From the NCBI GenBank assembly GCA_963082975.1, contig OY720344.1, positions 63,392,546 to 63,456,545 of the forward strand: a DNA stretch of 64,000 bases, given 5' to 3'. The notes beneath the pieces were generated by a model that did not search any database, was not told the origin of the DNA, and was given only the letters and a program-made list of their open reading frames with translations. Both the position numbers and the translations under genes were made by a program. Of the stretch, positions 1-64,000 are shown in pieces. This DNA is from Labia minor. Its lineage: Eukaryota > Arthropoda > Insecta > Dermaptera > Spongiphoridae. Positions within the stretch are counted from its first letter, which is position 1. Every line of letters starts with the position of its first letter.

Positions 1-1986
1 TCCTGAAACATACTATATATATATATATATATATATAAATATACTCTTTTGTAACCGGTCCATTTCACACTCAGACATATTTTCCTTTAGTTTATATATA
101 TATTTATATATATCTGAAGGTGTAGAAACCTGTTTTGCACGCGTGCGCACACTCGATTTATCTTTCTCTAGGATTTAATGGGTCCAGAAAGGATGAGGGA
201 AGAAGTGAAGAAGAGAAGCAAACGGAGTGAGGAGTGCTTCAACCAAATTGTCTAAAAGACACAACAAAACATATGTTTATTTATTTTTTTTTTAGTTTAG
301 GTATTATTAATGGTTATCAGGTTGAATTGCGTTTTTTATGAAATACTGATATTGATTATTAATCAAAAGTAGACGCTTGGAGTGTTATGGATTAATAACA
401 TGTATATATATATATATATATACATTCCAATAAGGGGTGCATTTTATAAAAGAAAATATAATTTATGACCAGACATCACCTGATTAATTATAAATTTATT
501 CGATATATTTTTTCTATTTAAACATTCAGATGAAGGGTATAAAAAAGTATCGGAAGATTCTACTTTGATGCATAATATTTATTTATCTAAAAATCGATTA
601 AAAAACATTTACACCCTAGAGAGACAAACAGAGAGAGAGAAAAATTAAAAAGTGAATCATTTATATAAAACCAAAAAAAAAAAGAATGAAAAAAGAAAAG
701 ATAAAATATTTTGTGTTTTTAGGTTAATATCCGTTTGAATCGTTTAAACATATAAATAAGAATTTAAATTGATTTTGAATAGTCCAGAAATTATAGAGAA
801 TGAATTCATTAATATCCTTAGATTGTTTGGTATGAATGTTGTTATTTTACAAATATTATTTATTTTTATTTATTATAATTTAGTTTATAAATTATGAAAT
901 TTATTAACAAATCATTTTTGCATTCAAACGAATTAGAGGAATAAATATCGTTTTAATGCATATTGTATTACAATAATCGATATATATATATATATATATA
1001 TCATATAGAACTATTAAATAAAGCAATTTATTATTATTATTATTATTGATGATGATTTTATTATTTTATTTCTTTTAATTAATCTTAATGATTCACTATG
1101 AACTCTCGATTAAGTGTATCTACTACAGTTAATTTTTAATGATATATAAAATCATATAATAGGAAAAATTTAAAATTCTAATAGAAAGTATAATATTATA
1201 AGATGCATGTATTTCGAATTAGATTAACACTATTATTATTATAGTTATTATTATTATTATTATAATGATCGAATGGCACGCTTAAAAACGTGTTTGTACA
1301 AAGTAAATATTTTTATGAATGATGATTGGCATGAAAAGAAAAAATATTCATGATAAAAGAGAAATATACACACTTGCATGTAAGATTAATTTTATAATTT
1401 AATTCAGCAATTATATAATTCTATTAATAAGAATCAATATATATTATTTTATTAAAACAAAACATGTAATTTCTTCTGTAGAGATACCTCAATTAATGGA
1501 TGACTACTTCATCAAAGCCAATTGGATGTAGTAATATTAAACAAATATAAAAAATTTTGTTATGTGAAATTACAAGAATGATTTTTAACTAAAAATACTT
1601 TTTTATTTTCTTCAAATTGTCAAATTAATTAATACATTAATAATTAATTTATTAACATAATAATTTTAAAAAACAAAATTTTAATATTTGATATAAAAAA
1701 ATAATTATTTTTTTTTATAACTTTTTTAATGTAAAAACAATAATAATAAATCACATAATTGAAATCCAATAAATTTTTAATTAATATTTATTTCAATTAA
1801 TTACTAGTATTAAATTAATATTAATAGGATGCTTGAAGAATACTGGAATATAATTATAATCTAGTTTAAATAAATTTTAAATAGTCATTAAAAATGAATA
1901 TGTATCAATAATAATAAAAAATAAATTATAAATAAAAATAATTTGGAACCTCGACGTTTCGGCGCCCATTTTGTTTTTATTACATA
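1..1986. other. AT-rich non-coding stretch
   Basis: No open frame or recognisable gene was seen on either strand. It holds simple repeats: (TA)n near 13-36, 402-422 and 978-1000, and (TTA)n near 1030-1046 and 1240-1262. Poly-A and poly-T tracts make up much of the rest. It ends at the target duplication of the hAT-type element. Confidence 0.7.
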
Positions 1987-1994
1987 CATTGATG
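1987..1994. repeat. 8-bp target site duplication, left copy (cattgatg)
   Basis: The octamer cattgatg directly precedes the terminal CAGTGGCG of the element and recurs directly after the opposite terminus at 4300-4307. An 8-bp duplication is the known signature of hAT transposases. Confidence 0.9.
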
Positions 1995-2449
1995 CAGTGG
2001 CGCAACCAGGGGGGGTTTTGGGGGTTAAAACCCCCCCCAGGAGAGAAAAAAATATAAATTGCTGTATATTATGTACTATATTACAAATAGTAAAGACAAA
2101 ATAATCCTTCTTTTTATTTGAAAAAAAAAAAATAATTCTTAAAGTATAACTTAGTGTATAATAAGTAAGTTTATTTTATTTTAAAAAAATTTTAACAAAA
2201 ATAAAAATTGCTTACTTTTTCTTATAAGAAATAAAAAATTATTTTATTATTTCTCCTAAATCATAAAAAACAAAAGACTTTATATAAGATTACTAGATGA
2301 TTGTGAAATTCTTCAATTTAACTATTATTTAAATATAAAATAAATAAAAATATTACTCAAATTCTAAATATTTTTTATTAATAATACATTAATACATTAA
2401 TTGCTAATTTCATAAAAATTATGAAGCGAAGACTAATTTTTTCAAAATA

Positions 2450-3771
2450 AAAACGGGAAATAAAGGAAAAAATCCCTAAAACCGAAAAATCCCCAAAAGC
2501 CCATATCCATTTTTACCTAAACTTAATAATAAAGGAGTTATTTATAAAAAACCTACTTTAAGATTTCGTCCGCCCGTAGTGGCAGGATATTTTGAAAGAA
2601 ATCATGTAAAAATCCCTAAATGCAAATATCCCTAAAAGAATAAATCCATAAATAAAAATATCGCTGACTGAAAAAATCACTTTAAACAAATTTTTTCATC
2701 TTTGTATTAATTTTAATTGTGTCTCAGAAAATTAAATCACAAGGTGAGCACATGACACCCAGTTGCCTGAGATACGACCTCCCAAGGAGGTAATCGGGCC
2801 TGGACCGAAAGTAGGGAAAAATAGTTCCAAAAATACATACATAGGGCCTACACACGTGATTTATCCAAAAAAAATAGGGGTGTCAAAATCGTATGTAAAA
2901 TAAAGGGAATTTACTCAAATTCCGTTTATTAGCATAAGTTTTAATAGCTTAATGATTCCAAATACAAAATACACCATTTGCACCGTATATTTCACCAGGG
3001 AATATATAACGCAATTTGTGAAATTTACTATCATCAGAGGTTGTCTTTTTCATTTTGCTCAATGCATTTATAGAAACATCAAATCAATGCCAGAGAAGTT
3101 TTGAAGCTCTATAATGATATAGATCATCCTGACAACTCCACTCATTTACGAACTCTTGCAGCTTTGGTTTTGGTACCGCCATCAAAAGTCATTGTAGCCT
3201 ACCAAGCATTAGCTGGACGACCAACAGGGGGTTTCGTGATCTTTTTTCTTACTTCGAGACCACTTGACTAGGTGAACAATTTTTGGCTGGCTTTTATGAC
3301 GCCGAATTCGACATTGGAACATTGGAACATCTACGATGCTACTTTGATGGGTTTGCCTCGAACAAACAATGCATTGGAAGGTTACAACAATGCTCTTCGT
3401 TCACGCTTAGGAGGTTATAAGACATCAGTATGGGACTTGATTAAGCAAATCCATATTGAACATAACCTTATCTCTTTGGAAATCTGTAGTGATGTTCGTG
3501 GTAAGAAGCCTGATCCACCAAGGAAACGATTCAGCGACTCGCATGATGAGGTTCTGACCATAATGAAGGCAAACCATGAAAAATGGGACGCTAAAAAACC
3601 AGATGGAACAGATGTGATGACATCAAGCATGATGTATAACTACCTCATTCAAGTCTCTTCGGCTATTCATTATTAAATAAGTAAAAAAAAATTAGGGAAA
3701 TTTATTATTTAGGGATTTATTCTTTTAGGGATATTTGCATTTAGGGATTTTTTCTTAGGGATTTTTACATG
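2450..3771 (+). mobile_element. Nested Mutator-like (MULE) element, decayed
   Basis: This insertion inside the hAT-type element is flanked by a direct repeat, attttttcaaaata, at 2436-2449 and 3772-3785. MULEs usually make 8-11 bp duplications; the extra match may be chance in AT-rich DNA. Its ends carry repeated AAATCCCTAAA-type units. The right terminal ~85 bp (3690-3771) matches in reverse complement both 2455-2510 and, better, 2596-2660, including TGCAAATATCCCTAAAAG. The left terminus may therefore be partly duplicated. The interior holds the remains of a MULE transposase C-terminal region (3074-3676). Class assignment rests on that protein match; exact ends are approximate. Confidence 0.7.
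3074..3676 (+). pseudogene. MULE transposase C-terminal fragment (broken)
   Basis: One reading frame runs from 3074 to a TAA at 3674-3676 and is broken by an in-frame TAG at 3269-3271. The 134-codon part after the stop has no ATG at its head; it starts at GTG and is a remnant, not a gene start. The part before the stop has a segment LAALVLVPPSKVIVAYQAL like the 'alAFvP..dV..af..L' helix region after the catalytic core of animal MULE transposases. The part after has W-N-I-Y at about residues 18-21, then LPRTNNALEGYNNALRSR, the hallmark 'RTNN.vEgwhn.l' motif of MULE proteins C-terminal to the DDE core. The catalytic aspartates and N-terminal zinc finger are not recognisable upstream, so most of the protein is gone. 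It cannot be functional. Confidence 0.8.
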
Positions 3772-4299
3772 ATTTTTTCAAAATAGACTAAAAGCTTTCG
3801 AAATCCAATCCCCGCCCATCATTCCCAAAAAAAACATCTAAATATCAAATTTCAAGACAATATCTCATTTTGTTTAGACGTAATCTTGGTAACGAGCCGG
3901 TTTAAAAATTTTTTTTTTGCAGTTTTGGATTCAGAACCGTCTGAAAAGTGGAAATCTCGAAGAATCTCGGAGCAAAAATTTTCAAAATTTTCCGATCATC
4001 GTATAAGCTATCCTTATTTCATGAGGAAAGCTAAAATGATTTACTTATAGCTGGAAAAAAATATTTTCTTTCTAAAACTGTGAATACGAGTAAATAAAAT
4101 ACCAAATTAAATTTTTTTTGCCAGATTTTGTAAAATCAGTGTTTCATTTACAAAACTTTTTTAAATATTTAATATAAAAAAAAAAATCTTAATGAAAATT
4201 TGTCTTTGAGAGAGCCCGGGGGGGGGGGGGGGTGCCATATAGGAAGGTGGAGCGGCTAGTCAAAACCCCCCCCAGAATCAAATCCTGGTTGCGCCACTG

Positions 4300-4307
4300 C
4301 ATTGATG
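4300..4307. repeat. 8-bp target site duplication, right copy (cattgatg)
   Basis: This is the direct copy of 1987-1994, immediately outside the right CACTG terminus of the hAT-type element. Confidence 0.9.
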
Positions 4308-6630
4308 AAATATTAATAGTTTTTTAATTAAGGATTAATAGCGAAATAATATTTAAAACATATTATATAACTAAATTTATTATAATAAAAAATGTAAGTA
4401 TAAGTATCCAGAAAGCATAAAGATAAAAATTGTATTTTTTTTATGAACTATAAATAATAAAATGATAAATTTTTCTGAATTTAAATATTATATTGATTAA
4501 GTTTTATTAAAGGATGAATTATCGTTGAATTATTATTATTCCTAATATTATTAATAATGCAATGATGATGATGATGATAATTTTTTTTTTTAATTTATAG
4601 TTTCATGTGTTTTAAGGGCCTCGCCTAATTGAATTGGGTCCGTGGGCCTATCCCCCTCCCTCTCCCTACTCCCCCAATCTTTAAGCCAAGGTGAAGGATC
4701 GGTGGGGCCCCGTTGGGCATTATGGGACTGAAACTATTCAATAAACACACAAAGGAATGTTATGCCCCCCCGGGGTGGGGGGCTCGGAGATTATCGGCTG
4801 CATGCATCTCACCTGGCCAGGTGTCTATGCACACTGATGCCGGCTTATACATGTGTGCATAGTGTGAGTGGGCCTGTCTTCTTCAGTCGTGCCAACATTA
4901 CCAGAGCAAACGATGGACAGCATCATCATCATCATCCATATTATTATTATTATTAGTATTATTATTATCCTTATTTCCTACATCATCAAACTTGAAGAGT
5001 AGTTGGAAGATAAAAAAAACTCTACGCGATTAAGAATTATAAAAGTATGAATTATTATGCTTAGTGTGAGAGAAAGAGGGAGTAAGAGATATGTATTTAT
5101 GAAAATTTCTAAACAACATTTATCATACTTTTAGTGTCGATATTATGTTCAATTGAGAAAGACTATACTTAAGTTTAAAATATCAAAATGCATATAAATA
5201 TAACGATAATATAAACACTATAAACTATACTTATTATAATTGTCTCCTCCTTTTTATATTTATTCTATCAATTGTATTCAAAAATTAACCAAAGTGTTAT
5301 TTATTGTATAATAATATAATAATAATATAATAATAATAAAAATAATAACAATCATCATCACTACACACACAAATTTAATGACGGTATTTAATAAAAAAAT
5401 AAATAAAAAAAAATCTTTTGATTAATATGTGAATGTATGAACAGGAGCGTCTACAAGAGATATATTATTTGCCATTTTTGTTCGTTGTCAAATATTCCCT
5501 TTGTTTAAACCCTTTTAACCTTTTAAAAACAATATTCAAAGAACCTACTTTACTCTCTGAATTCGCGTCAAAACATGGAACGTCACTTCTTTATTAACCA
5601 ATTATCTAACTTCACATTGTACTTGCACCACCTGTACTGTACTCCCCCTCCCCTAAATATCTATATTCGCCAAAGATTAAGAAATTCTTAATTAATGTAA
5701 TGTACCAGATTAGATAATTTATTTTATAATATTTTATTCAGAGAAAATAATAAATTTTAAAAAATAAATGTAATATTGGAACCGTAAGTAATTTTATAAA
5801 GATTTTTTTCCTTATCAGAAAACTTTTTTAACCTCATTCAAACAAATTTTTAAAAGTTTTGAGTGACACTAAGCAAGAAATTAAAAAATATAATGGAAAT
5901 TAATTTAAGATTAATAATTTTTTAAAATTAAAATTCAATTCGAAATTCAATAATATTTTAAAATCAGATAAATGAAAATGAATGAAAATAAAATTTAATT
6001 ATTTTTTTATAAATAGACTGTAAAAAAATAAAAATTCCATTGTTTTTTTTTTTATTTATCATATCTGATATATAAATATATTATAAAAATACTTTTGAAA
6101 TAATAATTGATTACTTATTAAAAAGGAGAAAAAAAAAATATGTTATATGGAGTGACATTAATAATTACGAAATCAATAGCTAATTATGACTTATAATAAT
6201 AAATGAATAAAATTATTAATTCATATATAGAAGAGGAAGATAAATTAATATAATTTTGAAAAAAAAGATATATTTTTTAATGCTTTTCATCTTCTTTGTA
6301 TTTTTACAAAAAGTCTTTGGTGATTTTTATAATTAGATTTTTAATAAATAAAATAATGTTGAAATAATAATAACTAGATTTTTTTTCTCTGCGCCCCCTC
6401 TCTTCTTTTGTCACAGTATGTCTTTTAAATTGATCAAGTATTGATTGAGAATGCGAAATAATTAATCCATTAACAGAATGAATGGGGCACAGACGGGGAG
6501 GGGGTTAGTGGGTCTGTTGGCACACTTCATTGATTAGATAATAATAGTGAAGAAAAAGTGAGGTTTATGTTTGCAGGTGCGGTTATGTTATGTTGGATGA
6601 TTCTTTTATGTAAGATTATTAATATATTCC

Positions 6631-6661
<31 letters not shown>

Positions 6662-7346
6662 CCATTTAAACTACTACAATATCTAACGAAAATATAAAAT
6701 AATTAGTAAAAAAATGTTAATCAAAAAATTAAAACCAACAGTTTGTCAAAGTCTATCTTCTTTCTTAATATACAAATGTTTATACATCGTCTAAATATAA
6801 TTCAATTTTAATTCATAATAATATTAATAATAATAATAAAAACGATTCTTTAACGTTTTAATAAAACAATCCCCTCGATTATAATAGTTTCCGTTATAAT
6901 CAAAAGATATTAGAAATGAATAGAATATGGTTTAGGTGGGAATGGGGGGGAGGTGAAGAAACGAAATTCTTTTCAATTCCTGTCAACAGAATACTAGCTT
7001 TATAATTAAAATGGTGTTTCCATAGTAACAAATAATATGATGGCTTCATATCACGTGATCTATTTATCATCGATAATTCATCAATAAAAGGAAATTTATT
7101 GGAATTGATTAGACATTTAGACCAATGAGATTCTATTTCAAGTGTTAATTAATAAAGAAAAGTTAATTTAATTCTTTATATAACAACCTCACTTTCTTCT
7201 TATACCATTAATTAATCCACAACATTTATCATTATTATTATTATTATTATTATTATTAAAATGAAGAAAAAGTTATAGTTATGTTTTAAAAAATAATCAA
7301 AAGATCTAGTAATATTCTTATTTATATTTTAAAATATTTTTTAGAT
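4308..7346. other. Non-coding stretch with one GC-richer patch
   Basis: Mostly A/T-rich with no supported gene. A patch at about 4616-4930 is clearly less AT-rich, with C-runs, CCCCCCCGGGG and a CACCTGGCCAGGTG palindrome-like core near 4810. It could be a regulatory element or a non-coding exon; its 64-codon open frame looks fortuitous. Other GC-richer strips lie near 6390-6510 and 6930-6960. (TA)n occupies 6631-6658 and (ATT)n 7231-7257. A possible RFX X-box is listed separately. Confidence 0.6.
7016..7029. promoter_or_regulatory. Candidate RFX X-box (gtttccatagtaac)
   Basis: The 14-mer fits the RFX consensus GTHNYYATRRNAAC at every position. A CACGTG E-box lies inside tcacgtga about 25-30 bp downstream, and an accaatgag CCAAT motif near 7120. 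X-boxes often drive ciliary genes, but no coding exon is evident nearby, and a site this degenerate can occur by chance in 64 kb. Confidence 0.25.
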
Positions 7347-7359
7347 ATAAATATATCTA
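7347..7359. repeat. 13-bp target site duplication of the SINE, left
   Basis: The 13-mer ataaatatatcta sits just before the SINE head and recurs at 7730-7742, right after its 3' T-run. A 13-bp A/T-rich duplication fits LINE-type target-primed insertion. The motif is low-complexity, but its position at both ends supports it. Confidence 0.75.
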
Positions 7360-7729
7360 AAGGCGCCACAGGGTGAGAGGATAGCGTGGTCCTGGGTTCA
7401 ACTCCCGAGCTTGTGGCAAGGGAATTTCTCTAGCTGGGGTTTATGGGACGGAATCAACCCAGCCTCTGGGAAACTACTTGATAATATAATAATTTTCAAA
7501 AGTCTAGCTAAATTTAAAGTTGATGAAAAATCGATTTTAATTTGGCAGAGCAAACAGAAGGAGAGACATGAAACGAAAATGATAAAAACGTTATAAAGAG
7601 CCTCGGATCAAGAAAATCAAGGTAGAGGCTAATAGAACCCGTTCTACTGATCATAGGGCACCTAATTGATATAACCGACTTGGGAGGCGTTGTGTTTGTG
7701 TATGACGTATAAATTCAGAGGTTTTTTTT
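7360..7729 (+). mobile_element. tRNA-type SINE, interrupted by another repeat
   Basis: The head (about 7362-7415) contains an RNA polymerase III B box, GGTTCAACTCC, in a T-arm-like context. The flanks GCCACAG and TTGTGGC could pair like an acceptor stem, but the head is shorter than a full tRNA and no clean A box or anticodon arm is seen. The body continues through AATCAACCCAGCCTC. It is then interrupted at about 7484-7597 and resumes with CCTCGGATCAAGAAAATCAAG to a terminal GTTTTTTTTTA. The interruption is shown by the relative at 59646-59826, where the same flanks are joined directly. The element is bounded by a 13-bp target duplication. The partner LINE is not identifiable here. Confidence 0.75.
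7484..7597 (+). repeat. Short interspersed repeat inserted within the SINE
   Basis: This ~114-bp segment splits the SINE body. It closely matches 58068-58193, sharing ATTTTCAAAAGTCTA, GATGAAAAATCGATTTTAA, an AAACAGA..GAGA segment and AAAACGTTATAAA. It is either an independent mobile repeat or a piece of a longer one. No terminal repeats are evident. Confidence 0.65.
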
Positions 7730-7742
7730 ATAAATATATCTA

Positions 7743-10700
7743 TTGTCAAAATTTTCAAAAAAGATATACTAAAAGCATATTACTCAAGTTTCATTTATAG
7801 CTATATAATTGAATTATTTTTAATATAAAATAAAATAATTATAAACAAAATTAGATGAATAATTTAAAATTAAATCTCGAATAGACATTTCAAATCATGA
7901 ATATTTATTTTAGATAAAATCTTAAAAAATTCGAGTAAACATTAATTTCTTAAAGTATTTGTTTATAATAGTATAGAGAATATATATATATATTCTATTA
8001 TTATATTTTTAAAAATAACAATAATAAAATCTTATTCAATTTCAATTTTTTGTTTCCTTTCTTTTATATGGTTATATTATCATATTCGTAATCTATCGTT
8101 TGGCTAAAGAGAAAAGATTGCTTAAGGTTTATCTTGATTTTTAGATAGAAGACAGTATCTTTTCAACACACACAGGCGCACACATATACAGAGCTACACT
8201 TGAATGAACAGACAGACAAAGCTTCAAGACCCAGGCACAGGGATTATTCTATTTATTAAATTTCCTTTATTAGCTCAACTTTCCGGGGGTGGCAGCTGCT
8301 CCAGGAGGATGGGAGGGGGAGGGTTCGTTACTTGTACAAGAAAACTAAGAAGAAAAAAACAGAGTCTATCATTAAAGGGGGTAAGAAGGGAGTAGGGGGT
8401 AGGGGTACACAATTAATGCTTAATATGACGCTGAGGGTTCCAAATGAAAGAAAGTTTCTAGATTATTATTAGAAGGAAAAAAAGAAAACCGAATAAAATG
8501 ATGTTTTTAAGGCATTTTTCCATTAATAGTTGGGAACAATGAAAAAGATGGAATTTAATAAAATAAGTCTTATTAAGCCGTGCGTTGAAAGAAAACGAAG
8601 AGGAAGAAGAAGGAAAAAGGTGGGAGGAACGTAAAAACCACATTTTTTTTGTCTTTAAGGTTGAAAAGGGAGACTTTTATTATCCTCAGGTTATAATTAA
8701 TATCGAATTTCATTTGGGGGTCGATTTCTCGAATTGTATTTGGTAAAAATTTGATCCTCTCTAGCTTTGGCTAAGTATCAACCACTTGACAGTAACGGAA
8801 AGTGGTTGGGAGGAAATAGAAAAAATAATAGGCAGAGATTTAATATTGGAAATGAAAGGAAAAACAGGTTGAAGAGTACATACAAGTTGAGAAAAAGCAC
8901 ATGGACCGCGATAAGTTGCGACAACATGCGATCCAGCGTTGAGACACTAACAAGAAGTTGAGGTTAGTTTGCGTTCTACCCGTTTGTGCTTGAAGATTAA
9001 AACTAATGTGTTATGTCAAATTCCAAACAATATACTCATAACTACTGTTATAATATAATAATATATTATAATTATTTCATTAATTTATATAACTAAGAAC
9101 ATAATATCGATCAGTTAATAGCAGACTAAAATATTTAAAAAAATATATAAAGTTATTTTTGTTTTCGTTTTTTTGAATATCATAAAATCTTGTATTAAAG
9201 ACTATGGAGTTATGACTGAAAATATGTGCCAGGTATTATTATTCAGTTATAGATTATAAATTCTAAATATATAATTGACCTTTAACTTATATCCCCATTC
9301 GCATTTTTTTAATAACTAAATTCTTATTTCTATATTTTTGTGAACTCATCAAGAGTTTAGTATCCTTCTTTAAGATTCACAACTCATTCCTTTATTCTAT
9401 CAAGATAAATAAAATTAAGTTTCGAAAAAAAAGAGACAAAGTTTTATTTATACCATTTTTATTTATTTATTATTATAAAATTTAAGAGGAATTCGATATC
9501 TTACTTAATAGATGTTGAATTGAAAAATCTATAATTTATGTGCTAAAGCTAGGGACTTTAATTTTAAAAATTCATATTTTGTATATTTATATATAAGGTA
9601 ATTTTCAAAATTATTTGACAGCTACTTTTTTCGCGAAATATTTAAAATTATTTATTTGTTAAATTTATTTCTTTTAAAAATTTAAGATTTTTATAATGAA
9701 TTATGAATAAATAAATGTTTATTTCTTTTTGTTATTATTATTTTTTTTAAATTAAATTAATTAAATTTATTATTATTTATATGAAAGAGGAAAACATATA
9801 CTAATATAAATAATTTAATTTAATAACAAATAATAATAATTCAAACTACTTTAGTTTTTTTAAAAATAAATATTTACTTTGAACATTAATAAAATAAAAT
9901 TAAATAAAACAAGTAAAAGTTTTGTTTTAATAAAATTCAGATAGTTGTTTGATAGTAGAAATGCAATGACTGTTTAACCTACTTATTATGATGCTCAATT
10001 TTTATTTAAGTAAATAAATATTAATTTTTCATAAAATATACTGACGTTTAATTTTATTCCCTTTAATACATTATAATTTATATATTTACATGTATATAAT
10101 ATAGAATGTGTACTTTAGTTCTTGGAATTATATCCATCCAATGAGTCATCATCATCAGAAGCGGGAGAAGGAGGGGAAGCAAACGAGCAGGTAGTCTCGA
10201 GACAATCTTAACACAAAATTTTTTTTAATCCTAATAAAAAACGAAAAAACTACAACCGTTTGGAAAATATATCTTACTATTCATAAATATTTTCACTCGT
10301 ATTCAGAAATGAATATAATTTTATTACATGGAATGAAAATCATCATTTAGAAGTGAAGAATGCAAGTTAATGACCCAACGATAAGTGAAAGAAATCAATG
10401 GAGTGAGTGAGTGGAGGGGTAACCAGGAAAGTAGGGGAATGGGATTTAGAGGGAAGTGGAATGATTATTAATCAATTCATTTATTAACCTAGCCTACCTC
10501 CTCCTATTAATATAATAAGAATATCTCTCTCTAGTAAGTGGAAATAGTCATCACATTATTAACATCATCAACATTAGTTGCTTTTTTTATTAATACTATC
10601 CAATAGTACTAACTAATAGCAAAAAGAAAATTATTCCATCTATACGCCTATAATAATAATAATCATAATAATAATAGTAAATGTTAAAGACATTTCTTAT

Positions 10701-11059
10701 TATTACAATTACATTAAATCGAAATGATCAAATAAATTAACATCTCAAATAAAATAAAAACAAAAATAAAATATAAAAGACAATTAATATGAGATGATAT
10801 AGAATTTTCTCAATAGATTGAAAAAATGAGCTGTGGCCTGACACAGAACCTACCGACGATTTGAAATAAATTAATTTCCAAACAACAATTTATATATATA
10901 TAAGTATGAAGTATCAAAAAAAAAAATTTAAATTCGAATTAAAATGACTAAATTATATTATCTTGTTTTTTATTTTTAGTTTAATTACTCAATTATTAAT
11001 TACTACTATATTTTAAGTAAAATATCTTCTGACAATGATTATAAAATTAATAATTTGTA
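7743..11059. other. AT-rich non-coding stretch
   Basis: No supported gene. The strip at 8280-8400 is G-rich (GGGGGTGG, GGGAGGGGGAGGG) and could form G-quadruplexes. 8580-8640 and 10160-10440 are purine-rich. The open frames of 61-64 codons across 8204-8961 show no family motif and look fortuitous. The remainder is A/T low-complexity sequence with (AAT)n near 10650-10678. Confidence 0.6.
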
Positions 11060-11333
11060 AACTACCACTTCCGGTTTCCGGATATACCACAAAAGTTGAT
11101 GAATTCATGCTACTGATGCATTAAGTAAATTACAAAATTTTATCAAAATCCATTGAGCCGTTCGAGCTGTACACGTCTATAAAGACGGACGGACCGACAT
11201 CATGCTAAATAATTCTTTTTTCTGTTAACAAAAATTCATGGAGATATGTAAAAATCTCCACATGTGAAATTTGGTATGAAAACAATACCTTCCCTTCCTA
11301 TCGTCGGTCAGTAAAAATTAGATTGTATAAAAC
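11060..11333 (-). mobile_element. Helitron-like repeat fragment, minus strand
   Basis: Read on the minus strand, this matches 25306-25580: GACCGACGATAGGAAGGGA, then ATTTCACATGTGGAGATTTT, the GTCCGTC-rich segment, and CCGGAAACCGGAAGTGGTAG. It stops before the hairpin-bearing 3' end seen in the 25-kb copy, so it is truncated. No coding capacity. Confidence 0.7.
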
Positions 11334-13132
11334 ACTGTTTCACTAAAAGGACATTTAAAGAAGCTCTGTGAAATAATTGAATCGTCACATTTTAGTAAAT
11401 ATTAATAATATTTGAGAAAGATATGGATTTGTTGTTTATATGAATATTTTGAAATGATAGTAGGGTAAACGTGTCAGTAGTTGACCACTGTACCAGTAAT
11501 TGATCATTTGATAGATATATTTATCAAAATAAGTTTTTTTAATTTCAAATTAAAAACGAGATATCGATAAATATCAAAAAAAACCTCTTCTGAATTGCTT
11601 AACAATGAAACAGAGAAATTAAAAAGTTTAATTTGATAAAAAAAATCTATAAGGTCATTTATGATTCAGTGGTGAACTACTGGTTCCATAGTTATGTTTT
11701 TTTTAATTCCCAAAAATTCTACTATATTAAAGATTTTTTTTACGATATATATTACTATATTCATTAGGCTGATATAGGTTGTTGCTAATTCCATATCAAT
11801 TAGTCCAAATTTATCATAATTTAATATGTTTCAGTTCTTAGGATTTATATTTTTTAATAAAAAGAAATCCATTTAATATCAAAAATTGTTGAATTAGTAA
11901 AGACCAGTTGGTAGTCAACTGTGAATCAATTTTCATTTATATACATATATCAAACATAATATTTGTTAATTAACAATATCATATAACTGTAAATATATTA
12001 TAGATATAGGATGGTAATGGTGTAATGGTTGATGTGTGTGTGTGTGTTATGGCAAATAAAGGTCTTAAAAGCAAGAGATTTATAGATATAGCGTAATGTC
12101 CATCCAAAAAGAGTGACTGAGAGTGCGAGTGAGAGAGGAAATGGCGATAAATAAATGGTATTGCAGTTGTAGGCGAGAGTAGGGTGATCACAAAAATAAA
12201 AAAATAAAAAAAAAACTCAACACAAAACAACCATTTAACGAATTTCTAATTTATTGGACAACCCACTAGGACAGACGGACAGACATTCTGGGTGTATCTA
12301 GTATAATAGACATGCTTTCTCTCTCTTCGTTTTTTCTATTCATTCAGTGAATTTATTAAACTACTTAACAAAAGATTAGAATATTTTTTTTGGGAGTACA
12401 AATAAAGATTAGCATAAAATTAAATATATAATATTATTTATAATAATAAATTTGCTTAATATAACTAGTAGAGGTTTTATTAATATAAAATATAATCTTG
12501 TTTTATGTGATTTATGGTATTTTTAATATTCTAAATTCAAGGGTAGGCAAAGTTTTGAAATTAGTATAAAAGAAAATAGCTTTCATGTCGATTAATATAT
12601 CAGATAGAAAGTGAAATATATTTTTTTGATTTTAATTAAAAATAAAATGGTACAAGTGGTAGTTCTTTTTACGACTTTCCCAATTTAATAACAGAAACAC
12701 TGAGTGACCGTTCGATATTTTACACAATATATTTAATAAAATACTAGAATATACAAATATACATCCTAGGTATTACATTATACTAAGATTTAGTGAAATC
12801 CATAACTTCATAGTATTCATTATTTATTAATTTTTTATTAAATCCAATAACAAACATATATTTGTGTATATGTTTTTCAAGGCTAATATTTTTCAGTTTT
12901 GCTAAACACTTTATATTTTTATTTAGTTATAATCAATTTTTTGAATTTATCATCTTTATCATTTGAGCTAGCATGTTTTTTTTTTTTGGATAAACATTTA
13001 TATTTATTAATGAAAATATTTACTTTAATCAAATTCTATAATAAAACAAAATAATTGAAATGAAAAAATATTCAATTTTGGACTATTGTAAAAGTGAAAA
13101 AAATTTTAGTGAAATTTTATTATAAAATTATC
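11334..13132. other. AT-rich non-coding stretch
   Basis: No supported gene. A minus-strand open frame of 83 codons at 11979-12230 encodes low-complexity F/I/H/T-rich sequence over a (GT)n tract near 12034-12048, and is not credible as a protein. The left flank of the Tc1 element begins at the end of this stretch. Confidence 0.65.
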
Positions 13133-13134
13133 TA

Positions 13135-13305
13135 CACTTGCGTGCAGCTAAATCGACTCAACCCAAAAGCGCGAATACAAAGTCTTATTTTTTTGAAATG
13201 GCTAAGCCGATATTTATAAAATGTATATATTTTAAAAGCTTATTAATTTAGCTTTACATTGATATCAATATCAAGTAAATTGGTTGATTACTTTTTAAAT
13301 TATTT
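13135..13305 (+). repeat. Left terminal inverted repeat of the Tc1-like element
   Basis: 171 bp, pairing with 14613-14783. It begins CACTTGCGTGCAG and ends in TTTTTAAATTATTT. Roughly seven or eight differences from its partner were seen by eye. An internal partly palindromic GATATCAATATC lies near 13261-13272. Confidence 0.93.
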
Positions 13306-13470
13306 GATCTGAATGACTGAACTGGAAAAAATGTTGTTCCTACCTGCCGCTAATGCTTATTTACAATTGCCTTATAAAATTCCATACAACCAATTATTCT
13401 TATTAATCGCATTTCATATGTTTTTTGGATTAAATTTACACAAATTGACAACCATTTTTATCAGAAAATC

Positions 13471-14502
13471 ATGGATACAAAACCAGAGGTTGCCTCTCAA
13501 GTTGTTGTTTTGATAAAACAGGGTCATTGCCAAAGAGAAGTCGCTCGTCTGTTGAACTTAAGTCAGTCTGCTGTCTCAAGGATCTACAGGAGATTTCAGC
13601 AAACTGGTGGCTTTACTCGGAGACCAAATACCCGCTGCCGTCGGTCAACGTCTGCGAGAGATGACCGTTTTATCGTTACGACGTCTCTCCGAAATCGCCA
13701 TCTCACTGCCGTAAGTCTTCAGCAGCAGCTGAGAGAAGTTCGAGGTGTGGCTGTCAGTCAGTGGACAGTGAGAAGACGCTTGAAGGAAGCCAACCTCACT
13801 TGCAAAAGACCTGCCACTGGCCCGAAATTAACCACAACCCACCGTGTAGCTCGACTTCAATTTGCTCGAGAGCATCTCAATTGGAGTATCGACCAATGGA
13901 GGGCAGTTCTATTCACTGATGAGTGTAGAGTGTGCCTTTATGATAGTGATAGGAGAAGTCGAGTGTACAGGCGTCCGGGTGAGCGATTTTCCCAATGCTG
14001 TTTCTCTGAAACAGTCTCTTATGGTGGTGGTTCTTGCATGATTTGGGGTGGCATTTCCTTGGACGGAAAAACAGACATTGTTTTTGTGCCTGGCGGAGGC
14101 CGTGGAGGGGGTCTAACAGCTGACCGATATATTGCGGACATTCTCGTGCATCATGTTGTTCCCTACGCCGGATTCATTGGCGAAAATTTTTTATTGATGC
14201 ATGATAATGCCAGGAGCCACACTGCGGTGGCCACTCGGAAATACTTGACTGAAGTTGGTATCGAGACCATGAAGTGGCCAGCGCTCAGCCCGGACATGAA
14301 TCCAATAGAGCATATGTGGGTCCACCTCAAACAAAGGGTACGATCAAGAAATCCCGCACCTTCGACCATTGTTGAGCTCCAAAGAGCTTTGTTAGAAGAA
14401 TGGGAGAACATCCCCCAAGATTTTATAAAAAATCTTATAAGGTCGATGCGGGATCGCATGAGGGCTGTCATTAAAGCTAGAGGGGGGAACACCAATTATT
14501 AA
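13471..14502 (+). CDS. Tc1-like transposase, DD34E, full length
   Basis: The 343-residue product is the usual size for a Tc1 transposase, which binds the element's terminal repeats in the nucleus and catalyses cut-and-paste transposition into TA. Residues about 18-42 (GHCQREVARLL..SQSAVSRIYRR) form the first helix-turn-helix. A basic linker follows at 50-60, then a second helix-turn-helix at about 78-106 ending WTVRRRLKEANL. Catalytic residues are D150 in LFTDECR, D245 in LMHDNARSH and E280 in SPDMNPIEHMW. Exactly 34 residues separate D245 and E280, giving the DD34E signature. A glycine-rich segment lies at 185-214. The ATG at 13471 is chosen because homologous N-terminal helices follow directly; the overlapping 66-codon frame at 13313-13513 is a shadow. 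The stop is TAA at 14500-14502. No intron, frameshift or missing catalytic residue is seen. Activity is inferred, not shown. Confidence 0.96.
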   Translation: MDTKPEVASQVVVLIKQGHCQREVARLLNLSQSAVSRIYRRFQQTGGFTRRPNTRCRRSTSARDDRFIVTTSLRNRHLTAVSLQQQLREVRGVAVSQWTVRRRLKEANLTCKRPATGPKLTTTHRVARLQFAREHLNWSIDQWRAVLFTDECRVCLYDSDRRSRVYRRPGERFSQCCFSETVSYGGGSCMIWGGISLDGKTDIVFVPGGGRGGGLTADRYIADILVHHVVPYAGFIGENFLLMHDNARSHTAVATRKYLTEVGIETMKWPALSPDMNPIEHMWVHLKQRVRSRNPAPSTIVELQRALLEEWENIPQDFIKNLIRSMRDRMRAVIKARGGNTNY

Positions 14503-14612
14503 GAAAATAAATTTTCTTTATTATGATTAAAATTATTGTTTTATTTAAATTTTTAACATTCCTACTTTTCCTTTCCTTAACATCGTTTTTCACTTTCATT
14601 GTCATTCAAATA

Positions 14613-14783
14613 AAATAATTTAAAAAGTAATCAACCGATTTACTTGATATTGATATCAACGTAAAGCTAAATAAATAAGCTTTAAAAATATATACATTTT
14701 ATAAATATTGGCTTAGCCATTTCAAAAAAATAAGACTTTGTTTGCGCGCTTTTGGGTTGAGTCGATTTAGCTGCACGCAAGTG
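14613..14783 (-). repeat. Right terminal inverted repeat of the Tc1-like element
   Basis: Reverse complement of 13135-13305, ending GCTGCACGCAAGTG directly before TA. It lies 110 bp after the transposase stop. Confidence 0.93.
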
Positions 14784-14785
14784 TA

Positions 14786-17149
14786 GTATACCAATAGGTA
14801 AATATAAAAATTTTCATTTAATAAGATTGTATAAATGAGTTAATTTCAACCAAATGATGTAAATAAATTATAAAGGTTGCATGATCTCATAAAAATAATA
14901 ATTAAATTTATTTATTATGATATTTAAGATGTGGAGGTGAGTTCATACTTTGATTAAAAACAGATTATAATTGTATAAAGAGAAAGAGAGAGAGGGAAAG
15001 GGAACTAGAGGAGAGAGATAGAGAATCAAATCTTGTTTTTCTTGATTGTGAATATAGAAAGAGAGGGATAGATTAAGCAAAAGCACATTATTATATATAT
15101 ATATATATTTATATATGTATACCTATATATGAAGGACAAACACATGGTTTCGTAGGGACAAAAATATATTTTATTTTTATATATATATTTTTCTCGCTCG
15201 TTTTTTTATAGTTATTTATTACATCCTCCATCAAGTTGAAGCGTAAACTCACACCCACATCTAACGATTTTAATTTAAATAAATACAATGTGTATAGATA
15301 TATAGAAAAAAATAATTTTCCAAAGTTGATTAAGTTTACTTTGAATTATTATTTCGTTTTATATATATATTATTTTCTAGATTTCAAAATATATAGAAAT
15401 TTTCTTTATTTTTTAATATAATATGGTTCGAGAGCGTTTACCTATTTTCATTTACTCTATCTCTATCTCTATATATAAAGAGATTAATTAAATTATATAT
15501 ATATATATATATATATTTAATATACATATATAGGTATATCATAATAATAATAGGATTCATCATATTGAAATATATTTAATTGGAATAAAATTTTTAAAAT
15601 TATAAAATTAACAATTTATTTAATTTTTATTAACTAATTAATTTAATGATTATATTTGAAATTATATTAAATTTCTAAAACACTTTAAATCATTCAATTA
15701 GATAATTATAAAGAGTTTGACCAAAAAAATAAAACATTCTTTAAGTTCTTTAAGTTCATGTTCCTCCTTATTAACTTATTACTAATATTTGAATATTAAA
15801 AAATCTAAATTTAAATAGAATAAATTAGACTGACTTTAAATTTTAATAATCAGAGTGTGAAAATGAAATGTAGCAACTATATTTTATTTTTTTATACAAA
15901 AGAGGAAGCAAATACCTATGATTAATATTCAACATGTGTATATATTTATTTAAACTCATTACATATACTATATAATATATTAATCTGATAGTATTATTAT
16001 TATTATTATAATATCCGTATTCGATAAAAGTTTTTATAATTTATGTTTATAGGAATGATAAATTAAAATGTCATTCGAGAAGTATTTTATTAAGTAAGAA
16101 AATTAATTTATAGTATGCCTATATTATATTGATATATATATATATATATTACTTATATTTTATTAAATTTTTCAATATTTTCTTTTTATTTGGAAGATTT
16201 AATTACATTTGAAATAATTAAAAAAAAACATTATTTATTAAATTAAATATATATACGTATATACAGTGTGAATTAAATCTTATTAAATCACAGATTCAAT
16301 TTTTAGGAAATAATATGATATTCATATTTACATATATCTATGTAGTTAAGTATTAAGAAAATTGAATTATTTTTAAACTTATTTTTATATTAAATTTTAA
16401 TCATTTCAGAAGCGCCTCCCGGAGCATAATTTCTATATATTATCGAAAGCCGAAGACATTTTTGGGTCCGCCCTGCCCCGCCCTAAGAAAGGCACGTGGC
16501 TAGGATAGTTAAAAAAAAACCCTCAAACTTATTATTAACATGTCAGAAAGAGAAGGGGTGGGGGTGGGATAGATGAAGGAGTGTTTAGTGTTGTTCATTC
16601 TGTTTTTTTTAATTAAATTTTAATTGAGCGCGCATATTCCTATTGAAGGAGGTGAAATATATTGATTAATGATGACTGGAAGGAATTCAGTGGCTGTATA
16701 TATATTTTCTCTCTCTCTCTTTTTTTTAGTCTTGATTCTCTTTCGTTAACACATTTGACCCGTCGAAGATTTTTCTAAATGGCTTCAATTTAAAATATAA
16801 TTCTATTCATTTGGAGGCGAGAGTTGTCCTAATTGTTTAATTGGTTTAAAAAACAGAGTGAGGGGCTGAATGGGGAGAGTGAGAAGGGGGATAAGGGGAA
16901 GAGGGGACAACAGCAATACGGATTGAAATTCTCAGGCTTATTATAAGGCATCTCGTTTGCGGGCTTCATGGAAAAAGTTTATTTCATTAGAAGTGGGATT
17001 ATTAATTTTTGCGATACTCTTTTGTTAACTTTTATTTATACTTATAATCAAAAGCATGATAATATAATAAATATACTTTAATAGAAATGAAAAGTGTCTT
17101 ATTGTATGTAAATATAATTATGGATCATGTTCATTTCTTTAAAAATAAG
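14786..17149. other. AT-rich non-coding stretch
   Basis: No supported gene. Contains GA-rich tracts near 14980-15025, (TA)n near 15092-15115 and 15498-15520, (ATT)n near 15992-16008, and a less AT-rich segment at about 16410-16560 with CCGCCCTGCCCCGCCC. 16850-16910 is G/A-rich. The 61-codon open frame at 15236 is low-complexity and has no recognisable domain. Confidence 0.6.
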
Positions 17150-17743
17150 CTGGAGTGTCTCCACTCGACTATCTCGCAATTTGATTGGATAAAATAACAT
17201 ATATTATATTTAAATTAAATTTATTGAATTATAAATTATCAATTAAAATTAATAAATAATATTTATTAATCCACCGCGTGTTTGGCTCTTTGTTGATGGC
17301 ATCACGTCACGTGCTGGCGAATTTGCAGTGTTAAAAAATTAATTCTGGTACTTTCAATTCTTTCAATAGTTTCTGATTCAATCAAGCCGAAACTATATAT
17401 AGCAGTTTTATACAATTTTTAATCATGTGAAAAACTATCAAACATATATCTTTATTTTTACGGTCACATTAGAGGAAAAAAATCCAAACGTAGAAGGTAA
17501 TGACCATCTTCCACAAAAGTTGATAGAAAACTACGAATTTTGAATAATGCTCGTATACCAATCTCCTTATTCTAGCTCAAATTATTTTTGCGTCATCTTG
17601 TCTACATACGCACATACATACAGACATTTTTCTCAACCTTAGTGAAAATGACTGAGGGACCTTCAAAACGTATAAAAACATCAAAATCTCGACATCGAAA
17701 ATTTTCGTGATCGCAATACTATCTCTGGCGAGATAGTAAAAAT
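17150..17743 (+). mobile_element. HINE-type (Helentron-like) non-autonomous element, copy 1, full length
   Basis: It starts CTGGAGTGTCTCCACTCG, directly followed by the subterminal repeat ACTATCTCGC. It ends with the hairpin ACTATCTCTGGCGAGATAGT and AAAAAT. The 3' arm GCGAGATAGT is the inverse of the 5' subterminal repeat. The interior has a conserved CACGTCACGTG motif, a TTTACGGTCAC segment, and a short CATA/CACA microsatellite at about 17600-17625. Subterminal inverted repeats, an internal microsatellite and a 3' stem-loop without a TA or 8-bp duplication are features described for Helentron-associated (HINE/DINE-1) elements. The class is inferred from architecture; no Rep/helicase gene is present. 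The 119-codon minus-strand open frame at 17577-17936 is a shadow. Confidence 0.75.
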
Positions 17744-18250
17744 TGTTATAAAATCTAAAATTAAAGTATTTGCGATGATATAAACAAAAAGCATTTTTTA
17801 AGGATTTAATTTCCATTTTATGGTTTAAAAAGTATAAAACACAAAATTTCATTATTAAGCCCATTAAAAAGTTCAAAATGTGTAGATTTTTAATGAATAT
17901 CGACACACATTCAGAAAAAGCAGATATATCTATCATTTATCTAATTGCCTTTAATTTTATTTCGGCTACGTCTATGTGATCCAACTCGTTTTTTCTTCCT
18001 GGACCAGAGTGTATGTAAATAAAATGTAGATATGTGGAATAAGTAATATTTTTGTAAACAATTTTAATTATTTATTGTAAATCATTTTATTTTGATTTAC
18101 TCAATATTAATATTAATAATTATTCAAATATATAAATATAATTATAGAAAAATTAAAAAAAAAAATATTTAACAGACTTGTATATTGTCCCAAGGTGTAC
18201 TACTTAGTGGTTCAGCTTGGAACTGTTAAAAGTAAATATGAAAATAAATG
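17744..18250. other. Short non-coding stretch between the HINE copy and the NUMT
   Basis: A/T-rich, with no gene or repeat structure recognised. Confidence 0.6.
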
Positions 18251-18555
18251 ACATTTTTATTTTTTTTAGTAATTACGAGCTTATGGGTTTACACAGTGAT
18301 GATTGCAGGTTGGGCATCGAATTCCAAATACGCTTTACTCGGGGTATACGAGCCTTAGCCCAAAGTATTTCTTACGAGGTAAGTTTAGCATTAATTTTAC
18401 TATATTTTGTCTACTTAATTCAAGGGTTCTGGTTAAAGGGGTTTAATGAATTCCAATATCATGTTTGGTTCCTTTGATTAGGTTTACCTTTAGTTTGTGG
18501 TTGGGGGGTAACGAGTCTAGCTGAAACCAATCGTACGCCTTTTGATTTAGCAGAA
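18251..18555 (+). pseudogene. NUMT: nuclear copy of part of mitochondrial nad1 (ND1)
   Basis: Translated with the invertebrate mitochondrial code, the segment gives conserved ND1 blocks in order: [41 protein letters not shown], then TSLAETNRTPFDLAE. These are the signature core of NADH:ubiquinone oxidoreductase subunit 1 (compare 'GWASNS.YAL.G..RA.AQ.ISYEV' and 'LAETNR.PFDL.E' across animals). The TGA at 18475-18477 falls where ND1 has tryptophan, so it was mitochondrial coding. A one-base frame change lies between the ALLG and GIRA blocks (about 18340). About 100 codons, roughly a third of ND1, are covered, and it ends abruptly before the usual GESELVSGFN. It is embedded in nuclear repeats with no flanking mitochondrial genes. 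Not functional: wrong code, frameshift, truncated at both ends. Confidence 0.93.
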
Positions 18556-19309
18556 AAAAAGAAAATTATTTAAAGTGAAGTGATTTATTTTAAAGATAAA
18601 TTTGATATTTATTCTCATCTAGCAAATTCACTATTTTGATTCATAAACTTTTGTTATTAAGTCAGGATATATCATAATAAGTAGGTACTTTGGTACAAAT
18701 ACAGATTAAATGTAAAAGTTCCGTTCAAATAAACCAAAATCAACCAAATATATAAAAATATTCCAACTATTCTAATCCTTATTTTTTGTAGGAATTTTGA
18801 TTAAAAATTATTCTATCCTAAGACCACTTTATAATATGTGAAATAATGAAAAAATAAAATTGCGCTAAATTTTATAGTTATAAATGATATAAACTATTTA
18901 TTAAAACAATTTAATTTCCATTTAATAATAAAGAAAAAAAAATTATTTCCCTTAATTTATTATTATTATTATTTTTATTATTATTTTTAATAATTATCAT
19001 TTATGTATTTGATTATTTATTTGAAATAAAAATATTTTTATTTTTTTTTTATTTTTTTATATTCTTTTATTTTTTTATAATAATAATAACTTGGAGAACA
19101 GGAATGTTATTTTAAAGCGAGTAGTTTTATTTGGCGTCCTCCTGGACCAGTAGAATGGAGAGTGACGATTGAAAGATAGAGAAAGAGAGATCTCTCTTTT
19201 TCATTCTACCTTCCTCTCTCTGCGTGGGCTGACACTACCACACCCTCCATTGGAACTTTCCGCTTCCCACCCGCGTTCCATAATTAATTATTAAATGCTT
19301 TACATATTC

Positions 19310-19347
<38 letters not shown>

Positions 19348-20722
19348 TATTCTTATCACACCTTTAAAATGACAATAAATTTCGGCTACGAAGGTCTAAT
19401 CCGTCCACCGCATCATCTTAAATAAAATTAAAATAAAAAAAAACAGCAACACAGAAGAGATAAATGATAGACTATAAAATGTATATACGTTTGTTGTTGT
19501 TTTTTTGGCAATTTACATATTGAATATTTAATTCAATGATGTCTTTGTTAACGTAATTTTATAATAAAATTTCTTAAAAAATAATAAAACAAAAACATTT
19601 AAATAAAATAGTTTATGTTGTAAATCTCCCCCCCCTCCCGACCTCCCTAAATACCTTTAATTTTCATGTACTTATAAAAGAGTTGAAAAAATATACCTAT
19701 ATTTATATAATATACTCATATTTTTTTATATAAAATTAATTTATGTTCTTTCTTTTAAAGAATACAAAAATATGTTAGGAATTGTACCCGTTCCTAAATG
19801 AGTCATCTCTACTAATTAGTGAACTGTTACAAAATTATCCATAATTATCCATAAAAATTAATCAAAAAGTTGGTTTTGCTACATGAAAATTTCTTATTCA
19901 TTTGAATCTCCTCACTCGTTAACCCGAAAAGTACATATTTGTTTCGATATTTTTGTAAATGGACAAGCAAATTTTGAAATAAATATCACCGAGAACCAGT
20001 TTCAGGACATAACTGAGATCTAATTATTATTCTCTCCCAATTATTCAGAAGTGATTTGAAGAAGTTATTAAATTCCTACGATACTAACTTTCTTCTCCCA
20101 TTCCCAATTAATAATTAGTACAATGAGCCACATTTTGTTAAGTATTACATAAAACTAGATAAATAAATAATATTAAATATTAATTATTCTTAGATTAGGT
20201 ATGTGAACTTTATAATTATTAGTAATTGATTATTATATAAAACCTTAATTAAAGTTTTCTGCCTGTATTGAATGATTTTTCAGCTCAGATACACTCCAAA
20301 TATATTTGTATTAAATTAGATAGTGTATTAATTATACATTAATATTAAATAAACAATAAAACTTTAAGAGAAATTACATACAAAAATAAGCCATCTAGAG
20401 GATAATTATTTTTTGTATTTTTTTTATTTTCCCATATATGACTTTTTTGCTTTGAATGCCCTCTGGCCTCTTTATGCTCATTATACGAGAGCTCTCTCTC
20501 TCTCTATACCAACATATTATACATCTCAAATATCCCTTTAGAATTTGGTTCATATTCAGGGATTAAATTTCTCTTATATAGATTTTCCTCTCATACTCCC
20601 TCCTATATGTAGTTATATTTATATTAAAATAATATTCATATTTTTTATTATATATATATATATATAATATCTTGTACATATTAATTATTTTGTTATTTTT
20701 TTCATTATAAAAGGATTATGAA

Positions 20723-20725
<3 letters not shown>
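18556..20725. other. AT-rich non-coding stretch
   Basis: No supported gene. A less AT-rich patch at about 19130-19285 contains an imperfect hairpin: gtagaatg near 19150 pairs with cattctac near 19201, with AAGAGAGATCTCTCTT inside. (TA)n occupies 19313-19344. A C-rich strip is at 19626-19645. Otherwise low-complexity. Confidence 0.6.

Positions 20726-20791
<66 letters not shown>
20726..20791. repeat. (AT)n microsatellite, about 66 bp
   Basis: The longest perfect dinucleotide run in the window, purely alternating A and T. Similar shorter runs are scattered throughout. Confidence 0.97.
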
Positions 20792-20794
<3 letters not shown>

Positions 20795-21812
20795 AAAAAT
20801 AACACAAACATAAAAAAATATATATAAAACTTCGCTTCTTTTGACCGAGCTTTAATATATATATATATACATTATATGACTATTATTTTTACATATCTCA
20901 ATTGAAATTCTATATCATATTAATACGTATGATGAATTGTTTAAAACAGAGAGGGAAAGTATGTGGGGTAAAAACGAAGAGGTGAAAGGGAGGAGTTGGG
21001 GTGGGGGAGGTGAGTAAAAAAACATTTTGTGTCAACAACACAAAAGAAGTGGAAAAAGAAATATATATATAAATATATGATTTTTGGAAAAAAATTCTTG
21101 TTAATATATACATATATAGCTTTTATAATAATATTCGTCACCCTACTTTGAATTATAAAAAAATAAATAAATTTCACCTCACAATATTGATATAAAAAGG
21201 ATCAATATACAAGCGAGAAGAATCTATGGAGCGAAAATAAGTGATTTTGTTGTGTTGTTGTTATTTTTATTATTATTATTATTCAAATAAAATACATACA
21301 TTTGTTTACAAAAAAAAATATTAAAAGGTGAATTGAAATTTCCATTTACTTTCAATGTTTTTTTTTTATGGATTGACAAGAATCTATAATAAAATATTTT
21401 ATGTATTTATTAAATTTTGTATTGAAATTTCAAATATTATATATATACATATATATTAAATACAATAATTATTTTATTTCATTTTATTTTTATTTTATTT
21501 TTATTTATTTGATATAAGTAACTCTTTTAAGGCATTTTGGAATTTAATTATTCTTATAAGGTCGTTTATAATAATTAAATTTCTTTTTTGTTAAGGATCA
21601 TTTTTATTTAATAGATTTAAAGGTAAAAGCATTGATTTTAATTTTTAATTCTTAAGTAATAGATAGAAAATCTGAAAAATATTTCTTTTTAAGTTTAAAA
21701 TACATTTGTTGTTAATAATAAATATGATAAATTTTTTTGAATTATATATTAAAGTAACTTGAGAAAAGAAGGGTGGATGGAAAATTTAAAGATGCACAAA
21801 ATTATTCTTTAT
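20792..21812. other. AT-rich non-coding stretch
   Basis: A minus-strand open-frame cluster at 20910-21177 translates into low-complexity I/Y/F/S/P sequence over simple repeats and is not a credible gene. The strip 20945-21015 is G/A-rich with GGGGTGGGGGAGG. No element recognised. Confidence 0.55.
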
Positions 21813-21916
21813 TTTCGTAGTATAAGTTACTTTGCTTACTTTTTCTACCTATCTACCTAGATAGTTTAGAAATTTATTTTTTTAGGATTATGTTCAAATA
21901 TTTATTTAGAATTATA
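21813..21916 (+). repeat. Local direct repeat, copy A (about 104 bp)
   Basis: Near-identical to 22500-22604, from TTTCGTAGTATAAGTTACTT through CTACCTATCTACCTAGATAG to TATTTAGAATTATA. The offset is 687 bp. Only a few differences were seen, so this is a local duplication or two copies of a short repeat. Confidence 0.9.
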
Positions 21917-22499
21917 TAGAAAAAGTATTATTATTACTTTGAATATATATATATATATATCAATAATTCACTTGTAATATATTAGTCCTTATTTTCTTAA
22001 TTTATTTTAGAAACAAAATTATTTTTGAATCTCAAAAATACTCAAAAGAAAGAAAAATTAATAACAATTTTATCAAGATATTAATAGTATTTAATATATT
22101 AAAGTATTATCCTTGAGATTAAAATAATAATTCCCTTTTGACATAATTAAATTTTTCTCATATTTTTTTTCAATTCCTCACTATCTTTTTTCTCATACTC
22201 TTTTTCATACCTAATATACCTATATATATAATATTCTTTAAATACTCTTTTTCCATCGCCCATCATCTTTTCCTTTCCAATTTCAATTTATATTACTCAA
22301 GTAAAAATTTAATCAAGGTCCAATTATGAACCCCTTGAAGAGCTCAGCACCTGCTAGCCCTTAGAGAGTGTGTGCAAGAGAGAGAGAGAGAGAGAGAGAG
22401 TATGATGGTAAAAGATGGTTGGATGGGAGAGTGAAACATCCTATATTAAAGCCCCTCTAGATCACTTCCCTTTTTTATTACTCTTTTGCAAACTCATCA
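21917..22499. other. Spacer between the two local direct repeats
   Basis: A/T-rich non-coding DNA with (AT)n at about 21940-21960 and a perfect (GA)n at 22377-22400. A less AT-rich segment lies at 22318-22460. Confidence 0.6.
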
Positions 22500-22604
22500 T
22501 TTCGTAGTATAAGTTACTTTACTTACTTTTTCTACCTATCTACCTAGATAGTTTAGAAATTTATTTTTTTTATGATTATCTTCAAATATTTATTTAGAAT
22601 TATA
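22500..22604 (+). repeat. Local direct repeat, copy B (about 105 bp)
   Basis: Partner of 21813-21916 in the same orientation. Confidence 0.9.
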
Positions 22605-24420
22605 AGTATATACCTATACATACATATATATAGGTATATAGAATAACTTATTAATATATCAAAAAATTAAAAAAAAAAAATAATAAAAATGATTTATTAT
22701 ATTATATATCTTTACTAAAAAAATGAAACATATCTATAATAAATTTCACTTGTGAAATAAATAAATTAATAAATTCATTATTATATGATTAGAAACAAAA
22801 GGAGAAATAAAAATAAAATAAGTAATATTTTGGATCATATTTCATTCCTTTCAATTGTAATATAAATAGCATAAAAGTTTAGGATTTATATATAGTATAT
22901 GTGAGTTAGTGGTGATTTCCTTAAACTTTTTTTATAAATAATTATATTATGAATAAAAGTATTTATTAGTGACAAGTTAACATATACTACTATTCTTAGA
23001 ATAAAAAATAAACATCAATATATTTTTAATTATTCATTAAATGTCCTATTGCTAATATATTATTTTTTTATTATAAATAAGTGTTTATTCAATGTGGTTA
23101 ATTTTTTTAATGATTTAATACACCTACATATAATGTAAAGAATTAATATTGCTTTAATATAAAAAAAAATTATTCAAATGTATTTATAGGTTTAGATTCT
23201 AAAGTAATAGTTATATAGTAATAGTAATAGTTGGATAAGTAAGTATTTTTTTAAAATTCCCGCCCAAAACTTTAATTGAGTCATTTCTACTGTCAAATAT
23301 ATTATAGACTACTCTTATATTTTGGAAAAATTGGAAAAACTGAGATTAAAGAAATAAAACTTATTTTCAAAAAAGAATTGTTGTTATAGTCACTGATTTA
23401 CTAAACTACCCTCATACAAATTGACAAAAGATGCAATTTGAAAATATCAAAAATATTTTCTAGGATTTTAACAGGTAAAGAAATTCTAAACCGATTATAA
23501 AAAATATTTTTTTCATGAGAAGAAATTGAAGATGATTTTTACCTTTTTTCTCTTGTAGATGTATTAGAATGATTTTCATATTTATTGTATTAATATTAGT
23601 AGATAAAAGAGAGGAAGTAACATACCTGTAAAAAAAAAAAAAAATATGAATTACTTCAATATAAGATATATATTATATGAATTCTACATAAATGTGTGAA
23701 ATTTATAATAAATAAACTACTAATAATAAAATTTAAATAAAATTTTTAATTGCATAATTGTAAAAATAAATTTCTAATACTCATTTTAATAAATTATCAT
23801 AAAAGAATGTATTAATGTTATTATATAAGCATTTATATTAATTATAGTTGCCTAACTATATTAAATAAATAATTATTTTCCTTAAAGTTTTTGTCAAACA
23901 ACTTTTTTTTCACTCTCGAAAGGTGCTTGCTTATCAAATTTATAATGTGTATGTAAAAAGCTAATGCAATTATTCTTATCGTAAATAGACAAAAGTGATA
24001 GGCATTTTTTTCATTAATTAAATTTGATTGCAATGAGAAATTAACATAAAAAACAATTATAGATTATTTTTTGTGTTTTACTACAGTTAAAGTTTTTAAT
24101 TCTAATATGACTGAATTTTACCAATATTTTCCAAAATCTATAAAATAAATAAATATTTTATAAAATTAAATATAATACAAGCCTCATTTAAAATCTATTT
24201 ATTGCAAAGTAAATATTTAAAAAAAAATATTGATGAATAATTTGAATTAGAATATACTATAGTGTGCCTATTTGAGAAGTACCAAATATAAAATAACATC
24301 AGAGCTCAACGTACTAATTTACTCAATTTTCTTACTAATTCAATATCATTTTTAAAATCAAGTTATTTGTTATAATAAAAATATTAGACACTTATTTATA
24401 AAGGAATTGTGTAAATAAAA
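22605..24420. other. AT-rich non-coding stretch
   Basis: No supported gene. Short open frames on both strands lack motifs and follow the base composition. Includes a poly-A run at 23630-23645. Confidence 0.6.
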
Positions 24421-24469
24421 CCACATATTGATATTTGTTATTGTAATTTTATTCAAAAATACAAAAAAT

Positions 24470-24560
24470 ATACCTACACAACGTTTCGATTGCTACTTCT
24501 GCAATCGTTATCAAGCAACTGCACTGTCAGAGCGTCCAGTGACGAGACACTTATTTATTT
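24470..24560 (-). repeat. Possible Penelope-like retroelement terminal fragment
   Basis: On the minus strand the segment contains a 6-bp stem, GATTGC / GCAATC, with a 7-nt loop, directly followed by GAAACGTTG. It is preceded by a TTGATAA-type element. This layout resembles the minimal hammerhead-like motif and GAAACGTTG segment found in terminal repeats of Penelope-like elements. The presumed catalytic core is diverged from consensus and no reverse transcriptase is nearby, so at most it is an old, broken fossil end. Confidence 0.3.
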
Positions 24561-25305
24561 AGGAAAAAATTAGTAAATCAGTTAAGTATTTTAAACAAAT
24601 AACGATCATATTTATTTATGCATTTACTGTCCTTAAGCCCATTCATAACAATATAAATAGTGGTAGTTTTAAATATTTAGTTTAAATTATAAAATTTTTT
24701 TTTTTAAATTAAGAAATTATCAATAACACGTTTTTTAAGATATATTAGGAGTGTATTTTAATTTTTTTTTTTGTACCTTTTTATTTAATAATTCAATAAT
24801 CTTTGACAATTTAATTTACAATGATTAAAAACTTGTATAAACTCATTGATTGCGTGTTTGATAGATTTAACACTTTGATAGATAATACAATATAATAGGA
24901 ACGCAATGGTAAGGGAAAAAATATTTAAAGCCATACTTAATAGGATTGAAGTTGGATGAAGAAGACCTAAAAGTGTCTTTTTTTCTTATAATGCTTTTAA
25001 TACCCTGTCATACACCAAGATTTTCAGCTATTTTATAAACGATTAGATTATGGTGTGAGAACGAACAGGAAATCAAGCAAAAACAAAAACAAAAAAAATA
25101 TATATAATTGAGTTATTTTATAAAGTGACCAACACTTTTTTTTTCTTTCTTTGTTTATTTATTTAATTTTTTTTTAAACAACAGATTGTAAAATATATAT
25201 AAATAGGCGAATGCAAAAAAAAATTCTCTATCTCAAATTTTTCCTGTCAAATTGGATTTTTATATGGTTTTCAAGCGATTATATTATAAAAAATATATAT
25301 ATTTT
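24561..25305. other. AT-rich non-coding stretch
   Basis: Low-complexity A/T DNA with no gene or element recognised. Confidence 0.6.
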
Positions 25306-25793
25306 TACCGACCGACGATAGTAAGGGAGGTATTGTTTTCACACCAAATTTCACATGTGGAGATTTTTACATATCTCCACGAATCATGCATTTTCTTAAC
25401 AGAAAAAAGTATTTTTAGCATGATGTCTGTCCGTCTGTCCGTCCGTCTGTCCGTCCGTATAGATGTGTACAGCCTGAACGGCTTAACGGATTTTGATGAA
25501 ATTTGGTATATTTACTTAATGCATCAGTGGGATGAATTGATCAACTTTTGGTGCAAATCCGGAAACCGGAAGTGGTAGTATTAGCGATCGACGATAAGAA
25601 GGGAAGGGTTATTTTCGCACCAAATTTCACATAAGGAGATTTTTTTACATATCACCACGAATGTATTGGTTTTATCCTCGGGAAAAATCATCTTCATTAT
25701 GTTTTTCTTAATTTAAAATTATATGACGTCACCCAGCCCTTCATGACGTCACAGTCTCGGGTAACGCCGGCAACGCCGGCTACTTCAGCTATA
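25306..25793 (+). mobile_element. Helitron-like non-autonomous element with 3' hairpin
   Basis: The segment shares about 270 bp with the minus-strand copy at 11060-11333. It then continues through two TGACGTCA sites to a GC-rich hairpin, GCCGGC-AAC-GCCGGC (25766-25780), followed by TACTTCAGCTAT. A stem-loop about 10 nt before a CAGCTA-type terminus is the known 3' end of Helitrons; the last bases deviate from the strict CTRR. A clustered GTCCGTCTGTCCGTCC tract lies at 25427-25457. Two GGAGATTTTT..ACATATC..CCACGAAT blocks, at about 25357-25387 and 25637-25665, form an internal direct duplication. The 5' end is not resolved. The 108-codon open frame across 25252-25578 is fortuitous. Confidence 0.65.
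25724..25751. promoter_or_regulatory. Pair of CRE-type sites (TGACGTCA x2)
   Basis: Two perfect TGACGTCA palindromes, at 25724-25731 and 25744-25751, lie 20 bp apart (start to start) inside the Helitron-like repeat. CREB/ATF family factors bind this octamer. Whether they act here is unknown; they travel with the element. Confidence 0.4.
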
Positions 25794-27600
25794 TATTATA
25801 AATAAAATAAAATTAAAAATATTTATGTTATATCCATATCTGTTTTTTATTACATTAATAGATATATTAAAATTATTTGAAATTGTTTCTGTAGCTGGAA
25901 ATTAATTTATTTCAAACCGTCGGTCGGTTCGGACCTGGCCATAGGTCAACTTATTTAAGTTTATTTATATTACTTATTTATAGAAATTTTTGAGTTTAGT
26001 CATATTAATATTCTTTACCGAAAAATTAAAGTATATATAGGTAGGTATATGTTATTTTTTTATTTTAATTTTCTTAATTATTCTTATTATATCTCGTTTA
26101 TATACCTACCATCTTCTTCTATATATATATACTATATATATATTATAAAAAAACAAATAAAATGAGTCATAAAATAAATAAATGTAACGAAAAAAATTAA
26201 AGATATACCAAAATTTAGTAAATATAAAATTAAAATAGTGTGCATGATAAAACTTAAAAATAAAAAATTAATTGATTTAATATAACTTTGAAATTTAAAA
26301 TACCACAATTGCAATTCTCTCTTTTTTTACTTAAAATAGCTATAATAATATAATCAGGATTAAATAAACTTTTTTTATATAAAACAACATTATAAAAGAA
26401 TGGTTGGTCGTAGATGATTAAACCCATTAATTTATTTTTATCTTATCAATTAAATATTCTTTAAAAAAAACATCAAAATTAAGAAAATATAATTATATAT
26501 AATAAGAATTATAAGAAAGTTGAAATTAAGGAAAATTGGCCAATTTATATTTTTTTCAATTAAATGGAAAGAAAATAAAACGAAAATTAATGAGTGGGAG
26601 AACTGTAGAGGTAAGGAGAAGGAAAGTGAGGAGGAGGGAATAGGTGGGGTGCTGCGAGGTGGTGGTTAAAAAGAGTTTAGGTCAATTATGGCTAAATTAA
26701 TTAAATTATAAAATAGATTATGAAACAATAATTATAATAAAATAAAGAATAAAATTTGTGACGCATTTAATATACCTAATCATTTATTTTTCCAATTTTT
26801 TAAAATAGCTAGAATTCATTTTTCTATTTGATGATTAAGTATATATATTAATATTATACAATCCTATCTGCCACATGATTCATTAAAATTCTCAATAAAC
26901 ATAAATTAGTGTTATCACTGTTATTAATTTATAAAATCAAAATTGTGAACTTTTCATTTAAATAATTCCACTGATTGCGAAAAAAAATAAAGAAAATAAT
27001 TAAATTTCTATAAATATAATCAATTAAGTTAAAATATTGAAAAAATTAATTATACTTAAAATAAAAAAAAACTTATATTATTAAACACGATTATTTTTCT
27101 ATATTTTGTGTTAGTTAATTAATAGAAAAATTCACATATATTTTAATAAATAAAATATATAAAATATATAAAATAATATATATGGAAATTGATAAAAATA
27201 TTAATTATAAAACTAAATAATAATGTATTTTATCAATTGCTTTTTTTAATAATACTATATTAAGTAAAATGGTTTTTTAAAAGTAATATTAATTATTAAT
27301 TGAAATTTTAAAATTGTAATTGAAACTATTATATAGTGTAAAATTTAAAGTACATATATGATATATAAAATTGGCTAATAATCCCTGAAAGCGGTGGAAT
27401 TTGGTTAAAAATAATGATAGTGATATAATAAAATATTATAGTAGCCTAAGATTGTCCAAAAGATTTATTCAGATTCGTTAAAAGTTATTATTGATAAATT
27501 CAGTATACATTTCTGATTGACTAATTATAATATAATGAAAAAGTTTAAATCGCTTATCTACGAGTATTTTAATCAAATAATATTTAATTTTTAGAATTCA

Positions 27601-27636
<36 letters not shown>

Positions 27637-28155
27637 TCTAACATATTTTCATTAAAATAAATATTTATTTTTATTTTAAATTAATTATTTAAATATAAAT
27701 AAATGTTAATTAAAAATTTTAAAATATGTAGATTTGTAGATTACGATTTAAAATAAAAAAAAATAATAAATAAAGAACCAAGCATTTCTTAATTTAAAAA
27801 TTACATTAATTAATTTCAGACAAAAAAAAATAAAATAATAATAATTAGTTTATCTTTAATTTATTTATAAAAGACATATTTTTTTCTTTTTTGATTTTTT
27901 TTTCAATCCATTTTCTGTTGTCCAAGTTGTCTCTCACACTGACTTATAAATTCTCGCCCAATACTCGTTTTGTGAATTAACTTTTATCCCATAAACATGA
28001 GCTTTTGACCAAACATATATATATATATAGGTATAAATAAAAAAAGTAACTCCCTCTCTCTGTCTCGCTTAGTAGAAAGAGAGTAAAAGAGATGGAAAAA
28101 GAGAGATTGGATGCCAAACCAAGCTGCCTAATTAGGCATTAGGCACACCACCGCC

Positions 28156-28190
<35 letters not shown>

Positions 28191-28332
28191 TGTCTATGTA
28201 TGTGTATGTTATAAACCAAGGTCGCATACTCACACTTTAACCAAATCGTCGTTTCGATTAATTGCCACAAAAGAGGCGAGGTGATAATTTCTCGTTCAAC
28301 TTGTAACTTACACACACTTTTGCTCAAGTTTA

Positions 28333-28383
<51 letters not shown>

Positions 28384-28436
28384 TTGTGTCTCCCTATAGG
28401 TATACAACACAACACACCCAGGTGTAGAAGAAGGCA
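25794..28436. other. AT-rich non-coding stretch
   Basis: No supported gene. Contains a G/A-rich strip at 26590-26660, (AAT)n at 27601-27636, (TA)n at 28159-28187 and (TA)n at 28337-28377. The 60- and 62-codon minus-strand frames are simple-sequence translations. Confidence 0.6.
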
Positions 28437-28512
28437 TGACGTCATCTCCTTCTAGCATAGCATTAACACAACTAATTGGTGGTAATTAGCATGATATGTG
28501 TTTGTATATAAG
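28437..28512 (+). promoter_or_regulatory. Promoter-like cluster: CRE, inverted homeodomain-type site, TATA box
   Basis: A perfect CRE palindrome TGACGTCA lies at 28437-28444. CTAATT and AATTAG, a perfect inverted repeat with a 6-bp spacer resembling paired homeodomain sites, lie at 28472-28489. TATATAAG follows at 28505-28512. An E-box-like CAGGTG sits just upstream (about 28419). If this is a core promoter, transcription would start about 25-30 bp after the TATA box, at roughly 28535-28545, in a C/T-rich, less AT-rich stretch running to about 28790. No coding exon is visible there, so the target could be a spliced or non-coding transcript. This is motif evidence only. Confidence 0.35.
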
Positions 28513-31500
28513 CAATACGAGATTTACCTCGGTTCCCGACCCTCTCCCTCTACCTCCTCACTATCCAGCATCCCACCACGATAAAACATAGAGATGTATT
28601 TAAAACATATTCGAATATATATAAATATGCAACGCACGCATCTTCCTTGGCGATATTAACACTTTTATTCCCTCTTTCCGCCTCCAACCCTTCCCCTCTC
28701 GTTCTGATCCCCTCTTCCTCAATACCCTTTGCGCACGACAAATTACTACCATTCAGGTTTTCAATTTCATAAATAAAAAAACATCTACCCACTAAGATTA
28801 AGTAATCGAATTAATATATACATATATATATATATACATTTTCGAATAAATTCCAATGAAATATAATATATAAGTAAATGGCATGTTTTAATATAAAAAT
28901 AAATAAATAAACATTTTCTGATAAATTATAAAATTAAAATTTATTGATAAATTTATTAATTATTTCAATTAAAAATTGATGTTTATTGGATAATAAATTT
29001 TGATCAAGATGCATTTTTTCTTTTAATTAATTTTTTTTATTTTTCAAATATAATCTACAACTGCCCTTACTTTGGGCAAAAATAAATTGATTATAATAAT
29101 AATTAACAAGTTAATTACTGGAGGGACGTGTGAAAAGGATGAAGTAGAGAGAATTAGGAACGAAGTTCTCGACTCGGTTGTTGTTGGAGGATAGGTGGAA
29201 ATCTCTCAGTTTAGAGTTGGTTATAATTAAATAAATTTAAATTAAGATTTAAAATTAGAATTAGAATTTAAATTAATTTTAAATAATATATATTTTCATA
29301 TTTATAGTTTCAATAAAGGATTTTGATTTTTGTATGGAAATTTCGAATGATGATCACTTAAATGGGTACCTTGGATTGTAAAGTTTTGTTATTATATAAT
29401 ATACATTTTACAAATTATTGTTGGTTGTTTTATATTTTTCTATTTATTATTGTTAAATTAATATATTTATATTATTAAGTCACTATCACAAGATCTTAAG
29501 AAATGAGGAGGAAAGAATTTGTCAGAATGCATTCTAGCTGTACCCAAGCCTAGATGGTTCCATATACCTTGATGGAATATTAAGAATTTGAGAAAATGAC
29601 AAAAAGAAAATAAGAAGATGGATGATTAATGTGTGGCATCAATGGCTTCAACAATAGATTTTTTATAAATATAAAATCTATTATAAGTTTTTATAATGTT
29701 TTCTTTTCTAATTAGGAGAGGATTATACTTTGAATATTATAAGAATAAAATATTTTAATATAAAATGTTAAAAATCCAAATGTATATTCCCATAAAATGC
29801 ATATATAAGAAACAAATTTTATATTGATAAGGCTAATGGAAACCAAATATATATTTAATTATATTGAATCGATTTAAAGTAAATAAATTGTCTGTTCTAT
29901 AAATGTCAACGAGAGATTTAGAATAAAGTAGTGGGTAGGAGGAAGCAAGGGGAAAGGTAATTGAGAAGGAGGGCATGGATTGGTTATTGGAGAGATATTT
30001 GATACTTGAACATGAAACAATAATGAAATGTCTTCCTGAACTAACTAACGGTAAAATTGGAAAATATATATGACACTTTTGTCATTCCTAGTGTTTAGAA
30101 AAAATGTAGGAGAGTCGAAGAGAATCTTTTAGCTTTCCACCTTTTCCCTTTTTATATGACCATATTGTATTTATTAACGAACTTAATTTAATTTAATTAG
30201 TGAATTTTTTTTTATTTCTGCCATGTATTTACTTGCAATTACCAAATTATTTTTTCATGACAACGCCTATTTTCTAAGATTAATTTAGAAATTAGTTTAT
30301 ATTTTGTGAAAAAATAAAGTTATAATATATTTTATACTTACTAAATTTTATCGTATTTCAAAGAAAATAAGAAATTTAAAAAGAATTTTTAATGCAATCA
30401 TTCAATTCTAGCTACTAGCTAACTATTTTAAAAATATTATGAATAATTTAAATAAAATACCACAAGATTATTTATATATTAATGCTCCACTATTACATTT
30501 TTTTAGTCTAAATTTATATTTATATTTAATACGAAAAATATATTTAAATTATTAAATTATTAATATTAAATTTTACCATGTATGTAATAATAAAGTCATA
30601 TTTTTCTATATTAATTTAAGTAAGCCTAATAATTTTAATTTTAAGAATCCATATAATTAAAAATTTCAAAAAAAAAGGATAAATTAAATCTGGCATATAT
30701 GTAAAATACATAACAATTTAATCTTAATTGAAATTACAAAAACAATCAACAAGCAATTTATATTGATAATTAAAATATATATAAATATAATTAATTATAA
30801 GATTAACAATTAAGAATTATTTTTGACAAATAAAGTCAAAATAAATTTATTTATTTGAAAATGGTAGAATGACTTGTTGAAATCACCAAAAACCATCAAA
30901 AATAATGATTGATTGTCAATATTTTAAAAATTTATCAAATATTATCATATCAAAAAATATTTATATACGATATAGAAGTGAAATTTAGATAATAAGATGA
31001 TTTATGATTGTATTTTTTCTTTAATAATATATGTATATATACTTAATGATTACAAAAAAATAAATAATATCATTTAATATAAATTTATATACTATTATAT
31101 ATATATATATTCAACTTGTAAGACTGAATATTATATATATAAGATATTATATATTTTTACTCTTTTCACAAAATTTATTTATTCAAATTAATAATATTTA
31201 TAAATTCTTATAAAAGTGGATCTCACAAAGTTTTTAAATGATTTTGAAAATATATTTTAAACATTTGATCATTAGAGAATTTAATAGAACTGTTAAAATA
31301 AATTAAAATTTAAAAAATATACAATATATTAAATATTATTAAAAAAAATTTAAACCCAGTTTAACTGGAATTAAAATAAATGATTTTTTTTATTAATAAA
31401 TGTTTCCTTTTTGCATTTGAATAAGTATAAATTATTTTTTTTTTAATTTTATTTAAATTATGAATATATTAATATTTCGTATTAGTTATCGGGTTCATAA

Positions 31501-32195
31501 TATCAATAATAACAATAACATTATTCATAATATAAGATGAACGTATCTGTTATATGATCACATAATGTAGGCTTTTCCATCTTTTCTCTCCTTCCTTCTA
31601 CCACTCTCCCCACCCATCACACACTTCTAAGATGGTCTCTCTTCTCTCACTCTCTTGGAATTAATTTCACCTTATATGAAAATAATCCAAATATATATAC
31701 AAACCTCAATTAAAAAAATAAAAAGAAATAAAAGGAGCGATGTTTGTGTCTCGATTTTGATTTGGAAAAGTGTATGAGAGAGAGAGAGAGAGAATAAAAA
31801 TATGATAATAAAAAAAATAAAATATATAAAAAGGTTAAAAAATTTTGTATATACTTATATGGATAAATGTGAATAAAAAAAATTAATTAATGCCATATAA
31901 AATTAGAAATTTTCTCTTTTCGTCACACCTCTTCTGTTTTTAATCGTGCATCTTATAAAATATTAATTTAATCAAAATCAAAATGAACATATAATTTTAT
32001 CAAAATTTTACAAAGTCCTTGAATATTATTAAGAAATATATTTATATATACGATATATATATATATTTTTATAAAACTGAATGGAAATTAAAATTTTTAA
32101 AAATTAATTTTAAATATAATATTTATTTTTTTAATCCAAAATTAAAATAAAATTATAAAATGGTCACAATTTGAAAATGAAAATTATTAAATTAG
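28513..32195. other. Non-coding stretch after the promoter-like cluster
   Basis: 28513-28790 is less AT-rich and pyrimidine-rich. The 80-codon minus-strand frame there has no recognised domain. Beyond 28800 the sequence is A/T low-complexity to the end. (GA)n is at 31774-31792. No element recognised. Confidence 0.55.
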
Positions 32196-32279
32196 GTCGC
32201 AGAGGATCATTTTGAAGGACAAACAATGCTACACTTTCTTTCTATGCCAGAAGGTCAAGAGATATCTGAAACAATCTAA
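32196..32279 (+). CDS. Candidate short terminal exon (27 codons), unknown gene
   Basis: A 27-codon frame of balanced amino-acid composition, ending in TAA, follows a plausible splice acceptor, ATTATTAAATTAG. It reads VAEDHFEGQTMLHFLSMPEG and then QEISETI. It stands out because surrounding frames are almost all K/N/I/F/Y. No family is recognised, the upstream exons are not found, and a chance frame or an old repeat fragment is possible. Confidence 0.2.
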   Translation, partial: VAEDHFEGQTMLHFLSMPEGQEISETI

Positions 32280-33730
32280 TAAGAACTTCGCACTATACAA
32301 TCTACTTAATTTGACTTTAAAGAAATTTATATTGTATGTGCGTAGTTAAAGAAAGATTAAAGAAAATTGATATTATGTTGAATTTATAAGTTTAAAATTA
32401 AGTATATGAGTGAAATTGAACAAATTATATATTAAATGAATAGTATATTTTAATAATATATAATTCATAAAGTAATGTTAATTATGCAAAATGAAAACAC
32501 AACTATAAATAACAAATACAATAAATATAAATAATAATTAAATTCATTAATTTAAATATAATTAATAATTTTAATCAATTTCCATTTTTGTAATATAAAT
32601 TATATTTATATTTTTTCTGTATTTTTTAATTAATTAAATTTTTTTATGTATTTTATAAATATTAATTGCAATTGATTTAACTATGTCATTTTTTCTATTA
32701 AATTATTAATTTATTTTTTTTAATTACCTATGTATATAATTAAGTAAAAGTTTTTTTTAATTATTATTGACCTTTGGATTAAATCTTCATGTTCTCAAAA
32801 TTATTGTGAATTATTTTTATTTATATCTTAAATATAAACTTGGCGAGGTTCGACCCCTCGAACTTAAGTTCGCGGGACTAGTTATAGATCAATTTTATTC
32901 CAGTAAGTATAGTTTCAAGATGTAAAATATTGTTCTTTATAATGTTGAATACTTAAGCAGTTCATTAATTTAAAGAAAATTAAAATATATTTTTTTAAAA
33001 TTATATACTTCATTTCTATTTTGTATTAGCTGTTTTATACTATGTAAAGTATAAATATAAATATGTATATATAATAATAATAATAAATTTAAAAGAGATA
33101 AATAAATTACAAAATAATTATTTTTAAAATTTTCTAAAAAAAATAAAATCAGTCAGTCAAGTCAAATGAAATTTAGCAAAATATTTATACATAAAAGAAA
33201 TAAATACAACATAAATTCTTTATAACAATAATTTTAAGTAAGTTTAGTAAATTAGTTAGTTTAATTGTTAGTAGCTTTTTATGTAGTTAATTTATGCAAA
33301 ATTCAATGAAATAATATTATAATAATAATATTACAGTATAAGTATTGAATAATATTTATTTGAATAAGAAAATAGTCATAAAAAAATCAATTCAATATTT
33401 AAAACTCATGAGAGTTACCTTTACAAAGAAACAAAAGGAATTTTATTTTTTTTAATGCAAGAGAATGGTCCTCATTTACCTATTATTTTTTGATCATTGC
33501 ACCAATCTTTTGTGAAAATTTGATTAAATTTCCAATTTTTGGATGTCGTAATTTATAATGTTGATAATTGATTTTCGTTTATTCTATTTAGATTTTTTTC
33601 TTAAATTAAATCAATTCTAATTATATATATTTCAATAGAGAATCCAATGGAAAATCAATGATCCCACCCACCCTTTCTCATTAAGCATAGAGAATTGATA
33701 TTCGAAATTGGTACAGAAGGTAATGATTTT

Positions 33731-33735
<5 letters not shown>
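32280..33735. other. AT-rich non-coding stretch
   Basis: No supported gene. An isolated T-arm-like hairpin, CGAGG-TTCGACC-CCTCG, lies at about 32843-32859. No acceptor, D or anticodon arm surrounds it. Confidence 0.55.

Positions 33736-33763
<28 letters not shown>
33736..33763. repeat. (AT)n microsatellite, about 28 bp
   Basis: Perfect AT run, followed by a (GTT)n-like segment and CT-rich sequence to about 33900. Confidence 0.9.
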
Positions 33764-33766
<3 letters not shown>

Positions 33767-36393
33767 GAAATCCTTTCAGCTACGTTGTTGTTGTTATTGT
33801 TGTTGTTTGTTTTGTTAATCGATGTTTCCTTCTCTCTCTGTCTCTCCCTGTCCCTCTGTCCTTCTTTCGGTGTGTGGGTTCTATCTCTCTCTTTCTCTTT
33901 AATCTTTTCAACTAATCCAATTTTTTTTTTTAAAGGTCATCTTAAATGAAATGTTGGATTTATTTCCCTTATATTAGAGCAGAAAACAGCTGAGTTTTTT
34001 GTCAATTGGGTCACCTGAGGCATTCATTCTGATACATACCACCTTCAACCTCTCATCTCCCTCGTTCTTTTCTTTATCTCTTTTTCTCGTTTACTCGTGA
34101 CTCACTCACTCACAGGTCACGCCACAGAGCGTTTATAATTACTCTGTTCCGACCTCCTCCTCCTCCACCCCGTCACTTTGTTCCTGTGAACCCAATCCTC
34201 ACATTCTAAGCAACGTGTCTTTTAACAGGCAAACGAAAAACATTCAACACCCAAAACATTAATTATCATCAATAGTGAATTTACAATTTGATTAAAAAAA
34301 AATTCAAAGAAATCTTAAGAATAATAAATTTACATTTGCATTAATGTAAATTTCTTAGAAATATATAATATATATATATATTATTTTCATAAAAGCTATT
34401 AAATTATTCTGAGTCTGGATAACTAAGAAATTAATTCTAAGTTTTATTTCATCAATTAAACTTTTTTTTTTTAATTTAAATTTTAATATTTATTATAGAA
34501 ATAAAATGTTAACTATAATGTATGAAATCTTTATACAGTAGTAGTACCTATAAATGAACGTTTTTGAAATATAATATATTTTGATGAAAATTTGGGATGC
34601 ATGCGTCTTTAAATGAAAAGAACACAACGAAATTAATTTCAGTAATTAAAAATATAATAAAATTTAAAAATAAATTCAATGTTGTATTTTTGGTGATTTT
34701 TATTAAAAATTAAATGAATATTTATTTGGGATATCTAGTTATAATGCTTACAATAAAATTTCATATTTATTTAAATTTTATATTACTATTGATCATCTAT
34801 GCCTTAAAAAAATTATCTATTTATTTTAATTTAATTTATAATGTGGGAATAAATTTCAAATTTTTTTTTTTATTAACTTACCTATTCAACATATTTTCAA
34901 CTAAATTTATCAAATTTAATTTTTATTATAGTATTAAATGAGAAATATTTATGTTATATTAATATAAGTAAATTATTAATTGCTCTACTAAAAATTTAAA
35001 TTATGATTATGATGTTTATTATTTTTAGGTCAAGAATTTAAAACTGTCTCTTTTTTATGGAAATTTATATTTCTAAAATCAATTAAAATAAATTGTAATA
35101 TTGTTTTCTAATATAACATAATTGTTTAGATTAAAAGATTTAGATTATTTTTACAAGATGATGTACTACATATCTTTATATTTAAAGATAAAGATATTTT
35201 TTAAATATATTAGCTAGATGATTTCAATACTTGTTTAGTCTAATTTCTGGGTTGCGTGAGAGTAGCTCATGTGTCTCTTCACTTCACTGATGATAGAAAT
35301 TCATTTAATAAACTTGTTCGTATTGGGTTTTAACGTTTTTTTTTAACATATCTCACTTTTTTATTTATTTATTTAAATTATTGGTCTCTCGCGTGTTACT
35401 AAAAAGTGAATTGGTTTTTAATCAAAAAATGCAAAGATTAACTTACAACTAATTTTTTAATATTTTTAAAAAATCGAAATTTAAAAATTAATTTTTTATA
35501 ATAGAATTGTTTTCTAATTGTAATAGGAGTTTAAGATTACATGATTCATGAAAGCGAAATTTTAAGTAGATCATTCCTTAGTATTTCCAATCATATTAAA
35601 GAAATCTCATTAAGGTGCTTAGAGCCAACTGTACCGATGCATAGAGTATATACGAGACAAGTATATTAACTAATGTGAAAACTACTTATTCAATTTGATA
35701 GCCAAATTAAAATAAAATATCAATAATAAATTTCACTTTCGGGTATATTTTTGGAGAAAAAAAACTTTTATTAATGATTTTTTTCTATTCATTATAGTTT
35801 ATTATTAAAAAAAGATGAAGAGTTGATATCAAGTTGATCTCAAATTGAATAAAAACAATTGAAATTAATCAATAAGAAAATGTGGTGTAGGTTTGCTAAA
35901 TAGATATAGATCCCCCGGGCCAATTTATAAAAAAAGTTCTTTTCAATTTGTGTAGATTTATTAAAAATAAACGTTTCGAAACTGTTTAATATTTAAATAT
36001 GATTTTTAATTTATTCAATCAAATGAGTGTATTTATTAGCAATCATTTCAATTATTATTAAATATTATTTTTAATTGAAGTCGAGTGTGGAAAGAATGAG
36101 AGTATCCTTGATTGCTATATAGCTCTACAAAAAAAAAAACAACTCCATATAATATAATCTTACTAATTATCACTTTAAATATTCAAAGGCTAATGGAATT
36201 CGCCTCAGGACATTGATTTGGATCATATTAACTGAACAAAAATAATATATATAGATATATATATATAGGAATATAATAATCACTCAAAACGCTTGAAGTA
36301 AAAAAAAAATGAAAAAAAGACATTTTTATCTCTCATTTATAATCTGAAAGATTTTTAATTATCATATGAGATTAATTAAACTCATTAAATTAA

Positions 36394-36396
<3 letters not shown>
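33764..36396. other. Non-coding stretch with a GC-richer patch at 34000-34240
   Basis: About 34000-34240 is less AT-rich, with TCACCTGAGGC, CTCACTCACTCACAGGTCACGCC and CTCCTCCTCCTCC. It may be regulatory or a non-coding exon. The rest is A/T-rich with (TA)n near 34371-34382. No gene recognised; open frames at 33695 and 34714 are low-complexity. Confidence 0.5.

Positions 36397-36432
<36 letters not shown>
36397..36432. repeat. (TA)n microsatellite, about 36 bp
   Basis: Perfect alternating run. Confidence 0.93.
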
Positions 36433-36434
<2 letters not shown>

Positions 36435-38811
36435 ATATATAAATTAGCTTGCATTTTTTTTAATAGATTTAATCCTGTAAATGTCGTGGAAACGTATTTC
36501 TTTTATTTTAAATAAAACTTGGAATTAGAAATTAAAAAATAATAAGAATAATTTAAACTGTATCAACCCTACGTATGTAGTTTTAAAGTTTGTTTTTATG
36601 TTCTATTTTTACATATTATTATTAATCAATATTCAATTTTTAAAATAATGACTTTGGATTCTCTCATATTTAATTTCATATAAACCAATTTTTCTTAAAT
36701 TTATAAGCGAATTTTTAAATAAATTCTTGATATTAACTAGACAATTAACTGCTAATAATTGAACATAAATTTGAAACGTCAATTAAAATAACATTTTGGG
36801 GATGACTATCTAAAGTCTTAAATAAGTATACATATATTTTATTATTCAATATTTAATAAATTTATTTAGTGAAGAAGCTAAAATATAATATCTTATTAAT
36901 TTTTAGGTTATTGGCTTTTATTCTTTTAATAAACCTTATCACACACACAAAATTCTTTCAATAGTGGGTATTTAATCTGCATTGAGAATGATAACTTTTT
37001 TTTACATCTGGCATTCTATCTGTATAACAAATTGATAACCAATCATTATTCTCCTTTCATTCATCAAAGTGCAACGCACACATCCTGGTGACTTTAATGA
37101 GTGAAGTAAAAAAAAGACCTGACAATATTTGTTGAACAGAAAACGCCCAAACCGGTGATTAATTATCCTACTAACAAAAAAAAAACTTAACCATTGACTC
37201 CACTGTCTTTTATTTATAAATAACAAAATATGAAAAATGAATTTATAATATGTAAATTAACAAATTAACAATAATTAAACCAATTGATTAACATTTTTAA
37301 ATATGGAAACTAGGAAAAAATGTATTTAATATATTGAAAATATAATTTGATCAAAAAATAGTTTAAAATATAATATTTTATTATTAAATATTTTTTCATA
37401 GTCCGACTATTTAATAAATGATTTAAAAATTTAATTAATATATATTTATTTGTTTTTTTCGCATTTCTAGGAAGGCACTAATCATTAGAATATTTCTATT
37501 ATGTTCGTTTACAAATACATAAACAGTTTTCAGAGAGTATAAATAATAATAATAATCATCCTCATCATCATCATCAATTTTTGAATTAAATTGAAGATGA
37601 CTATATATGTACACTATATATACGTATATATATACTTTATATATTTACTTGACTTTTTTAAGCTTAGTTGGTTGAATGAACTTGACCCAGACTCGGTGTA
37701 TTTTATTATTATTTATTTTCTTAATAGAAAGTTTACTGAATTTGTTGGTAACTTCAGAATTTATACGTATAAATAAAATATATTTTATACTATATAGTAA
37801 TATCACTTTAATCACAAAAGAGTAAAATCAATAATAAAATACAGAAATATATACAATTATTAAAAGTATAATTAAAAGTTCCAAGACAATTAAAAAATAA
37901 TAATAATATTTGAATTATTGTTAAAATATAAATAAAATTAAGTCGTTTTCTCTATTTAATTAATTAATTAGAAAAAATTAAATTAACTCAATGAGTGAAA
38001 ATGTGAGTTGGTTTTTCTTAATAATTTATATATTTATTCTTCTTTTAATTTAATATTATTTTAATTTAAACATAATATTAATTAAATATTCAGATCTTTC
38101 ATAATTCTATAATTAAGAGTAAATTATTGTAAATGTTTTTTGAGTACATTGTTCCGAATTCAATTGATCCTGTTTGTTTGCAACAGGAAGGTTACCTGTA
38201 AATTTATTTTTTCTTCCATGAGATCCAATTGTGATTTATATAAACAAGATATTGGTGCATCGAGGAGAATAGCATATGAGCAAAAAGTATGCAATTTCGT
38301 GACTTTGTTTTCGAAAAGTCCTACATATTCTATCACCTCGAAAAGTAGCATTAAGTGCATATTGCACCAGCTCGATTGACCGTGAGCCAATAGAGTGACA
38401 ACGCTTGATTTTTATTTTTGTAATGTCATTTGGAAGTTATGAGTTATTCTATTTGACGGTACATCATCTGAAATGACGTGTCTTGGAGTGCTGTGTTTTC
38501 ATTACGCCAGGCCTCCTTAGCAGTGTGATGGATGATTAGAGAAAACGTTTCGAGTTTGCATAATGAGACATGAACAACCATTGAACATATTTTGTCATTT
38601 CGTCTATGAATGATACCAGAATTATGGTACACCCTGTAGTTAGAAAAAAATATATATAGTGGAAACATATATTAAAACAGTGTTAATTAATCCTTTTAAG
38701 AATGAGTGAAAAAAAAAATTATTATGATAAAATAAAATTCTATCATTTAAAAAAATCTTACAATCACAAAAGTAAACCGTCACTTCCGGTTGGATAATAA
38801 TAAAGCAATAA
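36433..38811. other. AT-rich stretch with a less AT-rich block at 38140-38660
   Basis: 36433-38140 is low-complexity. 38140-38660 is more complex and has overlapping open frames on both strands (79, 76 and 74 codons) that match no family I know. On the minus strand its right end (38620-38640) reads CTACAGGGTGTACCATAATT, resembling Tc1/mariner-type ends, but no matching inverted end was found near 38140. It may be an eroded transposon or an unrecognised exon. Confidence 0.45.
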
Positions 38812-39373
38812 TTTGAAATATCTACTATTATCTAAAATAATATTATGATAAGAATATCTGGTAATTATTCAGGCAAACACATTTTCGTGGATTTGGATAA
38901 TACTTTACCACTGGGTTCCTTTTGTAATTCCAAATAAACTTTTCTTATGAAATTTTTTCGGGCCTCTTCTAGTTTACGAGATAAAAATTATTAAAATGTG
39001 CATATAAATCCATTAATATTCTATTTAGCTAGCATGTTTTATGAAAATTAAAAAATTAATTAAATAATTTTCATATATCTAAACCGAACTTATAAAAACC
39101 GAAAATTAGTGAATAAGTGACTAATTAGTGAATTAGTCAATAAAACATTACTTAATGGCACATTTCGACGTTCATAACTAATCTGTCAAACTTAAAAACT
39201 CTTTATTTTAATAATTTTTATCTCGTAAACTAGAAGAGGCCCGAAAAAATTTCATAAGAAAAGTTTATCTCGCAAAAGGAACCCACTGGTAAAGTATTCT
39301 CCAAATCTACGAAAATGCGTTTACGTGAATAATTACCGAATATCTAAATAATATCTCAAATATCTACTAATTT
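38812..39373. mobile_element. Long-TIR MITE
   Basis: Arms of about 165 bp, near 38812-38996 and 39207-39373, are inverted copies. They share GGTAATTATTCA, ACTTTACCA.TGGGTTCCTT, TTCTTATGAAATTTTTTCGG and CTTCTAGTTTACGAGATAAA. The inner ~210 bp is A/T-rich and non-coding. Differences between arms are mostly at the outer ends, including a short indel. The exact termini and target duplication are not resolved, so the superfamily is open. Confidence 0.85.
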
Positions 39374-40920
39374 TAACATTTTAAAAAATTAACAAAGTAT
39401 AATTTATTTATTTATTTTTATTCTGAAAATACAGAGAAATGCTCGTAAATAAAAGAACTGTGTTTTCATGTGTTTTGATTTTCAGAAAGGGAAGGAAAGC
39501 GATATAACAATGTTTGTATTATAAATAGACCCTCTATGGTCAATTAAATAAATAATTAAGTAAAATTTATAAGTTTTATGGCAATTATAGATTTTATCAT
39601 TTTTAATCTAGTCTGAGCACCAATAGATACCTATATTGATGAATTTTTTTTACACATAGATAATTATTAACAGGTGTGTATTCTTTAAAATCTCATGCTT
39701 GAAAACATATCTATAAATTAGTATATATGTTTAATATAGTTACTTAAATGGGAATACATGAAAGATAAAAATTATAAAAATTCAAACATAAAAAATAAAA
39801 ATAGATATTAATTAAAAAATATTCCTCTGTAATTAATTTCATTAAAGAAATTCCACAAGTAGAACAAGCTTTTAAATTATTAAATTTTCTCAATCATTTT
39901 TTATTTTATTTTTTATTTTTTGTATGTTTAGTTTGTTAAGTAAATAATCTAATACTAATTTTTTAAACTTCATTTTAAATGATATCTAATGAAAAGAATT
40001 TCTCATTAATCTTAAAAATAAAATAAATCGTTTGCTTATCCCTCACCCTATATCTATATAAATTTCAAGTTAAAAAAAATTCTTAAATTAATTGCTTAAA
40101 TTAATATTAAAGTTGGATAATATATAATTATTAAGAGAAATTTCAACTAAGCCAAGCAACTTCATATCATTTTTAACATAATTCATTGACTTAACAAAAA
40201 TAATTCATATCATTGATATATTAGTTCTAAATAATATAATATATAGTCTTGTAAATAGACAACAAATTAATTATATAGAATAAGAAGTTAGAAGGTGGGA
40301 GAAGTTTAAAGTACAAATATGAAGAGGATTGTACAGCCAATATTTGATTGATGGTTTGTAAAGGGAAAAATCTTTCTAATTTTAGATTGATTTATTATTA
40401 CTCTAGAAAATTGTTTGTCAATCAATAATGTTTTTTTTCAATCAACAAAATAAATATATAAAAATATAAATAAATAAAACTTATTTGAATATATATCTAT
40501 AAATAATTAATCAAAAATTAAAACAAAAACTAAAAATTCGATTATAAAAATTGATAATTAATTTTCAAATTGTTTTTTAAATATTTATTTTTTATAAAAC
40601 TTTTTATTTAATATATTTTTTATATTCATTTAATTACAAATTCAAATTATTTATTAAATTATGTAATAACATTTCTGTCATTCAATTAATAATTCTTTAG
40701 ATAAAATTTTCCTTTTTTTTTTCTCTCTAAATATTAATTTTCATTTTTATTCATGTAGATACATAAAATAAAATAATTCATAAATTTATATATTTTTTGA
40801 TAACAATATTTATAATACTTTCACGTCAGCAATGAATTAAAAAAAAATATAATAATATTAATCAATGTAATAAATAATTGTCAAGTTAATAATACTGACA
40901 ATATTTTATTTTAAATTGTA

Positions 40921-40921
<1 letters not shown>
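39374..40921. other. AT-rich non-coding stretch
   Basis: Low-complexity A/T DNA with no gene or element recognised. Confidence 0.6.

Positions 40922-40972
<51 letters not shown>
40922..40972. repeat. (TA)n microsatellite, about 51 bp
   Basis: Perfect alternating run, second longest in the window. Confidence 0.96.
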
Positions 40973-40976
<4 letters not shown>

Positions 40977-43610
40977 AGGTATATCTTATTACTATTATCT
41001 TATTATTGACTTACATGTGGTCAAATGCTGTAGTAATTTTTTTTTTCTGATAAGAGAAATATATTACCTGAAACAGAAAACAAACAAAAATATTATAATT
41101 AGGCATAGTAATTATTTTCTAATAATATATGTTAATGTAAAATAATAGTTAAGTATTCAAATTTTAAAATTTAACTTTAATTAAAAATATTTTGTCTTTT
41201 TCATAAATTAAACTTAATCATAATTTATTCTATATTATTTATTTAATAAATTGCAATATATAATTAATTATATATATATATATGCATTTTCCTTTATATT
41301 CAATGTTGAAATCCCTTTATTTTGATTAGTTTATTTATTATCTTTTGTTCTGGTTAATGAAATTCAATTCTTGTGTTGTTTGGTAACCGAATTGCGCTAC
41401 GGGGCGTTGATGAATCCCTTACCGAAAAGGGCTGTAGTTGGTGCTGGACAGAAAGAGAAACACCAAAGAGGAGATGGGAGGGGGAGAAGGGATGAAAAGA
41501 AACGAGGTGCGGAGGAGGAGGTAGAAGACTTGTGGGTAGAAGAAGAGGAAAAGGGAAGGAGAGAGGAGATCTTAAGACGAGAGCGATGACTCCCATTTAA
41601 AATAATAGGCGCATTCCAAAAATAGTTGCACCGCTGGAGCAAGCAGCCAGCGAACCCTCGATTAAAACATTAACATGAAGATACGATATATTTTCTTAAA
41701 CCTCATGGAATGGAAAAAACGTGTGTATCTCCTCTCTCTCTCTCACACACACAGACTAAAGGGTGATACCAAATATAAGAAATATATATTATATATAAAT
41801 AGTGAGAGAAACATTTAAAAAAAAACAAATGTCAAATGATTTTCAAACAAGTTTTTGATTGTAAAGATAAAAATCTTCTTTTATATAATAAGAGGAAAAA
41901 TATTTAATGTATAATTATAGATTTTATTTTTAATAAAAACAAATCAAATGAAGAGATAAAATTTCTTTCTTTTTTTAAAAAAAAAATTTTTTGTTATAAT
42001 GACTCAATGCAAAAGAGTTCTTTGAGGAAAATAGTATACAAATTTCAGTAAATAAATAAAGGAATATATGTATGTATATAGTAGAAATCTTTAAACACTC
42101 AACATTTTAAGCAGAAATTAGAATTATAGATTTGTACTTGTTTTATAGTGTAAAACTTTCAATTGATTCAAGAGTTATGTCAACAATTTTGTCCTATTAA
42201 ATATTTTATAATTATTTTTTTTTTTAATTATATTAATTAACTTAATGATATATACTGAGTAGAATGTTAATTATCTATTTATTATTTAATAAATTGCAAA
42301 AAATACTTAAATCAAATTTTATTTTTCTAATTTTTTAACAAATAAGAATATATATAGTTATATGTAAGTTGAATGTATGTAGTATAACAATTTGTTTAAA
42401 ACTATTTTAAATTTTCATCTTTTTACTTTTTAAGGATATATATAACTTGACCTATTTTGATAAAACAATAGTAATAATTAGATGTCCAATTTTGGAAAAC
42501 AAAAACAATATATATACAAAGAATCATCATCAGCAGCTACTGAAATTCCATTCTCCCCCACATCTCTGTTTTTTTTTAAATCTCTCTCTCAATCAATGTT
42601 TGTTTTTTTTATTTTTTTATTCTATGTGTAAAGATGCATTTATATACATGATGGTAGTGGCTTGGGACAATTTTATACCTTTACGGCTCTCTTAGTAGGC
42701 GATAACAACATTCAAGGCAAGATAACTACACACTCTAGAGTGTTTATATATATATATATATATATATTGGTTAGAATTTTTAGATACGAAAAAAAGAAAT
42801 GATCGAAATATAACTTAACTTAAACAATCTGATCACAAAAATAAAAAAGAAGGTAAAAGGCTAGGGGAGAGGGGGAGGGGCGAATAAAAAAAAGGGAATT
42901 TTTTGTTGTTGATTATTTATATATGTTATATTTTTTTAGTGTATGATATCAATTTTCTTTTTCAATTAAAGATTTAACAAAACATAAAAGTCATCTTATA
43001 TAAACTTTAATTAAAAATAGAACAAAAAATTTCCCAATTATTTTTTAAATTTAAAGTTAATATCAAAGAATAATTTAATTTATTATTATATATTTACTAT
43101 TTGCAGACAAATAAGACAAAAAACAAATATCTTGCATAAAGAAAAATCATGTTTTAATGTTTTTATTTTTGTTTATAAAACACCGTTTGTCTCCTCCAAC
43201 CCAACTTAAACCCTCCCTGATACACACCTCCTTCCCACTCACCCCACGTCTTTCCTATTATGGGTTAAAAAATGTTCTTGATGGAGCCTAAAAAGGAAAA
43301 TCCGGCTTGAGGCCCACACGTTTTTCACACATTTCGCCATTTAAAGATTAGTCATAAGTATTAATTAGACAATCTCTCTCTAATTAGAATTCTATTTATA
43401 TGAACAATTTTCTAATCTTCAAGTCATTGGTAATGAATTTTAAATACAATTATTAAATAAAAAAATAATATATGTTAGTATACTCCTTCAGGGATTCTTG
43501 TGTTCTTCTTTTATAATATAGAATATTTAATAGATTTAATATAATGTTTTTAACCTCAAAATTATTAAAATATAAATAAGCATAAAACATCAAGTAAATA
43601 ATTAATAATA
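40973..43610. other. Non-coding stretch with a GC-richer patch at 41370-41660
   Basis: 41370-41660 is less AT-rich and strongly purine-biased on the plus strand (GGAGGAGGAGG-type). It then includes GCACCGCTGGAGCAAGCAGC. Opposing frames of 72-81 codons there are composition artefacts of the purine tract. The patch could be a non-coding first exon or regulatory DNA. A 14-bp perfect palindrome, ACACTCTAGAGTGT, lies at 42730-42743 next to (TA)n. 42860-42895 and 43190-43320 are also less AT-rich. Confidence 0.5.
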
Positions 43611-43839
43611 GAATTTCAGCTTGATTGAATCGCTGAAAGTACCGGAATTAATTTTTTAACACATTGACTGGCAATCACGCGCCAGCACGTGACATGGTGC
43701 CATCAATAAAGAGTCAAACACGTGCTGATTTAATAAATATTATTTAATAATTTTAATTTATAATTTAATTAATTAAATTTAATTTAAATATAATATATGT
43801 TAATTATTCCAATTCAAATTGCGAGATAGTCGAGTGGAG
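43611..43839 (-). mobile_element. HINE-type element, copy 2 (5' part only)
   Basis: The minus-strand copy holds the 5' third of the family: CTCCACTCGACTATCTCGC through the CACGTG-containing segment to the TTCAGC..GCTGAA hairpin. It is cut off before the microsatellite and 3' hairpin. The first bases of the 5' end (CTGGAGTG) are also altered. Confidence 0.75.
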
Positions 43840-46328
43840 AAAGATTTTTTATTATGAATTTAGTATAGTTTCCTTTGCTAAATCGGTTTTAATTTAATTA
43901 TTTTTGTATTTTTTTCTTTATTTTAATTTAGATTTTAGAATAGTAGGTTTATACTAAAAATAGATGTGACATATATAATCATATTAATTTAAAATTGAAT
44001 TTGTGTTACGTAACTACGGTGTGGTTATTCATAATAAATATATGTATATGAATTTGGTTCATCTTTGTGTTTCACTGATATAAATTGAATATAATGGAAT
44101 TCTTTTATTATTTAAAATAAATCACTAGTTGCTAATTTCTATTGATGATTTAAATAAATATTTTTTTTTTTGGAGAATTTTTCTCAGCATTAATTTGTTT
44201 TAAATTTTTTTATCTTTAAAGGGTATAAATTAAAAGATTTTTTATATACTTAAAAGTTGATTATTTAATATAATTTTTTTTTAATCTTCTATTAATATTT
44301 AAAATATAATTTACAAATTTAAAAGATAAATTTACAAGTAAGTTAATGCAGTTGTTCATATAAGTGGGAGGTATTTTTATATTTGAATTTAAATCTCTCA
44401 AAATAAAGCATCTAATAAGATTTTCTTAATTATTTATTTATTTATTATCTTGTTTAATAATTTATTTATTTATTTAATTGACAATTAATTTTTGTTATTT
44501 TTCTAAAAATTTAATAGATTCTCAAATAAAAAAATGATAATTAGACACTTTTTAGTTGTTGTTGTTGTTTCAATCACATAAAAGATGTCTCCAATTGGAG
44601 AGAAGACATATGACCTTTTTCTTTAAAGGAAAACGAACATTGAAAGAGTAGGGAGTTCGTTGAACTCTTTTTCTTTTTTTTATATTTCTTCCTCTTCTTC
44701 TTCTTCATAGAATATCAGAAAATTTCTCAGCTGGCGACATCGTAAATGAATTAAAAATATTATAGGATAGATGATAAATGACCTTTCTGCATTTGTTTAA
44801 TAAATAATTACTTTTTTGTTGTTTCTTATAGAAAGTGTTGTTTATATATTTTTTATTTTTTGATTTGATAAAATTTATATTGCATTCAAGTCCAAAAATA
44901 TAATATTTTAATAAAAGACTTATTTTATAATATATTATTTTCACAATACTATATTAATATACTACTTATTAATACTTATATAACGACCAATGAATTTATT
45001 TATTTATTTATTTTTATCAAAATTAATCATTATTTAATCAATTATTAATAATATTTTATAAAAATTTAAAGATTATAACTATTATCAATTAATTATATTA
45101 TTGTATTTTTCAATAAGAGTTATTTTTTAATTTAAGATTAATTTATTTACATTTTTAAAAATTATATCAGAAATTAAGAATCAGAGGTCAACGTTATAAT
45201 AATAATTATAATAATTTTATATAATTTTCAAAAAATAAAAAAAATTACACGTATCACTTTATTATTATTTCTTTTCGAAAAAATAAATAAAAAAAATAAT
45301 TTCTAGTATATATTTGCAATTTTTATATCATTGATTAAAATACTTTTTTATTAATATTAAATAATATACATACATATAAAAGATATTATAGTTATGTACT
45401 ATAGAGATGTATATATACATATATATCTATATATTTAAAATCTTTTGCAATTAGGAATTTTATTGAGTTTACAAATATGGTTTCAAGCTGAATTCAAGAC
45501 AGACATACTTCTATAGGAGGGTGAGGAGGGGAAGAGCTAAGGATATATAATTTATGACCCATTCACAACGTTTGTTATTTATTTATTTTTTAGATTAAAA
45601 CGCAAAATTCATATTAATTGATAGAATTACTAATTATTTCTACATACTTATATCCTTTTATGAAGATTCCTCTTTATTAATTGACAAAAAAAAACATACA
45701 TATGGAAATTTCTGATTAATGTTAAATGAATAAATAAATAAATAAATAAAAACATGACTCTTTTATTTATAATTTTTATAAATTAATAATATTGTGAATT
45801 GAATTAATAATTAAATAATAATTGAATAAAAAATTAAAAAAATAAAATTTATATAAAAAAAAAGATTATTTGATGATTTCGTGAATTTGTGAATTTGTCA
45901 AAAAATTAATTAATATTAAATTCCATACTATTTACAATAAAATTTATTTATTTATCTGTTTTTATCTTATATATATATATATATATATATATATCTGTTC
46001 GTAATTTTTTTTTGGGACATAATATACAATCGTTCCAATTCTATGTCCTTTCTATTGAAAAATAACCATCTCCCGATTCCCAATATGTGAATTCATATTT
46101 TATTCCCATTAGCAAATAAAATTGCATTTAATTATTATTATTTGTATGTATCCGTACAGGAAATCAATTAAGTCAAATCTTTAATGAAACGGATATAATT
46201 AATATAGAAAATAATTTTAATCCTTTGCCCTTCACTCCCCCACATTTAATGAAATTAAAATTACCTAATAATTATAGATTTAGTTCAATTAAAAAATATA
46301 AAAGTATAGAATTATCTAAGTATACATT

Positions 46329-46330
<2 letters not shown>
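43840..46330. other. AT-rich non-coding stretch
   Basis: No supported gene. (TA)n at 45967-45992. Open frames at 44705-44944 (minus) and elsewhere are K/N/Y/I-rich artefacts. Confidence 0.6.

Positions 46331-46371
<41 letters not shown>
46331..46371. repeat. (AT)n microsatellite, about 41 bp
   Basis: Perfect alternating run. Confidence 0.95.
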
Positions 46372-46373
<2 letters not shown>

Positions 46374-48410
46374 CATTAAAAATCTGAAAAATATATTATT
46401 ATCAAGATAAAGATAAAATAATAATATATAAAAAATAATTATAATAATGGATTTTGAACCATAGGCTATTTAATAATAATTATTATTCTTTTTTCATTTT
46501 AGGATTATGCTTTTAAATCGTTAAAGACAAAATTAGTATACCGTATATAGCTACGATATTTATATAAGGACAATATATATATATATAAATAGAGAGAGAA
46601 CGATGGTTAGATAGATTAAATTAACATGCTTTTATAATCTCCTTTAGGCAAAAGAACTACAAAATGTTATATTAAGCTTATGGTTTTTTTAATAAAAAAA
46701 AAAAAATTAATGTTCTTTCATCACTAAAAGTGTTTTTTTAAAAAAAGTTTTATATCTATTTAGAATGATAATTTCAAAAGGAACATATATTTAAAATAAT
46801 TACATAGAAAAGTTTATTAATTTTTACTTAAGTGTTAATAGTATTTAATATTTTTTGTTTATCTTCTCAAACACTATTTTAGTTTTGGTTTTTTTCATTT
46901 AAGCTTACTAATTCAATTTTAATGAAAATACCACAATAAAATAAATAAAAGTAAAATTAGCATATATAAATTGTTTAATTTTTATATACATAATTTTATT
47001 ATAATTTTAGAATTAAAAACTATGGACTACATAGGTAGCTACATCTAAAAATGTATTATATAATGTTTATTTTTGTAATAAAATTTTTTATTTAAATTAA
47101 ATCTATAAACAATCATTTCTATATATTAATAAGAATAACTATTTATTTATTTATTAAATGAGTAAAGAGAAGGAATAATTTTCTAGCTTACGTATTACAG
47201 TCTCGTTTATTAAAGGACACGAATCAAGGAGAATTCATAATTAATTCAATGGATTTCAAACACTTTTATGGATTTTCTTTTTCTAGTTGTATTAAACCTT
47301 TTCTAATTTACAAAAAAAAAACTATTTATATTTATTTCTGAATAAAATTAATTATTCAGACAACACAAGTGTTTGTCTTTTTTCTCTTTCTTTCTCTCAC
47401 TTTGAGTATAATATATCCAGTAAACGATATTTTCCTCTTCACTTCAAAAAAAAAAAAAAACAACCAATCAAGAATCATTTAACTTGAATATCAAATTAAA
47501 TTATAAAACATGGTACAATACAATTTATTAGAAAAGCAATTTAAATAACAAATAAATCAAATTATTTATAATTATTTTTTTTTAATTATAATGAGCAATA
47601 ATATATTTTAGTTTAGAAAATATTTTAAAAAAGGGCAACGCCTGAAATTGGATTTTTATTTTTGGTAGAAAATAAATAAAAGGGAACGATTATCTCCATT
47701 TCCCTTAAATATATAAATAAATAAATGAGTGAGAGGACACCGCCTATCCTTCACCTGTTTTAATCTAAAGAAATGTGGAAGTGAAAGAGAGAGAGAGAGA
47801 GAGAGCAAGCAATCTGAAATTATCCTTCTCGAAATTGACTCTAATTATTCTTCTTCTCTATCCTCCCATATCCCCTCCCCCACCCTACATCACCACCCTG
47901 AAGAAACTGACTACTAAATTCTACGCTTATTTTAGATTATGCAAACAACCTGCTTGTGTCTGGAAACTCAATGCCGGGATTGTGGGAAAAAAAATTGAGG
48001 CTTTTTGTCCTGATAAGTGAATGTTATGTGGGTGGAGAGCCCCTAGGCGGGGCCCTTCCTCATCACGTAAACAAGAAATTGTTTGATTTTTTTAACATTT
48101 TTTTCTTTTTTAAAAAAAAATATATATACCTATGGTGATATTTAAATTGTTTCATTATTCGAAATAATAATTAAATAAATTATTTTAATTTATTTCATCT
48201 ATTAAAGCCCGGCAGTTGTATTAGATGATCTGTGCTTTAAGTTATGGTTTCACGTTGTATTTTATTAATAAAATAACATAATTTGAATTTTATTTCTTTT
48301 CACAGTAAGTGCAATTAATTTTAATTATAAATACAATTTTATTAATCTGTTATGTGGTCATTATCATAAGCAAACGAATAATATGTAACTATTCTTTTAT
48401 GTGTACAATT
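46372..48410. other. AT-rich non-coding stretch
   Basis: No supported gene. (GA)n at 47785-47805. A slightly less AT-rich patch at 47730-48065 has overlapping 60-81 codon frames in all registers and no motif. It includes GGAGAGCCCCTAGGCGGGGCCC near 48033. Confidence 0.5.
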
Positions 48411-48930
48411 GTAATTGTAATTGGATTAACACAATTAATTAAATTATAAATTAAAATTAATAAATAATATTTATTAAACAAGCGAGTGTTTTGCTCTTTG
48501 TTGATGATACCACGTCACGTGCTGGGGTGTGATTGGGAGTCAACGTGTTAAAAAATTATTTTCCGTACTTTCAGCTATTCAATTAAGCTGAAATTCTATA
48601 TATAGACGTTTTATATAATTCTTAATAATGAGTAAAACTATCAAATACATATCTTTATTTTTATGGTCAGTTTAGAGGAAAAAATAATGAAAACGTGGTA
48701 GGTAATGATCCTCTTCCGAAAGAGCTACATTTCTCAAAAGTTGAAAGAAAACCACTGTAGTTTTCTTTCAATTTTGAATAATGCCCGTGTACCAAATTTC
48801 ATTATTCTAACTCTAACCGTTTTTACGTAATCTTGTCTTCATACACACACAGACACATTTTTCTTAACCTTAGTGAAAATAACTCAAAATCTCGACATCG
48901 CAATACTATCTCTGGAGATATAATAAAAAC
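48411..48930 (+). mobile_element. HINE-type element, copy 3 (5' end lost)
   Basis: It aligns to the family from just inside the 5' subterminal repeat to the 3' end. The terminal hairpin is degraded (ACTATCTCTGGAGATATAAT), so one arm is eroded. The internal microsatellite is a short CATACACACACAGACAC. It carries CACGTCACGTGCTGG and TTTCAGC..GCTGAAATTC. Confidence 0.75.
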
Positions 48931-50370
48931 TTATATAGTTACTATGTAATAATATATAGAATCTCTTTTAAGTGGTAGATAAAACAAAGTAGATACATAG
49001 TATAAAAACCAAATATTGTGACAAGTTAAAATCGAGAATTAGGTGTCTTAATTTTTAAAAATCTATATCTAGAATATTCTTAGTAATAAAACAATAAAAA
49101 GTAAAAAATAAAGAACTATATACTAAAAGCAAAACAAAAATTCCAAATTTGGATTTTATTTTCAATCTATATAGAGGAAATTATATTTATTAATATAATA
49201 ATATAGATTATTATAATTAGAATTTCAACTCAATCTAAAAAACGTAGTAGGATCGTCACAAATAAATACTCAGGGCCTAAAATATATCAAAATAACATTA
49301 ATTAAAACAAAATAAAAATAAATTCGATGAATAAATTTTATAAATATCTATAGGTATATAAAATGTCATAGTTTATAATTAGAAAGTGAAAATATTAATA
49401 CATGCTAATTTGCAAATAATTAGTGCTAAAATTAGCATTCAATTAAAAAAAATAATGATAATAATATATGTATGTTAATTTGAAAATATATTAATTTTAC
49501 ATTTAAAGATCTTTGAAATAGTTGGACATATTGACATGTAATTTACATTTAATTGTATAAAAAGAAGGTGTTAATTATAGGCCTCTTAGTGTGCATTAGT
49601 ATTACATATACTTTGCTAAATATGGATAAAAAGAATTTGAGATGTTTTTTTTATTCCCTTTGGTTAAGATAAAATTATTTCCGGAATTACAATTATATTC
49701 ACAATTTCAAGGTTTTTCTAAAATGTGTGTATAAATTTCAAGCCTAGAAAGGGTTTGTTTTAAATAGAAAATTTAATTACTTTTATATAAACTTTATTTA
49801 TTTTATTATTATTAATTATTCAATAAATATTTTTATAAAATTATATCTTCAAAATACAATTGTAATTAATTTAACGATTATAATAATTAAAGATATAGTT
49901 TTTATAACTTTTTTTAATTAAAATTATAATATACTATTTTTCATTATTTCTATTTAAGGGATTTACCACAATAAATTTATAATATATTTTTAAATTATTT
50001 CATAATTTAATATTTGTATAAAACATAATTAAACATTATTAAATATCTTAATAAAATAATATATAAGTAAATGTTTTTAAATATTGGATGTTAAATTTTT
50101 CTCTATTTATAATTTTATATTAGGCATGTTGAAATATTATATTGGTAATTATGTATTTTTGGTAATATAAAAGAAGAAATGGCAAAAAAGAGTTTTGGAT
50201 ATATTGATGCAATATAAAATTGAATATTAAATTAATTAATTATCTTCATATTTTTCTATTCTGTAAACTATAATATAATCAGTTTTTAATATATTTTGTA
50301 TTTCTATCGGTGGTCTTAACTTATTAGAGTATATTAAGAGAGATCATCCTCTTCTCTAATCATCGTATTT
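48931..50370. other. AT-rich non-coding stretch
   Basis: Low-complexity, no gene or element recognised. Confidence 0.6.
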
Positions 50371-51297
50371 TTTTTACCACGTTTTTCTTAGCTTGCTTTC
50401 TTGTTTATCTGTTCGCGTCAAATCTTGCAATCGAAATTTCGACCACTTCCAGTCATCCAATCGCTCTGAAACTTTTCAGAGTTATGTATTCTGGATGACA
50501 ATACAATAAAATAACACATTCGTAGCTTGCAAGTGTTTAATTAGAGCATAATTAATGAATATTTGTATTTTGTTAACTTAAAAAGGAGAAACAATAATAA
50601 TACAACAAAAGGCCCTTTCCAAAACTTACCTTTCTCAATACATAATACAAAAGAAGAAAACAACAAAAGGGACTTTGTCAAAACATTAAAAATAAATAAT
50701 ACAGATGTCCATAGTCCGCTTGTTTAAAAAAATATTCAAGAGTTGATTCTAGTATGTATTAAATATATTCAATATATTAAATATTAAATATATTATTTTT
50801 GATCTAAACGAATAGAGAATGGATTTTACATAAAATTTGTAATCATTTCACAAATTAATAATATAATAAATGACACATTGTGAATTGACGATAAAAATAA
50901 ATATATTTCATTAGATCTTATTTTATTATACTAGCAAAAATTGTATAAATATATTTTTAATTTTCTTTCGAAATTAATTAAAAAATTTTAAAATATTTTA
51001 AATATAAAAAATATTGATACAATATCTAATACAAAAACGAGACGGGATGCAAATATAATACATTAATTAATAATAATAATCAAAATATTAAAATCCGTTT
51101 AAATAAGAAGTTTGAAAAAATGTTCAGGTCGCTCCCCTCCAACTAAATGACAGTCCTGATCGTATGTTCCATGCTGCGAATTAAATTTGGATTAAGCATC
51201 ATAAATTCTAAAATAATAATTAAATAAATTTCAAATAACGATTAGATATTTATTAAATGAATTACTAATAAATAATATTCAATCTAATGAAATAAAG
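50371..51297 (+). repeat. Long interspersed repeat, copy 1 (at least 927 bp)
   Basis: It begins TTTTTACCACGTTTTTC. By line-by-line reading it is the same as 63074-64000 without a difference that I could see, at an offset of 12,703 bp. The first ~210 bp recur again at 51677-51890 with changes. It contains a small hairpin, CTCTGAAACTTTTCAGAG. No coding frame is present. The right end is unknown because copy 2 is cut by the window edge. It is either a non-autonomous mobile element or a recent segmental duplication. Confidence 0.92.
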
Positions 51298-51676
51298 AAT
51301 CTCTATATATTATATACACGGTAAATGTATTAGAAAAAATAAAAAGCCATTTTTTTTTTATGAAGAATTTTGATTTTTTTAAATTATAATTTCTGACTTT
51401 TGATTGATTACATTTAAAATCATTTTAAAGTTATAATTTCGTCTTTACAAAGAGAGATAAAAAATTAATAAAATCAAAATATTGAAAAAATATAATAGGG
51501 AGGTAGAAAAAAGGTTCAAACTCCCCTCTTCTTATTTTTACTTAACGGGTCTTCTGATTGGTTGCCTGTTTCGACACACCTTTTTTCGACTTAAACGCCA
51601 CCCTCAATTTCCTTCAGCTATCATTTGCTCTCTGCATCTCACCAAGTCATCATTAGCACTCTTGCTAACTGAGTGT
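51298..51676. other. Segment between repeat copies
   Basis: The left part is A/T-rich and may be a continuation of the long repeat. 51510-51676 is less AT-rich and contains TCTGATTGGTTGCC (an inverted CCAAT box). A 71-codon open frame there has no known domain. Confidence 0.45.
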
Positions 51677-51890
51677 ATTTTACCACGTTTTTCTTAGCTT
51701 GCTTTCTTGTTTGTTTGTTTGTTTATTTATCTGTTCGGGTCAAATCTTGCAATCGAAATTTCGACCACTTCCAGTCATCCAATCGCTCTGAAACTTTTCA
51801 GAGTAATGTATTCTGGATGACAATACAATAATACAATAATAATTCGTAGCTTGCAAGTGTTTAATTAGAGCATAATTAATGAATATAATT
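51677..51890 (+). repeat. Partial, diverged copy of the head of the 927-bp repeat
   Basis: It runs from TTTTACCACGTTTTTCTTAG to GCATAATTAATGAATAT. Compared with 50371-50580 it has an expanded (TTTG)n-like segment near 51706-51730 and a few substitutions. It lies downstream in the same orientation as copy 1, so the two heads bracket about 1.1 kb as direct repeats. Confidence 0.88.
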
Positions 51891-52243
51891 TTGTATGGGA
51901 AAATCAAAACAAAAAGTGTAAATATTTAAATTTGAAAAAAACCGTTAAAAACCCGTTAAAAGAATAATATAATATGTATAATATTTAAAATGTAAATAAA
52001 TTTGAAAGAAGGTATATTAATGTTTTGTACTGTAATTTAGAAAACAAAATTTAAATTTATGATGAGTTTTAGGCAATAAAGAATTAAAATATGACAAATT
52101 TAAAAATTTCTCTTTATAATTCAATTTAAATTTATTACTTTCAGGATAATAGTATTTCATGACTATTAAAGTCAATCAAAAAACTTAAAAGTAGTATAGG
52201 TCAAGTGAAATCGATTGCAATATATGAAGACTAAAAAGTAGAA

Positions 52244-53100
52244 AATAATACTTTATATAAAAAAAAAACTTTTTTAAAAAACCACGTTTTTAACGCACTA
52301 AAAAGAAGAAAATAATTTTTCTGAAACCCCATAGGTACTGACATTACAAACAAGAGATATGATTTGAAGAAAATTTTCTATAACGTAAAACGTGGGGCGC
52401 AAATAATAATAAATTTTTTAAATGCAATATAATTTCTTTGATTAATTTATTTCAATATCCATGGATTTATATTTTAAGTTTTATATTTTTTACCAGACTT
52501 TTTGTAAAAGGGAATATTATTAGTAATCCAACAGAATACTTTTATTAATGTAAATTTTTTTTGGAAAATTAATTCCTTAATATTAAATAAACATCTTCAA
52601 TTTACACTTTAGAAATTTTATTAACATAAATATTAAATATTTGCTAGAAGTTTTGCAGTAGCAAAATTTAGTTTTAGATTTCTTCAAGTTAAATTTCTTA
52701 TATTATTTACCAGAATATTGTTAGGATGTCATTTTTTATCAGAATTTTTTAAAAGTGAATATTATTAGTAATCTAAAGGTAATCTTTTCATAAATTAAAT
52801 TTACCTCTTTTAAAAATTTCGATAAGTTATAAGCTTTACTTTTTGAAGCTAATTAAAATATGAATTCATTTATCCTATTAATTTGTACCTAATAACATTT
52901 ATTTATAAATTTTTATACGATACAGAATATTTTAGCCATAGTTGCGCCCCACGTTTTACGTTATAGAAAATTTTCTTCAAATCATATCTCTTGTTTGTAA
53001 TGTCAGTACCTATGGGGTTTCAGAAAAATTATTTTCTTCTTTTTAGTGCGTTAAAAACGTGGTTTTTTAAAAAAGTTTTTTTTTTATATAAAGTATTATT
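52244..53100. mobile_element. Long-TIR MITE, about 857 bp
   Basis: Arms of about 160 bp (52244-52403 and 52943-53100) are near-perfect inverted copies. They begin AATAATACTTTATATA and pass through CCACGTTTTTAACGCAC, GAAACCCCATAGGTACTGAC and AACGTAAAACGTGGGGCGCAA. The ~540-bp interior is A/T-rich and non-coding. No clear target duplication was found, so the superfamily is open. Very similar arms suggest either recent insertion or gene conversion. The inner arm motif CTAAAAAGAAGAAAATAATT also occurs near 57248 and 61818. Confidence 0.88.
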
Positions 53101-54860
53101 ATAAATTATTATTATTATGAATAATAAAAATTTTCATTAATTTTTGTTTTTTTCAAGGGGATTACATTTTAATTTTCTATTGACTGATTAGATGGTTAAA
53201 TATAATGAAAATTTAACTATTTACTTTCTTTACTTTTCTTTTCTATTTTTAGTAGATTTTCATTGAAATCTTCAATGATTCAAAAATAAATTATATCTTG
53301 TTAAAGTCGGTCAATTTGTTTTTTTTTCCTCCTAAATTGTAATTGAAACTATGAACTTGAAATGAAAATAGAAAAGATAAATTATTTTCACTAATTTTAA
53401 AAATTCAATAATGATTTTGTACTAGTTTTTTTTTAACAATTTTTAGATCATTAAAACAGTAAAAGATTTTTAAAAAATCATAATAATTTTATTTAGCACA
53501 CTTTGTTAATAGTTTTACTTTTATAAAATATAAATATTAATATATGTGTACTTATTGAACTTAATGAAATTTCATAATTAAGCTTTTTAAATTAATATTT
53601 ACAGAAAATTATATTATAGATTAATAATTAGGATTAGAAAATATACCAAAAATAAAAGAAAATAACTGTTTAAAATAAAATATTATATTAATATGTAGAT
53701 AGTAGAAATCTTATCTTTGTTATTAATCAAATGTCTTAATTAAAGTTTGATATTTTTTTTAATCCTTAAAATGATGAAGGAAAAGGACACTGGCGATTAA
53801 AGGGGATTGGTGGGAGGAGGAATGAGGGGGAGAGGGAGAAAAAGAAAAAGGCGTGCCGCCCTTCATCGTGTCTTTTTTTTAACTTAAGTTATGTATATCT
53901 ATGTTGGACCATCGAAAAATTAACAAGGTTCTTAATTAACGAAAAAATACCAAAACGATGGGTGCCCCAAGTAAAAAGAAAAAAAAAGAGAAATCTAGCT
54001 GATGATGAGGATGACGACACCAGTAGGGAGGAGAGGGAGTGGGAGGGGGTTAAACGAAGTCAACTGTGTATATGTGTAGATGTGTGTGTCCATGAGAAGA
54101 AATAAGAGGACAGACAAGAGACAGAACTGGCTTGGGCACTGATTGACATCAAACCGCCAACAAAAGACATTGATTTACCTCCATGGAGCGTCAAAAGCGA
54201 CCTCATGTCGTTTTTTTTTTCTTTTAAAAAGAAAAAGAATATAGTATCTATATAAATAAATAAATAAATAAATAAATACAAGAACAAATATATATATATA
54301 TATATATCCAGTTGAAGAAATTCAAGAAATGAAAAGTCACTTTTCTTCCCTCCCCCACCACTCTTCATGCTCTCGCAGTGACTGATAGAAAACAACAACG
54401 GCCAACTACATAATTACTATTCAAAGAGCAATTATATCAGAGAAGGAAAAACGATGAAGAGGCGAGAGTGGGTGGGTGGGGAAAGAAGAGTATAAAGAGG
54501 AGAATACTTGTTATGAGAGGCTTGATAATTATTAGCAAAGTAGAAACGAACGAATCATGTTTTATTTCTACCAATTTGCTAAATGAATACAATTACAATT
54601 ATATTTTATGGTACTTCACTCCCACATTGATTCTCTCTCTCTCTCTCTTTAAAATTTATTGAAGAAATATATTATATAACAATATAATTTTGATATAAAA
54701 GAGAAAAATCATAACAATCAAATAAAATTATATTAATAATTTAATATTATAATTTGAATAATTTTTTTTTATAATTATAGATAAAATTGAGTACTGTTCA
54801 GATTAAATATAAATTAATAATGTTCGTAGTTTTACTTTTTATTCACAAGAATTTTTTAAA
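53101..54860. other. Non-coding stretch
   Basis: 53101-53750 is A/T-rich. 53770-54100 and 54330-54500 are less AT-rich, with purine tracts such as GGGAGTGGGAGGGGG. The 112-codon minus-strand frame at 54060-54398 runs over (AAAT)n and (TA)n and has no recognised domain. (TAAA)n lies at 54253-54278. Confidence 0.55.
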
Positions 54861-54947
54861 GATAATGAAATTTTCAATGTCGAGATTTTGATGTTTTTAT
54901 ACGTTTTGAAAGTCCCTGAGTTATTTTCACTAAGGTTGAGAAAAATG

Positions 54948-54979
<32 letters not shown>

Positions 54980-55361
54980 CAAAATTACGCAAAAACAGTT
55001 TGAGCAAGAATAAGTAGTATTTTGGTAAACAGCCATTTTCAAAATTAGTAGTTTTCTATCAACTTTTGAGAAATGTAGCTCTTTCTACCAGATTTTCAAT
55101 TTTTTTTACCTCTAAACTTACCATAAAAATAAAGATATCTATTTGATAGTTTTAGACATTATTAAAAGTTGCTATATATAGAATTTCAGCATGATTGTAT
55201 CTCTGAAAGTATCGAAAATAATTTTTTAACACGTTGACTGCCAATCACGAGCCAGCACATGACGTGGTGTCATCAATAAAGAGCCAAACAGGCACTGGTT
55301 TAATAAATATGATTTATTAATTTTAATTTATAATTTAAATAATTAAATTTAATTTAAATAA

Positions 55362-55778
55362 AACTAGCTTCAATACACTTCTGACAACGTTCGTATAATG
55401 CTAGAAAATTGTTGGAGAAGAGCCTTGATGTGGAATCGTTCTCAGAATAGCAGTCACAACGTTCAGGCCGGCAATCCACAAGCAGGGCACCAGAAAACAC
55501 TCAAGGTGTAACAAAAAATCGGCAATTGACTTTGAGACTAATAGCCGAAGAATTGGGTATTAGCAAAGACACAGTAAGTAGTGTGTTCTGGTGTTCTGAG
55601 AACGATTCCACATCAAGACTTCTCCAACAGTTTTCTAGCGTTATACGAACGTTGTCAGAAGTGTGTTGTGGCTAGTGGAGAGTATTTTGAAGGTTAATAA
55701 AGGTATTTTTTTACCATTAACATTCTCTTTTTATGTTTTTATCATACCATTCACCCTAGTTTTTAGATACATCTCGTA
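55362..55778 (+). mobile_element. Rearranged mariner fragment inserted in a HINE copy
   Basis: The insert carries two pieces of mariner-type transposase (55500-55697) and an inverted duplicate of its C-terminal region at 55366-55448. That duplicate pairs with about 55588-55672, so the element folds back on itself. The right side continues past the stop into a 3' tail ending in GATACATCTCGTA next to TA. The left mariner terminus is absent. The flanks join cleanly to HINE sequence, so the insertion is younger than that HINE copy. Confidence 0.78.
55494..55697 (+). pseudogene. Mariner transposase remnant: helix-turn-helix joined to C-terminus
   Basis: 55494-55585 reads APENTQGVTKNRQLTLRLIA then EELGISKDTVSSV, the second helix-turn-helix region of mariner transposases. 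After a junction at GTGTTCTG|GTGTTCTG the frame shifts. It then reads LRTIPHQDFSNSFLALYERC and QKCVVASGEYFEG before TAA at 55695-55697, which resembles a mariner C-terminus (..YERC.KCV...G.YFEG). The whole catalytic domain is missing, an internal deletion probably mediated by the short GTGTTCTG repeat. Not functional. Confidence 0.8.
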
Positions 55779-55832
55779 TATGTTAATTAAACCAATTCAA
55801 ATTTGCGAGATAGTCGAGTGGAGACACTCCAG

Positions 55833-57246
55833 ATGTTTTTATTTATTGTGGGTGTGTTACAATTAATTTTTTAAAAAGAATTTCCATCTTAACAAATTCA
55901 ATATCAAAATTTTATAACAATAATATAATCATTTCTACCATCATATGCTATATTTATAACAATATATAATTCCAATTGTTTCATACAAGTATAATATTTG
56001 TAAAATTTAGATACTTAAATATATACATAAACATATAACATTTCAAAGTCTAAATATTGTTTGGATTTTTATCCTTTTTGATATTTTGAATAATTACTTA
56101 AAGAAATAAAAATCAATTAAAATTTTCCTCTCAAGAGAAATTGGGGAAACAATTTTTCAGCTTAAAAACCACATAATATGTGATTTTGAATAAATCATTA
56201 AAACCCTTTTGTGATTAGAAATATATAATATCTCTATATTAATTGATACAAAAAGAGAGAGAAGTAAGCCGAACTAGAGGTAAGCAATTTTCCTATACTT
56301 ATTTTTTATAATAAAAATTTTTCATTTCATGTGAAATCACAATAGTGACATGCTGCTGCTGATGATGATGATAATAATGATGATGATGGTCATGGGTGAG
56401 TCGCAAAGTACCTTTAATTGATAGCAATTTAAGGAGGCAAGCAAGCAAAAACGAACTGAATAGAGAGCATAAGATGGTAGAAATTTCCTTAAATATGAAT
56501 ATACATATATTATATATTATAAACTTATAATATATATTAGTATATATATAAATTTATTTAATACAGTTAGGTAAAAGAAAAACAAAAAAAAAATAATGGG
56601 AGTAAATTTTAATAAAATAAGAAGAATTCAAATATTCAATCTTCTTCCAAGATTTCTTATTCATTTTATTAAATAAATTTTCTTTATTATATCATTATCG
56701 TTTATTGTTTTCTGTGAATTTAATAACTTAATAAATAAGTTTTTCACATTCTGATAACGCCAGAACGTTTTTACATGCAGATAGCAGAAAAATGTCAGAA
56801 ATCGATTTAAATGTTTTTTTAATATCATGTTAAGAAAACCGCTTTTTCACAGGGACTGCAATTTAATAATGATAATAATAATAATAATAATAATAATCGA
56901 ACAATAATTAATTAACAATAAATAATTCAAATAAATTCGTTATAATTATATTTATCTCAACAATTATTTTAATTGAAAAAAAATTATCAATTTAGTTAGT
57001 GTGATTATAAATTTATTTTTAATTAAAATAATTAATTTTTATTTTTAAAAAAAATTTTATTTATTTTTAAAATTATATACTTTATGCACAAAGCACTAGA
57101 TAGATTTTCTTTTTCGAAATCGTTAGGATTTTTAATAAACTTATTTGAATATAATTTAATTATAATTTTAATTATTTTTATATATTTATTGAATTAACAA
57201 TATTATGTTAGAGATATAAGAAATATTTTCAATAATTTCCAATGGA
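55833..57246. other. AT-rich non-coding stretch
   Basis: No supported gene. (GAT)n/(AAT)n near 56358-56390 and (AAT)n near 56870-56897. Confidence 0.6.
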
Positions 57247-57570
57247 CTAAAAAGAATAAAATAATTTTTCTATAAGCCTGACAAAGTTTTTGGATGAATT
57301 ACTTCATATTCAACTAAAGACGTTTAATTTATTTATATGAACAATCAAGTCAAATTTTTGTAATAAACCGAATTTAAAAAACCGAAAAAACGTTAAAATG
57401 ACTTTAGTTTGAATGTAACTATTTCTAAAATAAAATAAACCGAATTTAGATTCATACATAAGTCATTAATAAAAATAATAAATTTGTTACGCTTTTTCGG
57501 TTTTTTAAATTCGGTTTATTTTATTTTAGAAATAGTTAGATTCATACATAAGTCATTAATAAAAATAATA
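57247..57570. repeat. Compound fold-back repeat, AAACCGAATTT family
   Basis: 57247-57345 matches 61816-61905 (CTAAAAAGAA, AATAATTTTTCTATAAGCCT, GGATGAATT, CTTCATATT). 57364-57393 and 57417-57450 are partial direct copies around AAACCGAATTTA. 57503-57537 is their inverse (TTCGGTTTTTTAAATTCGG). TAGATTCATACATAAGTCAT..AATAATA is repeated directly at 57447-57480 and 57537-57570. This looks like a MITE-like element that duplicated internally. Confidence 0.65.
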
Positions 57571-57845
57571 ACTTTTATAATTAATAATATTAAATATTAT
57601 TATATCTATTTATTTTATTTGAATTCAAATTGATTTCCCATACACTCCCTAGATTTTATAAATATATATATATTGTGTTCATAAAAAAAAAGTTATTATA
57701 TTGTTTTGTTTCCTTTCTATTGGGGACATATACAATGTATAAAAAAAAAAGATATTTTCTCTATACCATCTGAGAGGAAGAAACCCCTCCTCATTGGCGA
57801 TACAACTGATCAATAAGAATTCATCATTAATTTTAATGCTATGAA

Positions 57846-57878
<33 letters not shown>

Positions 57879-58067
57879 TACTTTCAAAATGAAAATCTAT
57901 CCTAAAATCAATATTTATGTTTCAAAATCAAAAAAAAATTAAATTAATCGAAGCAATACAAAAGGTGTTAGTTACTAAAAGTAATTAATCGCTAATTAAT
58001 TACAATTAATTAATAATAATTTAATTATATTTCTTCTATACCTTCTAGGGATCCATTGAAATATCTA
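57571..58067. other. AT-rich non-coding stretch
   Basis: (TA)n at about 57846-57868; no gene or element recognised. Confidence 0.55.
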
Positions 58068-58193
58068 TAAAAATTTTCAAAAGTCTATCTCAATAAAAAA
58101 TAGATGAAAAATCGATTTTAAATTGTCAAAAGAGCGAACAGACAGAGAGATAGAGAGGCAGTCGCCAAGTGAAGTTAAGAAAAACGTTATAAA
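58068..58193 (+). repeat. Short interspersed repeat, relative of 7484-7597
   Basis: Shares ATTTTCAAAAGTCTA, GATGAAAAATCGATTTTAA, a GAACAGACAGAGAGA tract and AAAACGTTATAAA with the segment inserted in the SINE at 7 kb. Non-coding. Confidence 0.65.
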
Positions 58194-59611
58194 AAATGAT
58201 ATTTATTTGTCATTTTTTAAGTTAAAAAATGTATTTATTTAATAAAAATAAAATAAATTTGAAAATTGTTTTTATTATATTCAACAACAATATACATTTT
58301 TGACTAATTAACTATTTATTATAAAAAATTCATTAATTTTATATATAATTCTAAAAAAATATACATAAATTTTCATTTGATTGGAACACTACTTGTTGAT
58401 AAGTTTAATTTTTTTAATCTTTTTATAAACTCTAAAACGCATTGACTTAAGACGTCAATATTAATCATTTAACACCTCAACATTTATTCATTAGTATAAA
58501 TTAGTCCGGATAATTATTATAATCAGAGTTTAATTTATATGAACTTTATACAACTTTAAAAATGTTATATAAGAATTTTGAACATGTTAAGATCACGAAT
58601 ATATAATATTAAATACAGTATACTTTTCATTATTGGGAGTAATAGTGGAAAGAGGTGGCACGGTTAATCAAAAAATTTAGATAATTATATCTAGAAAAAA
58701 TTATAATTATTAATATCAAAAATACAAGACCATTAGAGTTAGTTTACATATTTAATGTCAGAACTATTAAGACAATATTCGGAATCGGATCGTTTTCTAT
58801 ATTATAAAGATGGGGGGGGGGGGAGAGATGAAGGAGGAGGAGGCGTTTTAGATAAGAGCGAGATCCCAAATGTCAACGAACATTGCAGTTCACCGTAATA
58901 AATTATTTGAAATGCCAAAGAGCGAGGAGATTGCACTCAATCGTCGGTGAATTTATGAAAAAAAAATATTATAATGGGTGGTAGAAGAAATTCAGAAAAA
59001 AAAGAATCTGAATAAGACAAAAAAAAATTGAATAGGATAATCCATTGGAGATTGTTTAAATTGGAAAGGAGATGGGGGGGGGGAAGGGGGGAATAAAAAA
59101 AGTGACCAAGTCGCGAGTTGTTTTGGTTGTTTGTGCAAAAATGTGTTGTTGCGGTTGGTCGTCAACCAATCCGCCTAATCAATCAGCCTCAATGTCTTTT
59201 ATTCTAAGCCCTTTTGTTTGATTGTATTCAAAAGTCAAATGAAAGACGCCACAAGGCGGGATTGGGAACTGTTTTTTTTTATATTTTTCACCCACCCATT
59301 CACCCTCTGACTCACTATATTTTAAGAATATAAATTATTGAATTAACACCCGCCACCATACACCTAGCAACTAGGCATAGGTAAAAGAGAAGGGGGACAA
59401 GCGTGCTGGCTGTTCTGACATCTTAATGAAAAATCAATCAACAAATAAAAAAGAATCGTTTTCCAAATCCAATCCCAATAAATTCGATCCTACAACAAAT
59501 AAATTATTCATTTGTATATAAAATTAATTAAATTTTACTAATATATTTAAAAACTTACAATTCCTTCTTTTTATATTAACAAATTTAATACAAGAACAAG
59601 GAAAACTATAC

Positions 59612-59645
<34 letters not shown>
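58194..59645. other. Non-coding stretch with G-rich tracts
   Basis: 58812-58845 and 59072-59090 hold runs of 10 or more G, candidates for G-quadruplexes. 59100-59200 is less AT-rich with GGTTGGTcgtcAACCAATCC, an inverted repeat containing a CCAAT box. (TA)n at 59617-59645 abuts the SINE. No gene recognised. Confidence 0.55.
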
Positions 59646-59650
<5 letters not shown>

Positions 59651-59826
59651 TCTGACTTTGTACGTCCTATGCAAGGACAATGCCTATCAAGTCGGTTATA
59701 TCAATGAGGTGTCCTATGATCAGTAGAACGGGTCTCCTCAACCTTTACCTTGATTTTCTTGATCGGAGGCGCTATCAAGTAGCTTTTCCCCATGTTGTTC
59801 CCGGAGGCTGGGTTGACTCGATCCCA
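59646..59826 (-). mobile_element. SINE, 5'-truncated relative of the 7-kb copy
   Basis: On the minus strand it runs from GAGTCAACCCAGCCTCCGG through TACTTGATAGCGCCTCCGAT, CAAGAAAATCAAGGT and CCGTTCTACTGATCATAGGA to CAGAGGTTT. It lacks the polymerase III promoter head. Its uninterrupted body shows where the extra segment sits in the 7-kb copy. It is inserted beside a (TA)n tract. Confidence 0.8.
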
Positions 59827-60846
59827 AATTTATAATTTATCTTATTTTGTCATTGAGTATTTTCGATGTGTGATAATTGGATGGCGATAGTGAAATTTAT
59901 AATACTCTTATAATATTTATTATACATAGAATCTCTACATACTAGGTGTGTATACTAATACTTTCTTTCAGTGAATATTTAAATTTGAAGAGATATTTAA
60001 CTATTTTTTTTTAATTTTCATCAACCAATCACTACCCCTCTTATCATTCATTTATTGAGGGTTTTTAAAAAAAAATATGATTATTTTTTTATTTTTGAAC
60101 GTCAAAAGATATTAAGAAATGCATTTACAGGGTATAAAAGCTTTTTTAAGCTTACTCACGCAAAGAGTACTCTCAATTTTTTATTATTTTTTTTTAAATA
60201 CATTAATGTAGATATTCAATTATCATTGAATAAAGAGAGCGAAAGAGAGAAATTTACTATCGACTCTTTACTCTCAATCAAGGTAAAAACAACTTTGGGA
60301 GGAAAGGATGGAGTTGGCAAGCCGAAGGGCATTCGTTAGATGATCAGATTTAATTAGCAAATTGTTCATTGGGTTGTGGTATATAGAATACAAAAAAAAA
60401 AAATAAACACTCGAGAGATGAAGAAGGAGAAAAAAGCGAGGAATGGGTGGGGGAGGGGATTAGAAATTTTATCAAACCAAGCAGGAGAGGAATTCATCTT
60501 TTTAATTGTCCCTTATTTGCATCCGAAACTCTTCCTCCTCCCCACCCCCCTAATTGATCCTCCTTCTCCAGTCCTCTGTTTAATGACCGGATAAAAAGCG
60601 CTGTCTTATCTTGATTATAAAATGCTCAAAATCTCTCTTGAACTTTTTTTGTTTCCCTTCCCCCTCAAGCTAAAAACCTCACCGATGAAGTAACATTAAG
60701 ATGATGTATATACCGTATAAAAAAAGAGTATAACAACCGCAACAACATTATGTTAAAGAAACATTATCCAGGTGTGGTTTAATGAAAAGAGATGTTCATT
60801 AAGAGAGTTTCCTTTCTTATACATATTTTTTTTTGTTTTTGTTTAA

Positions 60847-60877
<31 letters not shown>

Positions 60878-61103
60878 CCTTCAATTAACGTCAAATTAAA
60901 AATGGTCATCATATTTAAAAATACATTACTAATACAACACATAATACTTTTTTTATATTAGTACAATGATTTTAAAAAATAATTCTATAACTAAAAGCAA
61001 AAATATGATTTAAATAAATAAAAGAGTTTTGGAAATGATTTTTTTCACTTAATTGATTTTAATTTATATTACAATAAAAATTTGAATTGTAATTTGAAAT
61101 TAG
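59827..61103. other. Non-coding stretch
   Basis: A/T-rich with a less AT-rich patch at 60410-60620. The 94- and 72-codon plus-strand frames (60055-60594) are K/F/L-rich and carry no known motif. (TA)n at 60847-60872. Confidence 0.55.
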
Positions 61104-61717
61104 CTGGAGTGTCTCCACTCGACTATCTTGCAATTTGAATTGGAATAAATAACATAATATATTATAATTAAAATAAATTTAATTAATTATAAATTTTAAA
61201 TTAAAATTAATAAATAATATTTATTAAACCAGCGCATGTTTGGCTCTTTGTTGATGGCACCACGTCACGTGTTGGCTCGTGAGATTTGCAGTGTTAAAAA
61301 ATTAATTCTGGTACTTTCAGCGATTCAATCAAGCTGAAATTCTATATATAGCAGTTTTATACAATTTTGAATCATGTGAAAAATTATCAAACATATATCT
61401 TTATTTTTACGGTCACTTTAGAGGAAAAAAATCAAAATGTTGTAGGTAATGACCCTCTTCCAAATAAACTACATTTCTCAAAAGTTGATAGAAAACTACG
61501 AATTTTGAATAATGTCCATACCAAACTTCGTGATTCTAGCTCAAACCGTTTTTGCGTAATCTTGCCTACATACATACACACATACACCCACACACACACA
61601 CACACAGACATACATTTTTTTCAACCGTAGTGAAAATGATTCATGAACCTTCAAAACGTATAAAAACATCGAAAATTTTCGTGATCGCAATACTATCTCT
61701 GGCGGGATAGTAAAAAT
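61104..61717 (+). mobile_element. HINE-type element, copy 5, full length
   Basis: Starts CTGGAGTGTCTCCACTCG with the subterminal repeat ACTATCTTGC. Ends ACTATCTCTGGCGGGATAGT plus AAAAAT. A (CA)n microsatellite occupies about 61575-61606. It is the left arm of an inverted pair with copy 6, and very close to copy 1 in sequence. The 87-codon open frame across it is a shadow. Confidence 0.82.
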
Positions 61718-62036
61718 ATATTTAAGAAGAATATCTTCTAAATAAAAAATAAATAAATAAAAAAATTAAAATTATAAATATAAAAATATTTTTATAAAAT
61801 AACTTTTTTCCCATGAACTAAAAAGAAGAAAATAATTTTTCTATAAGCCTGATAAAGTTTATGGATGAATTGCTTCATATTTAACGAAAAACGTTGAAAA
61901 ATTTAACATAGCAATTCTGTACATTTACAAATGAACACCCATATTTATCCTTATTTTGATCTGAATATCTATTAACTACTTATGTATATAAAAAATAGAA
62001 TTTAAAAATCTATTGCTTTTGTTTTTTATAACTTAC
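61718..62036. other. Spacer of the inverted HINE pair
   Basis: About 319 bp, A/T-rich. 61816-61905 belongs to the repeat shared with 57247-57345. Confidence 0.6.
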
Positions 62037-62153
62037 ATTTTTACTATCTCGTAAGAGATAGTATTGCGATCACGAAAATTTTCGATGTTGAGATTTTGAT
62101 GTTTTTATACGTTTTGAAGGTTCCTGAATCATTTTCACTAAGGTTGAGAAAAA

Positions 62154-62194
<41 letters not shown>

Positions 62195-62655
62195 AGACAA
62201 GATTACGCAAAAACGGTTTAAGCTAGAATGATGAAATTTGGTACATGGACATTATTCAAAATTCATAGTTTTCTATCAACTTTTGAGAAATGTAGCTCAA
62301 CCGGAAGAGGGTCATTTCTTACAACGTTTTGATTTTTTTTCCTCTAAAGTGACCGTAAAAATAAAGATATATGTTTGATAATTTTTCACATGATTAATAA
62401 TTATATAAGACTGATATATATAAAATTTCAGTTTGATTGAATTGCTGAAAGTACCAGAATTAATTTTTTAACACTGCAAATCTCACGCGCCAACACGTGC
62501 CATGGTGCCATCAATAAAAAGCCAAACATGTGCTGGTTTAATAAATATTATTTATTAATTATAATTTATAATTAATTAAATTTAATTTAAATATAATATA
62601 TTATGTTATTTAATCCAGTTCAAATTTGCGAGATAGTCGAGTGGAGACACTCCAG
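62037..62655 (-). mobile_element. HINE-type element, copy 6, full length
   Basis: Minus-strand copy with an intact 3' hairpin (ACTATCTCGTAAGAGATAGT as read on the plus strand) and an intact 5' end at 62655. Its microsatellite is (GT)n on the plus strand at 62158-62190, the longest of the family here. The interior has the CACGTG and TTCAGC features of the others. Confidence 0.82.
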
Positions 62656-62994
62656 TTTATTTAACATTATTGGAACATCATGTTGAGTGGTGTGTTTTTC
62701 ACATTTGACACTCCTTTATCCCCACCCGCTACTTCACTTTAAAACGTTTAACCCGTTTACCGTAGGGTTGCGAGAAGGACAATGCAGAGGGATGGTTGGC
62801 TGGATACATAGTCCCCGACTCAACCCTTCACCCGATGGTTTTATTGGGTCAGACACAAAGAACAGATCCACTTGGCGTGAACTCCTAATGTAACAAATAC
62901 ATAATATTAATACTACTTCTATCACCAATAATTATAACTATTTTATAAACAAACAAAAAAATAATCTAATACTATTGCATCTTTTTATGTATTA

Positions 62995-63037
<43 letters not shown>

Positions 63038-63073
63038 TAATACAGTATGTATATCGTAAAAGTAACTAGTTTC
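62656..63073. other. Non-coding stretch
   Basis: 62740-62890 is less AT-rich, with opposing frames of 64-68 codons and no known domain; it may be an unrecognised repeat or exon. (TA)n at 62998-63036. Confidence 0.5.
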
Positions 63074-64000
63074 TTTTTACCACGTTTTTCTTAGCTTGCT
63101 TTCTTGTTTATCTGTTCGCGTCAAATCTTGCAATCGAAATTTCGACCACTTCCAGTCATCCAATCGCTCTGAAACTTTTCAGAGTTATGTATTCTGGATG
63201 ACAATACAATAAAATAACACATTCGTAGCTTGCAAGTGTTTAATTAGAGCATAATTAATGAATATTTGTATTTTGTTAACTTAAAAAGGAGAAACAATAA
63301 TAATACAACAAAAGGCCCTTTCCAAAACTTACCTTTCTCAATACATAATACAAAAGAAGAAAACAACAAAAGGGACTTTGTCAAAACATTAAAAATAAAT
63401 AATACAGATGTCCATAGTCCGCTTGTTTAAAAAAATATTCAAGAGTTGATTCTAGTATGTATTAAATATATTCAATATATTAAATATTAAATATATTATT
63501 TTTGATCTAAACGAATAGAGAATGGATTTTACATAAAATTTGTAATCATTTCACAAATTAATAATATAATAAATGACACATTGTGAATTGACGATAAAAA
63601 TAAATATATTTCATTAGATCTTATTTTATTATACTAGCAAAAATTGTATAAATATATTTTTAATTTTCTTTCGAAATTAATTAAAAAATTTTAAAATATT
63701 TTAAATATAAAAAATATTGATACAATATCTAATACAAAAACGAGACGGGATGCAAATATAATACATTAATTAATAATAATAATCAAAATATTAAAATCCG
63801 TTTAAATAAGAAGTTTGAAAAAATGTTCAGGTCGCTCCCCTCCAACTAAATGACAGTCCTGATCGTATGTTCCATGCTGCGAATTAAATTTGGATTAAGC
63901 ATCATAAATTCTAAAATAATAATTAAATAAATTTCAAATAACGATTAGATATTTATTAAATGAATTACTAATAAATAATATTCAATCTAATGAAATAAAG
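63074..64000 (+). repeat. Long interspersed repeat, copy 2 (runs off the window)
   Basis: Appears the same as 50371-51297 over all 927 bp by reading, and is cut by the window end. The flank to the left differs at once (CTAGTTTC against CGTATTTT), which fixes the repeat's left border near the T-run before ACCACG. Confidence 0.92.

Follow-up and report, generated by a model that had tools for sequence, protein, structure and literature searches.

The six repeats dispersed over the window, a stretch of 64,000 nucleotides from Labia minor, are in all likelihood HINEs, i.e. non-autonomous derivatives of Helentrons, and have very probably been moved by a Helentron of about 12.2 kb or by a close relative of it. 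An earlier note on this DNA had suggested a non-autonomous Helentron relative. The architecture of the copies and their T-tract target support this, as does the presence of an element with Rep, helicase and a putative endonuclease that carries both termini. A profile built from 36 family copies, three of them from the window, matches all six places with E values from 6e-216 to 2e-64 and groups them into the one family that had been proposed, but both ends are not common to all members, since three copies are full length (17150, 61104 and 62037) and three are truncated (Table 1). The copy starting at 54867 corresponds to model positions 48–577 (54867–55363) and 582–643 (55778–55840) on the two sides of an insert, in which inverted-repeat arms and mariner-like coding remains can be seen by eye.

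Table 1. Positions of the HINE copies and their parts in the window, and of the putative autonomous partner.
Feature	Position	Strand	Remark
Full-length HINE copy, Helentron orientation, TT...CTTA	17146..17739	-	6.6% from consensus
Full-length HINE copy, CTAA end	61100..61713	-	4.1% from consensus
Full-length HINE copy, 3' end TTTA vs CTTA in others	62041..62659	+	3.7% from consensus
HINE copy without first ~36 bp, 414-bp insert inside	54867..55836	+	profile match, last bases approximate
Foreign insert, 414 bp, in the 54867 copy	55364..55777		boundaries from profile
HINE copy without last ~65 bp (3' subterminal repeat and hairpin absent)	48415..48931	-	model 10–577
3' part of HINE, both ends truncated	43608..43840	+	model 394–627
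Palindromic 5' repeat, forming a hairpin, in the 62041 copy	62043..62062	+	sequence
3' end of the 62041 copy: subterminal repeat, hairpin, terminus	62628..62659	+	sequence, family form
TG/GT microsatellite inside the 62041 copy	62154..62194	+	repeat scan
Putative autonomous Helentron, ~12.2 kb	G000:C1:47862609-47874779	-	both termini exact

CTGGAG had been taken as a fixed 5' end and the stem-loop ACTATCTC...GAGATAGT as the 3' end, and these assignments have to be exchanged: the stem-loop is the 5' end, and the CTGGAG side, with its internal repeat, hairpin and CTWA, is the 3' end. CTGGAG is present in four of the six copies, but is absent from those at 48411–48930 and 43611–43839. The corrected layout is TT-ACTATCTCGCCAGAGATAGT, which is the palindromic 5' repeat, ... 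GCGAGATAGT-CGAG-hairpin-G-CTWA. If TT is counted as element, 2 nt separate the 5' subterminal repeat ACTATCTCGC from the 5' end; the 3' subterminal repeat GCGAGATAGT is located about 22 nt from the 3' end, and 10 bp are common to both. The subterminal inverted repeats and the internal microsatellite described previously are found in the full copies, some repeats with single changes. Near the 3' end, at a distance of 5 nt, the palindrome TGGAG-ACA-CTCCA folds weakly (z -1.8), and the commoner family form of the 5' hairpin has a 9-bp stem (z -5.4). As stated in the earlier note, the HINE copies of about 614 bp have no coding capacity of their own when window frames of at least 110 aa are examined; the sole such frame touching a copy (17577–17936, stop to stop) extends outside it. 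At the thresholds used, the window contains no match to Rfam families and no tRNA.

The family is abundant in the genome, with 27,227 near-exact matches to the 3'-end pattern of 28 nt and 18,264 to one variant of the 5'-end pattern, and none to the reversed control of either, corresponding on average to one HINE end per ~22–33 kb. The exact end patterns had no match in bacterial, archaeal and viral contig collections, a result that says little.

No clear target duplication had been noticed in the window, and this holds in the genome, where 35 copies show no excess of duplications of 2–8 bp over shuffled flanks, with none of 8 bp (0/35) and a single match of 6 bp (1/35). When the flanks of 36 insertions were joined and compared with the retrieved loci there was no spanning match that would represent an empty site, and comparison of flank with flank gave mainly neighbouring HINEs and other repeats among the matches listed. 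HINEs nested in other HINEs serve as natural empty sites. The T-run of intact copies is mostly T8 (18 of 29 measured) or T7 (8), with one each of T6, T9 and T10, and in 17 nested cases the T's to the left and right of the inserted element add up to 10 in ten cases, 11 in four, 9 in two and 12 in one. With a host run of T6 the right junction is TTT in 6/6, and in all four true nested cases T6 becomes T5-element-T3, an outcome foretold before the test; the target is therefore TTT^TTT, with a net gain of two T's. Where the earlier note had proposed to look for T|T junctions, the site has two extra T's and is not a bare T|T. At random insertions exactly five T's are found on the left in 21/35 and fewer in 5/35, and on the right three T's are the mode (11/35), with fewer in 4/35. 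Helentron target sites have been ambiguous because T's border both ends, and with self-nested copies providing many natural empty sites, a rule of TTT^TTT plus two T's can be stated and tested.

These data also bear on whether the repeats could be MITEs mobilised by a cut-and-paste DDE transposase, as might be suspected from their small size, the lack of coding sequence and the inverted repeats close to either end. The window does contain a 374-aa frame that by eye looks like the Tc1/IS630 type, between inverted arms at ~13129–14790, but this element has arms of its own of ~186 bp. The two HINE ends are not symmetric, their repeats being 2 and ~22 bp away from the respective terminus, there is no fixed-length target duplication, the flank matches being at the shuffled level (n=35), and both ends are common to the Rep/helicase element, which makes a DDE origin most improbable.

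A putative autonomous Rep/helicase element with both termini, for which the earlier note had proposed a search, is located on the same chromosome as the window repeats; it or a close relative is very probably the mover of the HINEs. Its 5' end is exact, as is the 3' end (28/28), and a HINE matches its 5' ~525 bp joined to its 3' end. As in Helentrons, one frame encodes a Rep with RGSPHxH together with a PIF1 helicase; towards the C-terminus there is a putative endonuclease-like domain. This frame is open over 2181 aa and shows Pfam matches to Helitron_like_N (E 1e-23), PIF1 (E 2e-31) and DUF6570 (E 1e-11). The C-terminal piece matches Exo_endo_phos_2 with E 6e-5 and 23.3 bits, which is under the curated cut-off of 27.4; over the endonuclease-like stretch, many other frames of the genome are 35–41% identical to it, and these are presumably non-LTR endonucleases. 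The Rep motif VEFQMRGSPHEH (RGSPHEH) has the S that is a mark of Helentrons, and the triplet before motif 2 is YER, with a middle residue off the F/Y-(w/l/y/k)-R that is the other mark given in the relevant part of PMC4067079.

Three close copies of the partner were found, one with the frame open and two with it broken. The broken copy 2 has an identical 3' end, with a body 98–99% identical up to CTAATTTTA and divergence directly after it, but its 5' part is missing and a different Helentron body lies upstream; for the broken copy on C10, the 1.5 kb that follow contain no HINE 3' end. Both HINE ends are thus found at one locus and the 3' end at two. The partner is not pristine, since part of its HINE-like 5' stretch is duplicated internally and its stretch 957–4532 is absent from the corresponding place in copy 2. 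Together with HINE ends every ~22–33 kb on average, this duplication and the joining of the 5' end to the frame at one locus only could mean that at 47.86 Mb three unconnected pieces have come together by chance: the 5' fragment of an older HINE, the body of an unrelated Helentron, and a 3' end. We regard this as unlikely, as the exact 3' end is shared with copy 2 with the body conserved right up to it, the stretch 834–957 just past the HINE-like part adjoins the frame in copy 2 as well, and no other HINE end in that orientation is detected by error-tolerant patterns over the ~12 kb between the termini. No HINE ends were found near the Helitron loci L048–L057 (3.5-kb pieces), nor in 10 kb around L058, an element with a 1785-aa RGSPHIH frame, with ~0.27 kb of it upstream of the frame.

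For the movement of HINEs by the ~12.2 kb Helentron, it or a close relative would supply the Rep-PIF1 helicase-endonuclease, which should nick at the palindromic 5' end TT-ACTATCTCGCCAGAGATAGT, and one strand would be peeled off as far as the 3' hairpin and the CTWA terminus. The copy would then be joined into a T tract at least about six long, in a T6 between the third and fourth T, the two extra T's being either borne by the element or derived from duplication of TT. Circular intermediates would join CTWA to TTACTATC. We infer the nicking, the strand displacement, the polarity, the movement of composites as units and the role of this protein in moving HINEs. Composite copies are found at unrelated 5' flanks, and are compatible with rolling-circle copying without proving it. 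An outer 3' part is retained in 14 of 20 retrieved 3'-junction cases (1/6 in the T6 set) and an outer 5' part in 3 of 17 retrieved 5'-junction cases, a ratio at odds with replication that simply ends where it first meets a terminator; under the assigned polarity the 3' terminator must be bypassed to give the excess of the former class. The 14 composites with a full inner copy and an outer CTGGAG side would need only a simple stop at the first terminator if replication ran from the CTGGAG/CTWA end to the ACTATC hairpin, which by folding is the stronger of the two. Such a reversed polarity, which is the orientation of the earlier note, is nevertheless highly unlikely, as the order subterminal repeat, hairpin, CTRR-like end is that of Helentron and Helitron 3' ends in the published sections used here (PMC4067079, PMC5148889), and the partner frame runs from the ACTATC end towards the CTWA end, although inverted frames are also described there. 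The available text on FoHeli/Helitron2 of Fusarium (PMC5148889) attributes to self-insertion those chimeras in which a single 3' end goes with more than one 5' end; these elements likewise have asymmetric terminal inverted repeats and hairpins at both ends, whereas the opposite composite class is the commoner one here among retrieved cases.

The C-terminus of the partner shows a weak match to a Ulp1/SENP8-like protease. Helentrons encode a Rep-Hel-AP endonuclease, often with an OTU protease, and the partner differs in that its protease-like stretch does not resemble OTU; a distant Helentron in the same genome has the usual OTU protease. In the literature searched no report was found of an exchange of OTU for a Ulp1/SENP-like protease in Helentrons. 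The protease piece has pN/pS of 0.53 and 0.48 against the two broken copies (single-difference codons, too few sites for a conclusion), and in copy 2 the aspartate of the putative triad is changed. One tentative reading, to which we give slightly less than even chances, is that a Helentron lineage has exchanged OTU for a Ulp1/SENP-like protease and also driven a burst of HINEs at TTT^TTT with composites of bypassed ends. A SUMO or NEDD8 protease would then be fused after the endonuclease, three close Helentron copies would drive roughly twenty thousand or more HINEs, and these would preferentially be joined at TTT^TTT, enter each other's T runs, readily form composites and move on with bypassed ends. 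If confirmed, the exchange might mean that Helentrons need removal of a ubiquitin-like tag and not one protease fold. With a candidate driver now assigned to a mass-amplified HINE, tests of both driver and passenger become possible.

HINE families are known from Metaseiulus, Culex and Drosophila (Thomas et al. 2014, PMC4067079), and as far as they are characterised in the passages drawn on, the present family shares with them the lack of coding sequence, the palindromic 5' subterminal repeat, the inset 3' repeat, the 3' palindrome, the microsatellite, the T-run target with T's at the borders, and a rare Helentron partner with far more HINEs. The same passages give repeats of 12–15 bp in mite HINEs versus 10 bp here, and a 3' repeat 38–60 bp from the end versus ~22–32 bp; the CTWA terminus, and the T6 target and gain of two T's measured here, are further differences. 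The family may match a named one in a repeat library. DINE-1/INE-1 of Drosophila belongs to the same architecture class and has a T-rich target, but its repeats are non-palindromic in the description given (PMC4067079). The hairpin near a CTRR-like 3' end is shared with canonical Helitron1, from which the T-run target instead of A|T, the palindromic subterminal repeats and RGSPHxH instead of RGLPHxH distinguish the family and its partner. Frames with RGLPHxH are also present in the same genome.

All six places in the window that the earlier note had described as a six-copy family were matched by a profile of the HINE, a short non-autonomous Helentron derivative, built from 36 aligned copies; three of them are full length and the others lack one or both ends (see table). 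The 36 copies comprise 33 of 39 loci fetched from the genome (604 Mb, 71 contigs) and three from the window, all aligning in one piece across query positions 6–608, a criterion that excluded L022, L025, L026, L032, L040 and L042. Their median divergence is 4.0% to the consensus and 7.3% between copies, and because most were fetched as best hits the family may be older than these values indicate. At the 3' end, a 28-nt pattern with at most one mismatch matched 27,227 times in the genome (reversed control 0); at the 5' end, a 31-nt pattern derived from a single variant of the hairpin loop and allowing up to two mismatches matched 18,264 times (control 0). A further repeat family, at 25301–25962 and 11058–11318 of the window, bears a TGTCCGTC microsatellite; its interior is weakly similar to that of the HINE (profile E 5e-8), and it is perhaps a second HINE-like family.

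Location of the HINE copies in the window and of the locus with the frame of the probable partner Helentron
Feature	Position	Strand	Description	Source
HINE copies	window 17150, 61104, 62037		full length	profile search
HINE copy	window 54861		ACTATC end lost, 414-bp insert inside	profile search
HINE copy	window 48411		CTGGAG end lost	profile search
HINE copy	window 43611		both ends lost	profile search
L059	C1:47862000-47871999	minus	open 2181-aa frame	

The layout, on the strand opposite to that used earlier, is N-TTTTT-ACTATCTCGCCAGAGATAGT...GCGAGATAGT-CGAG-TGGAG-ACA-CTCCA-G-CT(A/T)A-TTT. Five adjoining T's on the ACTATC side are each kept in 33–36 of the 36 copies and the next base outward is free, while on the CTWA side three T's are conserved in 33–35 copies and a fourth in 23. 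The part of PMC4067079 surveyed gives for Helentrons and HINEs the same order, a 5' palindromic repeat at the extreme end, an inset 3' repeat and then a stem-loop, so the stem-loop previously assigned to the 3' end marks the 5' end instead. Folding is strong for the 5' hairpin (z -5.4; 0 of 200 shuffles equally good) and weak for the 3' hairpin (z -1.8; 12 of 200).

PF14214 has 104 matches in the genome, including Helitron-type RGLPHxH frames (e.g. L050, L052 and L054–L056) and the RGSPHxH frames of L058 and L059. About 1.25 kb downstream of the L059 frame there is an exact HINE 3' end followed by CTAATTTT, and the next 6 kb upstream (L060) contain an exact HINE 5' end, with no other HINE end found between them in the same orientation. 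A Rep/helicase element with both termini, as proposed for searching in the earlier note, is thus present on contig C1, and the reading as non-autonomous Helentron relatives is supported; the HINEs appear to be a new family of a known kind of element, with a likely driver in the same genome. The first ~750 bp of this partner match the first ~525 bp of the HINE with one internal duplication, and beyond them the next sizeable HINE match found was the 3' end. The frame contains DUF6570, Helitron_like_N and PIF1 domains, an endonuclease-like stretch (PF14529, E 6e-5, under the cut-off) and a C-terminal stretch resembling Ulp1 proteases (PF02902, E 8e-4; 19.7 bits, the cut-off being 20.7), which aligns to SENP8 with E 0.004, including H-W, D, Q and Y-D-C-G.

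Empty sites were approached by searching for HINEs (inner copies) that interrupt the T run belonging to another HINE (outer copy). A 3'-junction pattern, requiring at least four T's so that cases with a shorter right side escape, had 41 genome matches (control 0), and the 20 fetched are five true nested cases, 14 composites and one truncated at the 5' end. The 5'-junction pattern had 44 (control 0); three of its 20 plus-strand matches were nested cases already fetched, and the 17 newly fetched comprise 12 nested cases (in L105 the outer 5' side was matched by the pattern, not by the profile), one tandem, one unclear (L112) and three with the outer 5' part and no HINE beyond the inner copy (L108, L109 and L114, the last with only ~30 bases visible past it). 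In the tandem, L100, a HINE 3' end joins the next 5' end via TTT alone, with a partial HINE alongside. The T's to the left and right in the 17 nested cases of both sets sum to 10 in ten, 11 in four, 9 in two and 12 in one, some higher sums incorporating a C-to-T change adjoining the run. The uninterrupted run, measured in 29 of the 36 intact copies, is T8 in 18, T7 in eight, and T6, T9 and T10 in one each, and the comparison suggests the target TTT^TTT with a net gain of two T's.

A second host run is T6 in all of the 26 copies, out of 36, in which it was measured, and the outcome there was predicted in writing before the search. All six matches had exactly three right-hand T's, though the pattern accepted two or more; when fetched, four were true nested cases, one a composite (L117) and one truncated at the 5' end (L120). 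The four nested cases each have five T's to the left and three to the right; the site indicated is TTT^TTT with two extra T's, rather than the bare T|T proposed for inspection earlier. Among 35 non-nested copies five have fewer than five T's to the left and four fewer than three to the right, and with these exceptions the rule is either a strong preference or blurred by later change. The extra T's are either element-borne or a TT duplication, an ambiguity also found in published work; no duplication longer than TT was seen at HINE insertions, in agreement with the earlier observation of no clear target duplication. The T6 rule is one of two parts meriting follow-up.

A composite consists of a HINE up to or near its own 5' end and then HINE sequence from the T run on, with an unrelated 5' flank. 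The left border has at least five T's in seven of the 11 composites with a pattern-recognised 5' end, and two or three in four. Composites suggest linked units that would have moved as such to new sites, their far 3' ends lying outside the fetched sequence. Those keeping the outer 3' part are commoner (14 of 20 fetched) than those keeping the outer 5' part (3 of 17), and with the assigned polarity they require bypass of the inner terminator; Helraiser bypasses the Helitron 3' end in about 11.7% of events, according to the part of PMC4778049 surveyed. The excess could be due to frequent bypass, few amplified founders, template switching in T runs or a HINE polarity reversed relative to the assigned one, and the last, although it would account for these counts, is regarded as very improbable. 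With the polarity assigned here, the best fit would be that the Helentron protein copies HINEs in trans by a rolling-circle process, starting at the 5' palindrome and ending at the 3' hairpin and CTWA, with the copy joined into a T run.

With the last 400 residues of the partner as query and 104 of 1055 candidates scored, at least three close copies were found, the partner itself (copy 1) among them; copies 2 and 3 are broken. In copy 2 (C1:44.69 Mb) the 249 bp up to the 3' border are 99% alike copy 1 and the border is identical, followed by divergence; a ~1-kb insert of copy 1 is absent, and no 5' end was found within the 9 kb fetched. L077 (C1:44698700-44707699) contains two Helentron bodies of ~71–73% identity, head to tail, one of them upstream of copy 2, with parts missing where they join. 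A distant relative at C1:55.8 Mb shows 34% identity over the endonuclease stretch, and its terminal part is clearly an OTU protease (PF02338, E 1e-8). In one genome, two Helentron-like frames thus appear to differ in the protease that follows the endonuclease stretch, the Ulp1-like match being below cut-off. No Ulp1-type domain in a Helentron was found in the literature surveyed in part, including PMC4067079, PMC4289320 and PMC6213432, and the swap may already be in print; this protease exchange in the driver is the other part meriting follow-up. L058 (C9:34491500-34501499) has a 1785-aa frame with RGSPHIH, PIF1 and DUF6570 and no endonuclease match, possibly a Helitron2 or proto-Helentron. 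L054–L057 and other PF14214 places form a Helitron-type family, whose several equal-score copies and open frames of ~1652 aa suggest recent activity.

The window also contains, at 13129–14790, a 374-aa open frame that by eye resembles a Tc1/IS630-type transposase, with inverted arms of ~186 bp that are 95% alike, and two more foldback elements at 52244–53100 and 38840–39354 with arms of about 160 bp, 99–100% and 88% alike respectively. Direct repeats that are 99.9% identical over at least 930 bp lie at 50368–51297 and at 63070–64000, where the repeat continues past the window end, and a third, partial copy (95%) is found at 51723–51886.
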